Below are positions 1 through 64,000 of a stretch of DNA of 64,000 nucleotides, one piece after another; positions within the stretch are counted from its first letter, which is position 1, and every line of letters starts with the position of its first letter. A model generated the notes under the pieces. That model did not search any database, was not told the origin of the DNA, and was given only the letters and a program-made list of their open reading frames with translations. The stretch comes from Thelephora terrestris (lineage: Eukaryota > Basidiomycota > Agaricomycetes > Thelephorales > Thelephoraceae). Position numbers and translations under genes: made by a program. The DNA is taken from assembly GCA_015956445.1 (NCBI GenBank), contig WIUZ02000013.1:186001-250000 (forward strand), written 5' to 3'.

Positions 1-147
1 GGTCGTTGACACGTGGGGGGTCTTAGGCTTATTTTATTTTAATTTAGAAGAGCGGGGGGGCGAAGCAAATGTATTTGTGTGGGTCCTTCATTTTGAGGGA
101 CGAGCGTGGGCTAGTAGGACATGAGATACAAGACGTGGTTACTGTAG

Positions 148-1748
148 CTAGTTATTTGGTAGTCCACCTCCTCCCTTACCACGGGTGTTACCTCGCCTGC
201 CTCCTCGGCCTCCTCTCAAGGAGCTGGGGGCGTTGTTGGGTGGCGCCAATGGGGTCGGGACATATGGGGTGCGGCCAGTGAAGAAGCATTCCGAGTCAAC
301 GTGGTTAGTGGACTTACACCTCGTGCATTTGAGGTTGGTGACGGTTTCTCCAACGCCGGGGGCTATGGCATTGAATTGGACTGTCGCGAGAGTCTTGATC
401 CAGGTTTCGACGTGTTCTTGGATGCGGATTGGGGTGAAGATGTACCAGTTCCATTGGGAGTAGGGTCTGCTGTGCTTCCCTTCACTCTGGATGGGGAAGG
501 CTTGGACGGTGCTGATGATCCAGTCGGTGGGGTAGCTCCTCCTCATGACCGAGCATGGCGTATTGTCGTTGTGGGCGCGGAGGAATTCGTTAATGAAACT
601 CTTGACGGTTGGGTCGGAGTCGATGGACCTTTGGATGAGGTTGACTACCGAGCTCTGTCGGTCTGGGTCGTAAGTGAGGTTCTTGATGCGACCGATGTAG
701 TGGGAGGGGGGGGGTCGAAGGGGAGGACGTGGAGCGAGGTGTGCTGGTTAGAGATGAAGCAGTCGTGGAGTAGGATGTCGAGATTTTCCTCTGAGAGGGC
801 GGAGACCATGTAGACCCAGGGTCGGCGGTTCCCTGGCTTCCTCTTTTTGAACCCCTTGGCCTGCTTGGGGGCAGTGACGACGGGGCGGTGGTGGCAGTTG
901 AGGTGGGCGGCAATCGCTAGGACCATCTGTTCGGCGATGATGCCTTTCTCGTCTTCTGAGAAGGAGGCGTCGTGGGGATAGATGAGGGCTTTAAGATCGC
1001 CGATGGAGTTCCACCCAGCGGCAGAGGAAGGGTTGATCCCGATGAGGGGGTTGTCGCCGAGGAATCCAGTGATTTTGAGATTTGTGACATTCGTGTTTAT
1101 GGAGGGGGTCTGGTGGGACCTTGGGGGTTGGGATGAGGGGTAGGGGGATTGGCTCGGCTGGGCTTGGCGTCTGGGGGAGGGGACCGAGTTGTTCTGGAGG
1201 GCGGCTGTGGAGAGGTTTGAGCCAAGGGATAGGCGGGAGAGTTGGGCGTTGTTCTCGCCGGCGGGGGAGTTTCTGGAACTCGGGGGGGTCTGGTTGTGGC
1301 TACTCGTGGACAAGCCGAGCTGGTTAGGGGGGAGGGGGTTGTTCATCTGAGAGTTCGTCGAGCGCATGGCCGGCGATGGAGTACCTTGGTCGTCAGGGTT
1401 CGTATCTGCCCTCTTCCTTTTATTGGCGTGTTGGTTGGGGGTAGAGACAGTTAGGTTGTCAGTTTCCATGGGGTGGGAGTCCTGGGAGCTCTCGAGGCCG
1501 GCGAAGAAGTTTTGGGAGAGGGCATTGGCGAGGGTGGTTTTGACCTGGGCCTGGGAGGAAGTCGAGCTCACGAGGGATAGCTGGGTGAGGCTGTCGCAGT
1601 TGTTTTCTGATATGTCTTTGGAGTCAGAGTTGACGGGGTCTCTGTAGCTTTGGGGGGGTTGAGGAGGTGCGTGTCTTGTTTTTATTTGGGGGGCAGTCTC
1701 AGTTGTGGTGAGTGAAGTGGTGGCAGGGTTGGCAAGTGATTCCTGCAA
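148..1748 (-). mobile_element. Retroelement ORF1/Gag-like remnant
   Basis: On the minus strand, a long Ser/Thr/Pro/Gln-rich region carries a short basic cluster (KRKRA) and then a better-structured second half containing GNRRPWVY. It is followed near 150-350 by a CCHC zinc knuckle (C-X2-C-X4-H-X4-C, beginning CTRCKSTNH) and an RGG-rich basic tail. This layout is typical of the nucleic-acid-binding first ORF of LINEs or the Gag of LTR-type elements; I cannot decide which. Coding sequence is spread over more than one reading frame, so the copy is probably an old broken one. Any polymerase ORF would lie beyond the left edge of the window. Confidence 0.45.
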
Positions 1749-2269
1749 GGGTTTTTTGGGGGGGGGGGGCCCCGGGTGGGGGTTTAGTGATTCTTCGGTT
1801 TTTGTTGCTGCGTTTCCTGGTGCCTTTACCCATTTTTGAGCGTAGTACCTTTGTCTTTTTTGCTTGAGGGGGGGGGAGTTGGCTCATCCGGGGGATGTTG
1901 GATTGGGAGGAGGGTATAAATAATTTTAATTGTATTGTGTTTGGGGGCTGGCGCGTGCTAGTCACGGGGGGTTATTTACTAGAGTTGCGAGGACTCGTGC
2001 CACGTCGGGGCGAGTCTCCTCCGGGGATTGGCTCATTATGAGTTCCCCTCTATCCATGTGGGGATAGGCCCCTGTTTCAGGGGGGGTAGTTACATGTAAC
2101 TACTTCTCCCTATAACCAGGGAGGGGGGGGGTTGCGAGATGCATATTAGTCGTCGACTCGATTCCTTGATCTTCCACACCGAAGGCGTGGGAATACTTCC
2201 ACTTGGTGGTGGTAAGAGATCAACATCAGGAAAATGGCAAATCATTAGCCATGCACGTCGATGCACTTG

Positions 2270-2500
2270 GGATCGCCGAAATCGTGAAGCGTCGCGACCC
2301 GGTTTCTCCATGCGTCTCTATCGAATGACTGTCAGAAGGATGTGCGTGGAAGCGCCACCCAGTTTTGTCAGAGCGTGTAGAAACGTTACCTGGGTTTGTC
2401 AAAGTGGATGGAATTGCAAGTAGTTTGATCAATGTGCATCGAAGCGCGTGGAAGCGCATGGATTCGCATCGAAACACTTCCAATTGCCAAAAATCATGAT
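2270..2500. repeat. Degenerate GAAGCGCRTGGAA-type short repeats, patch 1
   Basis: Variants of a short core resembling TCGAAGCGCGTGGAAGCG recur several times (for example around 2,440-2,480), mixed with forms such as ATCGCCGAAATCGTGAAGCG. A related patch lies at 3,895-4,025. The two patches look like the same low-complexity or minisatellite-derived family. Confidence 0.45.
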
Positions 2501-3894
2501 TTTTTTTTAATTTCAATTTTGACGCGCCACCTAGAACCCACCTGCAATGCGGCAGATTTGCTGTAGGCTCACAGTCCAAGGTTCGTTGACGAGCAACGAG
2601 GATTGTATTGGATCCATATTACAGGTAATGACGAGCAACAGAAGACACCCTAATCACGAAGGTGGGGGAAAACAGACACATTGACACCTTACAGGCTCAC
2701 TTCCTTTGTCGCGTGTCAAGCCAGCCGCTTTGGGGATCAACACTAAGCGGGGGCACATTGTATAAATGGGAAACCCACCCATGGAGTATCACAAGTGCAC
2801 CTGATAGACCCGCTGCCTACATCGTGTCCTCAATTGGCCACCCTGAGATGCAACGCATATGAGAGTCAGGTAGAAGATGGTGCGGGAGCAGTGATGGTAA
2901 GAGAGAGATGTGGGCCAGAAGCTTACGAGGCGACACAATGCGCGTGGCGGTGTGGAACGCTGGAGAGGAATGATGTGTATTTTGAAGGTAGCAGATCAGA
3001 TTAGAGTTGACACTAGTGTAGGAAAAAGTCAGCGGCGAAATGTTGCACAATCATGTGGGGTGGAAGACTCACCCGATGGGAGTGAAGGTATGAGCACCAT
3101 TTGCAGTGATATGAGGGAGAGGTCGCGATGCCCAGGATGTTTGCTGTTGTGATGGCGGCAGAACTAGACAGCAGCAATGGGAATCAGAAGATCCTCGCGC
3201 GCAGGGTGGGGAGTTTGGGGGAACGAGGGAGAGTACACACCTTTCTCTCTTTGGTGAGCCCAGCTGTTGGAAGCCATTTGTTGCTTTGCTCCTAATGCAA
3301 ATGACGGGAAGTCGGGCGATGCCAGTTGGCGGACATAGTCGATAGACGATCTTGATGTTGACGCCTTGGGATGGGGGATGTCAGAGAGTGGAGTATGTAC
3401 CGGTGAAGTTGCAATCGTGATGGTTGAACGTCAAGGCATGCACAGCGGCTGGATCGAGCGAGGGCTTGCTTTTGAGCTGGGGGCATGACAACATGTCAAA
3501 ACAGAAGACGTCAGCGTTGCCTTGTCTTCAAACAAGAGGGATAGCAGATACTCACCTTTATCCCTGTTCTATGTGAACGTTGCGAACGAGTATTCTTGAA
3601 AATAATGGTAGTAGCGGACGTAGTGGACGTTGTAACAGACACGCATTCACGATCACACCCGTGCGGACGCCCGCGCCGTCGAACGCCCGAGCGGAACGTG
3701 GATTACTGTGCCGCTAGTAGCTAATGTCATGGAGCCGTAGCATAGGTGGGCCATTGTGTGGCAAATTTTAAAGTATATATCCCACCGGGTCATTGTATAT
3801 TGGAGCATGGTATATCAATGCAACTCAATGTGACTCTATCAACAAGCAGGCGTCCTCCGAGCACCTCCACGTTTGCTTGTTTTTTATGGAAGCG

Positions 3895-4025
3895 CACAGA
3901 ATTCTTCTCCCGGTTCGTTGAAGCGCATGGAAGCATTGTCGGGTTGATCGAATCGCGTGGAATCGCCGGCTTCGGCCATGGAAACGCGTGAATGAACTGG
4001 ATTGCTTGGAATCGCGTGGAAACCA
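3895..4025. repeat. Degenerate GAAGCGCRTGGAA-type short repeats, patch 2
   Basis: Repeated variants of GAAGCGCATGGAA, GAATCGCGTGGAA and GGAAACGCGTGAA occur at irregular spacing of about 20-35 bases. They match the core seen in patch 1 at 2.27-2.50 kb. No terminal inverted repeats or target-site duplications were recognised. Confidence 0.45.
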
Positions 4026-4734
4026 CTGACCATTTTCCTGATGAAGGGGCCCCCCTCCTCTGTTCGTTCTCATTATCCCCATGTCGCTGATCGCAATACG
4101 GACCGCGCCTTTAGTAGCGCACTTCTAATACAAAAATAAGTACACTAGCCAGGATGGACCGCGGTGAACGTGTGTAAGACTTGCTCGATGTCCAAAGCTG
4201 AGCAACCATGCAGAGTGCAACAGGAAGCGAGACCGCCAAGTCGGCCGCACGCGAATGATCTGCAAGAGGTCCCCTTGCGAGACGCATACTATGTCGACCC
4301 TCAACCTCCAGCGCAGCACATCCGGGTCCCAGATCTCTTCCTAACAGCTAGAGGAAATGGGGTTCTCACTGCGAATAATGAGACGTGGTGGGTTCCATTT
4401 CTGTTGGTAGTGTGTTGTGTTTTCTGAAGGGTGCTTCCGTCGTAACCGAATCCGTCTGCGTGTTTTGTTGTTGAGTGGTGCCGTCCAGCGCGCAGAGTTC
4501 AACTGATGATGGATTGAATTAGGATAGGGTCTGGCTGTGATACACGATGGAGGATTTATGGAAGTGACACAGGTTTGAATGACGAGAGAAGGTGGGAGCC
4601 AGCGCCTTCGGCAAATGCGTGATTGGGAGAAAAAAAGGGAATGATCATGTAGGGAGGGGAGAGGAGGGTGGTCTTCGAGTCGTTGATCCCGCAGGCCTTG
4701 GCAGATGTGTGGGCGCGAAAAAGTGATCGAAAAA

Positions 4735-4897
4735 TCGGCACGGTGCCGTGAGTACACGATCGACACCAACGTCCAACGGAGGAGAGGGGAGGCTCGCTAG
4801 TTAGACCACCCCTCTTGTCCCTTAACCACGTCCTCCCTCTCCTAGTCTTCTCAGCCATCTCGCCCATTCGCCACGTTGTTCATCGAATTTTGTTTGC
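4735..4897 (+). repeat. Split direct repeat A1 of the Ngaro/PAT-like element
   Basis: 163 bp beginning TCGGCACGGTGCCGTGAG and ending in TTTTGTTTGC. It reappears at 9,486-9,648 without visible difference. It contains the small palindrome GGCACGGTGCC. Confidence 0.9.
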
Positions 4898-4927
4898 TTT
4901 GCCATCGCTCGTCCATTTGTGCAAACC

Positions 4928-6527
4928 ATGGTCCAAGATTCTCATGATTCACAGGGCGCAACAGGCGAGGAAGCCCTTGGGACTCTCAGGGGTTCCCCGA
5001 TCCCGCCTGGCTCGCCAACGGCCCCTCACCCACCTCCCACCTCTAACCCTCCGCCCCCCCTTTCACCACGTCCACCACCGCTTTCGTTCATGATCTCGCA
5101 GGCGGCTCCGACTCAGCTACCCCCGGATGATGCCCCCAAGCTCGCACCCATGAGAGTTGGCCACGTGGCTAATTTCTTCACCTTCCGTAAGTATCGTCCT
5201 TCGATTCGGGACTCGTTTCACCATAAGCCTCACCTCACGGGTGTCGGCCTTCGGTCGTGGCCCGTCGATGACGGCGTAGTCGTTCAATGGCGACAGAGCT
5301 CTGTCAGCCAAAATCGACTCGTGACATCGGCTTCGCATTGTGACATCGGTCGCGATACTTCGTTACTCGCACATGCGTCGAGCTGGGGCAGAGGTTGTCG
5401 TTTAATCCCGCGCAGTTGTCGCTTCGTCCCGCCTGCTCCTCGATATGGTGGCTCATATCGTCGTCCATGGGGTTTCTAGCACCAGCGACCCACTTGGTGT
5501 CGCCCGTTCTTCTTTCCTCCCAATGTATCTACCGTCCATCTCCCGGGGTGAACAACCTCTCCACGGTATTGGGATTGGATTGCGCGGTGGCACCGACAGT
5601 CCCTTTTTGCTCTCGTTTGGCTGATGTATCGTTTGTTTTCCTCCCCTGACACTCTTTACAGCGGTCCCGAAAAAGATTGATGATGCATTCAAGAAATTGC
5701 GTTATGTTGACTACTCGTTGCTCGCACGCTCATCCCGCGAGGCTCCAGCCAAAGAGGAGGGTTCTTTGGTCTGGACCGATGGTCAGGTCGGCATAAAGTC
5801 GAAGGTTATGTCGGCTCTCGATGAAGGTGACATTGACTTGATCGACTGGGGGGCAGCGTCGGAGACTGCAGAGATGAAAATCCGCGAGTACCACGGAGCG
5901 GCTCGCGCCGAGCAATTGAAAGCCCATCATAGAAATGTTGTCCTCATCTCAAGGTCCTACGCTTGGGCCCCCGCGCGCTCTTACGACAAACAGATCAGGC
6001 AATTGGTGGCGAGCGACACCGCTCATGACCTCACCGATCTCAACCAGTTCGTGCTGAACCAGATCACATCACAGTGGTATGCGGAGAAAGCACAAGCAGG
6101 TTCTCCCTCCCAGCAAGCCCGCCTCCTTCACCCCTCACGCCCTCTTCCTTCATCCCTCTCGAGTCCAAGTTCGTCGTGGGCCGGTTCGACCGGTGGTAAC
6201 CCTTCGGCCAAGCGCTTCACTCCGTACGATCAGAGCGCCAGACAGTCACGGCCCAAGAGACCGGATGGAAAGTGTTTTCGATGTGGAGTCGCTGGCCACA
6301 TGGCAGCATCCTGCGACTCGAAGAAAACAACTGCCGGCCTCCCCTGCGGTTCCTGGAACAAAGCCCCCGGTGCCAGATCTGGCCTCCTCACCCATTCTTC
6401 GGGCCAGATGCTTTGTCAACACTGGACGTTCCACTCCAACTGTCGTGTCCCCGATCGCTGCAGGTTCCTCCACCAATGCAGCATCTGCGACGCAAGGGAC
6501 CACGGCGCCAGTGATTGCCCGAATTGA
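4928..6527 (+). CDS. Gag-like ORF region of the Ngaro/PAT-like element
   Basis: The region begins with a proline-rich N-terminal segment and continues into a segment ending with a CCHC zinc knuckle (CFRCGVAGHMAASC) near 6,271-6,312 and further Cys/His-containing sequence near its end. It precedes and overlaps the reverse transcriptase frame, as in fungal DIRS-type elements. The middle is not in a single open frame; intron-like splicing is plausible but was not tested. Confidence 0.6.
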
Positions 6528-8166
6528 CACTGACCCTAGGGGAGTCGTCACACCTTTGAATGCTGATGGACTGGAGGCAGAACTTTTTAGGCTAGGCATT
6601 CTCGATAAATGGTCTCATGTTATTGCTGGCATCCGTTTCGGTTTCGATGTAGGGATCAACGAACAATTTTCCACTACTGTTATTCATCCGAACCATTCTT
6701 CTTCTTCGCTCGATACGGACTTTATTTCCTCTTACATAAAATCGGAGCTTGAGGCCGGTCGCTACTCTGGACCTTTCACACGGACTGGCCTCGAGGCGCT
6801 TATCGGCCCTTTTTGCACCTCGCCACTTGGCCTTGTCCCCAAAGACTCTTCTTCCTTTCGTCTCATCCAGGACTTTTCTTATCCTCGCCGTCACAGTTCC
6901 ATCACCTCGATTAACTCGCACATTGACTCTGACGATTTCCCCACCGCCTGGGGTACGTTCGACGTTACTTCCCGCCTCATCCTGTCGCTGCCTGAGGGCT
7001 GCAAGGCTGCGACTTTCGACATCTCGTCCGCTTACCGTATCACTCCGGTTCATCCTGGTCAACAGTGGGCCTTGGTGGTCCACTGGGGGGGTCAATTTTT
7101 CGTGGACCATGCTCTTCCCTTTGGGTTAACATCTAGTGCGGGCATCTTTGGTTGGGTGGCAGATCTGTTGGTTGATCTGTACGTACAATCCGGGAATTTC
7201 GGCCCTTTGGTGAAGTGGGTTGATGATTTCTTCGCCGTTTTGCTCCCTCACCAATCTTGGGATGAATCAGACTTCATTTCATACACAGCGGCATTTGGAG
7301 TCCCATGGAGCCTCAAAAAGCTCCGTCCACTAAGCACCATTCAGAGGTACATTGGGTTCGACTGGGACCTAGCCAAGAAGGCAGTCGCGCTCCCAGTCGA
7401 AAAGAAGTCTGCCATCCTATCCTTGATCGCCCATTGGCTCTCAAAGGGCAAACGAGTCACGGTCAAGGACGCCCTGTCTCTCCACGGAAAACTAGTATTC
7501 GTTGCATCGATCTTCTACCTCGTCCGGCCCTATCTCCCATCATTAGTCCGATTTGCCCAATCCTTCCACGACCCCCGAGCAAAGCTCCATCCCCCTCGAG
7601 CAGTACACCGCGATCTGGAGTGGGTCAACTTCCTTCTTCGCATCCTCCCCGTTTCGATGCCCCTTTCCCTCCCCGAACCGGTCGACTTGGACTGGTGGGG
7701 GGACGCCAGCACCTCCTTTGGAATTGGCGTGGTAATCAACGATTGTTGGGCAGCCTGGTCTTGGGTCCCTCCGTTCAGACCAGGCCCACGTTCCGACTTC
7801 GATATCGGCTGGGCGGAGGCAGTAACTGTCGAGTTGGGGGTTCGCCTACTGATCCACCTTGGCTTTCATTGCCGACAGGGAAACCATCGCTTCCTGGTTC
7901 GATCGGACAACATGGGTGTCGTCGAAATCATACAGAAAGGCCGTTGCCGGTCGATGTCTTCCAACGAGGTGTTGAAGATCATCTACCGCCTTCTAGTGGA
8001 CTCGGGGATTTCCCTGCAGACCGATTACGTCCGAAGCTGCAACAATCTGGCGGACCCGTTATCGAGGGGCGACATTCCAGCGTTCGTACGCCGATCTCCC
8101 AAGGCGGTCCGGAAGATATCGCTGCAACCTCCTCCCCGTCTCCAATCAATATTACAGTGTTTATGA
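6079..8166 (+). CDS. Reverse transcriptase/RNase H of the Ngaro/PAT-like element
   Basis: A long open frame with reverse transcriptase features: a palm segment with FDISSAYRITPVHP, the LPFGLTSSAG motif, and the catalytic double aspartate in VKWVDDFFAVL near 7,215-7,250. An RNase H-like part follows (WWGDAS and VRSDNMGVV segments). It overlaps the recombinase ORF by an ATGA at 8,163-8,166. DIRS-type elements encode RT and RNase H in this order. Confidence 0.85.
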   Translation: MRRKHKQVLPPSKPASFTPHALFLHPSRVQVRRGPVRPVVTLRPSASLRTIRAPDSHGPRDRMESVFDVESLATWQHPATRRKQLPASPAVPGTKPPVPDLASSPILRARCFVNTGRSTPTVVSPIAAGSSTNAASATQGTTAPVIARIDTDPRGVVTPLNADGLEAELFRLGILDKWSHVIAGIRFGFDVGINEQFSTTVIHPNHSSSSLDTDFISSYIKSELEAGRYSGPFTRTGLEALIGPFCTSPLGLVPKDSSSFRLIQDFSYPRRHSSITSINSHIDSDDFPTAWGTFDVTSRLILSLPEGCKAATFDISSAYRITPVHPGQQWALVVHWGGQFFVDHALPFGLTSSAGIFGWVADLLVDLYVQSGNFGPLVKWVDDFFAVLLPHQSWDESDFISYTAAFGVPWSLKKLRPLSTIQRYIGFDWDLAKKAVALPVEKKSAILSLIAHWLSKGKRVTVKDALSLHGKLVFVASIFYLVRPYLPSLVRFAQSFHDPRAKLHPPRAVHRDLEWVNFLLRILPVSMPLSLPEPVDLDWWGDASTSFGIGVVINDCWAAWSWVPPFRPGPRSDFDIGWAEAVTVELGVRLLIHLGFHCRQGNHRFLVRSDNMGVVEIIQKGRCRSMSSNEVLKIIYRLLVDSGISLQTDYVRSCNNLADPLSRGDIPAFVRRSPKAVRKISLQPPPRLQSILQCL

Positions 8167-9320
8167 ACTTCACCCTTCCTTCCTCAGCTCCTCTTCCCCG
8201 TGACATTCGACCCTCTCCTCTTCGTCCCCGTTGTCTAGCTCACGAGCGCATCTTTCAGTGGAAGGGTGTCAACATCCCGGTTCCCAGGACCTCCATTGAC
8301 GCCTTCTCTCTTGCTCGCGAGAAGAAGACATTGCTTGCATCGACAAAAGATTGGGCGGCTTATGGCTCAGGCCTCAAGAAATTTCATATCTTCTGCGACG
8401 TCTTCTCCATTCCAGAACCTGATCGCCTTCCAGCTTCCTTCCAAACCATCCATTCCTTCGTCCTTTGGGCTTCGGCTGACGAGTCTGACGCCGATTTACC
8501 GGGCGCTCCTATCTTGCCAGTAGAGCCAGTTTCGGACTCCACTTTGCGCCACTATTTGTCAGCGATTCGCGCTTGGCACATCGTTCAAGGTTGGCTTCCC
8601 CCCCTCGATGACGTTCAGCGTGATCGGATCAACCTCTCCCTCAAGGGGATTGCGAACCTACAGGCTGCGCATCATCGCAAACCGCCTCGTCCCCCAGTTA
8701 CCACAGCAATGCTTCACCTCCTGCGAACCTCACTCGATCTCAGTGCTCCATTCGATGCCTGTGTGTGGGCAATTGCCACATGCGCTTTCTGGGCAATGAT
8801 GAGGCTCGGGGAAGTGACTGTCGAGAGTCGAGGTGCTTTCAACCCCATTTCTTGTCTCACCAGAAAAGACGCCATCGCGGACCTTGATCTCGACAAGAAC
8901 CTCTTCGTTCGGCTCGAGCTTCCCGCAGCCAAGACTGCCCGCCCGGGAGAGTCTCAGTCAGTATGGTTGGTGCCACAAGACGACCTCTGTCCTATCATAG
9001 CACTTCGCAACTTGGCCGTCGTGGTCCCAGGAGCAGCCGATGACCCTCTGTTCTCTTGGCGGGATGCCAAAGGTGACATCCGGCCCATGGCCAAGCCGAG
9101 GTTCCTGGAACGTGTCAACAGCATACTCACTTCCAGCAATTCGATCCGCATCTTCGGTCACTCTTTCCGTATCGGTGGGGCTTCTTATTACATGGCCAAC
9201 AACATAGACACAGAAATTGTCAGGATTGCAGGGAGATGGCGTTCATTGTCCTACCAAACGTACATTCGCGGCTTCGAGCAGGTGGTGTCGCGCCGCTTTG
9301 CGGGCCTCCCCAAAGCGTAA
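8163..9320 (+). CDS. Tyrosine recombinase of the Ngaro/PAT-like element
   Basis: A frame of about 385 residues with an N-terminal SAM-like segment and a C-terminal catalytic half. The catalytic part contains ATCAFWAMMRLGE with the first arginine, GHSFRIGGASY with the His-x-x-Arg pair, and a final tyrosine in SYQTYIRG. This is the R...H-x-x-R...Y layout of phage-type tyrosine recombinases, which DIRS-type elements use instead of a DDE integrase. It starts within the last codons of the reverse transcriptase ORF. Confidence 0.85.
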   Translation: MNFTLPSSAPLPRDIRPSPLRPRCLAHERIFQWKGVNIPVPRTSIDAFSLAREKKTLLASTKDWAAYGSGLKKFHIFCDVFSIPEPDRLPASFQTIHSFVLWASADESDADLPGAPILPVEPVSDSTLRHYLSAIRAWHIVQGWLPPLDDVQRDRINLSLKGIANLQAAHHRKPPRPPVTTAMLHLLRTSLDLSAPFDACVWAIATCAFWAMMRLGEVTVESRGAFNPISCLTRKDAIADLDLDKNLFVRLELPAAKTARPGESQSVWLVPQDDLCPIIALRNLAVVVPGAADDPLFSWRDAKGDIRPMAKPRFLERVNSILTSSNSIRIFGHSFRIGGASYYMANNIDTEIVRIAGRWRSLSYQTYIRGFEQVVSRRFAGLPKA

Positions 9321-9368
9321 TCAGGTTGGGTGAGCATCGCTGTAGGCGCCGCAGTCCAGTAGTAGGGT

Positions 9369-9485
9369 GAGCGGCACCTTTCCAGCTCCGCGTCCTACCG
9401 AACTCACGTTCGGTTCCACCCAACCTTTTTCGTCTCACTCGGCGCTACTCGTGTCCTTTAGACCGGACCTCGCATCGACGTTGGA
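9369..9485 (+). repeat. Split direct repeat B1
   Basis: 117 bp starting GAGCGGCACCTTTCCAGC and ending CATCGACGTTGGA, placed directly against A2. An identical-looking copy (B2) closes the element at 9,767-9,883. Confidence 0.9.
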
Positions 9486-9648
9486 TCGGCACGGTGCCGT
9501 GAGTACACGATCGACACCAACGTCCAACGGAGGAGAGGGGAGGCTCGCTAGTTAGACCACCCCTCTTGTCCCTTAACCACGTCCTCCCTCTCCTAGTCTT
9601 CTCAGCCATCTCGCCCATTCGCCACGTTGTTCATCGAATTTTGTTTGC
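9486..9648 (+). repeat. Split direct repeat A2
   Basis: Second copy of the 163 bp A repeat, directly abutting B1. The B1-A2 junction is the internal complementary region expected for split-direct-repeat elements. Confidence 0.9.
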
Positions 9649-9766
9649 CCGCCCGCCCGCCCTTGAGTCATGTACTTTTAGTTGTACAGTAGCCTCAGTC
9701 TACACGAGTTTCCTTTACATGCATGAGGTAGCGCCCACAAACCGTGGGCTGGGATCCCGCCCTCCC

Positions 9767-9883
9767 GAGCGGCACCTTTCCAGCTCCGCGTCCTACCGAA
9801 CTCACGTTCGGTTCCACCCAACCTTTTTCGTCTCACTCGGCGCTACTCGTGTCCTTTAGACCGGACCTCGCATCGACGTTGGA
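9767..9883 (+). repeat. Split direct repeat B2 (element end)
   Basis: Second copy of the 117 bp B repeat, separated from A2 by about 118 bp of spacer. The sequence after 9,883 is not shared with the B1 flank, so this is taken as the right boundary of the element. Confidence 0.85.
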
Positions 9884-10085
9884 ACAGCGGAAAAACCCTC
9901 CGACGCGCCGACCCCCCGTGAAAATCGCCAGGTTCATCATCGGCGTTGGTATGGTGCCAGCGTTGGGCCCTATAACAACATCCCTATTTCGTTTTGTAAT
10001 CACATAGAAAGTCTTGTTTATAGGGTGGTACATTGGCTACGTTTTAAATATGCTAGTCATGCCAGGAGAGTCGTCCGCGACGCAT

Positions 10086-11457
10086 TCATTCTGGGAGTTC
10101 GAAATACGATCCTCTTTTTGTTTCATTGGGGCGTTCGGGAGGTGGTCCCGCAATGCGCTGAACCCAAGAAAGCCCCCTAAACCAGTACCACGTCTTCCCA
10201 AGGAGCTGTGTCACCTGAATAAGCGGTGGGACAGCAACAAACAACGCGAAGACCTGAGAGAACGTCAGCTTTCTCGCCCGCCGCACATAGAGCCGAACAC
10301 ACCTGGCCAAAACTGAGAGAGAAAGCGTTGTCCTGTGTACCGTAAGTGCAGAGCTCCACGACAGCGATCCAATATCCCATCGGGAATGCGACGACGGAGA
10401 TAAATTGGATTAATGGGTAGTAATATCCAACCGTTCTCCTAGATCCCTATTCAACGTGGACACTTGGAAGAGGAGCGAAAGCAACTGACCAAACTTTAAC
10501 GAAGCGGGGGCGGTATGGTTCGCCCGGCGGCCAGATCTCCTCCCTCTTCCGTACAATGGCCATGATCCAAGCGGCGATTATGGTAGCGAGTGGGACCGCG
10601 AAGATGATGACTGGGTATACCACCTGATATAGTACGGCCCAGTCCCAGAGGTATTGGAAAGGGATGGTGAGGTAGAAACCCTCAATTGCCGTGCGACCCT
10701 TGCAGGAAGCTTGGGCGAAATTTCTCACACCTTTTGGAAGGTAGGTGTAGATGAAGATAGCCAACCACGCGAGTCCGGAAAACAGAACGACAGATCGTCT
10801 GAAGTAATTTTCGCGCCCTAGCAGGTTCTCCAACCGGTGGTGAGTTGACCAAAACGAACGTATGGAATACCCGACGAAATAGATTGTGATGGGAGAGAGG
10901 ACCAATGCGAGGACGACCAAGGCATGGAATCGGGTAAGGTCTTGTCGGATGATGGCGATGAGGCATGTGAGCAACAGAGAATATATGGTGAGGACCTGCG
11001 ACCAGAAAGCCTCTTTTACTCTTCTAGGTGAATAAAAAACAAGCACAGCTGGCGTCGATTAGCGTTGGTACATAAAGACGGCGTCCAACATACCAACGCA
11101 AAAAGTTGTAACGTAGTCTACACAACGGGGAGAGATCAGAGAGTTGAAGTACAAGTATCCGATGGCACTTACTCGCGATCCGGACCAGCGGGCCTGAATA
11201 AAATAATTCCAGTGAGAAAAGGGAGGATAATGGGTAGATGTGAGAGTCATACCTGCAATTTCGGGGTTTGGACAAAAGCCGAACGGACAGTCATCGTCGC
11301 TGGGGGGTTTGGTGCAGTAGGCAGCAACATACCTCGCGATCTCGGTGGTGAGATTGAGGCAATTCACCATGGGTTTTGAGACCCCGTGGCTGTAAAATGC
11401 ATCGGTGAAGTCCGACTGGAAGCATCCAGTGGTATCCGTAGGAGGTGGGGACGACAT
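10086..11457 (-). CDS. M1: seven-transmembrane protein of the array family
   Basis: Member of the uncharacterised 7TM family of this window; predicted 370 aa. Exons by splice consensus and phase: 11,457-11,253; 11,193-11,173; 11,117-11,094; 11,048-10,490; 10,438-10,303; 10,253-10,086. The N-terminus carries the family motif CPFGFCPNPEIAG. The later exons hold the TM segments, the inner-loop motif SPITIYFVGYSIRSFW and an invariant cysteine in the TM4-TM5 loop (FAQASC). The start is the ATG aligned with the family. Oddities: it has one intron more than the other members (after PEIA), it is the most diverged copy, and it points away from M2. The C-terminal tail (about 20 aa longer than in M3, M5 and M6) is polar. 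Function unknown; a plasma-membrane receptor or transporter role is only inference. Confidence 0.8.
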
Positions 11458-12104
11458 GCCACTGAGGGGAAGGATGGCGATTCGTGGCGGGAGGTATGCC
11501 GAGTTAAAGGCGGGCAAAATGCCAAGACAACTATGCTGGTTTCGTTATGGTGCGTGATGCACGGATGTATCGCTTCTATTGCTCTAATTTTGGCCATCAT
11601 ACTGATGTGGTGATGTGGCTGTGGCGGCAACGGAAATTGGTGAAATGGGTACGAAGGCGGAAGAATGACGGATACTGCTCCGATGCTGGCAGGCAGGCAA
11701 TGCGGCCTCGGTCGATTTGGAGCTGCTGGCCGGGGAAGAGCCTTGGAGGGCGACGACGGTTTCCTTCTCCAAAAGACGACAGCACCGGTTGGCAATGGCA
11801 TGCGGGATCAATCGATCATTAATCATTCCACATAACTGCTTGAGGTGAACCCTTTCGACTTGCAAGCGTGATGATACTTATATCGGTAGGTTCTTGGCAT
11901 ACCGCTCAAGGGTGACGATGGGGTTTTATTAGGGTATGATTTTCGATTCAATTCCGTGCCGACTGGAAATCAGCGAGTTGCCGCCTCCCGTCATATCAAA
12001 GTTTGAGCATCATCAATCTCCTGAAGCGCTGATGCCCGAGGTGACAAATACTTAACTACTGGACTCGCTCGCCTTTCTCTGCACTTTACTGCCCGTCACG
12101 CGTC
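11458..12104. promoter_or_regulatory. Divergent promoter region between M1 and M2
   Basis: About 650 bp separate the start codons of the head-to-head genes M1 and M2, so both promoters must lie here. An ACAAATACTTAA patch about 60 bp before the M2 start may serve as its TATA-like element. The TGGATAAATAG box of M3-M6 is not present. No other gene is visible in the interval. Confidence 0.5.
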
Positions 12105-13807
12105 ATGGCGTCCAACGACGAGCTTCCGCTCACATACCCTCCAGACATAGACTGCCTCGCGGGTTTGTTTGACCCCACCTACTACTACAAAGATCCCAAC
12201 TGCTCCATAACGGACGACGCGGTGAACTTTTTGAACCTCACCGGAACACAGTACAAAAGTTTGAGGCAGTTCATAACTGTGTATTGTTTGAATCCCCCAT
12301 CGGAAGACATCTGCCCGTTCGGTTTTTGTCCCAACCCTGATATCGCTGGTCCGTTGGTCAGGTTCTCGAGTGAGTCAGGTCAAACTTTCTACGATTTTTA
12401 GCTGTGTTGCTGATAGTTCGCCCCAGACTATGTCACTGGATTTTGTCTCAGTAAGCCATTGGTTTCTCCAGATACCTTGTGCACGGCGGAAGGCTTACCT
12501 CCGGCTGCCAGTAATCCTCATCTTCTATTTGCCAAAGCGTGTCAAAGAGGCCTATTGGGCTCAGATGCTCATTACATACTCCCTCCTGCTCACCTGTGGA
12601 GTATCCCTCATCCGAGGAGAGCTGACCCGATATCACGCCATCGTCCTCATCTCCATCGTATGCTCGCCCGTCAACGTCTACTTCACAGGCTACTCTATCC
12701 GAGCCTTCTGGGGCACCCATCGCCTCGACGCTGTGCTCGGCAAGAAGCATTATTTGCGGCGGGCGGTGGTGTTCTTCTCCGTCGCCGTCTGGATCGCAAT
12801 CCTTGTCTATGCTTACCTCCCACACCATTACACCAAGTTTGCTCAGGACTCGTGTCGTTGGGACTCCGTAGCGGAGGCCTTTTTCCTCGGGTCTCCGCTC
12901 ATTTTTCCCATCGCCCTAGCAAGTGCCAAGTTGTACAGGGACCTGGTTGCATTCCTCGCGCTTCCCGTCATCGTCATCGTCGCGTGGGTTTTCGCCATCG
13001 TGCGGAAGAGGAAGGAGATCTGGCCTCCTGGTGAACCGTACAGGCCGAGGTTTGGCAGGGTCTGGTGAGTCCATCGCCGTGGGTTCGATACCAGGAGTGT
13101 GCTGAAGCTATCCCGAAGGAGGAAAATATCAACGGATTACATGTTCCTCCAATTTTTGTCCGTTATCGCGACTCCCACAGCGTACTGGGTCGCGTATGTC
13201 GAAATTGGTGTCTTCAACCAGTGGGACATCGACTACAGCTTGACGTTCGGTCAAGTAAGTCTCGCTCGTATCTCCCAATCGGCCTGATCCTGATACGCCC
13301 ATCTGACCAGCTGCTCGTCGTGTTCTCGACTGTACCTCCGATGATCGAAGTAGGCCGTCTGGCCCCTAGGCTGTGGCGTTGGTTCATCAACATTCACTGG
13401 GTCCGGTACATAACCGGACGTCGAGCCTCCAGAGTCCCCGGTCCAGAAGAAATGGGGTCCCCTGCCGCCAAGTTCGTTGACGAAAAGGAAGGAACGGTCG
13501 ACGACGAGTCCGGTTTCGTGGACGAACTACCTCTCCTGGGCAAAACACAGGAAGCCGACGATTCGGAAGAAATCACCGAGCATGGTCAGTCCCAACTTTC
13601 GCATCCTTATCTCTCTTTTTCTTCTACACGAATCTGCAATTTCGCCCTTGTGGGATCGAGGCTGTCCTGAAAAAGGATTCCCGCTTGCCCTCCTTTTTTT
13701 TTTTTTTTTTGCGAACAAGAGCATCATATCTGATACGCCGTTTACACTGTCATGACACAGATACTCTACTGGATGGCCATAGTGCTGCGCTGGATACCAA
13801 GTACTAA
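12105..13807 (+). CDS. M2: seven-transmembrane protein with acidic C-terminal tail
   Basis: Family member, about 432 aa if the last intron is used. Exons: 12,105-12,369; 12,427-12,450 (24-nt micro-exon); 12,512-13,064; 13,119-13,254; 13,311-13,584; 13,761-13,807. The last splice is uncertain; reading through instead gives a stop at 13,668-13,670. It has the N-terminal YPPDIDC, NCS glycosylation site and CPFGFCPNPDIAG, then seven predicted membrane segments with the loop motif FAQDSC between TM4 and TM5. Unlike M3, M5 and M6, the C-terminus extends by some 60-80 residues that are acidic and Ser/Glu/Asp-rich, probably cytoplasmic. It is divergent from M1 and lacks the minisatellite leader. A run of 18 T occurs in the possible last intron. 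Confidence 0.8.
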
Positions 13808-14374
13808 GCTGAGCGGGAGGAAAGCTTTCATAGGATTCTGGAGATCTCAAAATCGGGACGGAAATCCCTTGTATAAATAGGCGTAGTTCAGTCACTGTAT
13901 TTTTATGTTGTGCTTTCATTTTCATCTGTGTGGGTACGCGGAACTCACGTAGAATAAGGAAACAAACATACTTATGGGTCTTCGAGGTGCGCCTTACGAA
14001 CGTGGCATTTACGAAATCACAGACGGGCTGTCGGCGATTGAAACCAAAGATCCTCCCTATCAGTATCGCCGAAGACGCTTGTGGTCAAGTAGATACAAAA
14101 GAGGAAATGCACCCTCTGCCACGAGGCGAATGCCTGATTATCAAGTTCAAGCTACAGGAGATAGTCTACTGTATGCGTTGGTACTCGAGCGAAATATGTT
14201 GCAGTTGATCCGGGCCTATGGACATATCAAGGAAACTCCGAGGGCACCCGCTGGATATCGCAGCCACGGTGGTGACTACGGAAGGAACCGAAGCCAAGAA
14301 GCCATATGCACACGAACATGTACAGCGGGACTCTGGGAGAGGGAAATACATCACTAGAACTAACGCACATGCTG
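13808..14374. other. Intergenic, no gene seen
   Basis: Between the M2 end and the 3' end of the DUF6533-like gene I see no supported gene. A TATAAATAG at about 13,872-13,880 is present, but no credible plus-strand coding sequence follows it. Confidence 0.4.
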
Positions 14375-15960
14375 TCACTTGCTATTTCTAGGCGGTTGGG
14401 GTATGGTGCCAAGTTCTGTATCCTCCTCATTCGGTGCCGTGGAAGTTAGCGATAGTTCGTGTAGTCCCCCGGGTACTCGTGGTGCGAAGCAGATGGTTCT
14501 ATCCTCCGCCGACCTCGCATTGGTCATTGTGTCGAGAGACCACTCCACCGTGGATCCGACAGCGGCTTTCTTTAAAGAGAGCATAAGGCGTGAAGCCATG
14601 ACCGGGACAAAAATCGTGTTCGCCCTGCAGAACGAAAGTGTATATCAGGATCAGTCGCTCAGCGGTCACTCCAAAACCAAAGGGGGAAATAAACACTCAC
14701 ATCGCGGGCATAAGCTGGACGCTCTCCTGAACATACGCACTCGATAAGTACAACGCGAACGATACTCCTCGGGCGTATATACCACATACCGGGGCGACGA
14801 AGAGAAGGAGCGTGGACAGAAAATGGGCGGAGAATATGAGGATGAAGTAGAACGTTGCGTCCCGTAGGATGGTGTTCAAGATGCTCGGCATCGTCGGGTA
14901 TTCGTACATTCTCGATCTCCTCGCTGTGACTACAATGATCGAGAACGCGAGAACGTCTGCCACGTCGCAGCATAGAGAAAGATCAAACGGAGGTGCATCA
15001 GGACCCGAAAAAGTTGATCAGGAATGAAGGTAGGTGTATGAGGGCGAAGGCGTACCGAAAACCATCGCCGTGATGTAGTAAATGAGCTTCCCGACGTTAT
15101 AATTCTTATGAATGCAAATCTTGAATGCGTCCAGGTCGATGTCTGGCAACGGTGCCACTAGAAACAGATGTGAGTTTGGGTGCGTCGGGTAAATGTTCGA
15201 GAGACTCGCATGGGCCTGATGCGATCCAAAAAATGGAGAAAATACCGTTACAAATCTCTACGACAATTACCAGGGCAAGTGCACCACCGAGCAGCTTATG
15301 CCTCCGGGTTATGGCATATATCCTTTAGTAAACCAAAAACATTCAGCCTCAATATGAACTCGCCACTACCAGGGGAGGATCACGAGACCTTAACGCGATC
15401 GCGGTTTGAGCGAAAATAGTAACGGCGCTCGAATCGAAGATCGGCATCCATTGGGTGCGCTCGCAGCTATACGATCGTCGAATCTGGGTAGGTAGGGATC
15501 AACGAGAATGACGCGACGTACAACTGCGGAAGAACATATGAGCGCGGCATCACGGTGACGTCGTGGACAGCAACCCACAGGTTTTTCGAAATGAAACATG
15601 GTGATGTGAGCCCAGATAAGATGTATCAGGGGGGTGTACCTGTTCTACGCCACGATTAAGCCCACGAGGATGTGAAACAGTTCGGAGTGCCGTACCGCGA
15701 TGAACAATCCGAACACTATCAAACGAGCGTGTTCAGACCTATAAATCCTTTTAACGAGCTGGAGGGATGCTTACCCCAGGACTTCCTCCCGGACCACGCA
15801 TACCGTATCTGCAACGCAGTGAAAACCCGACACCACGATGAAAACAAATGCGATGCACCTCATCTCCAAGGGTTAAAAGGTAGTCGTATATCCACAAATA
15901 TTGTACAGCGGTCAAGAGCAACTGCACGATTTTCGAATTGGGATTAGCTCGGCAGCCTCA
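14375..15960 (-). CDS. DUF6533-type multi-pass membrane protein gene, N-terminal half uncertain
   Basis: The 3' half is coherent. An exon ending near 15,050 (CIHKNYNVGKLIYYITAMVF) continues into about 14,970-14,701 (DVLAFSIIVVTARRSR, then ILRDATFYFILIFSAHFLS) and, after an intron 14,700-14,625, into 14,624-14,375 (NTIFVPVMASRLMLSLKKA, then an acidic tail and stop). The ILRDATFYF-type segment and MASRLMLSL are typical of Agaricomycete DUF6533 membrane proteins. Near 15,870-15,930 the N-terminal signature YLWIYDYLLTLGDEV is visible. Between these parts the frame cannot be followed cleanly and no start ATG is obvious, so the gene may be decayed in its first half. Function unknown. It is unrelated by sequence to M1-M6. 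Confidence 0.5.
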
Positions 15961-16429
15961 GCGATATCTTGAAAATGGAGGAGCCACCTTAACCTCGAAT
16001 CTAGAGACACCCATTAGACCAGGAACGTTGAAGGAGAGGAAGGAGTACGCACAGTTGTTCTCCGGCCTGGGTCAATGCTGCAGGATCCATCTAGGATGGT
16101 CAACCTTTACATACGCTGCATGCTTCCAAGCCTCACGGAAGTCCTACCTTGACTATACGGTGTACGAGGAAGGAAGTCGCGGGGCGCTGTACTGTCTGTT
16201 GGTGCACTCCGTGGGGAGGGTATGGCAGAAGGAATGGGGGTCATAGCCTTAAGTGGGCGGAATGTCCATTAGTTAAGGGGCCCCGTTGACTAAACCCTAA
16301 TTTCGATCTACAGCCAGACTCACGTCAATCTTTACGTGTGGATGTTGTCTGTCACCGGTCGCTCTCGCCACCGGTCTCGAATCATTACGTGCTTCGGTGC
16401 TGATAACATCCAAGTGCCGTCGTGATAAA

Positions 16430-18405
16430 CAATTTGCTCTTGTGTCATGACTTGGGCCTTGACCGTCTCAGTTCCAGGTTACTTTCTAGGGAAGGAGAAG
16501 ACGCGTGGCAAAGGGAGTTCGTTGGTAGTCACTAAGTATCCTAGGGAAAGCAGAAAGTCTCAGAGGGTCCCCTGAATTTTCCCCGGGAGAATATAGAGCA
16601 CGAACCGCACTCATGATAATTCGCAGGCAGTAAACCGCATCTTCTGCGATCGAAGGGGGTGGGCGATGGCCTCACAAACACCGGGATTGGATAGAAGACA
16701 AGTCGCAGCGCCCCCGTTCTTGGTTTGTATTCTGGAGGTCGTGCTATTTTGGTGTCCATCCACACCGTTCGCCTTGAGTAACCAAATTACCAGCTCGCGA
16801 ATCCGGAGTGACTGATCGTCGCAGGCGGAGGAAGTAAAGTGCATCCTTTTCGCAATCAGTGCGCTTCCGACGACCATCTTAAGACGCGCGCGGCGCAACC
16901 TGACCGATTTGAGGTGAAGTTGGAGGGAGAAGGGTAAACACACGCTAGACTCATCGCCAGTTCAAGTGGCATGACGGAGGTGTCTTTGTGTCTCGTTGTG
17001 GTGTCAGGGAGAAGGGCAGGGGCTCGCTGCGTGAACTTGAATGTGGGGAATTGAAACAAATCTCGGCTGCTGGGCTTCGCGACATTCTGTGCGGTGCCTG
17101 GTGGTGTGGAGCCTATGAGTGGCATCGTGCTGGGAAGTAGAAGACGGGAACGGATCACCGACGTCGATCAGTACCTGTCACTTCGTGATGTCACCCACGG
17201 AACGCACACAACAATGTCGGCGGAAACAACAAGGTGTCCCTTTGAGGCTTCCCGAGCTTCAGTCGCGCCTCTCCTGTGAGCCGTTCTGCGTTGCAAATCC
17301 GCCTGTCGAGCAACCGCGTTGGGTAAGATGTTCGAACGGAGAGCCTTGGGGCGCGCCCTAAACTCACTATCCGTCAAAGTGTTGGGCACCAGTTTTACAG
17401 CAACCGGACTGGGACGGAAGGCACCCGACTCAAGGCACCCCTTTGTTTGAAGTTCTCAGCGTTCCGGGTCCTGGCTTGGGTTCGAGAGACCTTACCAGTT
17501 TGGCGTCCGATTAAATCATTCGCCCTTGATCCATTTTCGCCTCGGTGATCTCATCACCCGTTCCCAAATCTTCGCGCATCCAGGGAGAACCGGCCGATGG
17601 GAGCGAGGAGAATTCTATGTGACGCTGTCTTTGAATATTTGTTGGCATTTGGACTTATGCAAACCGCACGGTATTAGGGATTTAGCCGTAAAGGCCTCAG
17701 TCCCGGCCCCACGGTGTTTGACCGCCTGGTACCGGCATCCAAACAGCTCTGTCCTTGGATGACGTATCCAGTCGCGTGCGACTTCGCGGAGCGCAAGGAG
17801 AAGCGGATCTCGTGAGTCCTGTGAACCCAGAATTGTCGAACCCAGAGTCTGCCAAGAGGGTGGAACCCCCAAGTTTCCATTCACGAATAGGGTATCGTCA
17901 TTTGACAACATTCCCAAACTGGCAAAAAACCTCGTTGAAGCAGAACGAAGGTAGGCTCCTGGGCTTCATGACATTGAGTATGATATCGCAAAACGGTCCT
18001 CGAACGTGTCGTAGATGGAGGTAACAGAGTACTGTCAGAGAAAAGGTCATCGACAGTGCGAATCTTGGGAACCAGCAAAATCAAAGATATCCTAGATTCG
18101 CGGTGTCCCAAGGACCCGCTGGCCCGGAAGCATCAGGACAACAGGTACTAGTAAGAGCCCACTAAGGCACGGTGGGGAGAATCTGTAAATGAGGAAACGG
18201 AGGAAGGAGGGGCGTCTAAATTAGCAGCGGCTATGGCTTGGGCGAGAGGGTGCGATACTGCCTTCCGGGGAAAATAAAAGTGTCCATGAGCTGGCGTGGG
18301 TAAGAGTGACCTCGCCGAAAAGATGACCCTTTTGTTTCACCTCGAAGGGATTGGTGAGGGGAATAGTGGACGCTCCGAACTCCTTGAGGAACGAGGTAGA
18401 GTCGA
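16430..18405 (+). repeat. Inverted duplication, left arm
   Basis: This stretch reappears in reverse complement at 26,155-28,087. Matching anchors include GTGTCATGACTTGGGCCTTGACCG (16,444 region, against 28,04x) and CTCCTTGAGGAACGAGG (18,38x, against 26,16x). The arms differ by point changes and small indels, so the duplication is not brand new. The right end of this arm includes the sequence just upstream of intact EAF7. I see no supported gene inside; short open frames (for example 16,856-17,158 minus) are only partly kept in the other arm. Confidence 0.8.
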
Positions 18406-18503
18406 GGTGTGGGCTGTCCGAAGAGTTGATCAACAACGTTAACCTGATGATCTTGAAGCGCTCGCTTCCCCATCCACCGCGCTCGCGCAAGCGACGAACA
18501 ACG

Positions 18504-19447
18504 ATGTCTTCCGGCTCGAAGGATTTCCTCGACACCGCAGAAGGCGAAGTCTCCCTCTTCCGTTCCATAATGCGCACCAGACCCGTCGGCATTCATCGCC
18601 ACGTCCACATTTTGGCCATACACAACTCGATATACCGTGACACTGGGTCTAAGGTGCCCATGAAAGATATTTGGGCCAAGCTTGGCAGGATGTACGATTT
18701 AGATGCTCTCGAAAATGCCGTGAGTTCTCTCCTGTGGTGGTGTTCTACGATCCCCAGCTCCTGCATCCACATTGGTCCTGTCGTGACTGACACGGTTTTG
18801 TTCCCGCACGTGTAGGAGCTCAACGGCGATGATCCCAACTCCGGCTCCAACTCCCCATCTTCGGACGAAAACCTCCAAGTGCACCCAAGCTTCAAAGAAG
18901 AATTTAACCCATCCGCTCACGACGAAAGTTACGAATCCTACTTCGCGGCTCGACGCGTCAGATCCAGCTCAGCCACTCCAACACCTTCACCTTCACCTCC
19001 GCCAGGTCCCACTAGGACCGGGAGCGCACCGAATTCCAGCATACGAGGGAGCGATGTGGGGAAGAAGCAGAGGCATAAAGAGAAACTCAAGTTGGCTGGG
19101 TTGGACGATAGCGACAGCAGCGCTTTGACCCAAAGTGGGGATGAAGTGGAGGAGAGCTCTCCTCCCCTGCAGGATCAACCGAAACCGGGAACAGAGGGTG
19201 ATACGGAAGTGGGGGAGGATGTGGAAATGGCGGAACGTTCATCGCCTGGTGAGCCTTGATCTCCACCGCTGTGACCATTTGTGTCGGCCGCGTCGCTTTG
19301 CTCATGCGGCATGTCTTCCACACAGAACCTGTGCCAGTCGTGAAACAGCCGAAAGCCCAGAAGACTGCTAAGAAAGGTGCTTCTGCTCGTACTCGCTCAA
19401 GTGTAGCCGCTGCATTGTCTAGACCGACCAAGAAACGAAAGCGGTAG
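18504..19447 (+). CDS. EAF7: EAF7 homologue (NuA4 histone acetyltransferase subunit), intact copy A
   Basis: Predicted 256 aa from exons 18,504-18,719, 18,816-19,248 and 19,326-19,447, all with GT-AG borders and matching phase. Exon 1 carries the EAF7/MRGBP core: EGEVSLFRSIMRTRPVGIHR, IYRDTGSKVPMKDIWAKLG and YDLDALE. Exon 2 has the PSFKEEF segment, a Pro/Ser-rich linker and an acidic stretch with SALTQSGDE. Exon 3 ends in a basic nuclear-localisation tail (RPTKKRKR). EAF7 is known as a nuclear subunit of the NuA4 acetyltransferase complex. The ATG immediately before SSGSKDF gives the expected length. Oddity: exons 2-3 and the downstream spacer are nearly identical to pseudogene copy C, while exon 1 is canonical, so the gene is a mosaic at the edge of the array. 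Confidence 0.85.
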
Positions 19448-19809
19448 AGTGACAGGTGTGGCGCACTTGGACCGTTCGCCGCGCGTTGGTTCTACGAGCC
19501 ACGACCTACCCGTGCTTTTGTGAGGATGTCCGACGAGTCTTGGGTTCGCAGCGCTGTGAACGGGAACACGCCATCGTCCGTACTCCATGTGAGTGACCGT
19601 GAAATTTGATCTCCCTCACAAACGTCGTCACGGCGAGCGTTCTGCTGATCATCACCGTGCGACATGCCAGGTTGCTTTGTAATTGTACTGGTCTCCCTGC
19701 AATAATATTGACCCTGCCCCGAGAAGCTGATTTAAGTGCGGTGTAGAGCCTGAAGCCTGAAGCTCCCTGGATCGCAAGTGCTGACCGATGGAATTGATGG
19801 TCAACGTGG

Positions 19810-21235
19810 ATTCCCGTGGCTATCTCAGCCATAACATTCAATAAGCCATGTAAAACCTGGCTCGCCCAACAGAGAGGCTTCTTCTCCCCCTACCCTCATG
19901 CTGTTTCGGTCTTGCGGTTCAATATGGCCCGGACAGAGTGGATTTGGGGTGCAAACCGGCCGGTGATGGATATGTCCCTGACCGGTGACCAGCAAAACAT
20001 ACCGCCACGCTCCAGTCAATGAGAGACGTTCAATCACTTCGGGTGCATCCTTTGCACGTTCATTGGAAACGGACAAGGCGAAGGTGGATGTCGCCGGTCG
20101 TCGACCCCGATTCGGTAGTGTCACCTCGGTGTTATCGATCGTTCCATGCAGCTTACCGCGCGGAAAATGCTGGCGATACGCAGCAACGGAGGAGGAAGGG
20201 GCACCTGGAGACCTTGAGTTTCACCAGAACAAAGGGGCAGACCGCGTGTGGGTGAGATGAATCCCGCCACGTTCGGAAGAAATCCACAAAATTGTGAGAC
20301 AGATGGCCTTTGTTAAGTGAGATGATAACTTGGAGTGTACACACCCGGGATCATTGTAAGTGATGCGAGAAACAGTTGGAAATATGCCGCCCAACCCTGA
20401 CCCCACAAATCTTCTGAATAGTCGTCTGTTGCTCGTGATAAACTTGTTATTCAACGGCCATTGTATGTGTGCGGGCGAGCCGCGGTCCCTGAGACATTTT
20501 TGAAGGAACAGGGTGCTGATTCGTCGAGCTAAAGCTTGTCCCGTCGTCGCAGGATCTTGTGCGTAAGCTTTCGTTCCTTGGAACGGCTGAGTACAAAGTT
20601 CCTAACGAGTCGATAAGGGTTGTCATCTTTGTTGCCAACCGGGCCGGTGAATATGTCAAATATTTTCCACTGGTCCCGTTTTATCTGACTGCGTGATCTG
20701 GTCCCTTGTACAGCCAATCGTTGGCTTTCTCCTTCGTTATGTCCCGTTTCCCTGTGATCTGCGGAGGCTTTCCTCCTGCGTAGAGGTTCTTAGGCACGAT
20801 AGCGGGCCATGCCAGGGGTCAGCGGTAGTGATTATCCGTCAATATAAACTTGTACATGTCAGCGGACGCAAGCGGGCACCTCAGCCTCATAGCTGCCCAT
20901 GTTGGTCTTAGTTTATTTGAAAAATGTCGTCGGACCGATTCATCTACTGGGGGAGGTTGATCAGAACAGTCGCTAAGATGTAAGTTCACCTGATCTGTCT
21001 GCTTCGTCCGTCACGTTACTATTCACCAAGCAACAGCTCGGAAACCAAATCCTTTGCATTGCGAGCGACGACTATGTTTGTGTTCTTCTGAAGGAAGACG
21101 ATCCGGACAGTCGCTGGGATACTGGCTCACATTTTTTGCAAGCTTCACCCGCCAGGCAACTCAATGGCTTGGATACTGAATCCTTTCCATTGCGGGCGAG
21201 TGCTATGTTCGTGCTCTCTCAGAGGTGATGTCGGC
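19810..21235. repeat. Spacer unit R1
   Basis: First tandem copy of the spacer unit. It is slightly more diverged from R2 than R2 is from the copy at 31.9-33.4 kb, judged by eye over the 20,400-20,700 versus 21,840-22,130 stretch. Confidence 0.65.
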
Positions 21236-21239
21236 TTGA

Positions 21240-22650
21240 ATGTATCTCCTTGCCATGGCTAACTCGGTCATAACCCATGGAAAACCTGGCTGGCTCAACG
21301 GAGAAGCTTCTTTTCCCTTCTACCCTCATGCCGCTTCGGTCTTGCGGTTCAATATGGCCCGGACAGAGTGGGTTCGGGGTGCAAACCGGCCGGTGATGGA
21401 TATGTCCCTGACCGGTGACCAACAAAACATACCGCCACGCTCCAGTCAATGAGAGACGTTCAATCACTTCGGGTGCATCCTTTGCACGTTCATTGGAAAC
21501 GGACAAGGCGAAGGTGGATGTCGCCAGTCGTCGACCCCGATTCGGTAGTATCACCTCGGTGTTATCGATCGTTCCATGCAGCTTACCGCGCGGAAAATGC
21601 TGGCGATACGCAGCAACGGAGGAGGAAGGGGCACCTGGAGACCTTGAGTTTCACCAGAACAAAGGGGCAGACCGCGTGTGGGTGAGATGAATCCCGCCAC
21701 GTTCGGAAGAAATCCACAAAATTGTGAGACAGATGGCCTTTGTGAAGCGAGATGACAACTTGAAGGGTGTACACCCGGTAACATTGTAAGTGATGCGAGA
21801 AACAGCTGGAAATATGCCGCCCAACCCTGACCCCACACATCCCCCGAATTGTCGTCTGTTGCTCGTGATGCACTTGTTATTCGACGGCCATTGTATGTGT
21901 GCGCACGAGCCGCGGTCCCTGAGACATTTTTGGAGGAACAGCGTGCTGCCAAACGCTTGCGCCATCGGCCGCATCTTACACGTAAGCTTTCTTTCCTTGG
22001 AACGGCTGAGTACAAATTTCCTAACGAGTCGATAAGGGTTGTCATCTTCCTTGCCCACCGGGCATATATGTCAAACATTTGCCGCAGTCCTGGTCCCGTT
22101 TTATCTGAACGTACGTGATGTGGTCCCTTGTACATCCGATCTTTGGCTGTCTCCTTCGCTATGTCCCGTTTCCCTGTAATCCGCGCAGGTTTTTCTCCTG
22201 CGTGGAGGCACGGTGGCGGGCCATACCACGCGTCAGCGGTAGTGATTATCTGTCAATTTAAATTTTTCCATGTCAGCGGAGGCAAGCGGGGGACGTTGAT
22301 CAGAACAGCCGCTGGGATGCAAGCTCACCTGTATCTGTCAGCTTCGTTCGCCACGTTACTGATCTCCAAGCAGCGGCTCGGAAACAGAATACTTGGCATT
22401 GCGAGCGACGACTTTGTTTTTGTTCCTTTGAGGGGAGACGATGAGAACAGTCGCTGGGACACTGATTCACCTGTTTCTGCCAGCTTCACGGGCCACGCTA
22501 CTCAACGGCTTGGGTGCCGAATTCTTTCCGTTGCGGGCGAGTAGCGTGTTCGTGCTCTCTCAGAGGTGATGTCAGTTTGAATGTATCTCCGTAAAATGTG
22601 CCGCGCCCTTTCAGCAATGTAGTGGCGGTGAAGATCAAGGGTAAGTCCAG
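21240..22650. repeat. Spacer unit R2
   Basis: Second tandem copy. From about 21,320 to 22,330 it is almost base-for-base the same as 32,060-33,060, which suggests recent duplication or gene conversion between blocks. Confidence 0.7.
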
Positions 22651-23249
22651 TGAACTGTGTGGCAGAATGAGCTAGGGTTAGGGCACCGGGGATCATTCAT
22701 TGACCGGTTGTCCAGAGAGGTGTATGGTGGAATGAGCCCGAGTTAGGGTACCTCCGCCACCTCACATGCGGCGACAGGTTCATTGACGGCGGGTCGGAAT
22801 GGACGAAGGAACGCCGTTAGTGAAGTTGCACACGGTCGAAAATGGAAAGATAGGAGCCAAACTATGAACGGACCGTGGGGAAAAAGGATCTATAGAATGG
22901 ACGCAGGAGACGGAGTACAATGGCCCATGGGCCAACTTTTGATCGGGGCAAACTCGAGAGTCTAGACCGCCTCCCTTTCGGTCGCAGAGATATTGGACGT
23001 GCGTGTCGTTGTGGACTCGTCATATTCCACAAAGGCCTACCACACCAAAACATCCGCGGGCAGACGGATCTGTCTGCTGGTTGGAGACTGTATTTCTTGC
23101 GCGCGACTCCCTTCGATTCCGCTCTCGTTTTGATCTCGTTTTCGCTCCTGTTTAGGAAGCTTGAATCAGCGCACGAAGTATTATGGGCAGCAATCAGGAA
23201 ATAGCACCAAGATTTTGACCTTTGTTCCCGAAGAGCACTGAACAGAGGA

Positions 23250-23300
23250 GGCACTTTTATGGCAGGCCTACTAGTTGAACGTTCAATGGATAAATAGTGA
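23250..23300 (+). promoter_or_regulatory. Conserved core promoter of M3 with TATA-like box
   Basis: The block GGCAGGCCT...GAACGTTCAATGGATAAATAG, with the TATA-like GGATAAATAG at 23,288-23,297, is shared with M4, M5 and M6. In M6 the box sits only about 40 bp before the start codon; here the minisatellite leader moves it to about 220 bp. Confidence 0.65.
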
Positions 23301-23516
23301 ATCACCTTGGCTTTCTCTTCACCTACCCCGCCTTGCTCTTTACCTGCCACACAACATTCTTTTCACTTACTCCTCGACTCTCTTTTCACTTACTCCTCGA
23401 CTCTCTTTTCACTTACTCCTCGACTCTCTTTTCACTTACTCCTCGACTCTCTCTTCACCTACTCCTCGACTCTCTCTTCACCTACCCCTCGACTCTCTCT
23501 TCACCTACCCCTCGAC
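23300..23516 (+). repeat. Pyrimidine-rich 23-bp minisatellite leader of M3
   Basis: Tandem units of 23 bp of the type CTCTTTTCACTTACTCCTCG + ACT run without break up to the ATG at 23,517. About seven units are near-perfect and two or three more are degenerate at the left. The repeat lies between the TATA-like box and the start codon, so it should form most of the 5' leader. Confidence 0.85.
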
Positions 23517-24830
23517 ATGGCATACAACCAACTCACTTACCCTCCAGACATCGATTGTTTCACTAATGGTGATTATTCGGGCCTGTTGAGCAACTTCACC
23601 ATGAACAACTGTTCCATCACGAACAACATGGTGAAATTTTTGAACCTTACCGGGCAAAATTACAAGCCGTACTTGAACGCCTATTGTACATCCCCCCCGT
23701 CAAATGACAACTGTCCATTCGGGTTCTGCCCCAATTCTGATATTGCTGGCCTTTGGGTGAGAATTGCAAGTGAGTTGACTCCGAGTTCTCTGCGGCCGCG
23801 TTGCTGATAGTTTGCAAGATTACATCACTGGCTTTTGTATTGGTAAGCCGCCTTTGTGTGCACGTCTGATAAGGCAGCTTGGTTTACCTCTGCTTCTCAG
23901 CAATCATCATCTTCTATGCCCCAGACCGTATCAAAGAAGCATTCTGGTCGCAGGTACTCCTCACGTACTCCCTCCTGCTCACCTGCGGGTTATCGCTTCT
24001 TAAACATCAGCTGACCCGGTTCCACTCCATCGTCCTCCTCTGCATTGTATGCTCGCCCGGCAATGTCTATTTCGTAGGCTATGCTATCCGAGCCTTCTGG
24101 GGTACCCATCGTCTCGACGGAGTGCTCGGGAGGAAGCGATATGTGCGGCGGGCGATGGTATTCTTCGCCCTTACCGTCTGGATCGCAATCCTCATCCATG
24201 CTTATCTCCCACTACAAGACACCAAGTTTGTTCAACAGTCATGTAGTGGAGCTACTATTGTGGAAGCCTTCTTTCTCTGGTCTCCTTTTGTTTTAGCATG
24301 GGATTCGGCGAAGGGGGGGTCAGAGGGGATTCTGTTCTTGTTTACTCTTCTCGCAATACCAATCCTCGTCACCTTCGCCTGGTTCGTTGCAATCATCCGA
24401 AGGAGACGCGAAATCTGGGATTCTAACCGGTCGTTCTGCGCAGGGCTTGGCGAGATCTGGTATGTTCAGCACCGAATGTTTAACATAGGTTTAGCTCATC
24501 GAAGTTGACCCGCAGGAGGACTATAGTAAAAAATTATCCATTCCTCCTATTCTGTTCAGCCGTCGTGATCCCCACGGCGTACTGGATTTTAACCATCGAG
24601 CTTGGGGTTTTTGAGGAGAACGACGAAATTTCCTCCTTGACTTTCAGCCAAGTAGGTCTTGTTATCATCCTATTTGTTCTTTCCTGACGCGTCTGATTGA
24701 TCAGGTGCTTGCTATGTTCGCGGCGGTACCCCCGGTGATCGAGGTTGTTCCCTTGGTTCCTAGACTATGGGAATGGGTGATCACCTTGTCTTGGCTCGGG
24801 CGGGTTGTCAGGCATTCGAAGACCTTCTAA
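23517..24830 (+). CDS. M3: seven-transmembrane protein of the array family
   Basis: Predicted 365 aa; reference copy for the family. Exons: 23,517-23,769; 23,819-23,842; 23,901-24,459; 24,516-24,651; 24,705-24,830. N-terminal region 1-78 has no clear signal peptide, three N-glycosylation sequons (NFT 26, NCS 31, NLT 43) and cysteines at 14, 32, 57, 66 and 71, ending in CPFGFCPNSDIAG. Predicted TM segments are about 79-100, 108-126, 134-154, 177-196, 235-258, 285-306 and 323-345. The loops 2-3 and 4-5 face the same side as the N-terminus; Cys207 in loop 4-5 is invariant in the family. Arg/Lys-rich loops (GRKRYVRR; IIRRRREIW) and the tail RVVRHSKTF suggest those parts are cytoplasmic. The frame is intact. 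Function unknown; receptor-like by topology only. Confidence 0.85.
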
Positions 24831-25362
24831 CCGTCACTGAGCGACTTTTTTTAAAGGTTCTCGACCTAAGAGAAAGGCCGGAACTTCCATTTTGCACTCT
24901 CAAACTGCCCCTTGAATATGCCGTGGCGGTGACTTTGTAGAGGATTCTTGCCATTCTCACGAAACCCTGGCTGGCGAGGCTCTGTATTTTTACGGCACTC
25001 CTCTCATACCAGTAGTTGTAGTGTCCTGTAATCGTATTTATGCATCATCTGCTATTCCGGCGATACACGACAATTGTCTCCACGGGATTCTGATGGGAAT
25101 TAACTAATCTAAAGGCCTCCTCCCCTCTGCTGGGTCACGAACGGCGCGAATCTTGGGAACTAGCAGGTTCAAAGGCACAGGGAAATCGTGGACAGTTGGC
25201 AGTGATTTCTTGACCCACATGCTCCCGATGCCGGAAAGTGCAAGATCAACGTTCAACCGTGGGATTCGTTGAATCTTTGGCCCAGTGCTGTCGGGAGTCC
25301 AACGCAACCTCGCTTCCCTATCTTCCTCACCCAAATTTGTAGTACAGTCTGTACTACACCCG
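24831..25362. other. M3 downstream region and upstream flank of EAF7 pseudogene B
   Basis: Non-coding sequence shared with the corresponding interval after M4, M5 and M6 (for example CATCTGCTATTCCGGCGATA and TTTCTTGACCCACATGCTCC). It carries a single TCCTGTAATCGTATTTAT element that is amplified six-fold after M5. Confidence 0.55.
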
Positions 25363-26155
25363 ATGCCTTACAACTCGGAGAATTTTTACAACACTCCAGA
25401 AGCGGAGTCTCCCTCTCTCATTCCATAGTGCGCCCCAGATCCGTCGGACTTACCAACGCGTACATGTCAGCCATACGTCACTTCTTATACCGTGATATGG
25501 GGTTCAAGGTCTCTACGAAAGACCTTTGGGCCGAGTTGGGCCGACTTAAACGCTCTCGAGAATTGAGTGAGTTTTCTCCCGTGGTGTTCCGCAGCTCCTG
25601 CGTGGGATTGGCACGCAAGCCGTGTTGGCGTAGTCGTGGCTGACGAATCCATTCCTGACTTTCCACGGCTTTGCACGTGTAGAAGCTCAACGGCAATGAT
25701 CCCAACTCCGGCTCCAACTCCCCATCTTCCGACGAAAACCTCCAGGTACACCCAAGCTTCAAAGAAGTATCCAACCCGCCATCCGCTCAGGAAAAAAGCT
25801 ACGACTCCTACTTCGCGTTCCGACGCGTCAGATCCGCCTCGGCCACTCCGGCACCTTCACCTTCACCTCCGCCAGGTCCCACTAGGACCGGAAGCGCACC
25901 GGATTCCAGCATACGAGGGAGCGATGTGGGGAAGAAGCAGAGACATAAGGAGAAACTCAAGTTGGCTGGGTTGGACGACAGCGATAGCAGCGCTTTGACC
26001 CAGAGTGGGGATGAAGCGGAGGAGAGCTCACCTCCCCTGCAGGATCAACTGAAACCGGGAACAGAGGGTGATACGGAAGTGGGGGAGGATGGAAATGGCG
26101 GAACGTTCATCGCCTGGTGAGCCGGCCCTGACGCTTTGCTCATGCGGCATGTCTG
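25363..26155 (+). pseudogene. EAF7 pseudogene, copy B
   Basis: Starts like the family (MPYNSENFYNTPEAES) but loses one base in exon 1 relative to EAF7-A (the GAAGGCGAAGTC region reads GAAGCGGAGTC) and several bases near the end of exon 1 (YDLDALE is lost). Exon 2 begins after 25,680 and keeps the acidic segment SALTQSGDEAEESS, but a two-base deletion near 26,090 changes the frame. Exon 3 with the nuclear-localisation tail is missing because the copy runs into the inverted duplication at about 26,155. It shares the diverged motif SVGLTNAY with copies C-E instead of PVGIHRH. Confidence 0.8.
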
Positions 26156-28087
26156 ACCTGGTTCCTCAAGCAGTTCGGAGCATCCACTGTTCCCTTCACC
26201 GATCGCCTCGACGTTAAGGAAAAGGATCATCTTTCGGCGAGGTCACCCCTACCCACGGCAGCTCTGGGCTCTTTTATTTTCCCCAGAACGCGGGATCGCA
26301 CCCTCTCCCCCAAGCCATAGTAAGTAGCCGCTGCTAATTTAGACGCCCCTCTCTCCTCCGTTTCCTCATTTACAGATTCACTCCACCGTGGCTTGGTGGG
26401 CTCGTACTAGTCCCTGACGCTTCTGGGCCAGCGAGTCCTTGGGACACCTCAAATCTAGAATATCTTTGATTTTGCCGGTCCCAAGATTCGCGCTGTCGAT
26501 GATCTTTTCTCTGACAGTACTCTGTTACCTCCATCTAAGACGCGTTCGGGGACCGTTTTGCGATATCATACTCAACGTCATGAAGCCCAGGAGCCTACCC
26601 TCGTTCTGCTTCGCCGAGGTATTTTACGGGTTTGGGAGTGTTGTTGAATGACGATACCCTATTCGTGAGTGGAAACTTGGGTTCCATCCTCTTGGCAGAC
26701 TCTGGGTCCGACAACTCTGGGTTCACAGGATTCACGTGGTTCGTTCCTCCCTGCGCTCCGCGAAGTCGCACGCGACTGATACGTCTTCCAAGGACAGAGC
26801 TGTTTGGATGCCAGTACTAGGCGATCAAAACCCGTGGGGCTGGGACTGAGGCCTTCACAGCTAAATACCTAAACCGTGCGGTTTGCGTAAGTCCAAATGC
26901 CAACAAATATTCAAAGACAGCGTCACATAGAATTCTCTCCGCCCCCATCGGCCGGTCCTCCTTGGATCCGCGAAGATTTGGGAACGGGTGATGAGATTAC
27001 CGAGGCGAAATTGGATCAAGGGCGAATGATTTGATCGGACGCCAAACTGGTAAGGTCTCTCGAACCCAAGCCAGGACCCGGAACGCTGAGAACTTCAAAC
27101 AAAGGGGTGCCTTGAGTCGGGTGCCTTCCGTCCCAGTCCGGTCGCCATAAAGCCGCTGCCCAACCCTTTGACGATCGCACCCCAAGGCTCTCCGTTCAAA
27201 CATCTTACCCAACGCGGTTGCTCGACAGGCGGATTTACAACGCAGAACCTCGTTGTTTCCGCCGACATTTGCGTACGTTCCGTGGGTGACATCACGAAGT
27301 GACAGGCACCGATCGACGTCGGTGATCCGTTCCCGTCCTCTGCTTCCTGGCACGATCTCCACACCACCAGGCACCGCACAGAATGTCGCGAAGCCCAGTG
27401 GCCGAGATTTGTTCTATTCCGTTACATTCCTTAGGTTCACGCAACGAGCCCCTGCCCTTCTCCCTGATACCGCAAGGCGACACAAAGCGAACACCTCCGT
27501 CATGCCACTTGAACTGGCGATGAGTCTAGCGTGCGTTTACCCTTCTCCCTCCAACTTCACCTCAAATCGGTCAGATTGAGCCGCGCGTCTCTTGAGATGG
27601 TCGTTGGAAGCGCGATGATTGCGAAAAGAATGCACTGTACTTCCTCCGCCTGCGACAATCAGTCACTCCGGATTTGCGACCTGGTAATTGGGTTACTTAA
27701 GCCCAGGGGCGAACAGTGTGGATGAACGCCAAAATAGCACGACTTACAGAATTCAAACCAAGAACGGGGGCGCTGCGACTTGTCTTCTATTCAATCCCGG
27801 TGCTTGTGAGGCCATCGCCCACCCCCTTCGATCGCAGAAGATGTGGTTTACTGCCTGCGAATGATCATGAGTGTGTTTCTTGCTCTATATTCTCCTGGGG
27901 AAAATTCAGGCGACCCTCTGAGACTTTCTGCTTTCCCTAGGATACACAGTGAACTTTTTGTCACCTTAGGGACTATCAACGAACTCCCCTTGCCACGCGT
28001 CTTCTCGTTCCCTAGAAAGTAACCTGGAACTGGGACGGTCAAGGCCCAAGTCATGACACAAGAGGAAATTGTTTATCACGACGTACG
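26155..28087 (-). repeat. Inverted duplication, right arm
   Basis: Reverse-complement copy of 16,430-18,405. It replaces the 3' part of EAF7-B and the upper part of the spacer that other blocks have at this position. The join at about 28,087 returns, after some 80 bp, to ordinary M-gene upstream sequence (GGTACCTCCGCCACCTAACATGCGG). Confidence 0.8.
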
Positions 28088-28594
28088 CAAACCGTTCCTC
28101 CTCCACCTCTGAACTCGAGACTGGATTCCAGGCTAGGGTGTACTATGCCCGGGTTGGGTACCTCCGCCACCTAACATGCGGCGACAGGTTCATTGACGGC
28201 AGGTCAGACAGGACGAAGGAACGCCGTCGGTGAAGCCGCACACGGTCGAAAAACGAAGGACGGGAGCCAAACTCTGAATGGACCGTGGGGAAAAATGATC
28301 TAGAAATTCAATAGAATGGACGCGGAGTATGGGCTGACTTTCAGTGATCGAGCTGAGACCACCTCCCCTTCGGTCGTCGAGATCGCACAAAGGCCTGCAT
28401 CAAAACACCCACGGTCAGGCGGATCTGTCTGCCGGTTGGAGAGTGGATATCTTGCGCGCGACTCCCTTCCATTCCGCTCTCGTTTTGATCTCATTTTCGC
28501 TCCTGTTTAGGAAGCTTGAATCAGGCACGAAGTATTGTGGGCAGCAATGAGGAAATAGCACAAAAATCTCGACCTAAAGCACTGAACATGCGAG

Positions 28595-28645
28595 GCACTT
28601 TTATGGCAGGCCTGTTGGTGGAACGTTCAATGGATAAATAGCGAG
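28595..28645 (+). promoter_or_regulatory. Conserved core promoter of M4
   Basis: GGCAGGCCTGTTGGTGGAACGTTCAATGGATAAATAG, with the TATA-like box at 28,632-28,641. It matches the M3, M5 and M6 promoters. Confidence 0.65.
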
Positions 28646-28649
28646 TCAC

Positions 28650-28886
28650 CTCGACTTTCTCTTCACCTGCCTCCTCGACTTTCTTTCCACCTACCACCCA
28701 GCTTTCTTTCCACCTATCACCCAGCATTCTCTGCACCTAATCTTTGACTCTCTCTTCACCGACTCCTCGACTTTCTCTTCACCGACCCCTCGACTTTCTC
28801 TTCACCGACCCCTCAACTTTCTCTTCACCGACCCCTCAACTTTCTCTTCACCGACCCCTCAACTTTCTCTTCACCTACCCCTCTAC
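28650..28886 (+). repeat. Pyrimidine-rich 23-bp minisatellite leader of M4
   Basis: About ten 23-bp units, the last six close to TTTCTCTTCACCGACCCCTC + AAC, ending directly at the ATG. The unit sequence differs from that of M3 (CCGACCCC versus CTTACTCC), so the two arrays were homogenised separately. Confidence 0.85.
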
Positions 28887-30309
28887 ATGGCATCCGACCA
28901 GCCCACTTACCCTCCAGGGATCGATTGCTTTGTCTATTGGTATTATTCGGAGCCGTCGGACTTCACCATGAACAACTGTTCCATCACGAACAACATGGTG
29001 GACCTCACCGGGGGAGATAACACGTGGTACATGAACGCCTATTGTATATCCCCCCCGCCGAACGACGGCTGTCCGTTTGGGTTCTGCCCTAATCCTGATA
29101 TCGCTGGCCTTTGGGTGAGAATTGCAAGTGAGTTGACTCCGAATTCTCTGCGGCCGTGTTGTTGATAGTTTGCCAGACTATATTACCACCTTTTGTATTG
29201 GTAAGCCGCCCTTGTGTCCATGTGTGACAGCTTTGTTGACCTCCGCTTCTCAGCGATCCTCATTTTCCATGCCCCAGGCCGTGTCAAAGCCGCATTCTGG
29301 TCGCAGGTACTCCTCGCATACTCCCTCCTGCTCACTTGCGGGATATCGCTCCTTAAACATCAGTTGACCCGGTTTCACTCCATCGTCCTCCTCTGCATCG
29401 TATGCTCGCCCGTCAATGTTTATTTCGTATGCTACGCTATCCGAGCCTTCTGGGGCACCCACCATCTCGACACAGTGCTCGGGAGGAAGCAGTATGTGCG
29501 GCGGGCGATGGTGTTCTGCTCCGTTGCCGTCTGGATGGCGATCCTCGTCTATGCTTATGTCCCACGAGATTCCACCACGTTCGTTCAAGAATCATGTGGT
29601 GGAACTTCTTGGATGGAAGCCTTCTTTCTCTGGACTCCTTTTGTTTTGGCATGGACTTCGGCGAAGGCGGGGTCAGATGGGATTCCGTTCTTGTTTACTC
29701 TTCTCACGGTGCCGATCCTCATCACCTTCGCCTGGTTTGTCGCAATCATCCGAAGGAGACGCGAAATCTGGGGTCCAAGCCGGTCTTTCTGCGCAGGGCT
29801 TGGCGAGATCTGGTAAGTTCAGCACCGAATGTTTCACAAAGGTTTAGCTCATCGAAGTTGACTCGCAGGGGGACTACAGTAAAAAATTATCCATTCCTCC
29901 TATTCTGTTCCGCCGTCGTGATGCCCACGGCGTACTGGATTCTGACCATCGAGATTGGCATTGTTGGTCAGAACGACGAAATTTCCTCCTTGACGTTCAG
30001 CCAAGTAGGTCTTTTTGGCATCCTGTTTTATCCGTCCTTTGATTCCTGACGCATCTGGTTGATCAGGTGCTTGCTATGTTCGCGGCGGTACCCCCGGTGA
30101 TCGAGGTTGCTCCCTTGGTTCCTAGACTATGGGAATGGTTCATCACCTTTTCGTGGCTCGGACGGGTTATCAGGCATTCGAAGACCTTCTCACCGTCACA
30201 AGACGGCCTATTTTCAGGGTCCCCGATCGAAGAGAAAGGCCAGAACTTTCCCTTTGAATTACAAACTCCCCCTTTGCAGAGGATTCCTGCCGTTCTCACG
30301 AAACCTTAG
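28887..30309 (+). CDS. M4: seven-transmembrane protein with C-terminal extension
   Basis: Predicted 400 aa. Exons: 28,887-29,127; 29,177-29,200; 29,254-29,812; 29,869-30,004; 30,067-30,309. The core equals M3 in all exon lengths after exon 1. Exon 1 is shorter: residues around the second sequon are altered and FLN before LTGG is lost. The TM4-TM5 loop reads FVQESCGGTSWMEAFF. The codon where M3 stops (TAA after SKTF) is TCA here, so the protein continues for about 37 polar residues to a TAG, reading sequence that is 3' flank in M3 and M5. The extension is probably not functional but keeps the core intact. Confidence 0.8.
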
Positions 30310-30708
30310 CTGGCGAGGCTCTGGGATTTTTTTTACGGCACTCCTCTCATGCGAGTAGTCGTAGTGTCCTGTAATCGTATCTATTCACATAAGCGTCATC
30401 TGCTATTCCGGCGATACACGACGATTGTCTCCACGGGATTCTAGTTAGATCAAATAATCTAAAGATCCCCCCCTCTAGTGTATTGCGAACAGCACGAATC
30501 TTGGAAACTATCACAATCGAAGACGCAGGGGCGTTGTGGACAGTCACCTACAGTCACCAGTGATTTCTTGACCCACATGCTCCCAATGCCGGAAAGGGCA
30601 AGATCATCAATCAACTGTGGGATTCGTTGAATCGTTGGCCCGGTGCTGTCAGGAGTCCAACGCAACCTCGCTTCCCTATCTTCCTCATCCAAATCTGTAC
30701 TCCATTCG
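30310..30708. other. Downstream flank of M4
   Basis: Block-type flanking sequence with the TCCTGTAATCGTATCTATTC element and the TTTCTTGACCCACATGCTCC segment that precedes each EAF7 pseudogene. No gene seen. Confidence 0.5.
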
Positions 30709-31655
30709 ATGCCTTACACCTCGGAGAAAATTTACAACACTCCAGAGGCGAAGTCTCCCTCTCTCATTCCATAATGTGCACCACACCCATCGGACTCACC
30801 AACACGTACATCTCAGTCATACATGACTCCTTGTACCGTGATATTGGGTTCAAGTTCTCTACGAAAGACGTTTGGGCCAAGTTGGACTGACTTGGACGCT
30901 CTCGAGCATTCCGTGAGTTTTCTCCAGCGGTGTTCCCCAGCTCCTGCGTGGGATTGCCACGCAAACCGTGCTGGCGTGGTCGTGGCTGACCTCCTGACTT
31001 TCCACGTTTTTGTTTCCGGATGTGTAGGAGCTCAACGGCGATGATCCCAACTCCGGCTCCAACTCCCCATCTTCTGACGAAACCTTCGGATGCACCCAAA
31101 CTTCAAAGAAGTATCCAACCCATCCGCGCAAAAAAGCCACGACTCTTACTTCGCGTTCCGACGCGTCAGATCCACCTCAGCCACTCCAACACCTTCGCCT
31201 TCACCCCCACCAGGTCCCACTAGGACCGGGAGCGCACCGGATTCCAGCATACGAGGGAGGGATGTGGGGAAGAAGCGGGTGCATAAGGAGAAACTCAAAC
31301 TAGTTGGGTCGGACGATAGCAATAGCGGCGCTTTGACCCAGAGTGGGGATGAAGCGGAGGAGAGCTCACCTCCCCTGCAGGATCAACCGAAACCGGGAAC
31401 AGAGGGTGATACGGAAGTGGGGGAGGATGTGGAAATGGCGGAACGTTCATCACCTGGTGAGCCTTGATCTCCACCGCTGTGACCATTTGTGTCGGCCGCG
31501 TCGCTTTGCTCATGCGGCATATCTTCCACACAGAACCTGTGCCAGTCGTGAAACAGCCGAAAGCCCAGAAGACTGCTAAGAAAGGTGCTTCTGCTCGTAC
31601 TCGCTCAAGTGTAGCCGCTGCATTGTCTAGACCGACCAAGAAACGAAAGCGGTAG
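30709..31655 (+). pseudogene. EAF7 pseudogene, copy C
   Basis: Begins MPYTSEKIYNTPE, then loses one base in the AGGCGAAGTC region. A deletion of about seven bases relative to copy A removes the YDLDALE end of exon 1 and creates an early stop (WAKLD*). Exon 2 has a one-base deletion in the GACGAAAACCTCCAAGTG region (C: GACGAAACCTTCGGATG). Downstream of this, exon 2 and all of exon 3, including RPTKKRKR, are almost identical to intact copy A. The combination of a broken 5' half and a pristine 3' half points to recent exchange with copy A. Confidence 0.8.
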
Positions 31656-33450
31656 AGTGACAGGTGTGGCGCACTTGGACCGTTCGCCGCGCGTTGGTTC
31701 TACGAGCCGCGAACTACCCGTGCTTTTGTGAGGATGTCCGACGAGTCTTGGCTTCGCAGCGTCGTGAACGGGAACACGCCGTCGTCCGTACTCCATGTGA
31801 GTGACCGTGGAATTTGATCTCCCTCACAAACGTCGTCGCGGCGAGCGTTCTGCTGATCATCACCGTGCGACATGCCAGGTTGCTTTGTAATTGTACTGGT
31901 CTCTCTGCAATAATATTGACCCTGTTATGAGCAGCTCATTCAAGTGCGGTGTAGAGCCTGAAGCCTGAAGCTCCCTGGATCGCAAGTCCTGACCGATTAA
32001 AATCCAATAAGCCACGGGAAACCTGGCTCGCTCAACAGAGAGGCTTCTTTTCCTCCTACCCTCATGCTGTTTTGGTCTTGTGGTTCAATATGGCCCGGAC
32101 AGAGTGGATTTGGGGTGCAAACCGGCCGGTGATGGATATGTCCCTGACCGGTGACCAACAAAACATACCGCCACGCTCCAGTCAATGAGAGACGTTCAAT
32201 CACTTCGGGTGCATCCTTTGCACGTTCATTGGAAACGGACAAGGCGAAGGTGGATGTCGCCGGTCGTCGACCCCGATTCGGTAGTGTCACCTCGGTGTTA
32301 TCGATCGTTCCATGCAGCTTACCGCGCGGAAAATGCTGGCGATACGCAGCAACGGAGGAGGAAGGGGCACCTGGAGACCTTGAGTTTCACCAGAACAAAG
32401 GGGCAGACCGCGTGTGGGTGAGATGAATCCCGCCACGTTCGGAAGAAATCCACAAAATTGCGAGACAGATGGCCTTTGTGAAGCGAGATGACAACTTGAA
32501 GGGTGTACACCCGGTAACATTGTAAGTGATGCGAGAAACAGCTGGAAATATGCCGCCCAACCCTGACCCCACACATCCCCCGAATTGTCGTCTGTTGCTC
32601 GTGATGCACTTGTTATTCGACGGCCATTGTATGTGTGCGCACGAGCCGCGGTCCCTGAGACATTTTTGGAGGAACAGCGTGCTGCCAAACGCTTGCGCCA
32701 TCGGCCGCATCTTACACGTAAGCTTTCGTTTCTTGAAACGGCTGAGTACAAATTTCCTAACGAGTCGATAAGGGCTGCCATCTTTGTTGCCAACCGGGCA
32801 TATATGTCAAACATTTGCCGCGGTACTGGTCCCGTTTTATCTGAACGTACGTGATCTGGTCCCTTGTACATCCGATCTTTGGCTGTCTCCTTCGCTATGT
32901 CCCGTTTCCCTGTAATCCGCGCAGGTTTTTCTCCTGCGTGGAGGCACGGTGGCGGGCCATACCACGCGTCAGCGGTAGTGATTATCTGTCAATTTAAATT
33001 TTTCCATGTCAGCGGAGGCAAGCGGGGGACGTTGATCAGAACAGCCGCTGGGATGCAAGCTCACCTGTATCTGTCAGCTTCGTTCGCCACGTTACTGATC
33101 TCCAAGCAACAGCTCGGAAACCAAATCCTTTGCATTGCGAGCGACGACTATGTTTGAGCTCTTCTGAGGGAAGACGATAAGAGCATTCGCTGGGATACTG
33201 GTTCGCCTGTTTCTGCCAGCTTCACGCGCCACGCCACTCAACAGCTTGGATGCCGAATCCTTTCCATTGCGGGCGATTACTATGCTCGTGCCCTCTCAGA
33301 GGTGATGTCAGCTTGAGTGTATCTCGATGCAATGTACCGCGCCCTTTCAGCAATGTGGTGGCGGTGAAGATTAAGGGCAAGACCAGCGAACTGTATGGAA
33401 AAATGAGCTGGGGTTAGGGCACCGGGGATCATTCACCGACCGGTTGTCCG
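31656..33450. repeat. Array spacer R3
   Basis: Single copy of the spacer between EAF7-C and M5. From 31,656 to about 31,990 it follows the sequence after EAF7-A; from about 31,990 to 33,110 it follows R2 almost exactly; then it goes on to block-type M upstream sequence. No gene is supported. Confidence 0.75.
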
Positions 33451-33979
33451 TAAGGGTACTTCCGCCACCTTACATACGGTGACAGGTTCATTGACGGCGG
33501 GTCTGAAAGGACGAAGGAACGCCGTTGGTGAAGTCGCACACGGTCGAAAATGGAAAGATGGGAGCCGTACTATGAACGGACCGTGGGGAAAAACGATCTA
33601 CAGAATGGAGGCGGGAGACGGATTACAATGAGCCAACTTTTGATCGGGGCAAACATCGAGAGTCTAGACCGCCTTCAATCGAAAGTCTAGACCGCCTCCC
33701 TTTCGGTCGCAGAGATCATTGGACGTGCGTGTCATTGTGGACTCGTTACATCCCACAAAGGGCTGCATCAAAACACCCACGGGCAGATGGCTCTGTCTGC
33801 TGGTTGGAGACTGGATGTCTGGCGTGCGACTCCCTTCGATTCCGCTCTCGTTTGATCTCTGTTGCGCCCCTGTTTAGGAAGCTTGGATTAGCGCGCGAAG
33901 TATCATAGGCAGCAATCAGGAAATAGCACCAAGATTTTGACCTTTGTTCCCGAAAAGCACTGAATATGCGAAGCACTTT

Positions 33980-34022
33980 GATGGCAGGCTTGTTGGTGGA
34001 ACGTTCAATGGATAAATAGCGA
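33980..34022 (+). promoter_or_regulatory. Conserved core promoter of M5
   Basis: GGCAGGCTTGTTGGTGGAACGTTCAATGGATAAATAG, with the TATA-like box at 34,010-34,019. Same arrangement as M3 and M4. Confidence 0.65.
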
Positions 34023-34029
34023 GTCACCT

Positions 34030-34217
34030 CGAGTTTCTTTTCTCCTAACACCCGACTTTCTTTTCACCCACAGCTGGACTTTCTTTTCGCCTACTACTGG
34101 ACTTTCTTTTCGTCTACTACTGGACTTTCTTTTCACCTATCACTGAACTTTCTGTTCACCCACTCCTTGGCTTTCTCTTCACCTACTTCTCGACTTTCTC
34201 TTCATTTACCCCTCGCC
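34030..34217 (+). repeat. Pyrimidine-rich 23-bp minisatellite leader of M5
   Basis: About eight 23-bp units of the TTTCTTTTCACCTACTACTGGAC type (more diverged from one another than in M3 or M4), ending at the ATG. Confidence 0.8.
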
Positions 34218-35533
34218 ATGGCATCCAACCAACTCACTCACCCTCCAGACATCGGTTGCCTTGCCTATCGGTATTTGTCGGGTCTGTCGGACTTCACCAT
34301 GAACAACTGTTCCATCACGTTGGACATGGTGAACTCTTTGGACCTCACCAACGAAGATCACACGTGGTACATGAACGCCTATTGTATATCCCCCCCGTCA
34401 AACGACGGCTGTCCGTTTGGGTTCTGCCCCAATCCTGATGTCGCTGGCCTTCCGGTGAGAATCGCAAGTGAGTTGACTCCGAACTCTCTGCGGCCGTGTT
34501 GTTGATAGTTTACCAGACTACATTACCGGCTTTTGTATTAGTAAGCCGCCTTTGTGTCCATGCGACAGCTTGGTTGACCTCCGCTTCTCAGCAATCCTCA
34601 TTTTCCATGCCCCAGACCGTATCAAACACGCATTCTGGTCGCAGGTACTCCTCACGTACTCCCTCCTGCTTACTTGCGCGATATCCCTCAGTCAAGACCA
34701 GCTGACCTGGTTTCACTCCATCGTCCTGCTCTGCATCGTATGCTCGCCCGTGAATGTTTATTTCGTAGGCTACGGTATCCGAGCCTTCTGGGACACCCAC
34801 CGCCTCGATGCAGTGCTCGGGAGGAAGCAGTATGTGCAGCGGGCGATGGTGTTCTTCTCCGTTGCCGTCTGGATGGCGATCCTCGTCTATGCATATCTCC
34901 CAATAGGTGACATCAAGTTTCTTCAACGGTCATGTAGTAAAGATTCTTTGGTGAAAACCTTCTTTCTCTGGTCTCCTTTCCTTTACGCATGGGATTTGGC
35001 GACGAATGGATCGAATGGGATTGCGGCATTGTTTCTTCTTCTCACGATACCGATCCTCATCGCCTTCGCCTGGATCATCGCCATCATCCGAAGGAGACGC
35101 GAAATATGGGACGAGTCAAGCCGTTCTTTCTGTGCAGGGTTTGGTGAGGTCTGGTAAGTTCAGCCCCGAATTTTTCGCGAAGGTTTAGCGGATTGAAGTT
35201 GGCCTGCAGGAGGACTATGGAAGATCATTACCCATTCCTCCTATTCTGCTCCGCCGTCGTGATGCCCACGGCGTACTGGATTGCAACCATCGAGATTGGC
35301 ATTTCTGGTTCGAACGACGAGACCTCGCCCTTGACGTATAACCAAGTAGGTCTTCTTGGCATCCTGTCTTGTTCGTCCTTTGGTTCCTGACGCGTCTGGT
35401 TGATCAGGTGCTTGCTATGTTCGCGGCGGTACCCCCGGTGATCGAGGTTGCTCCCTTGGTTCCTAGGCTGTGGGAATGGTTCATCACCTTTTCGTGGCTG
35501 GGTCGGGTTGTCAGGCGTTCAAAGACCTTCTGA
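34218..35533 (+). CDS. M5: seven-transmembrane protein of the array family
   Basis: Predicted 365 aa. Exons: 34,218-34,467; 34,517-34,540; 34,592-35,153; 35,210-35,345; 35,408-35,533. It keeps the CPFGFCPNPDVAG motif, the 24-nt micro-exon, the TM4-TM5 loop cysteine (FLQRSC), the Arg-rich inner loop (IIRRRREIW) and the PPVIEVAPLVPRLWEWF end. The frame is intact with a stop at the same place as M3. The N-terminal domain differs most (second half TLDMVNSLDLTNEDHTW), as does the outer loop after TM4. Leader, promoter and flanks match M3 and M4. Confidence 0.85.
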
Positions 35534-35725
35534 CCGTCACGAGACGGTGTGTTTTCAAGGTCCCCGATCCAAGAGAAAGGCCAGAACTTTCCCTTCCAAT
35601 CACAAACTCCCCCTTGGATATTCCCTGGCGGTGACTTTGCAGAGGATTCCTGCCGTTCTCACGAAACCCTAGCTGGCGAGGTTCTGGGAATCGCACGGCA
35701 CTCCTCTCATACGAGTAGTTATAGC

Positions 35726-35873
35726 TTCCTATAATCGTATTTATTCTAACGTCCTATAATCGTATGTATTCTAGCGTCCTATAATCGTATTTATTCTAGC
35801 GTCCTATAATCGTATGTATTCTAGCGTCCTATAATCGTATTTATTCTAGCGTCCTGTAATCGTATTTCTTCAT
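35726..35873. repeat. 25-bp minisatellite downstream of M5
   Basis: Six tandem units of CGTCCTATAATCGTATKTAT + TCTAG. The corresponding place after M3, M4 and M6 has a single TCCTGTAATCGTA element, so this is a local amplification specific to the M5 block. Confidence 0.9.
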
Positions 35874-36062
35874 ACATGCGTCATCTGCTATTCCGGCGAT
35901 ACACGACAGTTTTCTCCACAGGATTCTGATTGGCTTAAATAATCTAAAGGTCACCCCTCTGGTGTATCGCGAACAGCGCGAGTCTCGGACACGAGCACAG
36001 TCGAAGACACAAGGGCGTTCGCGCCAGTGATTTCTTGACCCACATGCTCCCGATGCCGGAGG

Positions 36063-36985
36063 ATGCCGGAAAGTGTAAGATTCGCTGGCCCAGTGCACGT
36101 GCTGTTGGGGGATTTTCTACACCACTCCAGAGGCGGATTCTCCCTCTTCCATTCCATAATGCGCACCAGATCCGTCGGACTCACCAACATGTACATTTCA
36201 GCCGTACATGACTCCTTGTACCGTGATATGGGGTTTAAATCGTCTACGAAAGGCGTTTGGGCTAAGTTGGGCTGACTGGAATGCTCTCGAGAATTCCGTG
36301 AGTTTTCTCCCGCGGTGTTATTCTGCCATCCGCAGCTCATGTGTGGGATTGGCACGCCAACCGTGTTGGCGTGGTCGTGGCTGGCGAGTCCGTTCCTGAC
36401 TTCCCACGTTTTTGTCCCTGCACGTGTAGGAGCTCACCGGCGATGATCCCAACTCCGGCTCCAACTCCCCATCTTCCGACGAAAACCTCCAAACTTGAAC
36501 GAAGTATTCAACCCATCCGCTCACGACGAAATTTACGCATCCTAATCTGCGGCCCGACGCGTCAGATCCAGCTCAGCCACTCCAACACCTTCACCTTCAC
36601 CCCCGCCAGGTTCTAGTAGGACCGGGAGCGCACCAAATATCAGCATATGAGGGAGCGATGTGGGGAAGAAGCAGAAACATAAGGGACTCAAGTTGGCTGG
36701 GTTGGACGATAGCGATAGCCGCGCTTTGGCCCAGATTGGGGATGAAGCGGAAGAGAGTGTAGAAATGGCTGAACATTCATCGCCTGGTGAGCCTTGATTT
36801 GCATCGCCTGTCGGCCGCGTCGCTTTGTTCATGCGGCATATCTCCCACACAGAACCTGTGCCAGTCGCGAAACAACTGAAAACTCAGAAGACTGCCAAAA
36901 GAAGGTCCTTCTGCTCGTACTCGCTCAAATGTGGCCGCTGCATTGTCTGGACCGACAAAGAAACGAAAGCGGGCCTGTGTGGTGC
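36063..36985 (+). pseudogene. EAF7 pseudogene, copy D
   Basis: Exon 1 remnant reads GGFSLFHSIMRTRSVGLTNM and LYRDMGFKSSTKGVWAKLG, then stops because the end of exon 1 is deleted as in copy C. The original start region is replaced by flanking sequence. Exon 2 has an in-frame stop soon after SSDENLQT, an internal deletion that removes most of the acidic stretch, and small indels. Exon 3 is recognisable (PVAKQLKTQKTAK) but altered at the end. The copy is clearly dead. Confidence 0.75.
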
Positions 36986-37178
36986 ACTTCGATCGTTCTC
37001 CGCACACCGTTTCTATAAGCCACGACCTACCCGTTCGTTGGGTTCGCAACGCTGTGAAAGGAACACGCCATCGTTCATACTCCATGTGAGTGACCTTGAT
37101 CCTCCCCACAACCTTCGTCGCGGCGAGCATTCCGCTGATCATGACCTTGCGACGTGCCTTTCACAAGTTACTTTGTAA
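36985..37178. repeat. Array spacer R4, left fragment
   Basis: Sequence after EAF7-D matching the start of R1/R3 (CACGACCTACCCG, CTGATCATGACC, CTTTGTAATT). It is cut at about 37,178 by the Helitron and resumes at 45,443. Confidence 0.7.
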
Positions 37179-37180
37179 TT

Positions 37181-37196
37181 ACCTTGCTTGCAAGGT
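37181..37196. repeat. Palindrome at left Helitron end
   Basis: ACCTTGCTTGCAAGGT: two 7-base arms around TT, directly at the junction with spacer sequence. Part of it (GCAAGGTTTC) recurs near the right end at 45,40x in direct orientation. Confidence 0.7.
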
Positions 37197-37563
37197 TTCC
37201 CTGCCCCCCCTAAATTGAAGCGCCGAGTTGTATGACTATAGGAACATTTTGACGGTTTACATGTTGAGATAAACGAAAATAAACACAAATGCCGGTTCCG
37301 GCACAGGCACCTCGGGCTCGGCAAAAATGTCGTCCCGCCACGGGACAGGGTTTTTGCGCGCTCCTCCCTTCCAGTCTCTTCCCCTCTCTGCACCGAAACA
37401 TTGCGCCCTCCGCGGACAACCCTTTCCCTCTTTTGCTATTCATTCCTCATTCATCCCAAAGCCCTGGCGGCCCAGCCGAAGGGGTTTTTGCGGATTTTAT
37501 TTCTCCAGACCCTGTGGCCTAGCCGATGGGTTCTGTTCGTTTTTCCTCTCCTTTCGTTCCAAA

Positions 37564-40500
37564 TCAGCCTGCCATTTTGGCCCACCACTCCCTCGTCATA
37601 ACGTCTAGTCCACCAAGCCTTTCATCCTCTTCAAGTAGTTCTGGTACGTGTCCCTGCAAAAATGTGCTATCATCAAAGTCTCTAAGCAGCCGGATAGTGT
37701 CCCGCCCAGAGCTGCGCGAAAGAGCAACGTAAAGATTGAAGAGTGAAAGTCCAGACGTGGGAGGAGATGCGATGTCAACCACAACGTAAGGAATCGTCTG
37801 TCCCTGCGCGCGATAGTCGGTGAAGGCGTATGCTCCAGTGATCGGGAACTGGGTGCGGGTCACTGTCCGTGATTTCCCGCGAACACGGATTTGAGTTTTT
37901 GTGGAGACGCGCTGGATCGGGATTATCCCCTCGTCTAGACCTGGAAGAGCAGCTGCGCGTGTGCGAGAGAGCTTGACCAGGATGCATTCGGGCAGGTGCT
38001 TCAATGTGGTTACTGATCCTTCATCCAGAGGTGGTTCGTCGGGATTGAGGATGATATCGGCGATGATGCCGCGGGCTCCGTTTGTCACGTCCAAGTCGGT
38101 TTGTAGGTTATTTGTTACCATAACTTTCATCCCGATCGCCAAGTGAATAAACTCGGGGAGGCCCTTGTCGCGTCTCCGGCTTTTTTTGGGTAGGTTTGCA
38201 AGAGCATAGCGTTCTTCGAGAGTGAGCGATGACCCCTTAATTGTGTCGAGTGACGGACAAACAAATAGACGGGTCGTTGCGTCGCTACACTGTTTCTGCG
38301 CTGCGGCCTGATTCCACCGGATACGGACAGCATGGCGGGGAGTGATTAGAGATGCGTCGGCCCATGGATGCGTGGAGAAGTCGACGGCTTGGATGAGGGT
38401 GAGGGGAGGATCTGAGGAAGGGGGAGTGTTTGAGGGGCCCTGTGTCCGACTCTTGAGAAGCAGTGTCCTGAGCATTGTGAGGTGTCGTCGCTCCACCATT
38501 CCATAGCGAAGGTGATTGAGGAAATCCCTCCAGATGTGATCCGTAACACGCATCTGTTCTTTGAGGATAATGACTGTGGAGAACTCCTCATATATTTTCC
38601 GGCCGACTTGCGATGTGAGCTTGTCGTCTGTGCTGACCGGGTAGTATAACGACTCCCGTTTACCACAAGCCACGGGTGGGAACTGGTGCAGATCACCACA
38701 GAGGATAACATTGAGTCCACCAAAGGATGTCGCTTGTCGAAACCCTTGCGAACCCTCCATCCCGATCGAAATATTACGAGAGAGGGCGGCCAAGAAGCTT
38801 TTTGAGAGCATTGAGTATTCGTCGATGATTAAATACCGAATATTCCTCCAAAAATCCTGGAGCTTCTTCTTTGCAGCGTCGCTAACGTCGTCCTTTGAAC
38901 CCAAAGACATGGACCCGATGACATGAGTTGTTTTCCCGTCCACTAGTGATGCAGCTACACCAGTATAGGCGGCCTTCATGAGCATATGGCTCACTCCGCG
39001 CGCCGCAAATGCCTCGGTTATAGTTTGGATAACCCGTGACTTCCCAGTCCCTCCCTCTCCATAGAGAACCATACGAAGGGGAGGAACATCATTTCCGCGC
39101 AAGGTCTCACCGAGGTGCCAGGTCACGATATGGTAGGCGGTGAGCTGGTCGGGTTTTAAAAGGTCCAGATCCACCGCTGGCAGTGACTGTTCGGATGCAG
39201 CGGCTGATTGAAGCAGGATGGCAGCTGGGGTGTTGAGCAGGAGGTCGCCTGGAAGAGTCGAGCGTTCAATCGTGGGGATATCGGCGGTCTCGCTCCCAGT
39301 GGGGACCGGATTGGATGCCTTTGCTCTCTCGTCGACGGCGGATTGAAGGAGGTTGTGCCACATTGAAATACGTGCCAAATCGTCCTGGGTCGCATTGGAT
39401 GGGAACGCGTGTAGATCGATGGTCCAATTGCGCTGCTCGTTGTCAAAGATACCCAGGTGTCTTGCGAGTTCAATTGCCATATGTCCATGAAGCTCTTCGC
39501 GCAGGGAGACGCTCTCTGCCTTCAACAGTGCCAGGCCCTCCTCAGAGAACTCTTGCTGCTGAGAGACGTGATCAGTTCCCGACTCGTCATCCATGATCTG
39601 ATTATTGGGGGAAACTTGATAAGGAAGGGGACTTGTGATGTCTTTCTGTGCCGCAGACTCGCATTCGTGAAAGTATTGGATTCCAGACAGCGCGCGTCTT
39701 GCTCTCGGGGTGGCTGAGTGACGAAAATTTTCGAACGCTGCTGCCCAACTCTCGGTTGAAGGCTTGAGATCGCTCTCTAGGTTCCGCCATGGCTTCAGTA
39801 GTGTAAGCATGCATGCACAGTAGAAATCGTAAATCTCCTCGTCGTCATTTCGCGGAAACCACCTGCCAAGGAAATTCGGGAGGTTGCGGTGGCCTGGAGA
39901 ACGAATGACTCGGTGGACGGTCGCGGATTTTGGGTGGCCTGTCAGGTACTGTACACGAGTATTGCGTGGGCGGCCTGGCCCGCGTCGGACGTCTTCATTG
40001 AATAGCTCGGCTTCACGGTCAGCCTTTGTTATCTCTGTTTCATACGTGTCCACAAAGAAATCAAGAACGTTGTAGTCCTCTAATTCGGTCCCACGGTGTT
40101 GATAGTCGACAACTTGGGACTTGACAATCATGCTCCCTGAGCCAGAAAACTCCAATGTGACCACGGTGTCAGCCTGGGTATCGTTTAGTTTGCGCGTCTA
40201 AAACTGTGAGGTCAGCGTACCGTCTGAGCTTCAGTTTCGCCTTCCCTGGAATCAGGGGTCTTCTCTGAGTCAACTGCACTTCCAGGTGTTGGTGATACGG
40301 ACCTAACACATGAAGCGGATCAGCGAGGCTCACTACTATGGTGTGAGAAAGCCCAAATTACCTCACCCGCCCCGAGAGCTGAGGGAATGCAATATACAAT
40401 GCACTCATGAAAGACCCCCAGTAGATCGGCGAGTAAGTGTGTGAGCGAAAGACATCGCCCCACCCCATCAAGTAAGAGATGACCATCGGGCCCGCGATCT

Positions 40501-43465
40501 CTTGCTCTCGGTTGATCGAGTGAACAAGACGGAATAGGAGGAGACGCTGCTGATCCCGAACACTGTCGATGTATTCGGGTTTCGGATGTTCGAGGTGATA
40601 TGCATAGCCGTCAGCCATAACCGCAGACACATTGTAGTTCTTGCCTTGCTTCTTAGCCGCATAAGAAGTAACATAAAACGTGATATTCTTTGTGTCCGCT
40701 CCACTTGTTAGAAACTTCCCGTCATTGTTACACCGAGCATTGAGGAGAATAGACGGAACCCATGAGTTGATATAACCATGGAGTCGCTTGGGCCCCCATA
40801 GGCCTGTATCAGTGACGAAGTCGTTGTCGGACACCTGAAATGGGGCGCGCCGTTTGCACACCAATTGGTTATGCCGATCGTAGACCAAACAGCGTCGGGG
40901 TTTGCACGCGTGGACTTGTTCCATTCGAGCTAGTGCCAGCTCTGAGCGCCGCAGCTCGCCTTCATAGTCTTTGCAGTCAGGGTTCGGCGGTCGACTGTAG
41001 GACACTTCGTTGTTGTGGGGAAGCTGCGCAATCGATTCGGCAGACTCTAGGCCAGGAACATAGGCCCTGAAGTTCGCTTGGATGAATGCGATGATACGGT
41101 TTCGGAACTCCTCGGTTTTGAGTAGCGCGGCAATTTCTTCCGGAGAAGGAACTTTCTTGAGCCAGACGAGAAGGTGGAGGTGTAGTGTCCCTCGCCCTTG
41201 CGACTCGACGGTGCCGAAGTACGCAGCAACTTTTCCAAACACTCCCATCCCGCTTTTCACTTGGGCAGGTGTAACCTTCACCTGAAAGAGGGTTTCCAGG
41301 ATCGTTGTGATCATAAAGTGAAAAAACTTGGCGGCTGCGTAGGGATCATCAGCGATGTTTTTTGCCCTCTTTGCTTTATCGGGTCCAAGGGTGGCCATGA
41401 AATCATCCATGTTGATGTCCTCACCAGCGAAGATTTGAGCGATTGGATCATGGAGGTCAGAGGGGTTGATTGTAATCCAGAGTGAGGGTGGTCCCAAGAT
41501 CGTTGATGTTGACCAGATTTGACTTCGTAGGCGATACCGTGATTGATCTGTGCCTGAGACTCGAGCAGCAGTGGCGTAGACGTGCTTCTTGAGCACACTA
41601 ACCGCTTTGTCAGATATCGGGAGCCCACTTTCCTCCTCTGCTTTTGCTCGATTAAGCTTTTCAGCTGTGATTGCTGCGACGGTGTGAGCCTCTCGCTCGA
41701 AGGTGTGACGCTTCATTTGTATCCGGGCTGAGGTCAGAGCTTGTCGGCGTTGAGAAATACCGAAGGTGATAAAGGGGAATGTTTCGTGCTTGCGAAATCG
41801 TCGGTCACAATACTGAAGCGACCACCGGATGTGCTCGGCGAAGTCAAGCGGGACAGGTCGTCTACACTCAAGGCCACCTCGGCCGTAAGGATAGAGACAG
41901 GGGAACGCCTTCTCAAAGAAGTTGGGCTGATCCACCGGGCACTCTGCATCTCCAGTCTCCCGGGGAGGGAAGTCAGAAACTGGTTGACGCCCATGTCGCA
42001 CTGCATACCCCCCTTCGCGACCTTCTTTCCACAGGTTTGCAAGTCCCCATTTCATCAACTCGTTGGCCGTGACGTTGGAAAGGTCGCAATCGACAGATCC
42101 AGATATTTGCAGGGGAATCACGTCAGGAGAAGGTTCATCTAAACTTGGTTCAGCAATCCGATCGCATGAGCTGCAGGGTACCAGAGGAGTTCACATACCA
42201 TCAGCACAAGGAGGTGAGTTCGCAGTGTCTGCGTCCAGGTGAGGGCTGCCTGACTGATCTCCTATGAGAAATTCAGATCCGGCTTCCTGTGGGTCGTTCA
42301 ATTTAGATGACAAACCTATCTCATCGGTTCGGACATAGCCTGATGACTCTTGATCAATTAATCCTGTGTCGTTCGACTGTCGGATGACCCCAAGTATTTC
42401 ATCTGGCACATCGTCCTCAGGTAGTTGATCCAGTTGGCGTTGACTGATAACGATGTCACCATAGTACTTAGGATTGTTGGCCTTGAGCCAGGCGAGAGCC
42501 CTGGCGACGTGAAAGCGGCGAACCCGAAACGTTGAATGAATCCAATTTTTTGGAATGCGACCGATCCCGATATAGGTGATTGCGATCAGGGAGGAGAGAA
42601 CTGCGGGAGGGCGCGGCATCAATTGCCCCTCAACCATGGCTACCACTGCGCCTGCGTTAAGCTCGTAGGTGCTGACGTTGCCCCTCATGCCACGCTGTAA
42701 TCCATCTGCTGATCCAGCGCCAGACTTCGGGAACAACTTGAACACGTACACCCGTGGGTACAGGTGAGCAATCAGAAGTTGTTCTGGGAAAGTCAGCGTG
42801 CTTAGCTCGGCTGGGACTGCGCCAATCCACAGGTTGTTTGCCAGGGAAAATTTTGGAGGAAGCGATGGGGTCCTCTTCAAATCGCTTAAACATTCACGAC
42901 AGATATTTGCGATGGACCTGTCCTCCTGGCAGATAACCCCTTCTGGCGAGAGGAGCATCCCGTTGAAGAGGGTATGGTCAGGATGGGGTTGATGCGGCAC
43001 TAAGCGCGAGGCCGATGGGATATCCTCCAGGTCAACGGTTTCAACGCCATCAGACTGACGAGCCTTCTCGCGTGCACAGACGGCACACACCACATGCTCC
43101 AGGGCGGCGTTGGATGTTGCCTTGTAGAACTGGCGGTAGCAAGCCTTGAGGGTGGTATCAGAAGGAAGGTCCAGGAACTCGACGTCGTCTTCTGGCCCAT
43201 CGGTGTCCATCCGGGACGACTTCCTGCCTGTGTTTGGCTGTGGCTCGTCCCGTTTCCGCTTGCGGAGAGGAGGTCCAGAACTTGTGGAGGTTCTTGTGGC
43301 GAGTTTATCACGGAGATTCTTCTCAATCCCTGGGGTGAGGTTTCCAAGAATGAAACTTGTGAGAACGCTCTTCTTCCTTTGACATGGCGCAGGGACACTG
43401 AGCTCGTGAGTCGCTTCTAGGATATCCTTGATCCGTAACTTCGAGAGGAGGTCTGAGATGTTCAT
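37564..43465 (-). CDS. Helitron Rep/helicase (RepHel) transposase
   Basis: Exon 1 is 43,465-42,199; the intron uses GT at 42,198 and AG before 42,138; the second part runs to about 40,360; a third short part around 40,300-40,200 leads to 40,190-37,564. Part 1 carries a DUF6570-type domain (ANNLWIGAVPAELSTLT). Part 2 has the Rep nuclease: HUH motif in GTLHLHLLVWL (near residue 310 of that part) and the two-tyrosine motif YVTSYAAKK. Part 3 has a PIF1-type helicase: Walker A GEGGTGKS near residue 370, Walker B IIDEYSM, ILCGDLHQFPP, YRAQGQT and VALSRS. Together they form the RepHel protein that nicks and unwinds DNA in rolling-circle transposition. The join near 40,200 needs a very short (23 nt) intron or marks a break; I could not settle it. 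Confidence 0.85.
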
Positions 43466-43830
43466 TGGGGTGAACAGATCCTACCATGACTCCTTGATAA
43501 ATGAGTTTCGGGACAGAACGGCCCATCCGAGGGTGTTATCAGCTCATTCCCATCGCTTAGATTCCAAGACCGATTTGAAAAATTGCACTGTCTCACGCCT
43601 ATGAGAATGCAGAGGCTGTCAGTATGTTGTTCTTTCTTTGACGTAGTGGAGGGACAGTGAGCCAGTGAGCTGCGTTCAGCATCTTCCAAATCTGTGATCT
43701 GAAGACGATTAACTATTCATTAGGATGCTTAGACCCTACCACTATGTCCCACCAAACACTCTTTCGGGGTTTGACGGCTCACTCACGGCTCACCCGAGAG
43801 TTTTATCAGCTCGTTCCCATCGCTTACCAT
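43380..43830. repeat. Imperfect internal duplication at the RepHel 5' end
   Basis: The stretch around the RepHel start codon (about 43,380-43,560) has a diverged direct copy at about 43,635-43,830. Shared pieces include GGGACA(C/G)TGAGC, CTACCA, GAGTTT and AGCTC(A/G)TTCCCATCGCTTA. The second copy no longer codes and now makes up much of the intergenic region between the two divergent Helitron genes. Confidence 0.55.
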
Positions 43831-43988
43831 CCACGGCAGGTTCCAGGAACTGCCCTGTATCGTTTTCATCAGAAGACGGGTATAAATGGAATGTTCTGCA
43901 TCGCTGTTTCTCACCTTAGGGGTATAAATGAGACGACGTTGTTGCGGTGAGGTCAACATCCCTTTCCCAAACCTCCCAAGTTCCTCTG

Positions 43989-45154
43989 ATGTCCATTCCT
44001 TTCATTCCTGTCTCCCCAAGGACTGCCGCTCGAAACATAGCCACCAGGATGTCGCTGGTCCGTGAGGGTCTGATGGCTCGAGGCGAGTACCTCGCTGACC
44101 CGACAATAGTGGAGAAAGTTACCTGGGAGCCATATGGTTCTGGCCACCGACTCGTCATTATACCCCCCCCCTCCCCCTCTCCTGTCACTCTCGAAAACTC
44201 CTCCCTCCCAGATGACCCTGGCGCAGCGACTGCCGAACAGCCCGATGGTCGCTCCCCCACGCCTGACAACCCCACCAATGATCCAGCAGTCGACGTGCCA
44301 GCTGATCCCTTGGTGCCTGCAGTCCTCACCATTGTGACTCAGCTCGTGCCGGGTCAGTCCTGGCTTTACCCCGATGGTCGGTGGACGGGCCCAACTGCAT
44401 ACGTACAGAGGTTCACGGACGTCAAGTTGCTCTGTACTGGGGGCGCTCCTGCTCACCAGCGGTTCGTCGACGATTATTCTACATCCGTCGCAAACCTCAA
44501 CACCATCATGGGTCGACTTGGTGACTCGCGCAACGAACGAAACACAGTCGTTCACGGATCAACCAATAGCATTCGCATGCGCCACCAGCTCTTCACGGTA
44601 GGTCCACTCACTCTCTGTCATTTTCTTTCTTGAAACTAATGGCCGGCTGTGTTAGGAATATGAGGATCCTGAGATGGCGGATCCTTCGGGTGGGTTACTT
44701 GTCATTTTCTCTCTGATCATTCGCTGATGGTGTGACCTCAGATGTGGCATACACACGAGCATGGCCTACTTCTACTCCTGAAGCGGCAGAAGCGCTTGCT
44801 GTCGCAGCAGAGGGATATCAAGTGAATCCCCTGCCAGCATATGATCAAAACGGAGTTCTTCTAGAGCCCCTGTACTACGGAAAGCGCTTGGATGGCGCCA
44901 CTGTCATTGCCCGCTTCGAACTTACTCACTATCTGATCCGTAAGGGAAAGGAAAAACGTGCAGTGGATACCTTCAGTGCACGTATCGTTCAACTTCGTGT
45001 TATCCTCCCACCACCGGGAGCGTCTCCCGCCACCCCCCGAAAGAAGAGGGTGTTGATGCACGACGCCTACTTTGGCTCATTTACCCCCACCAAACGCCGT
45101 AGGGATGACGATGACGACAAAGAGAATGAGCCGTTGGCAAAATCTATGAGGTAA
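43989..45154 (+). CDS. Helitron-associated accessory protein, unknown function
   Basis: Predicted 351 aa from exons 43,989-44,597, 44,656-44,689 and 44,742-45,154, all in phase. A further splice from 45,150 to a 3' exon near 45,208 would only change the last residues. I recognise no catalytic domain. Visible are a Pro-rich, acidic low-complexity region in the first half, a central segment with SWLYPDGRWTGPTAYVQRFT, a second conserved-looking segment (LYYGKRLDGATVIARFELTH) and a basic/acidic nuclear-type tail (TKRRRDDDDDKENE). It is transcribed divergently from RepHel inside the same element. A DNA-binding or regulatory helper role is a guess from context; a captured host gene is the alternative. 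Confidence 0.65.
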
Positions 45155-45414
45155 GATTACTGTGCGATGCGCTATCGAGTTGTGAACACAGGCTAACTGG
45201 GGTTTCAGGTGCGGCTAGATCGCTGCAGCCTCTTCTAGCCGTGCTTAGTCACGTAGAACTACAAAATGACCCTTTCTTAAAGTTGTGTTTCGCTGATTAC
45301 ACCACACTCCTCTCATAATTAAATTTGTCCCCACTCAAACTGTTCTGGCTGGATACGAGCAACCTGTGTGAAAAATCTGATCGACGACTTGACTTTGTTG
45401 GCAAGCAAGGTTTC

Positions 45415-45442
45415 TGCCGACATCAAGTCGGCATTTTTCTAG
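45415..45442 (+). repeat. Hairpin plus CTAG at right Helitron end
   Basis: TGCCGAC-ATCAA-GTCGGCA (7-bp stem) is followed by TTTTT and CTAG, after which spacer sequence resumes. This is the form of a canonical Helitron 3' terminus (hairpin, then CTRR), here in plus-strand orientation. Confidence 0.8.
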
Positions 45443-46200
45443 TTGTAGTACTCTCTGCAATAATATCGACCCTATCATGAGCAACTACTTCTTCAAGCAC
45501 ATTGTAGCGCCTGAGACTCGAAACTCAGCCATAACATCCAATAAGCCACGCAAACTCTGGCTCGTCCGACGCAGAGGCTTCTTTTATCGTCCAACCCCCT
45601 GCTGTTTGGGTCTTGCGGTTCAATGTGGCCTGGCTCAGTAACTGAATCCCTCGCAACAAGTTTTTTATCACCTTCAACCAAGATTGCGCGCGAGCCACGT
45701 CCCCAGCATAAGTCTCGTTCTCAGATTAATCCTCGAAAAACAACGACAACAGATCCCTGGCGGCAACGATTGTTTGCGACCCAAAGACCGAAATCGGGCG
45801 GGCAGAGTGAATCTGGGTGCAGACCGGCCAGAGCCGGGTACGGTCCTTCAGCCTTGAGGCCTGACCGGTGAGCAAGGAACAGTACCAATCATCAACGGGA
45901 CGGCTGAACCTAAAGTTCCTGACGAGTTGTATCGGGCGTCGTACATTTAACGGAGTCATTCTCAAGCTGGCATCACCTCTAAAAGAACACGAACATAGTT
46001 CTCGCTCGCAATGGAAAAGATTCGGTACCCAAGCCTTTGCTTGGAGATGAAAAACGTGGCTCACGAAGCCGACAGAAAAATTTCGACTAGCATCCCACTG
46101 GCGGCTGTTCTTATTTTCCTCCCTCAGTAGAAACACCGGCCCGACGATCCTCTCTCCCTCAAGTAAGTGGAATACGTGGCAGCCATGAGGCCAGAGCGCT
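45443..46200. repeat. Array spacer R4, right fragment
   Basis: Continues the interrupted spacer (TCTGCAATAATATCGACCCT; ACATCCAATAAGCCACGCAA). It then becomes a shortened and partly rearranged version of the unit, more diverged than R1-R3. It leads into the M6 upstream region (TTTTCGCTCCTGTTTAGG). No gene seen. Confidence 0.65.
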
Positions 46201-46609
46201 CGCTTGCCTCCGCCGACATGTTCTAATTTAAGTTGACAGACCACATAAAGTGCATGCCACTGTCACGTCAACGGCCTGCACCCAGATATCCACGTGCAGA
46301 TAACGACTTAAACCGCTGAATCGTCCAATAGATCTGTCTGCTGATTGGAGACTGGATATCTGGTACGCAACTCCCTTCCATTCCGCTCTAGTTTTGGTCT
46401 CGTTTTCGCTCCTGTTTAGGGAACTTGAATCAGCGCACGAAATATTATGGGCGGCCATCAGGAAAACATTGAATCAACTTTGAGGGATGGCGCGCTGCTT
46501 GAGCACTAGTAACAATAGTGCCAAACGTTAGGGATCATCGATTCATCGCGCAATTCAGTGCTGCTTGAGCACCGAAATCTCGACCTTCCTTCCCAAAAAA
46601 GCACTGAAC

Positions 46610-46702
46610 AGGCGAGGCACATTATGACAGGTCTGCTGATTGAACGTCCAATGGATAAATAGCGAGTCAGATCAACTGTCTTTTCACTTACCGGGTCTCG
46701 AC
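46610..46702 (+). promoter_or_regulatory. Core promoter and short leader of M6
   Basis: GAGGCACATTATGACAGGTCTGCTGATTGAACGTCCAATGGATAAATAG, with the TATA-like box at 46,653-46,662, only 41 bp before the ATG. One pyrimidine unit (TGTCTTTTCACTTACCGGG) is present instead of the 8-10 units in M3-M5. This is probably the unexpanded ancestral state. Confidence 0.65.
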
Positions 46703-48034
46703 ATGGCGTCCAACCAAGTCTCGCCTTCCACTTACCCTCCAGACATCGATTGCTTCGCCGATGGGCCCTTTTGGGACCCGTCCAACTTCACCATGAACAA
46801 CTGTTCCATCACGAACAACATGGTGAACTTTTTGAACCTCACCGGGCAAAATTACAAGCCCTACTTGGCCGCCTATTGTCTATCCCCCCAGCCAAACGAC
46901 GACTGTCCGTTTGGGTTTTGCCCTAATCCTGATATCGCTGGCCTTTGGGTGAGAATTGCAAGTGAGTTGACTCAGAACTCCCTGTGGCCGGGTCGTTGAT
47001 AGTTTTCCAGACTACATTACCGGCTTTTGTGTCGGTAAGCTGCCTTTGTATGCATATGTGTTAAGACAGCCTGGTTTACCTCCGCTTCTCAGCACTCCTC
47101 ATTTTCTATGCGCCAGACCGTGTCAAAGACGCATTCTGGTCGCAGGTACTCCTCACATACTCCCTCCTGCTTACCTGCGGGATATCGCTCCTTCAAGGAC
47201 AGCTGACCCGGTTTCACTCCATCGTCCTCATCTCCATCGTATGCTCGCCCGTCAATGTTTATTTCACAGGCTACGCTATCCGAAGTTTCTGGAGTGTACA
47301 TCGTCTGGACAATGTACTCGGGAAGAGGAAGAATACCCGGCGGCTGATGGTGTTTCTCTCCGTTGCCATCTGGACCGCGGCCCTCATCTACGTTTACCTC
47401 CCACAACGTTTCACTAATTTTGCTCAAGACTCGTGTCGCGGAAGCTCTGCCGTGGAAGCCTTCTTTCTCGGGGCTCCTTTCGTTTACGCATGGGCTTTGA
47501 CGACACTGGGGCCAGCTGGGATCCTGATTCTGTTCATCTTTCTCGCGATCCCAATCCTCATCATATTCGCCTGGTTCGTCGCCATCATCCGAAGGAGACG
47601 CGAAATCTGGGCGTCGAGCGGCGTTTGCTGCGCAAGTTTTGGCAAGGTCTGGTAAGTTCACCGCTGAATGTTTCGCGACAATTCAGCGAATTAAAGTTGG
47701 CCCGTCCCGTAGGAGGCCGATAGTACACCATTATCCATTCCTCCGATTCTGTTCCGTCGTCGTGATCCCCACGGCGTACTGGATTGCAATCGTTGAACTT
47801 GGCATTTTTGGTGGGAACGACGAGACTTCCCCCTTGACGTTCAGTCAGGTAAGCCTTTCGAGCATCCTGTTCTTTCTCCCTTGATTTCTGAAGCATCTGG
47901 TCGATCAGGTACTCGCTATGTTCGCGACGGTACCCCCGATGATCGAAGTTGCTCGCTTGGTTCCTAGACTATGGAGGTGGTTGATCACCTTTGCGTGGCT
48001 CGGACGTGCTTTCGGGCGTTCAGGGGCATCATGA
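46703..48034 (+). CDS. M6: seven-transmembrane protein of the array family
   Basis: Predicted 367 aa. Exons: 46,703-46,961; 47,011-47,034; 47,093-47,651; 47,713-47,848; 47,909-48,034. Motifs: YPPDIDC, sequons NFT/NCS/NLT, CPFGFCPNPDIAG, SPVNVYFTGYAIRSFW, outer-loop cysteine in FAQDSC, IIRRRREIW and PPMIEVARLVPRLWRW. Exon lengths and phases equal those of M3 and M5 apart from exon 1, and the frame is intact. In the third inner loop and the TM3-TM4 loop it differs more from M3-M5 than they do from each other, so it is an older branch of the plus-strand group. Confidence 0.85.
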
Positions 48035-48430
48035 CCCTCACTGGGCAAGGTTCTCGCCATTCTCACGAAATCTCAGCCGTGGAGGTTCTTGCAATGGGAT
48101 GGCACTCCTCATATATGTACGAATAGTTGTAGTGTCCTGTAATCGTACTTAAGTATGCGTCATCTGCTATTCCATCGATACCCGACAATTGTTTTCTTTA
48201 GATGGGAGCTAGCATAATCGAAGGCACAGTTTGTGTCGGACGTCGCGCAGTCGCCAGTAACGCTATGATTTCTTGACCCACACGCTCCCGATGCCGGAAG
48301 GTCGTGAGATCGACCGGCGCGGGATTCGCCGGCCCAAAGCTTTCGGGAGTCCAACGCAACCTCGCTTCCCTATTTTCCCCATCCACATCTGTACTCCACC
48401 CGTGTCCAAAACGAGCAATGCACAACAATG
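48035..48430. other. Downstream flank of M6
   Basis: Diverged version of the block flank: CTCCTCATATATGTACGAATAG, TCCTGTAATCGTACTTAAG, TTTCTTGACCCACACGCTCC. No gene seen. Confidence 0.45.
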
Positions 48431-49290
48431 CCTTACAAGTCAGGGAATCTCTATAACACTACAGAGGCGAAGTCTGCCTCTTCCATTCCATAATGCGCAG
48501 CAGGCCCTTCGGACTCACCAACGCGTACATGCCTCGGAAAAACATAACTCGTCATACCTTGATAGAGGGCTTAAAATGCCCACGAAAGTCATCCGGGCTG
48601 ACTCGGTGCTCTCAAGAATTCCGTGAGTTTTTCCCCGCGGTGATTTCTGTGGGGTTTGGCCCGTGAACCGCGTTGGCGAAGTCGTGGCGGATGAGTCCAA
48701 TCCTGGGGCCTGACATGCGACAGGTGATCTCCCACGGTTTTGTTCCCGTACGCGCAGGAGGCCAACGGCGATTATCTCAAATCCGGCTCTAACTCCCCAT
48801 CTTCTGGCGGAACCCTCCAGATACATACACCTAAGTTTCAAAAAAGAACTCTAGCCGGTTTGTTCGCGACGAAAGCTACGGATACTACTTCGCGGCCCGA
48901 CGCGTCAGGTCCACCCCGGCCATTCCAACACCTTCACCTCCACTCCGCCAGGTCCCAGCACGTACGAGGGATCAATACAGGGAAGATGCAAATGAGTGTT
49001 CACCTCCCCCACAGACAATCGGGCCGGGAGCAGAAGCTGTGACGGGAGTGGGGGAGGAGAGGGGAGATGAGAATGGCGGAACGCGCGTCTCCTGGCAAGC
49101 TCCGCTTGCCACCCTTGTAACTATTTAGGTCAGCTGTGTCACTTTCCTAGCCCGGGATGTCTCTCACACGGAACCTGCGTCGCCCGTGAAACAGACGAAA
49201 GTTCAGGAAATGACAAAAAAGGCGCATCTGCCCGGATTCGCCCAAGCTTGGCCGCTGCGCCGTGTGGACAGACCAAGGAACGAAACCTGT
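48431..49290 (+). pseudogene. EAF7 pseudogene, copy E
   Basis: Most decayed EAF7 copy. Recognisable pieces are the exon 1 remnant around CATTCCATAATGCGCAGCAG with CCTTCGGACTCACCAACGCG (the diverged GLTN form), the exon 2 start (GGCGATTATCTCAAATCCGG and TCCCCATCTTCTGGCGGAAC), the RRVRS and Pro/Ser-rich region at 48,890-48,960, and exon 3 (GTGAAACAGACGAAAGTTCA). Many indels and stops interrupt it. It lies directly upstream of the RasGEF and marks the right edge of the array. Confidence 0.7.
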
Positions 49291-49429
49291 GTTGCGCACT
49301 ACGCTGGTCATACGAGCCACGACCTACCCGTTTCTTCCTAGGCAATTTCTTTTGTGTGGATGATTAGTGTGTTCCGGGTTCTCAACTATGCGAACAAGAC
49401 ATCCCGTTGCCTACACTCCATGTGAGTGA

Positions 49430-49800
49430 ACGTGTAAGATGTCACGGCAATCTCTGCTGATTATGACCGTGCGACGCGCATCTCAGAGGTTACCTTGTAC
49501 TTCTAGTGATCTCCCCGCAATGACATCGACCTCTGCACCCTGAGATGTTCTTTGGGTCAACTACACTCGCTTATACGGCCTTGGAATCCCATCAGGAATG
49601 GCTACTTCCGGCACAGCGTGGAGCCTGAAATTCGATTATAACCCTTAATTGACCGTGGGTTGTCATGCTTAGCCCAGCCATGGCACTTTCTCGTCCGTGC
49701 TGGACTTGAATGACTAGAATTGGACGTTTCCTTCCCTATTGTTTGGATCTTGGGCGTTATATAGCCTGGGTTGATGGTCGCATCCTTCTCAAAGAGTCCT
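49430..49800. repeat. Diverged spacer remnant next to RasGEF
   Basis: Several anchors of the array spacer appear in order: GCTGATTATGACCGTGCGAC, TGATCTCCCCGCAATGACAT, GCACAGCGTGGAGCCTGAA, TTAGCCCAGCCATGGCAC and GTTTGGATCTTGGGCGTTAT. The spacer family therefore reaches the 5' end of the RasGEF gene. The remnant is much more diverged than R1-R3. Confidence 0.55.
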
Positions 49801-49850
49801 TTACAACCTCGGAGAAACAACCCCCACTCGCACCACTCTCTAACGCATTG

Positions 49851-52800
49851 ATGCCCGGTATCCTCGAGTCTTCAGCAAAGTGGCCACCCCAGGGGCTACG
49901 ACAAAGGGGCTCTGATGCGTCCATCAGCTACCGTTCAAACTACTCTAGCGATTCAATCTCATCCATCCCCCCTTCGCCCACTCCAAAATTGTCATCCCCC
50001 TCCCCACGTGCAATCGAAATCAGCACAGCCTTCGAACGCGTCACTGACCTCTCAACTTCCCTTCAAACCGTATTCCTGAAAAACTCCTCCGAGGCCGTGG
50101 TCGCGACGAGGAAGCGCGTTAAGGAATTCCAGGCTGCCGTCGCAGACTTTTTCGATGAGCTTCGGCGACTTCCTGACGACGTTCCATCCACCCCCGCTTT
50201 GATTTCTGCAGTCCAGGGATGCAGTTTCGAAGTTCATTGTTTTGGAGCTTCAGCTGAGGCTTTCCGTGTGGGGTATCAAGAGCGACAGAGGGAGGAACTG
50301 GTGATTATGCTGAGGGGAGCTATGGAATCGATGTGCGTGCTCATCGAACTCGCTGCGCAAGCCATGGAAGATGCCGGGGCTGAACGGAAGCGATTGGAAG
50401 AATTGACCGATCTGGAAACTACCAAGGCCGAACGAGGAACTGGAACGACTTTGGATGGCCGTCCTATGAGCTGGTTGGTCGCTGCGAACGTCAATGGTCA
50501 TGCGTTCGGGAAACTGGTCAGTACCCTAAATCTTATTGCTTCCGCCATTTCTCACTTTCGCGACTGAAGGACTTCGAACGAAATGCCTCCTCGACGGGAC
50601 ACCTCAGTAAGGCTTCCTTGATGAATTTTGAAGAACCGCATATGACATCCCGTGAATCATCCCGTCCCTCAACTCCCAACAAACCTGTTTTCTCTCGAAA
50701 AGAACCCCTCATCCCAACGAAACGTCCAAGCAAAGGGAAGTATGACGTCCGCCACTTGAGGCAATCCGTACATCTTCACCTCACAGCAGACCCGCCGCCT
50801 CTCAGGGACTCCCTCGCGATAATCGCGGCTGCAGCTCCATTCCCAGCCAACCTACCAAAAACCGACCCTGACAACCCCGATGCCGCATACATTGAATATA
50901 ACGCCGACGGTAGCATGAAGAAAGCGAACTTGCGTGGGTTGGTTGGTGTGATAACCTCCGGGAGCGCAATCGAGCACGAGGAGTTCGTATCGATGGTGTT
51001 GATGACTTTTCGACTCTTCGCGTCTGGTGAAAAATTAGCCGACGCTCTGTACCTCCGCTACACCGAACAACGTCCAGAATGGCTGTCCCACAAAGGCAAA
51101 ATGCAACTCGAGTGGAGCATGGCCCAGACGAGGATGAAGTCCCGAGTCGCCACGGTGTTGCATCTCTGGTTAGAACTTCACTGGAAGCCGGAGGATTGTG
51201 GGGCGATTTCGAGGTTGCAGGAGTTGATCGAAACGGTCGAGAAGGATTGCGTTTTCCATGCGAGGAGCTTGAGGCTATCGCTGGATCGGATCGTCGAAGA
51301 TAAGGATCGCTATCACGGAAAAAGGTTCAGAACGGAAGAGAGGTACAAGCCGACTATGGTTCCTCCCCCTCCGACATCGTTCGAAGCGAGGAAAGACCTT
51401 GCTGCCCTCGCCGCGCGGAACCAATCTGACTTGAGGATTGTGCATTTTGCGACTCCAGAAGGGGTAGAAGAGTTCGCGAGGATGATCACGATGGTCGAGT
51501 CGAAGTATTACCGCAGGATGTCGCCCGAAAACTTCGTGCACTACAAGAGCAAGGAGACCCAAAAGATCAGAAAGGAATTGGGTGATTTTGAGCAACGTTA
51601 CAAGGCTTGGATCGTTTGGACTATTGTGACTCCTGAAGATCCATTGGAGAGGGCGCACGTTATCGAGTTTTGGTTCGAGGTTGCAAAGGTGTGTGGAATT
51701 TTTCTCTTCTATCCCCTCATTGAAGGCGTAAGACTAACCTGTGGAATGTGATGAATCAGATATGTGTACGGTACAGGAACTTCAACACGGCGCATCAAAT
51801 AACGTGCGTGTTAGGTGACCCAGAATTTGAAAAGATGGGCATCACTCGACAGGTAAATCAACTTACCCACTCCTCCCGAATGTGAAGCTTACTTTGGGCC
51901 GGGCGCTAGGTTCTCGAACAACTCGACAGGACCGCGGTACACGAGTTCTGGAAGGTTTGTCGCCTGTATGAAAACGAAGCATGGTGGAGTGAGATGAACT
52001 CGAGCTCTCTGCCCGCTATTCCGGTTTCTCGTCAGTATCTCGAAGTTCCCTCACTGCGTTGAGGGCCTTGTGCTGACATTTTTCTTAGATATCGTGGTTC
52101 GCTGGCGGATATACATCGAGGAGTGCGGACTCCGCGAGTTGTGCAAGCAGACCCGTGATATCTGCCTTCCAGAGTTCAAGAGCAAGGGTCGCATCGACGT
52201 CGGTTCGTTTTTGAATCTAGCCAACTTGATCTGGGGTAAGATTTCGCACCTTTTTTCATCGAATTTTCTGACGAATATCCTGGGCGTATAACTCATCACA
52301 GACATCGAGCGTACATTCGAACCGCACGCACTCGGAAGCGTTCGCTGGATCGAGTCCTGGTTTCTCGCTCAAGTTTTCACCCCCGACATCACAGATTTTG
52401 GTCTTGAGACAAGGCATTTCAGGACGGGGGTCGCAAAGGATAACCCCGCCCCAGTAGTTCCTGACACAATTCTGGCGAAACTGGTGGCGGCGTTCGAGGC
52501 GAAGTTGCAGAGGAAGGAGGTGGAATTGATCCCGCTGGTGCCTAGGAAACCTTCGATAGAAGTCATCAGGAAGAAATCAACGAATAAGTTGAAGAAGAGG
52601 CCGTCAGCTTTAACACTTCACTCCCATCCCAACCAGTTCCAGCCTTCAACTTCGCGACCTGGCACTCCAACTTCGCAGGACCCTGACTCGCCTCAGCGTC
52701 AGCCGAGAAAGCTCCACAGGCGAAGCCGTAGCTTCACTCGGTCTTCCGAGTCGGTCCAGGGAGTTTTTGTTGTCCAACCACCACCATCTCCTTTAGTGCA

Positions 52801-53062
52801 TGCACACACAGCAATGACGAGGAACGATGATCAGGATAGGGCGCTGCCCGCGTCTGAGGCTGCATACAACAGGCAGATCGCTCGTGCCAGATTAGGTCCT
52901 CCACCTTCGCCGAGTCATGGGAAGAGGTTCGGGGATATCGGTGCACCTAGGAGGGGAAGTCCGGAAAAAGTCGTTCGCATGCATCCCTCGCAGGTGGTCG
53001 GCTATCTCCCTTCTTCCCCCAAGAAGGCCAGACCTCCTCAGCATGATTGGGAGATCATTTGA
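49851..53062 (+). CDS. Ras guanine nucleotide exchange factor (RasGEF-N and RasGEF domains)
   Basis: About 968 aa from exons 49,851-50,516; 50,570-51,688; 51,760-51,852; 51,910-52,030; 52,089-52,235; 52,302-53,062, all in phase. Residues 1-220 are partly low-complexity with helical segments. A RasGEF-N-like module lies about 340-460 (LRGLVGVITSGSAIEHEEF, MVLMTFRLF). The catalytic Cdc25-like domain spans about 510-770 (ERAHVIEFWFEVAKICVRYR, NFNTAHQI). The tail is Ser/Pro-rich. Such proteins load GTP onto Ras- or Rap/Rsr1-type GTPases at membranes; the exact partner cannot be told. The start chosen is MPGILESS; an upstream in-frame ATG at 49,710 lies in spacer-related sequence and is less likely. 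Confidence 0.8.
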
Positions 53063-53535
53063 AGATCAGCCCATATCCGAGCGTTTGATCCTTACGTCTG
53101 CCACCCTCGTGCGCCTGGCTAATCTAGGCCCACCACCTGCCTTGTTTTTCGGTGATCCAGAGTCACAGAGTCCGTGGCCATTTTCTCCCCACACATGCTC
53201 TCATTTGTGTTCCGATAACTTATCTCTTGTAAATATTTTCCGCTATGCTATTTAGCTCAACGCTCCCTCCCATTCTTTTTTTTCACGCTTGCATTACAGA
53301 GCCGTCAGCCTTGTGTAATTAAATGTACGTTTCCCATTGTGTGTGATGGCGGACCAAGTATAGACAGAGATTGGCATCCACTAGTAAGTTGGAAGGGGAA
53401 GAAAGCCAGCTGAGCCTGAGCCTATACAAGCGTCGGACGTGATCGACGGATGTCCAGTGGTATCGGGCGTGGGAAAGCGGGTGACGGAACAAATCATCCC
53501 CTGGCCCCGACGTGGACCCCGCCTCTCTAAAAAAT
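53063..53535. other. Intergenic, no gene seen
   Basis: 3' flank of the RasGEF and 5' flank of the next gene, both on the plus strand. A T-run with AT-rich sequence at 53,275-53,330 may contribute to 3'-end formation of the RasGEF transcript. Nothing else is recognised. Confidence 0.4.
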
Positions 53536-54498
53536 ATGCTTACTAGACAAGCTGCCCGCACTCTTTCCGTCCACGGTCGTTGGTTCTCTTCATCTGTCGC
53601 CCGCCGCGGTGGAGCTCCTGGCCTCAGCACAGGCGGAGGGACTAGCCAGCATCCCGTGATTCCCAACCCTGTCAACTCGCGTTTGACGAGCAGTCGAGGG
53701 TTCCGGTCGGAGACCCGTCCTGCGGATACGAACGACACCTCGAAGGAGCTGGCGAATCATCTGAACAAGGCGTTTGGGGGGTCGTTGGTGTTTCCACCGG
53801 AGTTAGCGGCGAGGTTGTTGACCCACGCGAGTCATCCGTCTTCAAGATTTGTTGGACATAACGGGAGATTCGCGTTTACGGGTAAGTGTTGTTGTCTAGG
53901 TCTTTCACCCCTCTTACCTCGCGCAATCTACCATTCACCCGTGTCTCTGGTTTGAGGAGTGTATCTTATGTGCTGAATCTTGACCTGACGCAGGTCGTCG
54001 AATCCTCAATACATATTTTCTAATGTTCCTCCACTCGTGCCCAAACGTAAACTCCGGGGCCGACTACGAGAAGATCACTTCAAACGCTCTCAACACCTAC
54101 ACCCTGGGGGAGCACGTTGGGCGGGAGTGGGGGATCGGAAAGGCGCTGAAGTGGAAATCGATGGTAGACCCGCAGATGCTTGCAAAGGGAGTGGACAGTG
54201 CGCGTGTCGGGTTGCATAAGGTGTTGGGCTCGACGGTTGAGGCTATTGTTGGCGGCGTTTATCACCAATTCGTGCGTCTCCCATGTTCTTGACCCTCTTT
54301 CCCGCTGTGCTGAACTAAATCTTTGCTTAGGGCGCCACGGAAGCCCACAAGTTCTTCCATACACATCTCCTTCCTCATATCCTCCTAAAAGGCACGCCTC
54401 AAGGCCTTCCAGATGCGTACCACTCACGAGCCATGCAACTCTACAAGAGCGTGAACGGAGGCGTAGACCTCCCATCAACACCCCCACCCACACGGTAA
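53536..54498 (+). CDS. Mitochondrial ribosomal large-subunit protein with RNase III fold (mL57/mL44-like)
   Basis: Predicted 263 aa. Exons: 53,536-53,881; 53,994-54,271; 54,331-54,498. The N-terminus (MLTRQAARTLSVHGRWFSSS) is Arg/Ser-rich without acids, as in a mitochondrial presequence. The body resembles the RNase III-like fold of fungal mitoribosomal proteins: FPPELAARLLTHASH, FVGHNGRFAFTGRRILNTY, and AIVGGVYHQFGATEAHKFFH. In these proteins the fold is structural and catalytic acidic residues are not required. I favour mL57 (yeast Mrpl15 type) over mL44 by length and lack of a double-stranded-RNA-binding domain. Confidence 0.7.
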
Positions 54499-54899
54499 AC
54501 TAATTATGTGCGTCTTCCTAAATTTTTATCCGGCGTCGTCATTCGGAAGGACAATACACTGACCTGTCCTTCAGTAGGTTATAAGCATCTTAATTCAACA
54601 TTGAATAATCGTTTGCATCCCTTGCTGCGTTTCGGTGGGAGTAGTAGTAAACTGGTGTTCATTGGGATCTGCCGCTTCGTGGCCAATGCCCCAGTTCCTC
54701 AGCTACAAGCAGACCTATGTGCCTTTGCTCACACGGATCTCGTCGGGGAACCTCGCGTGTGTTCAGTGGATTACGAATCAACGCATGAGAACATGGTAAT
54801 CTAAAGCTATTAAATGCGGTGAAAGGGTGAATAAAATTACAACGACGTCCATAAGGGTTAAAAGGGGTGCGAACAAAATCGTGAAACGTTATACTATGT
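54499..54899. other. Convergent intergenic region
   Basis: Lies between the 3' ends of the mitoribosomal gene (plus) and the serine-rich gene (minus). A 98-codon open frame at 54,508-54,804 has no recognisable features and I do not call it. Confidence 0.45.
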
Positions 54900-56159
54900 T
54901 CACTTCACCTCTTCGGCTCGAGAGAGTGACGTGCGAGTATAAACTCTTCTGATGACGTTTTTTCCCTTCGCACATCCATAGCTGACCAGCCCCCATAGCT
55001 GGACGAACCCGAGGAACGGGCTTGAAGTTTGCGTTGGAGCTGAGGCAGTGTTGTAGAAAACCGTTAGGCCTTCTTTTAGGCTGGCCCAAGAGTCGCGTTC
55101 CATTCCAGGAGAGAGCAAGACTTTGTGAAAACCATGAACTCTGGCCCCTATATCAAGTTCCTCGTTTGGATATTCTGAAGCCGGAAAGAGATCATCGTCC
55201 TCGTCTCCCACTATTAAATGGGATGGCGGGGCGGGGAGGGGCTGGATCGCGTGGCCAGGGAAGAGTACGGATCCGTGAGTTTCCACGGTTGAGCAACGTG
55301 TCAGAAGGTCCACAGTCGACTCATCCACTCCGAGGATAGAGGCGAAAAAGTCTAAGAGAGGAAATCTGATCTTTGGATGTGGCGCCAGCAAGAGGAGTTC
55401 GAGTTCGCTGCTTGAAGAAGGCGTGGAGAGGGGAGAGTAGGAACGAGACCTCGAATAGAGGGTGTGTTGGGAGCGAGAACCGCTTCTCCAACGATTCCGA
55501 ACCTGTTCGCGTTCGATTAGGGCCCAAAGGCGTTCTCCTGAACCGTGTTGGAGCGGCCAGGGTCGAGCCTGCGATCCTCTGCGCAAGTTGACTCTTAACG
55601 CTTCGCCCGGACGTACGTCCCTTCCACCCCTCGGTAATTCACCGCCAGGGCCATCTTCATCCGCGCCCTCATCCCAATCCCACAACATCGCTTCGAGCCG
55701 CCCCGCTTCGACACTTCCCTCATCTTCGTGGACATCCGTGAACGCAGAAATAGGGGAGGATCCGATGCTAATGGTTTTGGTGGTGGTCGGAGTGGAAAGT
55801 ACATCAAAGTCGGTAAAGGATCCCGATTGAGAGACGTAGGAAGGATGAGATGCTTCGGCGCCCCTGCGTTTGTAGGCTGGCCGAGAGATAAGGGAGTCTT
55901 CGGAATAAGGAGACCTAGGAGAAGAACGAGAGGTTGATGATACGGGACTTGCGGAACTAGAAGGCTGAGGGAAGATGAATATTGAGCCCATGTCGGTGTA
56001 ATCGTTCGGTGACGCTCCATGTCGGGACTGTCGAGGTTTATCTTCTGGTGCTTGGGAGGGCCGTTGGGGTCCAAATTTGTCATCACTGGGAAGATCATCG
56101 TCGGAATCTTCACGAGGTGGGTGAGACCTGTGAACGTTGGGAGTGTAGTATAGTGACAT
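54900..56159 (-). CDS. Uncharacterised serine-rich protein, 419 aa
   Basis: Single open frame starting at an ATG. The first 260 residues are low complexity and rich in Ser, Pro, Asp and Arg, with acidic (EDSDDDLPSDDK) and Ser/Arg patches (SRSRSYSPLS). From about residue 265 the sequence becomes globular: KIRFPLLDFFASILGVDEST, STVETHGSVLFPG, then an acidic loop (DEDDDLFPASEY) and a C-terminal segment FLGFVQLWGLVSYG. I do not recognise the family. The contrast between a disordered N-terminus and an ordered C-terminal 150 residues argues for a real protein. It is convergent with the mitoribosomal gene. Confidence 0.65.
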   Translation of the reverse strand: MSLYYTPNVHRSHPPREDSDDDLPSDDKFGPQRPSQAPEDKPRQSRHGASPNDYTDMGSIFIFPQPSSSASPVSSTSRSSPRSPYSEDSLISRPAYKRRGAEASHPSYVSQSGSFTDFDVLSTPTTTKTISIGSSPISAFTDVHEDEGSVEAGRLEAMLWDWDEGADEDGPGGELPRGGRDVRPGEALRVNLRRGSQARPWPLQHGSGERLWALIEREQVRNRWRSGSRSQHTLYSRSRSYSPLSTPSSSSELELLLLAPHPKIRFPLLDFFASILGVDESTVDLLTRCSTVETHGSVLFPGHAIQPLPAPPSHLIVGDEDDDLFPASEYPNEELDIGARVHGFHKVLLSPGMERDSWASLKEGLTVFYNTASAPTQTSSPFLGFVQLWGLVSYGCAKGKNVIRRVYTRTSLSRAEEVK

Positions 56160-56369
56160 GGGTCGCCTGGCCAGTGGCGTATCAAGCGAGAGGTGTGAGC
56201 GAACGTGGGAAACCGCGCCATTCGCTTCTGAAGTTCTTGCTCAGAGGGAGGCGTCGTCCCCCTAGGTATCGTGCGCTTCCGAATCGCGTCCTCCTCGCCT
56301 CTAAATTCGAGGCTGGATTCCAGACTAGCTCGGAGCCCTCCTCAATGCCAGTGACCTCCATCGTGGCTA

Positions 56370-56830
56370 CAAAATCCTCCCGATGCAGACGCCATTCTAC
56401 GCACATCTCGGAGACAGTTTCACGCTTGTAAGCTCGTCATCGCTTGCGTCCCCGCCCCCTAGAGATAGGTTCTCTCTCCCACTACCACCAAGACCAAACC
56501 CCGAAACTCCCTACCGTTATTGTACACGACCTCTCAGAAGCTCACGGATGAGCGCACGAAGTTATCTGTCGGTTGCCTGCTTCGGTCTTCCCCTACCCAT
56601 GTATACACACGCAATCTTCTACACTTGTTCTCGCGAAAAGGGTACTGGAGCTGCCATCCGTCGTGCTCTCCTACACCTTTGGCGCGCCCCACGCCCCTCC
56701 CCCTCACTTTACCACATGACTTTGAGCATCGCTGCTGGCCTACGGAACTCATTGCTGACAGGGATGGCCTAAGGGAAGACGATGAATTATCACGGGAGAC
56801 AGTGGAAGACACTCCTTCTGCGTATGATTC
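56370..56830 (+). pseudogene. BTB/POZ pseudogene
   Basis: Nucleotide-level remnant of the BTB gene at 58,522. Pieces such as CAAAATCCTCCCGATGCAGA, CTACGCACATCTCGGAGACA, then TTCTCTC-x-CTACCACC, TCTACACTTGTTCTCGCGAA and GGAGCTGCCATCCGTCGTG line up in order with the codons for NPPDADVILRASGG, FSLALP, FSACGREKEAEAAARR. Several indels shift the frame, so the 129-codon open frame across it (from 56,383) is a mixture and not a protein. With the next two genes it forms a small tandem BTB cluster. Confidence 0.65.
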
Positions 56831-57375
56831 CGCCTAGTGTTGCGATGCTGGCTCCCAATGGCATTTCAATACCGTTTGAACGCCAGTTCAGGCACGCAGC
56901 GCAGTATCTGATGCCTGTTTGATGTCCCCGCATTGTGGGGGTACACAGTTGACGAACTTCGGAGGATTGCCAACGGCTGGATACTGTTAACTTGTTTTCT
57001 GAATCTTTGCTGTGTATAAGTGTGGTCCTGGGATCCTAAATTCACTTCCCAGTTTTCTGCGATCACCGGGGGATCCGCTGAGCGAGCCAGCTTGAACCTC
57101 TTCACTCTAACTGCCCACCTTTCACAGATGTCGTCATTGCTGCAGCAAGAATATCCGACTGCTTATAGCGCCCGATGACTCCGAACCCGAATATCCGCCC
57201 CGTATCCGGGTTCTAGAACGATGTGAGCCTATTTTCTCCACTCGGAGGAGCTCGGAGTACTATTTAATGCGGCCAGGGGTACAGTCCACAACCCCTAACG
57301 CCAATCCACCCCATCACCTCCTCAGACCAACCAACCCCTCCTGATCGATTCGATACTACCCCGACGACTACGACG
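56831..57375. other. Upstream region of the intact BTB gene
   Basis: No gene seen. Contains a probable promoter for the BTB gene (AGTACTATTTAATGCGGCC near 57,256) followed by a C/T-rich leader. Confidence 0.4.
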
Positions 57376-58215
57376 ATGCCCTGCGACTGGGCTGAAATAA
57401 CCGACGCAGATGTCATCCTCCGTTCCGCGGATGGGCGAGAGTTCCCCGCTCACAAATCCACGCTCTCCATCGCTTCTTCGGTGTTCAGGAACATGTTCTC
57501 GTTCCCACAACCTCCATCCTCCGAACCCCTGTCAACCCCTGTGGTCGATGTATGCGAATCCGGAAAAGTCATCGACGCCTTCCTCCGATGCATCTATCCG
57601 GTGTCGAAGCACACCATTAATGATCTCGAGCTATTAGAGGCATTGATCGCCGCTGCGGATAAGTATGAGGCTGAGATCATCCTCAGCACAGTGCAAACGT
57701 GGTTGACGGACCCTGGAAACCTCCGACAAGACCCACTCCGCGTCTACGCTATAGCGTGCAGCTCCCCTTTTCCCTGGGAGGTGCAAAGAGCAGCCGCTCG
57801 CTGTATGACATTCAACATGGTCGCGAGCGGAGACGCGGGCACAATCGCCCGCCTCACCATGGCCACCTACCCCCGTCTCATCACGTACCTCGTTCAGAGG
57901 GAGCAAAACACGAAAATCGCCATCGACATACCTTCGTGGGAGATATCACGCGACTCCCAATGCGTTTGCAACTCCGAAAATATCCTCGAGATGAAGGATG
58001 CAATCAAGAAAGCCATGACAGATGAGTACATGTCGAATCCGTCATTGAGCGAGGAGGGTTCTGTCGTGGTGGCGTTCAAGCAGCTTTCAAAAGTTCGTGC
58101 TTGCTTGCTGGGCGAGAATTGCTCGCTCGTCACCCAGGGAGAAAAGTTCGCCAAGGAGCTACATTGGACGCTAGGGGAGATGTCGGATGAGATGTGGGGC
58201 GATACTTACTTGTGA
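57376..58215 (+). CDS. BTB/POZ domain protein, 279 aa
   Basis: Intron-free ORF. The BTB fold occupies about residues 8-120: DADVILRSADGREFPAHK, then LSIASSVFRNMFSFP, VDVCESGKVIDAFLRCIYP and LLEALIAAADKYEAE. These are the hallmark D, H and S-x-x-F positions of Agaricomycete BTB proteins. The C-terminal part is alpha-helical with cysteines and no Kelch or MATH repeats. BTB domains mediate dimerisation and often recruit CUL3 ubiquitin ligase; the role of this one is not known. Large lineage-specific BTB families are usual in mushroom genomes. Confidence 0.8.
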   Translation: MPCDWAEITDADVILRSADGREFPAHKSTLSIASSVFRNMFSFPQPPSSEPLSTPVVDVCESGKVIDAFLRCIYPVSKHTINDLELLEALIAAADKYEAEIILSTVQTWLTDPGNLRQDPLRVYAIACSSPFPWEVQRAAARCMTFNMVASGDAGTIARLTMATYPRLITYLVQREQNTKIAIDIPSWEISRDSQCVCNSENILEMKDAIKKAMTDEYMSNPSLSEEGSVVVAFKQLSKVRACLLGENCSLVTQGEKFAKELHWTLGEMSDEMWGDTYL

Positions 58216-58521
58216 TTAGGCCAAGGCCGAGGGCGACAGCCTGCGGATGGCCCACCGGTTGGCGATATGGCTTTTTTTGTCGATGTATCGATACTCATGT
58301 GCTTTGTTCACGAGACCAAAATTTCAGGATCCGCCTTCATGCACTTATATAATCTGAGCCTTTGGCCGGCAGTAATTATAAATAAGTAGATCGGACATGA
58401 AGTTGACGATCTTTGACCCTCAAAACAGTTTGTTCAAGCCCCTGAGTGGTTACTTATACGACGTGCTTCACAGACCAGTGGGAAACGCCCCAGGCCCGTC
58501 ATCAACACCCTCACCACCACC
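58216..58521. other. Intergenic between BTB copies
   Basis: About 300 bp with an AATTATAAATAAG TATA-like patch at about 58,374-58,386 that probably belongs to the next BTB gene. No coding sequence seen. Confidence 0.45.
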
Positions 58522-59386
58522 ATGGAATGGCAAAATCCTCCAGACGCAGATGTCATCCTACGCGCATCTGGAGGGAAGGAATTCCACGCCCACAAACTAG
58601 TTCTATCCCTTGCATCCCCAATCTTCAGAGACGTGTTTTCTCTCGCACTGCCCACAAAAACGGAACCCGCAAAACCCCCTATCGTCGATGTGCACGATCC
58701 CCCAGAAGCACTCGAGATATTCCTTCAAATCATTTACCCAATGCGCAACCCTTCTATCAATGACCCCCAAACATTGGCGTCCGTCCTCAGGCTGGCGGAC
58801 AAGTATGATGCGAAGGCTGTCCTCGACGCCCGCAAGGACTACGCTCTGTCGATCCCCATCGACCCTCCCCCGATCCACCTATACGTGGTTTTCTCCGCCT
58901 GCGGTCGCGAGAAGGAGGCCGAAGCTGCCGCCCGACGTGTCCCTTTCACATCCTTGGCGGTCCTCTCAGGCCCCCTACTCCCACTTATGACCGTCGATTC
59001 TCGAACATTACCAACGGCTGATAGAGTTCATGGTTACTAGGGCCCAACAAATGCGGAGGATAGTGGACCAGTTCCACAGGGAAATCAACAGCGCTATCAT
59101 CAATGGTCCGGTCCCGCACCCTTGTGGCAAAGCTGACCATCAGTTATACACCACCAAAATCGTCGCTGCGGTTCAGGCCGCATTCGAGGCAGACCCTTGT
59201 GCTCGAGTTGTTGAAGCAATCGGCGCGGTCTTAAGTGCCCCCGATTCTAAGTTCCCGCCCTGCAATAAGGGCAATTGCTCGTATCCTGTAGAAGTGATTC
59301 GGCAGCGTGCCGAAAGATTGCTAGGGGCCTTGGTGGAAATGGCGAAAAAGCTCACATTGACAGGTCCTGGTACAAAGGCAGGATGA
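58522..59386 (+). pseudogene. BTB/POZ gene with a single frame change
   Basis: The first frame (58,522-59,040) encodes a full BTB domain: NPPDADVILRASGGKEFHAH, LSLASPIFRDVFSLALP, VDVHDPPEALEIFLQIIYP, LADKYDAKAV, FSACGREKEAEAAARR. It ends in LPLMTVDSRT-x, where the expected continuation (HYQRLIEFMVTRAQ) is found one base out of frame. That continuation stays open to the stop at 59,384-59,386. One extra base near 59,003-59,007 (CGAACATTAC) explains it; no intron signals fit. Either a very young pseudogene or a sequencing error. It is the tandem neighbour of the intact BTB gene. Confidence 0.7.
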
Positions 59387-60222
59387 ATTAGCAAATGTAT
59401 GTATTGCCTAGTATGATAGTTACTCAACGATCTTCTCGTGGTCAAGGATTCGGCGAATAGAAAACTTCTGGAGGATCCGCTTCTGTGTATGAGAGGTTCT
59501 GATAACGCCAGAAGGAATTGATGTATCTTCAACCATGACCAACGATTCTTCGAGTTGAGGTCGCGATCAGTTTCAGCAAAACTTGCTGGCACATTTGAGA
59601 AGTCTATCCACGGATATCCCCCAGCGAGCTTCTTAAAGTGTCCGCGGTGACGGATGCCATACGTAGCTATGCCCTAAGCTTTGGTTGTACATCCAAGGTG
59701 TCCGACCCGATGTCCGAGGACATTTTATACACTGAAAATGGTGGACCCGGTGCATATATCCTATTGCTTGATTCAGTTTGCAATGCTCATCGGCGAGTCA
59801 GGGCTCACTGTGTATCAAACCATTATCAACCCCCCCCCCCCCTCGGATGCTGTGGTACCCCACCGCCTTCGGAACGGTGTACCATGAAATAACGGAAGTT
59901 GCGATTGTCTGCCACTTCCATGCCATGTGCTTGCATGACCACACTTGGACTTGGAGTCCGTGCGCCGGGCATGCTGGCTGTCAATATTGTTTGTTTATGA
60001 GGAGGTATCAACTCCGTAAGGCGAGCAGGCTTGATCCATTTTGAGCGTACTTACCTCACATATCAAAATTTCGAGTCCAGAAAAGGTTCGAGTCACAAGG
60101 TACCATGAATAGATCTTAAAAAACGTGGAATCCATTGAAATCGGTTACATCGTTGAGCCCCGGGCCTTTCTGGATCTACTACTTGGTAAGGACTGCCCCC
60201 CCTGCTTCCCACACAGGTTGCA
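59387..60222. other. Intergenic, no gene seen
   Basis: Short open frames only; none shows a protein motif. A run of 12 C lies at about 59,830-59,841. The last 90 bases may hold the unrecognised first exon or promoter of the glucosidase gene: a GT at 60,186 and an AG at 60,216 could form a very short intron, but no signal-peptide-coding ATG exon was found. Confidence 0.4.
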
Positions 60223-63200
60223 ATGGCTGCGGTAGAGCGAGGCTACAAGAGATGGTACGAGTCCGCGTTCTGTCGACGCGGACGAGTTTTGGCGGACCGC
60301 GCAGCGAAGCACGTAGCATTGGGGGGGAAGTGGCAGTCGCCTTACTCCCTTGATGCAACTACGATCGTGCTGGAGGACGGGGGGTCGAGATTAACAGGCC
60401 GCGTGAGGAGTTCGCTGTACCCGGAAATCAAGTTCGCGTTGGATGTCCGGGTTCATGAAGATGGCGTGGTTCGGGTGAGGATGGACGAGCAGGATGGGTT
60501 GAGGAAAAGGTATGACGAGGCTGCATCATGGGCTTTACTCAAGGAGCCTGTTTTGTCCCCATCGTTGAGGTGGTGTGTGGGAAAGCAGGAGGCCAAGGTT
60601 GTTTATGGGGAGGGGGAACAGGTGGAGGTTATTGTCGGATTTGAGCCGTTGGTGGTGAGGATGAAGATGGACGGAGAAGAACAAGTCGTGTTGAACTGCC
60701 AGGGCCTGCTGCACATGGAGCATTTCAGGGAAAAGGTGGAGTCCAAGGACGGAGGCATCCCTATCGCTGAAGGCCAGGAGACGCAGAGGTTCATCCAATT
60801 CCCTCAAAATTCGTGGTTCGAGGGTGATACCGAGGACGGCTTTTGGGAAGAGACCTGGGGGTCATGGACAGATACAAAACCGAAGGGTGCGCTTGGGGAT
60901 TCCGTTTGTCGCGTCCCCGAGCTCACATCAGCCCAGGTCCCGAGTCTCTTTCCCTCGATATCAACTTCCCTCGTCACGGCCACGTATATGGTATCCCACA
61001 GCATGCTACCCATCTGGATCTCCCGACAACCAGAGGCGAAGGAGCTGTGTTCAGCGATCCATACCGCCTCTACAACAACGACGTCTATAAATACCCCGTT
61101 TCAGCTTCGGGGCTGTCTTTGTACGGGTCGATCCCTTTGATTCATGCGCACTCTGCAGATTCTACCGTCGCAGTTTTTGTCGCCGTGGCTTCTGAAACTT
61201 GGATCGATGTCGCTCATCCCACGAAAGACTCGACTGAGACCCATTGGATGTCCGAGTCTGGTATCCTCGACGTATTCCTTCTCCCGGGACCCACGCCAGA
61301 TCAGGTTTTCGGCCAATATGCAAGATTGACCGGACCAGTTCAACTTCCTCCGCATTGGTCTCTGGCTTATCACCAGTGTCGATGGAACTACGTCAGTTCC
61401 GACGATATTAGAAGCGTGCAGAAGCGATTCGACGAAGAGGATATCCCCGTCGACGTTTTCTGGCTCGATATAGGGTACTCTGAGGACTACAAGTACATGA
61501 CCTGGAACAAGGATCGCTTCCCTGACCCAACCGACATGATCAAGGATGTCGAAGCCCGTGCTCGTAAGGTAAAATGCTTAGATTGATCTGGGTATTGGAG
61601 AGGCTAAACTTAGTCAGATGGTTATTATCGTCGATCCGCATCTCAAGCGCACCCAGGATTACCCTGTATACAAGGAAGCGCAAGAACTTGACGTGCTCGT
61701 CAAGGACAAGTATGAAGATGAGTTCGAGGGATCATGTTGGAGTGGAAATAGCGCGTGGATTGATTTCTTCAATCCGAACAGTTGGGAATGGTACAAAAGC
61801 TTGTACAAGTTCAACGGAAGAGAAGACGACAAGTGGAGTTGGGTCGAGAGCACGGATGCTGTGCATATATGGAATGATATGAACGAGGTACAGGACCTGC
61901 ATTCAGTTTCGCTTGGACTTTATCTTTACCTTCTTCCCCTTTCCAACAGCCAGCGATCTTCTATGGACCCGAAAGCACGATGGAGAAAGATTCCGTTCAT
62001 CATGGCGGCTGGGAACACCGAGACGTTCACAACATCTACGGCATGCTTTTCGCAAAGACCACATCGCAGGCCGTCAAAGAGAGGACGGCCCCTCACAAGC
62101 GACCTTTTGTCCTCACCCGTTCATTCTATGCTGGAGCCCAAAGGTTTGCAGCGATGTGGACCGGAGACAACCTGGGCACATGGGAGCACATGGCTGTCGG
62201 TGTCTCTATGGTTCTCTCCAACAATATTGCTGGGATGAACTTTGCCGGATGTTCGTCATTCTGTCGTGTTTGGAATTCGAAGCTGACATTGTCATCATAG
62301 CCGACGTCGGAGGGTTCTTCGGAAACCCAGAACCGGAGATGCTGACGAGGTGGTACTTTGTTGGAGCGTTTTCGCCCTTCTTCCGTGCCCACGCGAAACT
62401 TGGTACGGAGAGACGAGAGCCATACTTGGCGGCCGAACCTTACAAGTCGATCATTCGCGATATCATCAGGTTACGGTATAGTCTGTTGCCCGTGTGGTAC
62501 ACCGCCTTCAGGGAATCTAGCGTTACTGGATTACCGGTTGCAAGGTGACCTCAAGATGAATCCTCTGCGTGAGCACGGTTGACATAAGGTTGCAGACCTC
62601 AATACGTCGTATTGCCTAAGAACGAACCTGGGTTCTCCATTGACGACCAATACTACATTGGCGCCTCGGGATTGTTGGTAAAGCCAATCACCGAGGCTGG
62701 TGTGGCCAAGACCACCATTTATATTGGAGAAGATCAGGTAGGAGACACTCCTGGAGGAAATCACAGGCGTCTGATTCCGTTGTAGGTTTATTACGACTTC
62801 TACGATGGGCATGCATTCCGAGGGTCAGCAGAAGGCAAGACCGTCACCGTACCAGCGCCTCTCGAGCGTGGCCCCCTTCTCATCCGCGGTGGTTCCATTC
62901 TACCTTCTCGTGAACGTCCACGTAGCTCTTCGCCGCTGATGAAGCACGACCCATTCACCCTCAAGGTCGCTCTCAGCCAGTCCGGTTGTGCCAGTGGCGA
63001 ATTGTACCTCGACGACGGTGAATCTTATGACCACCGTGAGGGTGACTTCGTCTGGCGCGGGTTTTTTGCAAAGAGTACCGAAAAGACCGTCTCGATCTCT
63101 AGCGAGGACCTGGCTCTGAAAAATCTCGATCGTGCTGTCGATGGTGTTAAACTCGCAACGTACAACGGTGGAAACGCTTTCGCTAACATCCTGAATGGCG

Positions 63201-63397
63201 TCCAGGTGGAGAGGATCATCGTTATTGGTCTGAAGAATAAACCTTCCAAGGCTGCTCTCGGCAATACCGATCTCGAGTTCACGTTCGAAGATGGGATTTC
63301 CGCCGTTGGGAGAAGGGAAGGTCTGGCAAGCAAGCTGACGATTGAGAACCCTTGCGTGTTGATTACAAGTGACTGGGAGGTTGTATTGGACCTTTGA
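60223..63397 (+). CDS. ROT2: Glucosidase II alpha subunit (GH31)
   Basis: About 954 aa from exons 60,223-60,886; 60,937-61,568; 61,618-61,887; 61,950-62,250; 62,301-62,544; 62,596-62,737; 62,786-63,397, all with GT-AG introns and matching phases. GH31 landmarks: FCRRGRVLADR near the N-terminus, HGHVYGIPQHA, WSLAYHQCRWNY, WLDIGY, the nucleophile in WNDMNEP, RSFYAGAQRFAAMWTGDN and SDVGGFFGNPEPEMLTRWY. Glucosidase II trims glucose from N-glycans on proteins in the ER. Oddity: the first ATG gives no signal peptide and the usual cysteine before the FCRRG motif is tryptophan, so an upstream exon is missing from my model or lost. The rest looks fully intact. Confidence 0.85.
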
Positions 63398-64000
63398 GAA
63401 AGTCATGCGTGTGACAAGGCGAATATGACGTTAATGGAAGATACACCAGATAGAGTGAAAACGTAAAAAAATCCCACTTGCAAGATGCCGATGGACGTCT
63501 ACGTCGTTGTTGACCGTCGAAAGTCTCATGGAGAAAGTTGGCAATCGTCGGTCTCGCAGGTTTAATGGGCTCCTCTCCAGGCGTAAGTGGTAGGTGAGGG
63601 CATCGAACGCCGTGATGACAGCATCCTCTGCGATGGTGTGCTGGAGGAAGTGCCGACGCTGGTGAAAACGGTATGGCATTACAAAATCGATAGGGTGTCC
63701 TTATTCCTCCCAGAATTCTTCGTGTCTAGTAACTGAAGCAGTTCAAGAGCAGATGATAGCACACGGAACTGACTTTGTGGCGACATTGAAATTCATCCCC
63801 ATCACCGAAAGGGAGGGGGTCTTGTTCTCTTAATTCTCCTGTCCTTGGCCCAACGACCTAAATCTCGGGGAAACTTAGAGTCGTTTTTCTCCGTGGTCCT
63901 CTTTCAAATTTGAGCCCAGCTTATTTCCGGTTGTCCGGCTACCGATCTACCGAGGGTCTTCTGTGAGATCGCTTCCGCACAGTGCCGGCCCCCCGGTCGT
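63398..64000. other. 3' flank of the glucosidase gene, no gene seen
   Basis: No supported gene up to the window edge. The 82-codon minus-strand frame at 63,431-63,679 has no recognisable feature. Confidence 0.4.

Follow-up and report, generated by a model that had tools for sequence, protein, structure and literature searches.

Six seven-transmembrane genes and decayed EAF7 copies in a block-duplicated array of Thelephora terrestris: candidate surface receptors with a possibly diversifying outer face

What lies at this locus? The window, a 64,000-nucleotide stretch of a Thelephora terrestris contig, holds six seven-transmembrane (7TM) genes between 10086 and 48034, as the initial annotation had claimed, and our gene models give each of them an intact open frame and GT-AG introns throughout. 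M1 (10086-11457, minus strand, 370 aa, five introns) stands head-to-head with M2 (12105-13670, plus strand, 445 aa, four introns), the divergent pair sharing an upstream spacer of 647 bp (11458-12104) that measures 656 bp in the second pair on C5. The other four models lie on the plus strand: M3 (23517-24830, 365 aa), M4 (28887-30309, 400 aa), M5 (34218-35533, 365 aa) and M6 (46703-48034, 367 aa), with M4 lacking the stop of M3 and M5 and hence carrying a 35-aa tail. The identical exon phases attributed to all six genes hold for M2-M6 (1,1,2,0) and not for M1, whose one extra intron gives 1,1,1,2,0. Hydropathy yields nine hydrophobic spans, seven of which we take to be helices with the N-terminus outside, because the strongly positive loops then fall inside; this predicted topology is based on hydropathy and the positive-inside pattern. 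We read the weaker span 217-235 (M6) as an outer loop and span 343-361 as a C-terminal amphipathic helix. Among eight aligned family members, invariant cysteines occur in the N-terminus and the second outer loop. Exon 3, aligned across all six genes, gave an unusable structure model when folded (pLDDT 47.8).

Each of M3-M6 is followed, on the plus strand, by an EAF7-derived pseudogene, in line with the annotation, and all four are broken: 25368-26293 after M3, where similarity stops at ~26123, the start of an inverted segment; 30714-31652 after M4; 36099-36972 after M5, with frameshifts, two stops and a deletion; and 48426-49289 after M6, the most decayed of the four. A single intact copy had likewise been proposed, and 18504-19446 (plus strand, 255 aa, two introns) indeed matches the NuA4 subunit EAF7 (PF07904, E 6.8e-15, 60.4 bits against a cut-off of 22), being the only place reported by a PF07904 search of the genome. 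As that search also missed the four pseudogenes, further decayed copies elsewhere are possible. Two frame-shifting deletions in exon 1 are common to all four pseudogenes; EAF7 therefore died once, before the block multiplied, and independent loss of each copy is ruled out by these common lesions. Consequently, the contrast between kept 7TM genes and lost EAF7 genes, from which selection had been argued, fails as an argument, since the death predates the amplification and one inherited event was counted four times. A dead passenger gene of this sort can act as a built-in neutral clock for adjoining copies. Differences at codon positions 1-3 amount to 0.156, 0.193 and 0.212 among the EAF7 copies, with no slow second position, as opposed to 0.188, 0.137 and 0.197 among M3-M6; of the two sets only M3-M6 show a slow second position, which supports selection on the M genes.

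Ungapped identity of the M3 block is 86% over 3.4 kb with the M4 block, 88% over 3.8 kb with that of M5, and 76% with that of M6, and judged by these alignments the block duplication exceeds chance. To call the array "expanding" overstates how recent it is, because intron divergence among the copies reaches K 0.10-0.29. The common spacer, promoter and flank described earlier do extend to the upstream DNA (5' flank K 0.12-0.27), but the far flank is shared in part only: after M3 it is replaced by the inverted segment, and after M5 block similarity stops at 37180, near a Helitron. Plus-strand arrays of a 23-bp CT-rich tandem repeat precede three of the genes, at 23314-23516 (reaching the M3 ATG; 6.9 copies at 23358-23516), 28649-28883 (10.2 copies, just 5' of M4) and 34028-34204 (7.7 copies, ending 13 bp 5' of M5). 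The S segment 3' of EAF7 (19841-20876) recurs at 21270-22290 and 32007-33026 and as a 93-bp piece at 45541-45633; no further match was reported in the genome, and with three full copies and one piece, all inside the window, a dispersed transposon is unsupported. The segment 5' of EAF7 (16418-18397) has an inverted copy at 26156-28083 with 91.6% ungapped identity. Ten ORFs of the spacer regions had no Pfam match, and an RNA family and tRNA search of the window found none.

The 7TM family reaches beyond the window, with at least 13 loci in the genome, six of which form three head-to-head pairs. M1 recurs at C5:142.7-144.1 kb, M2 both at C5:144.7-146.3 kb and on C8; the members C6a and C8 are interrupted. 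Searches of Pfam, PDB, prokaryotes and viruses returned no relative and no PDB sequence match of note, the Pfam scan (E<=10) covering M1, M2, M3, M6 and eight members of alignment A1, with M4, C5p1 and C5p2 outside it. Searches of open papers, which leave out most subscription papers and MycoCosm, gave nothing on the family, and within the reach of Pfam, PDB and these papers the earlier reading, in which no named family was recognised, is upheld. Pattern scans with two conserved peptides gave 35 viral and 45 prokaryotic matches, none a relative by tblastn, and we rejected an origin from either source. STE3 pheromone receptors (class 2 fungal GPCRs) are comparable as 7TM receptors with several copies in the same genome; PF02076 was unmatched at E<=10 in the scanned M proteins, and a control search placed STE3 matches on C1, C15, C23 and C45 and none on C5. 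In A1 (eight members) the invariant columns include neither D/ERY nor NPxxY, the motifs typical of rhodopsin-type GPCRs; other GPCR classes are not known to carry them either. Two further candidates failed in the scanned proteins, namely Snowball/DUF6533 (PF20151 unmatched; all 43 places reported in the genome lie away from the M loci) and the DUF6534 candidate GPCRs (PF20152 unmatched; three places reported, none at M loci). Agaricomycete Snowball (snb1; PMC10949477) resembles the M genes in being an unannotated basidiomycete membrane protein with a predicted 7TM, N-outside layout, and is reported there to have one to three copies in most Agaricomycetes. DUF6534 is, in PMC12842992, a large Agaricomycotina 7TM family of computationally proposed receptors, and the M family may have its place among the 141,666 unclassified fungal 7TM proteins (1969 clusters, 1357 species) counted there.

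Are the array genes held by selection? Neutral simulation at the fitted branch lengths predicts 4.4-8.5 stops per gene, whereas none is observed, and array omega is 0.70 (0.698), below 1 (LRT 9.1, p=0.0025). For the M3-M6 group, neutral evolution is thereby rejected, and the selection for intact 7TM copies that the initial annotation had proposed is supported, by dN/dS and by retained frames. Constraint is nonetheless much weaker than on related branches (omega 0.26), and single copies could be dying; for M6 alone, P(no stop) is 0.08 with branch lengths halved. A branch-site test, in our own implementation rather than PAML, gave an LRT of 25.5 with omega 6.6 for 7% of codons, and 11 of the 14 sites with posterior >0.8 lie outside (p=0.003). 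The signal persists under three topologies and when gapped columns are dropped, and weakens at a distance from gaps (p=8e-4); with single branches as foreground, significance is reached for M4, M5 and M6 and not for M3. It disappears, however, when the 85 codons differing by more than one base are left out, and a test on a control foreground likewise gives p=0.015, which is why we do not rely on this result alone. The neutral DNA of the blocks likewise shows clustered differences. Branch-site evidence for positive selection is thus fragile, and the anticipated omega above 1 at outer-face sites appears as a site class, but one that does not outlast removal of multi-difference codons.

A contrast between surface and core is seen without this test. 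Pooled over the six array pairs, which are not independent, omega is 0.86 for the predicted outer face and 0.43 for the rest (loops 1.02, N-terminus 0.75, helices 0.38); between M2 and its C5 copy the values are 0.42 and 0.13 (p=0.0015). Outer-face codons outpace introns, flanks and pseudogene in three of six pairs (one-sided p of 0.001 for M3/M4, 0.002 for M3/M5 and 0.007 for M4/M5), while the three M6 pairs, at 0.206, 0.203 and 0.238 against neutral values of 0.234, 0.238 and 0.242, do not exceed them. The outward parts thus change about as fast as adjoining neutral DNA, and faster in some copies, with a steadier core. It counts against diversification that many membrane proteins have loops which outpace their helices, and that a likelihood model within the array did not find the N-terminus significantly faster than the core.

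Such a contrast is what one would expect of cell-surface sensors. The likeliest reading, to which we give an even chance, is that M1-M6 are receptors of this kind, probably at the plasma membrane, with a diversifying ligand face. An M2-type gene would have been joined to an EAF7 copy already dead, or dying before amplification; tandem duplication of the joined block would have followed, probably through unequal recombination, with later reshaping by conversion and inversion. Selection for full-length protein has since kept the 7TM copies, with the membrane core constrained, and the presumably extracellular N-terminus and loops would have diversified, so that the ligand-contacting face would vary between copies. 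Fungi have few known surface receptors, and a held core with a diversifying outer face would narrow the candidate sensors to a short list open to testing and mark residues that might touch ligand. Animal chemoreceptor arrays, in which tandem 7TM genes undergo birth and death and change fast, are similar in these three respects; the M array has far fewer copies, and no sequence relation was found. A bolder version, which we consider unlikely, would see a new class of fungal surface recognition receptors. Its ancestral form would be two different 7TM paralogues encoded head-to-head, perhaps acting as heteromers; diversifying selection would work on the outer face, and the class would seed tandem arrays of variants as a fungal counterpart of chemoreceptor or self/non-self clusters.

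The lack of homology to any known receptor counts against the receptor reading and, together with the missing rhodopsin-type motifs in the invariant columns, leaves a signalling role not fixed by sequence. The genes might encode a membrane protein of another sort (transporter, channel or structural), with outer loops that vary because they touch the cell wall or other cells and not because they sense ligand. Seven helices, an outside N-terminus and cysteines within it are, however, the usual receptor layout, and the helix number of typical transporters and channels is higher, an argument made for SNB1 in PMC10949477; we regard this alternative as clearly unlikely. That the M copies are a neutral by-product of local segmental duplication is scarcely credible: the duplication did carry EAF7, S and an inverted segment with it, but the stop simulation and omega below 1 disfavour this reading for the group (p=0.0025), as do second codon positions slowed in M and not in the pseudogenes.

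Given the fragile branch-site evidence, the main rival to diversifying receptors is relaxed constraint after duplication, in which redundant copies are only weakly kept and tolerance of change in the loops lets the outer face drift. This is possible, if doubtful. It would account for the rise of omega from 0.26 in related branches to its array level, which extends to the helices (0.38), for the loss in M4 of the stop of M3 and M5, for the interrupted C6a and C8, and for a branch-site signal sensitive to clustered changes. Against it stand the four array copies free of stops and frameshifts where simulation expects several, and outer-face codons that outpace neutral DNA in half of the pairs. 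Finally, when M1 is compared with its C5 copy, the N-terminus accounts for all of the ~17.5 differences that change an amino acid and the other compared codons for none, although helices and inner loops carry 15 synonymous differences (Fisher 9e-6); so sharp an N-terminal contrast, over a core unchanged in the compared codons, argues against relaxation across the whole gene.

What do the six 7TM genes M1-M6 encode? All six spliced models (M1, 10086-11457, minus strand; M2, 12105-13670; M3, 23517-24830; M4, 28887-30309; M5, 34218-35533; M6, 46703-48034) have open frames with GT-AG introns and products of 365-445 aa. The initial annotation assigned them identical internal exon phases, which is correct for M2-M6 (intron phases 1,1,2,0), whereas M1 has these phases plus one additional intron in its first exon. 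Across eight aligned members, N-terminal cysteines C17, C59, C68 and C73 (M6 numbering) are invariant and a CP.G.CPN..AG..VR segment precedes helix 1. Hydropathy gives nine hydrophobic spans, seven of which we read as helices with the N-terminus outside, because the loops with a strong positive charge (in M6, 7, 6 and 2 basic residues) then fall inside; the weaker spans are read as an outer loop (217-235) and a C-terminal helix (343-361). M4 passes the stop position of M3 and M5, adding a 35-residue tail (30193-30309).

That these proteins belong to no named family, as previously proposed, agrees with our searches. Pfam returned only scattered weak matches for eight members (a set without M4 and the second C5 pair, C5p1 and C5p2), the best being Sec20 (E 0.06, one member), with DUF2070 weakly matched in five (best E 0.21, 10 bits vs a cut-off of 30). 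A PDB sequence search with M6 gave zero matches at E<=10, a PDB profile search two chance-level ones (E 3.8 and 5.3), and prokaryote and viral scans no relative. The genome is most likely that of a basidiomycete: STE3 receptors are present, and DUF6533, called basidiomycete-specific in PMC10949477, is reported at 43 places.

In the 40.6-Mb genome (60 contigs; the window is C5:186001-250000), searches that used M6 and two of its distant relatives as queries concur on at least 13 family loci: the six in the window, a divergent pair at C5:142.7-146.3 kb, another such pair on C6, and one gene each on C8, C34 and C3. This count is a lower bound that leaves out marginal matches on C58 (E 5e-4) and at C3:1223780 (E 0.02). 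Gene models are open at 11 of the 13 loci, including C5p2 and C6b, whose tails lie in a different frame from that of M2; the C8 gene is interrupted by a frameshift, its exon 4-5 region being disordered as well, and C6a, the M1-type member of the C6 pair, by a frameshift. In a tree built from the 11 proteins with open models, M6 groups with M3/M4/M5 (support 100/100), M3-M6 fall inside an M2-like clade (82/88, not starred), and M1 is separate. Head-to-head M1-type/M2-type pairs occur at three places (10086-13670; C5:142.7-146.3 kb; C6:922-926 kb), with spacers of 647 and 656 bp for the two pairs on C5, a recurring layout that may point to common regulation or to a paired protein.

The array itself is real: besides the six open genes, M3-M6 each lie inside a repeated segment of upstream flank, gene, spacer and EAF7 pseudogene, as the proposed two-gene unit had it. 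Selection for the 7TM copies had been argued from the asymmetry between intact 7TM genes and broken EAF7 copies. All four EAF7 copies are indeed broken, but in each of them exon 1 carries the same two single-base deletions, both of which shift the frame, so that either EAF7 had died before block multiplication or conversion spread the lesions, and the argument from asymmetry does not hold. Between the intact EAF7 region and the copy after M4 (18450-21250 vs 30660-33340), the first 400 bp, in and before exon 1, are 67-80% identical, while exon 2, exon 3 and the downstream repeated segment (19841-20876) are 86-100% identical, a jump suggesting that later gene conversion is likely. A ~2-kb segment upstream of EAF7 (16418-18397) has an inverted copy at 26156-28083 (91.6% ungapped identity).

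The claim of selection nevertheless stands on other evidence. When the six pairs are pooled, the differences at codon positions 1-3 amount to 0.188, 0.137 and 0.197 in M3-M6, and to 0.156, 0.193 and 0.212 in the EAF7 pseudogenes. Codon likelihood (our own implementation; M2-M6, C5p2 and C6b) gave an omega of 0.698 on array branches and 0.258 on background branches (LRT 41.3 vs one ratio; LRT 9.1 vs an array omega of 1). Neutral simulation with fitted branch lengths predicted 4.4-8.5 stops per gene (P of no stop 0.0005-0.015), and with halved lengths 2.4-5.4 (P 0.006-0.085); none is observed. These values are approximate, since the M6 reading frame served as stand-in ancestor, lengths came from a one-omega model, and M3-M5 have branches in common.

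Where does the amino-acid change fall? Pooling array pairs (NG86, regions from hydropathy topology), omega is 0.86 for the outer face, that is, the predicted extracellular N-terminus and outer loops, and 0.43 for the rest. M2 gives 0.42 and 0.13 against its C5 copy (p=0.0015), and 0.35 and 0.24 against C6b (p=0.043). Between M1 and its C5 copy, all of the ~17.5 amino-acid changes among the 345 compared codons fall in the N-terminus, although helices and inner loops carry 15 synonymous changes (Fisher 9e-6); a further amino-acid change, in the C-terminal tail, is not among these codons. In M3/M4, M3/M5 and M4/M5, the raw divergence of outer-face codons is greater than that of introns, flanks and pseudogene; in the three M6 pairs it is not above that of neutral DNA but slightly lower. 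The rest of the gene is below neutral DNA in four of six pairs (p<0.05, one-sided, uncorrected). In a codon partition model, the N-terminus before CP.G.CPN is faster than the core on background branches (LRT 10.8) and not significantly so in the array.

A branch-site test for positive selection was strong (LRT 25.5), persisting over three topologies, with gapped columns removed, and in columns more than five from any gap (p 8e-4); singly, M4, M5 and M6 were significant and M3 was not. Eleven of 14 sites with a naive posterior above 0.8 lie outside (p=0.003). A control foreground gave p=0.015, and the signal was gone once 85 multi-difference codons were removed, a step that also takes the fastest codons. 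Multi-difference triplets exceed expectation in neutral DNA (0.25 vs 0.20 expected) as well as in the outer face (0.31 vs 0.22) and the rest (0.25 vs 0.16).

A surface receptor family with a diversifying outer face is the best account of the M genes, a receptor function that we infer from layout and evolution. Arrays of diversifying 7TM genes are known from animals. For this reason, and because fungi commonly carry unclassified 7TM families (PMC12842992), we do not call the array a new kind of system.

A 23-bp CT-rich minisatellite, differing in copy number, ends at the ATG or at most 13 bp before it in M3 (23314-23516), M4 (28649-28883) and M5 (34028-34204); by eye, one degenerate copy lies upstream of M6. 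Six copies of a 25-bp tandem repeat follow M5 (35722-35871), and Helitron genes (Pif1, Helitron_like_N, DUF6570; 37564-43480, minus strand) lie between the M5 and M6 blocks. At 4734-9883, retroelement-like ORFs, two of which gave zero Pfam matches at 0.01, are flanked by 164-bp direct repeats of identical sequence, accompanied by a further identical repeat of 117 bp; by eye, the element appears DIRS-like. Finally, the stretch at 2223-3589 is similar to C5:138.4-139.8 kb, with the orientation inverted (73-82%).
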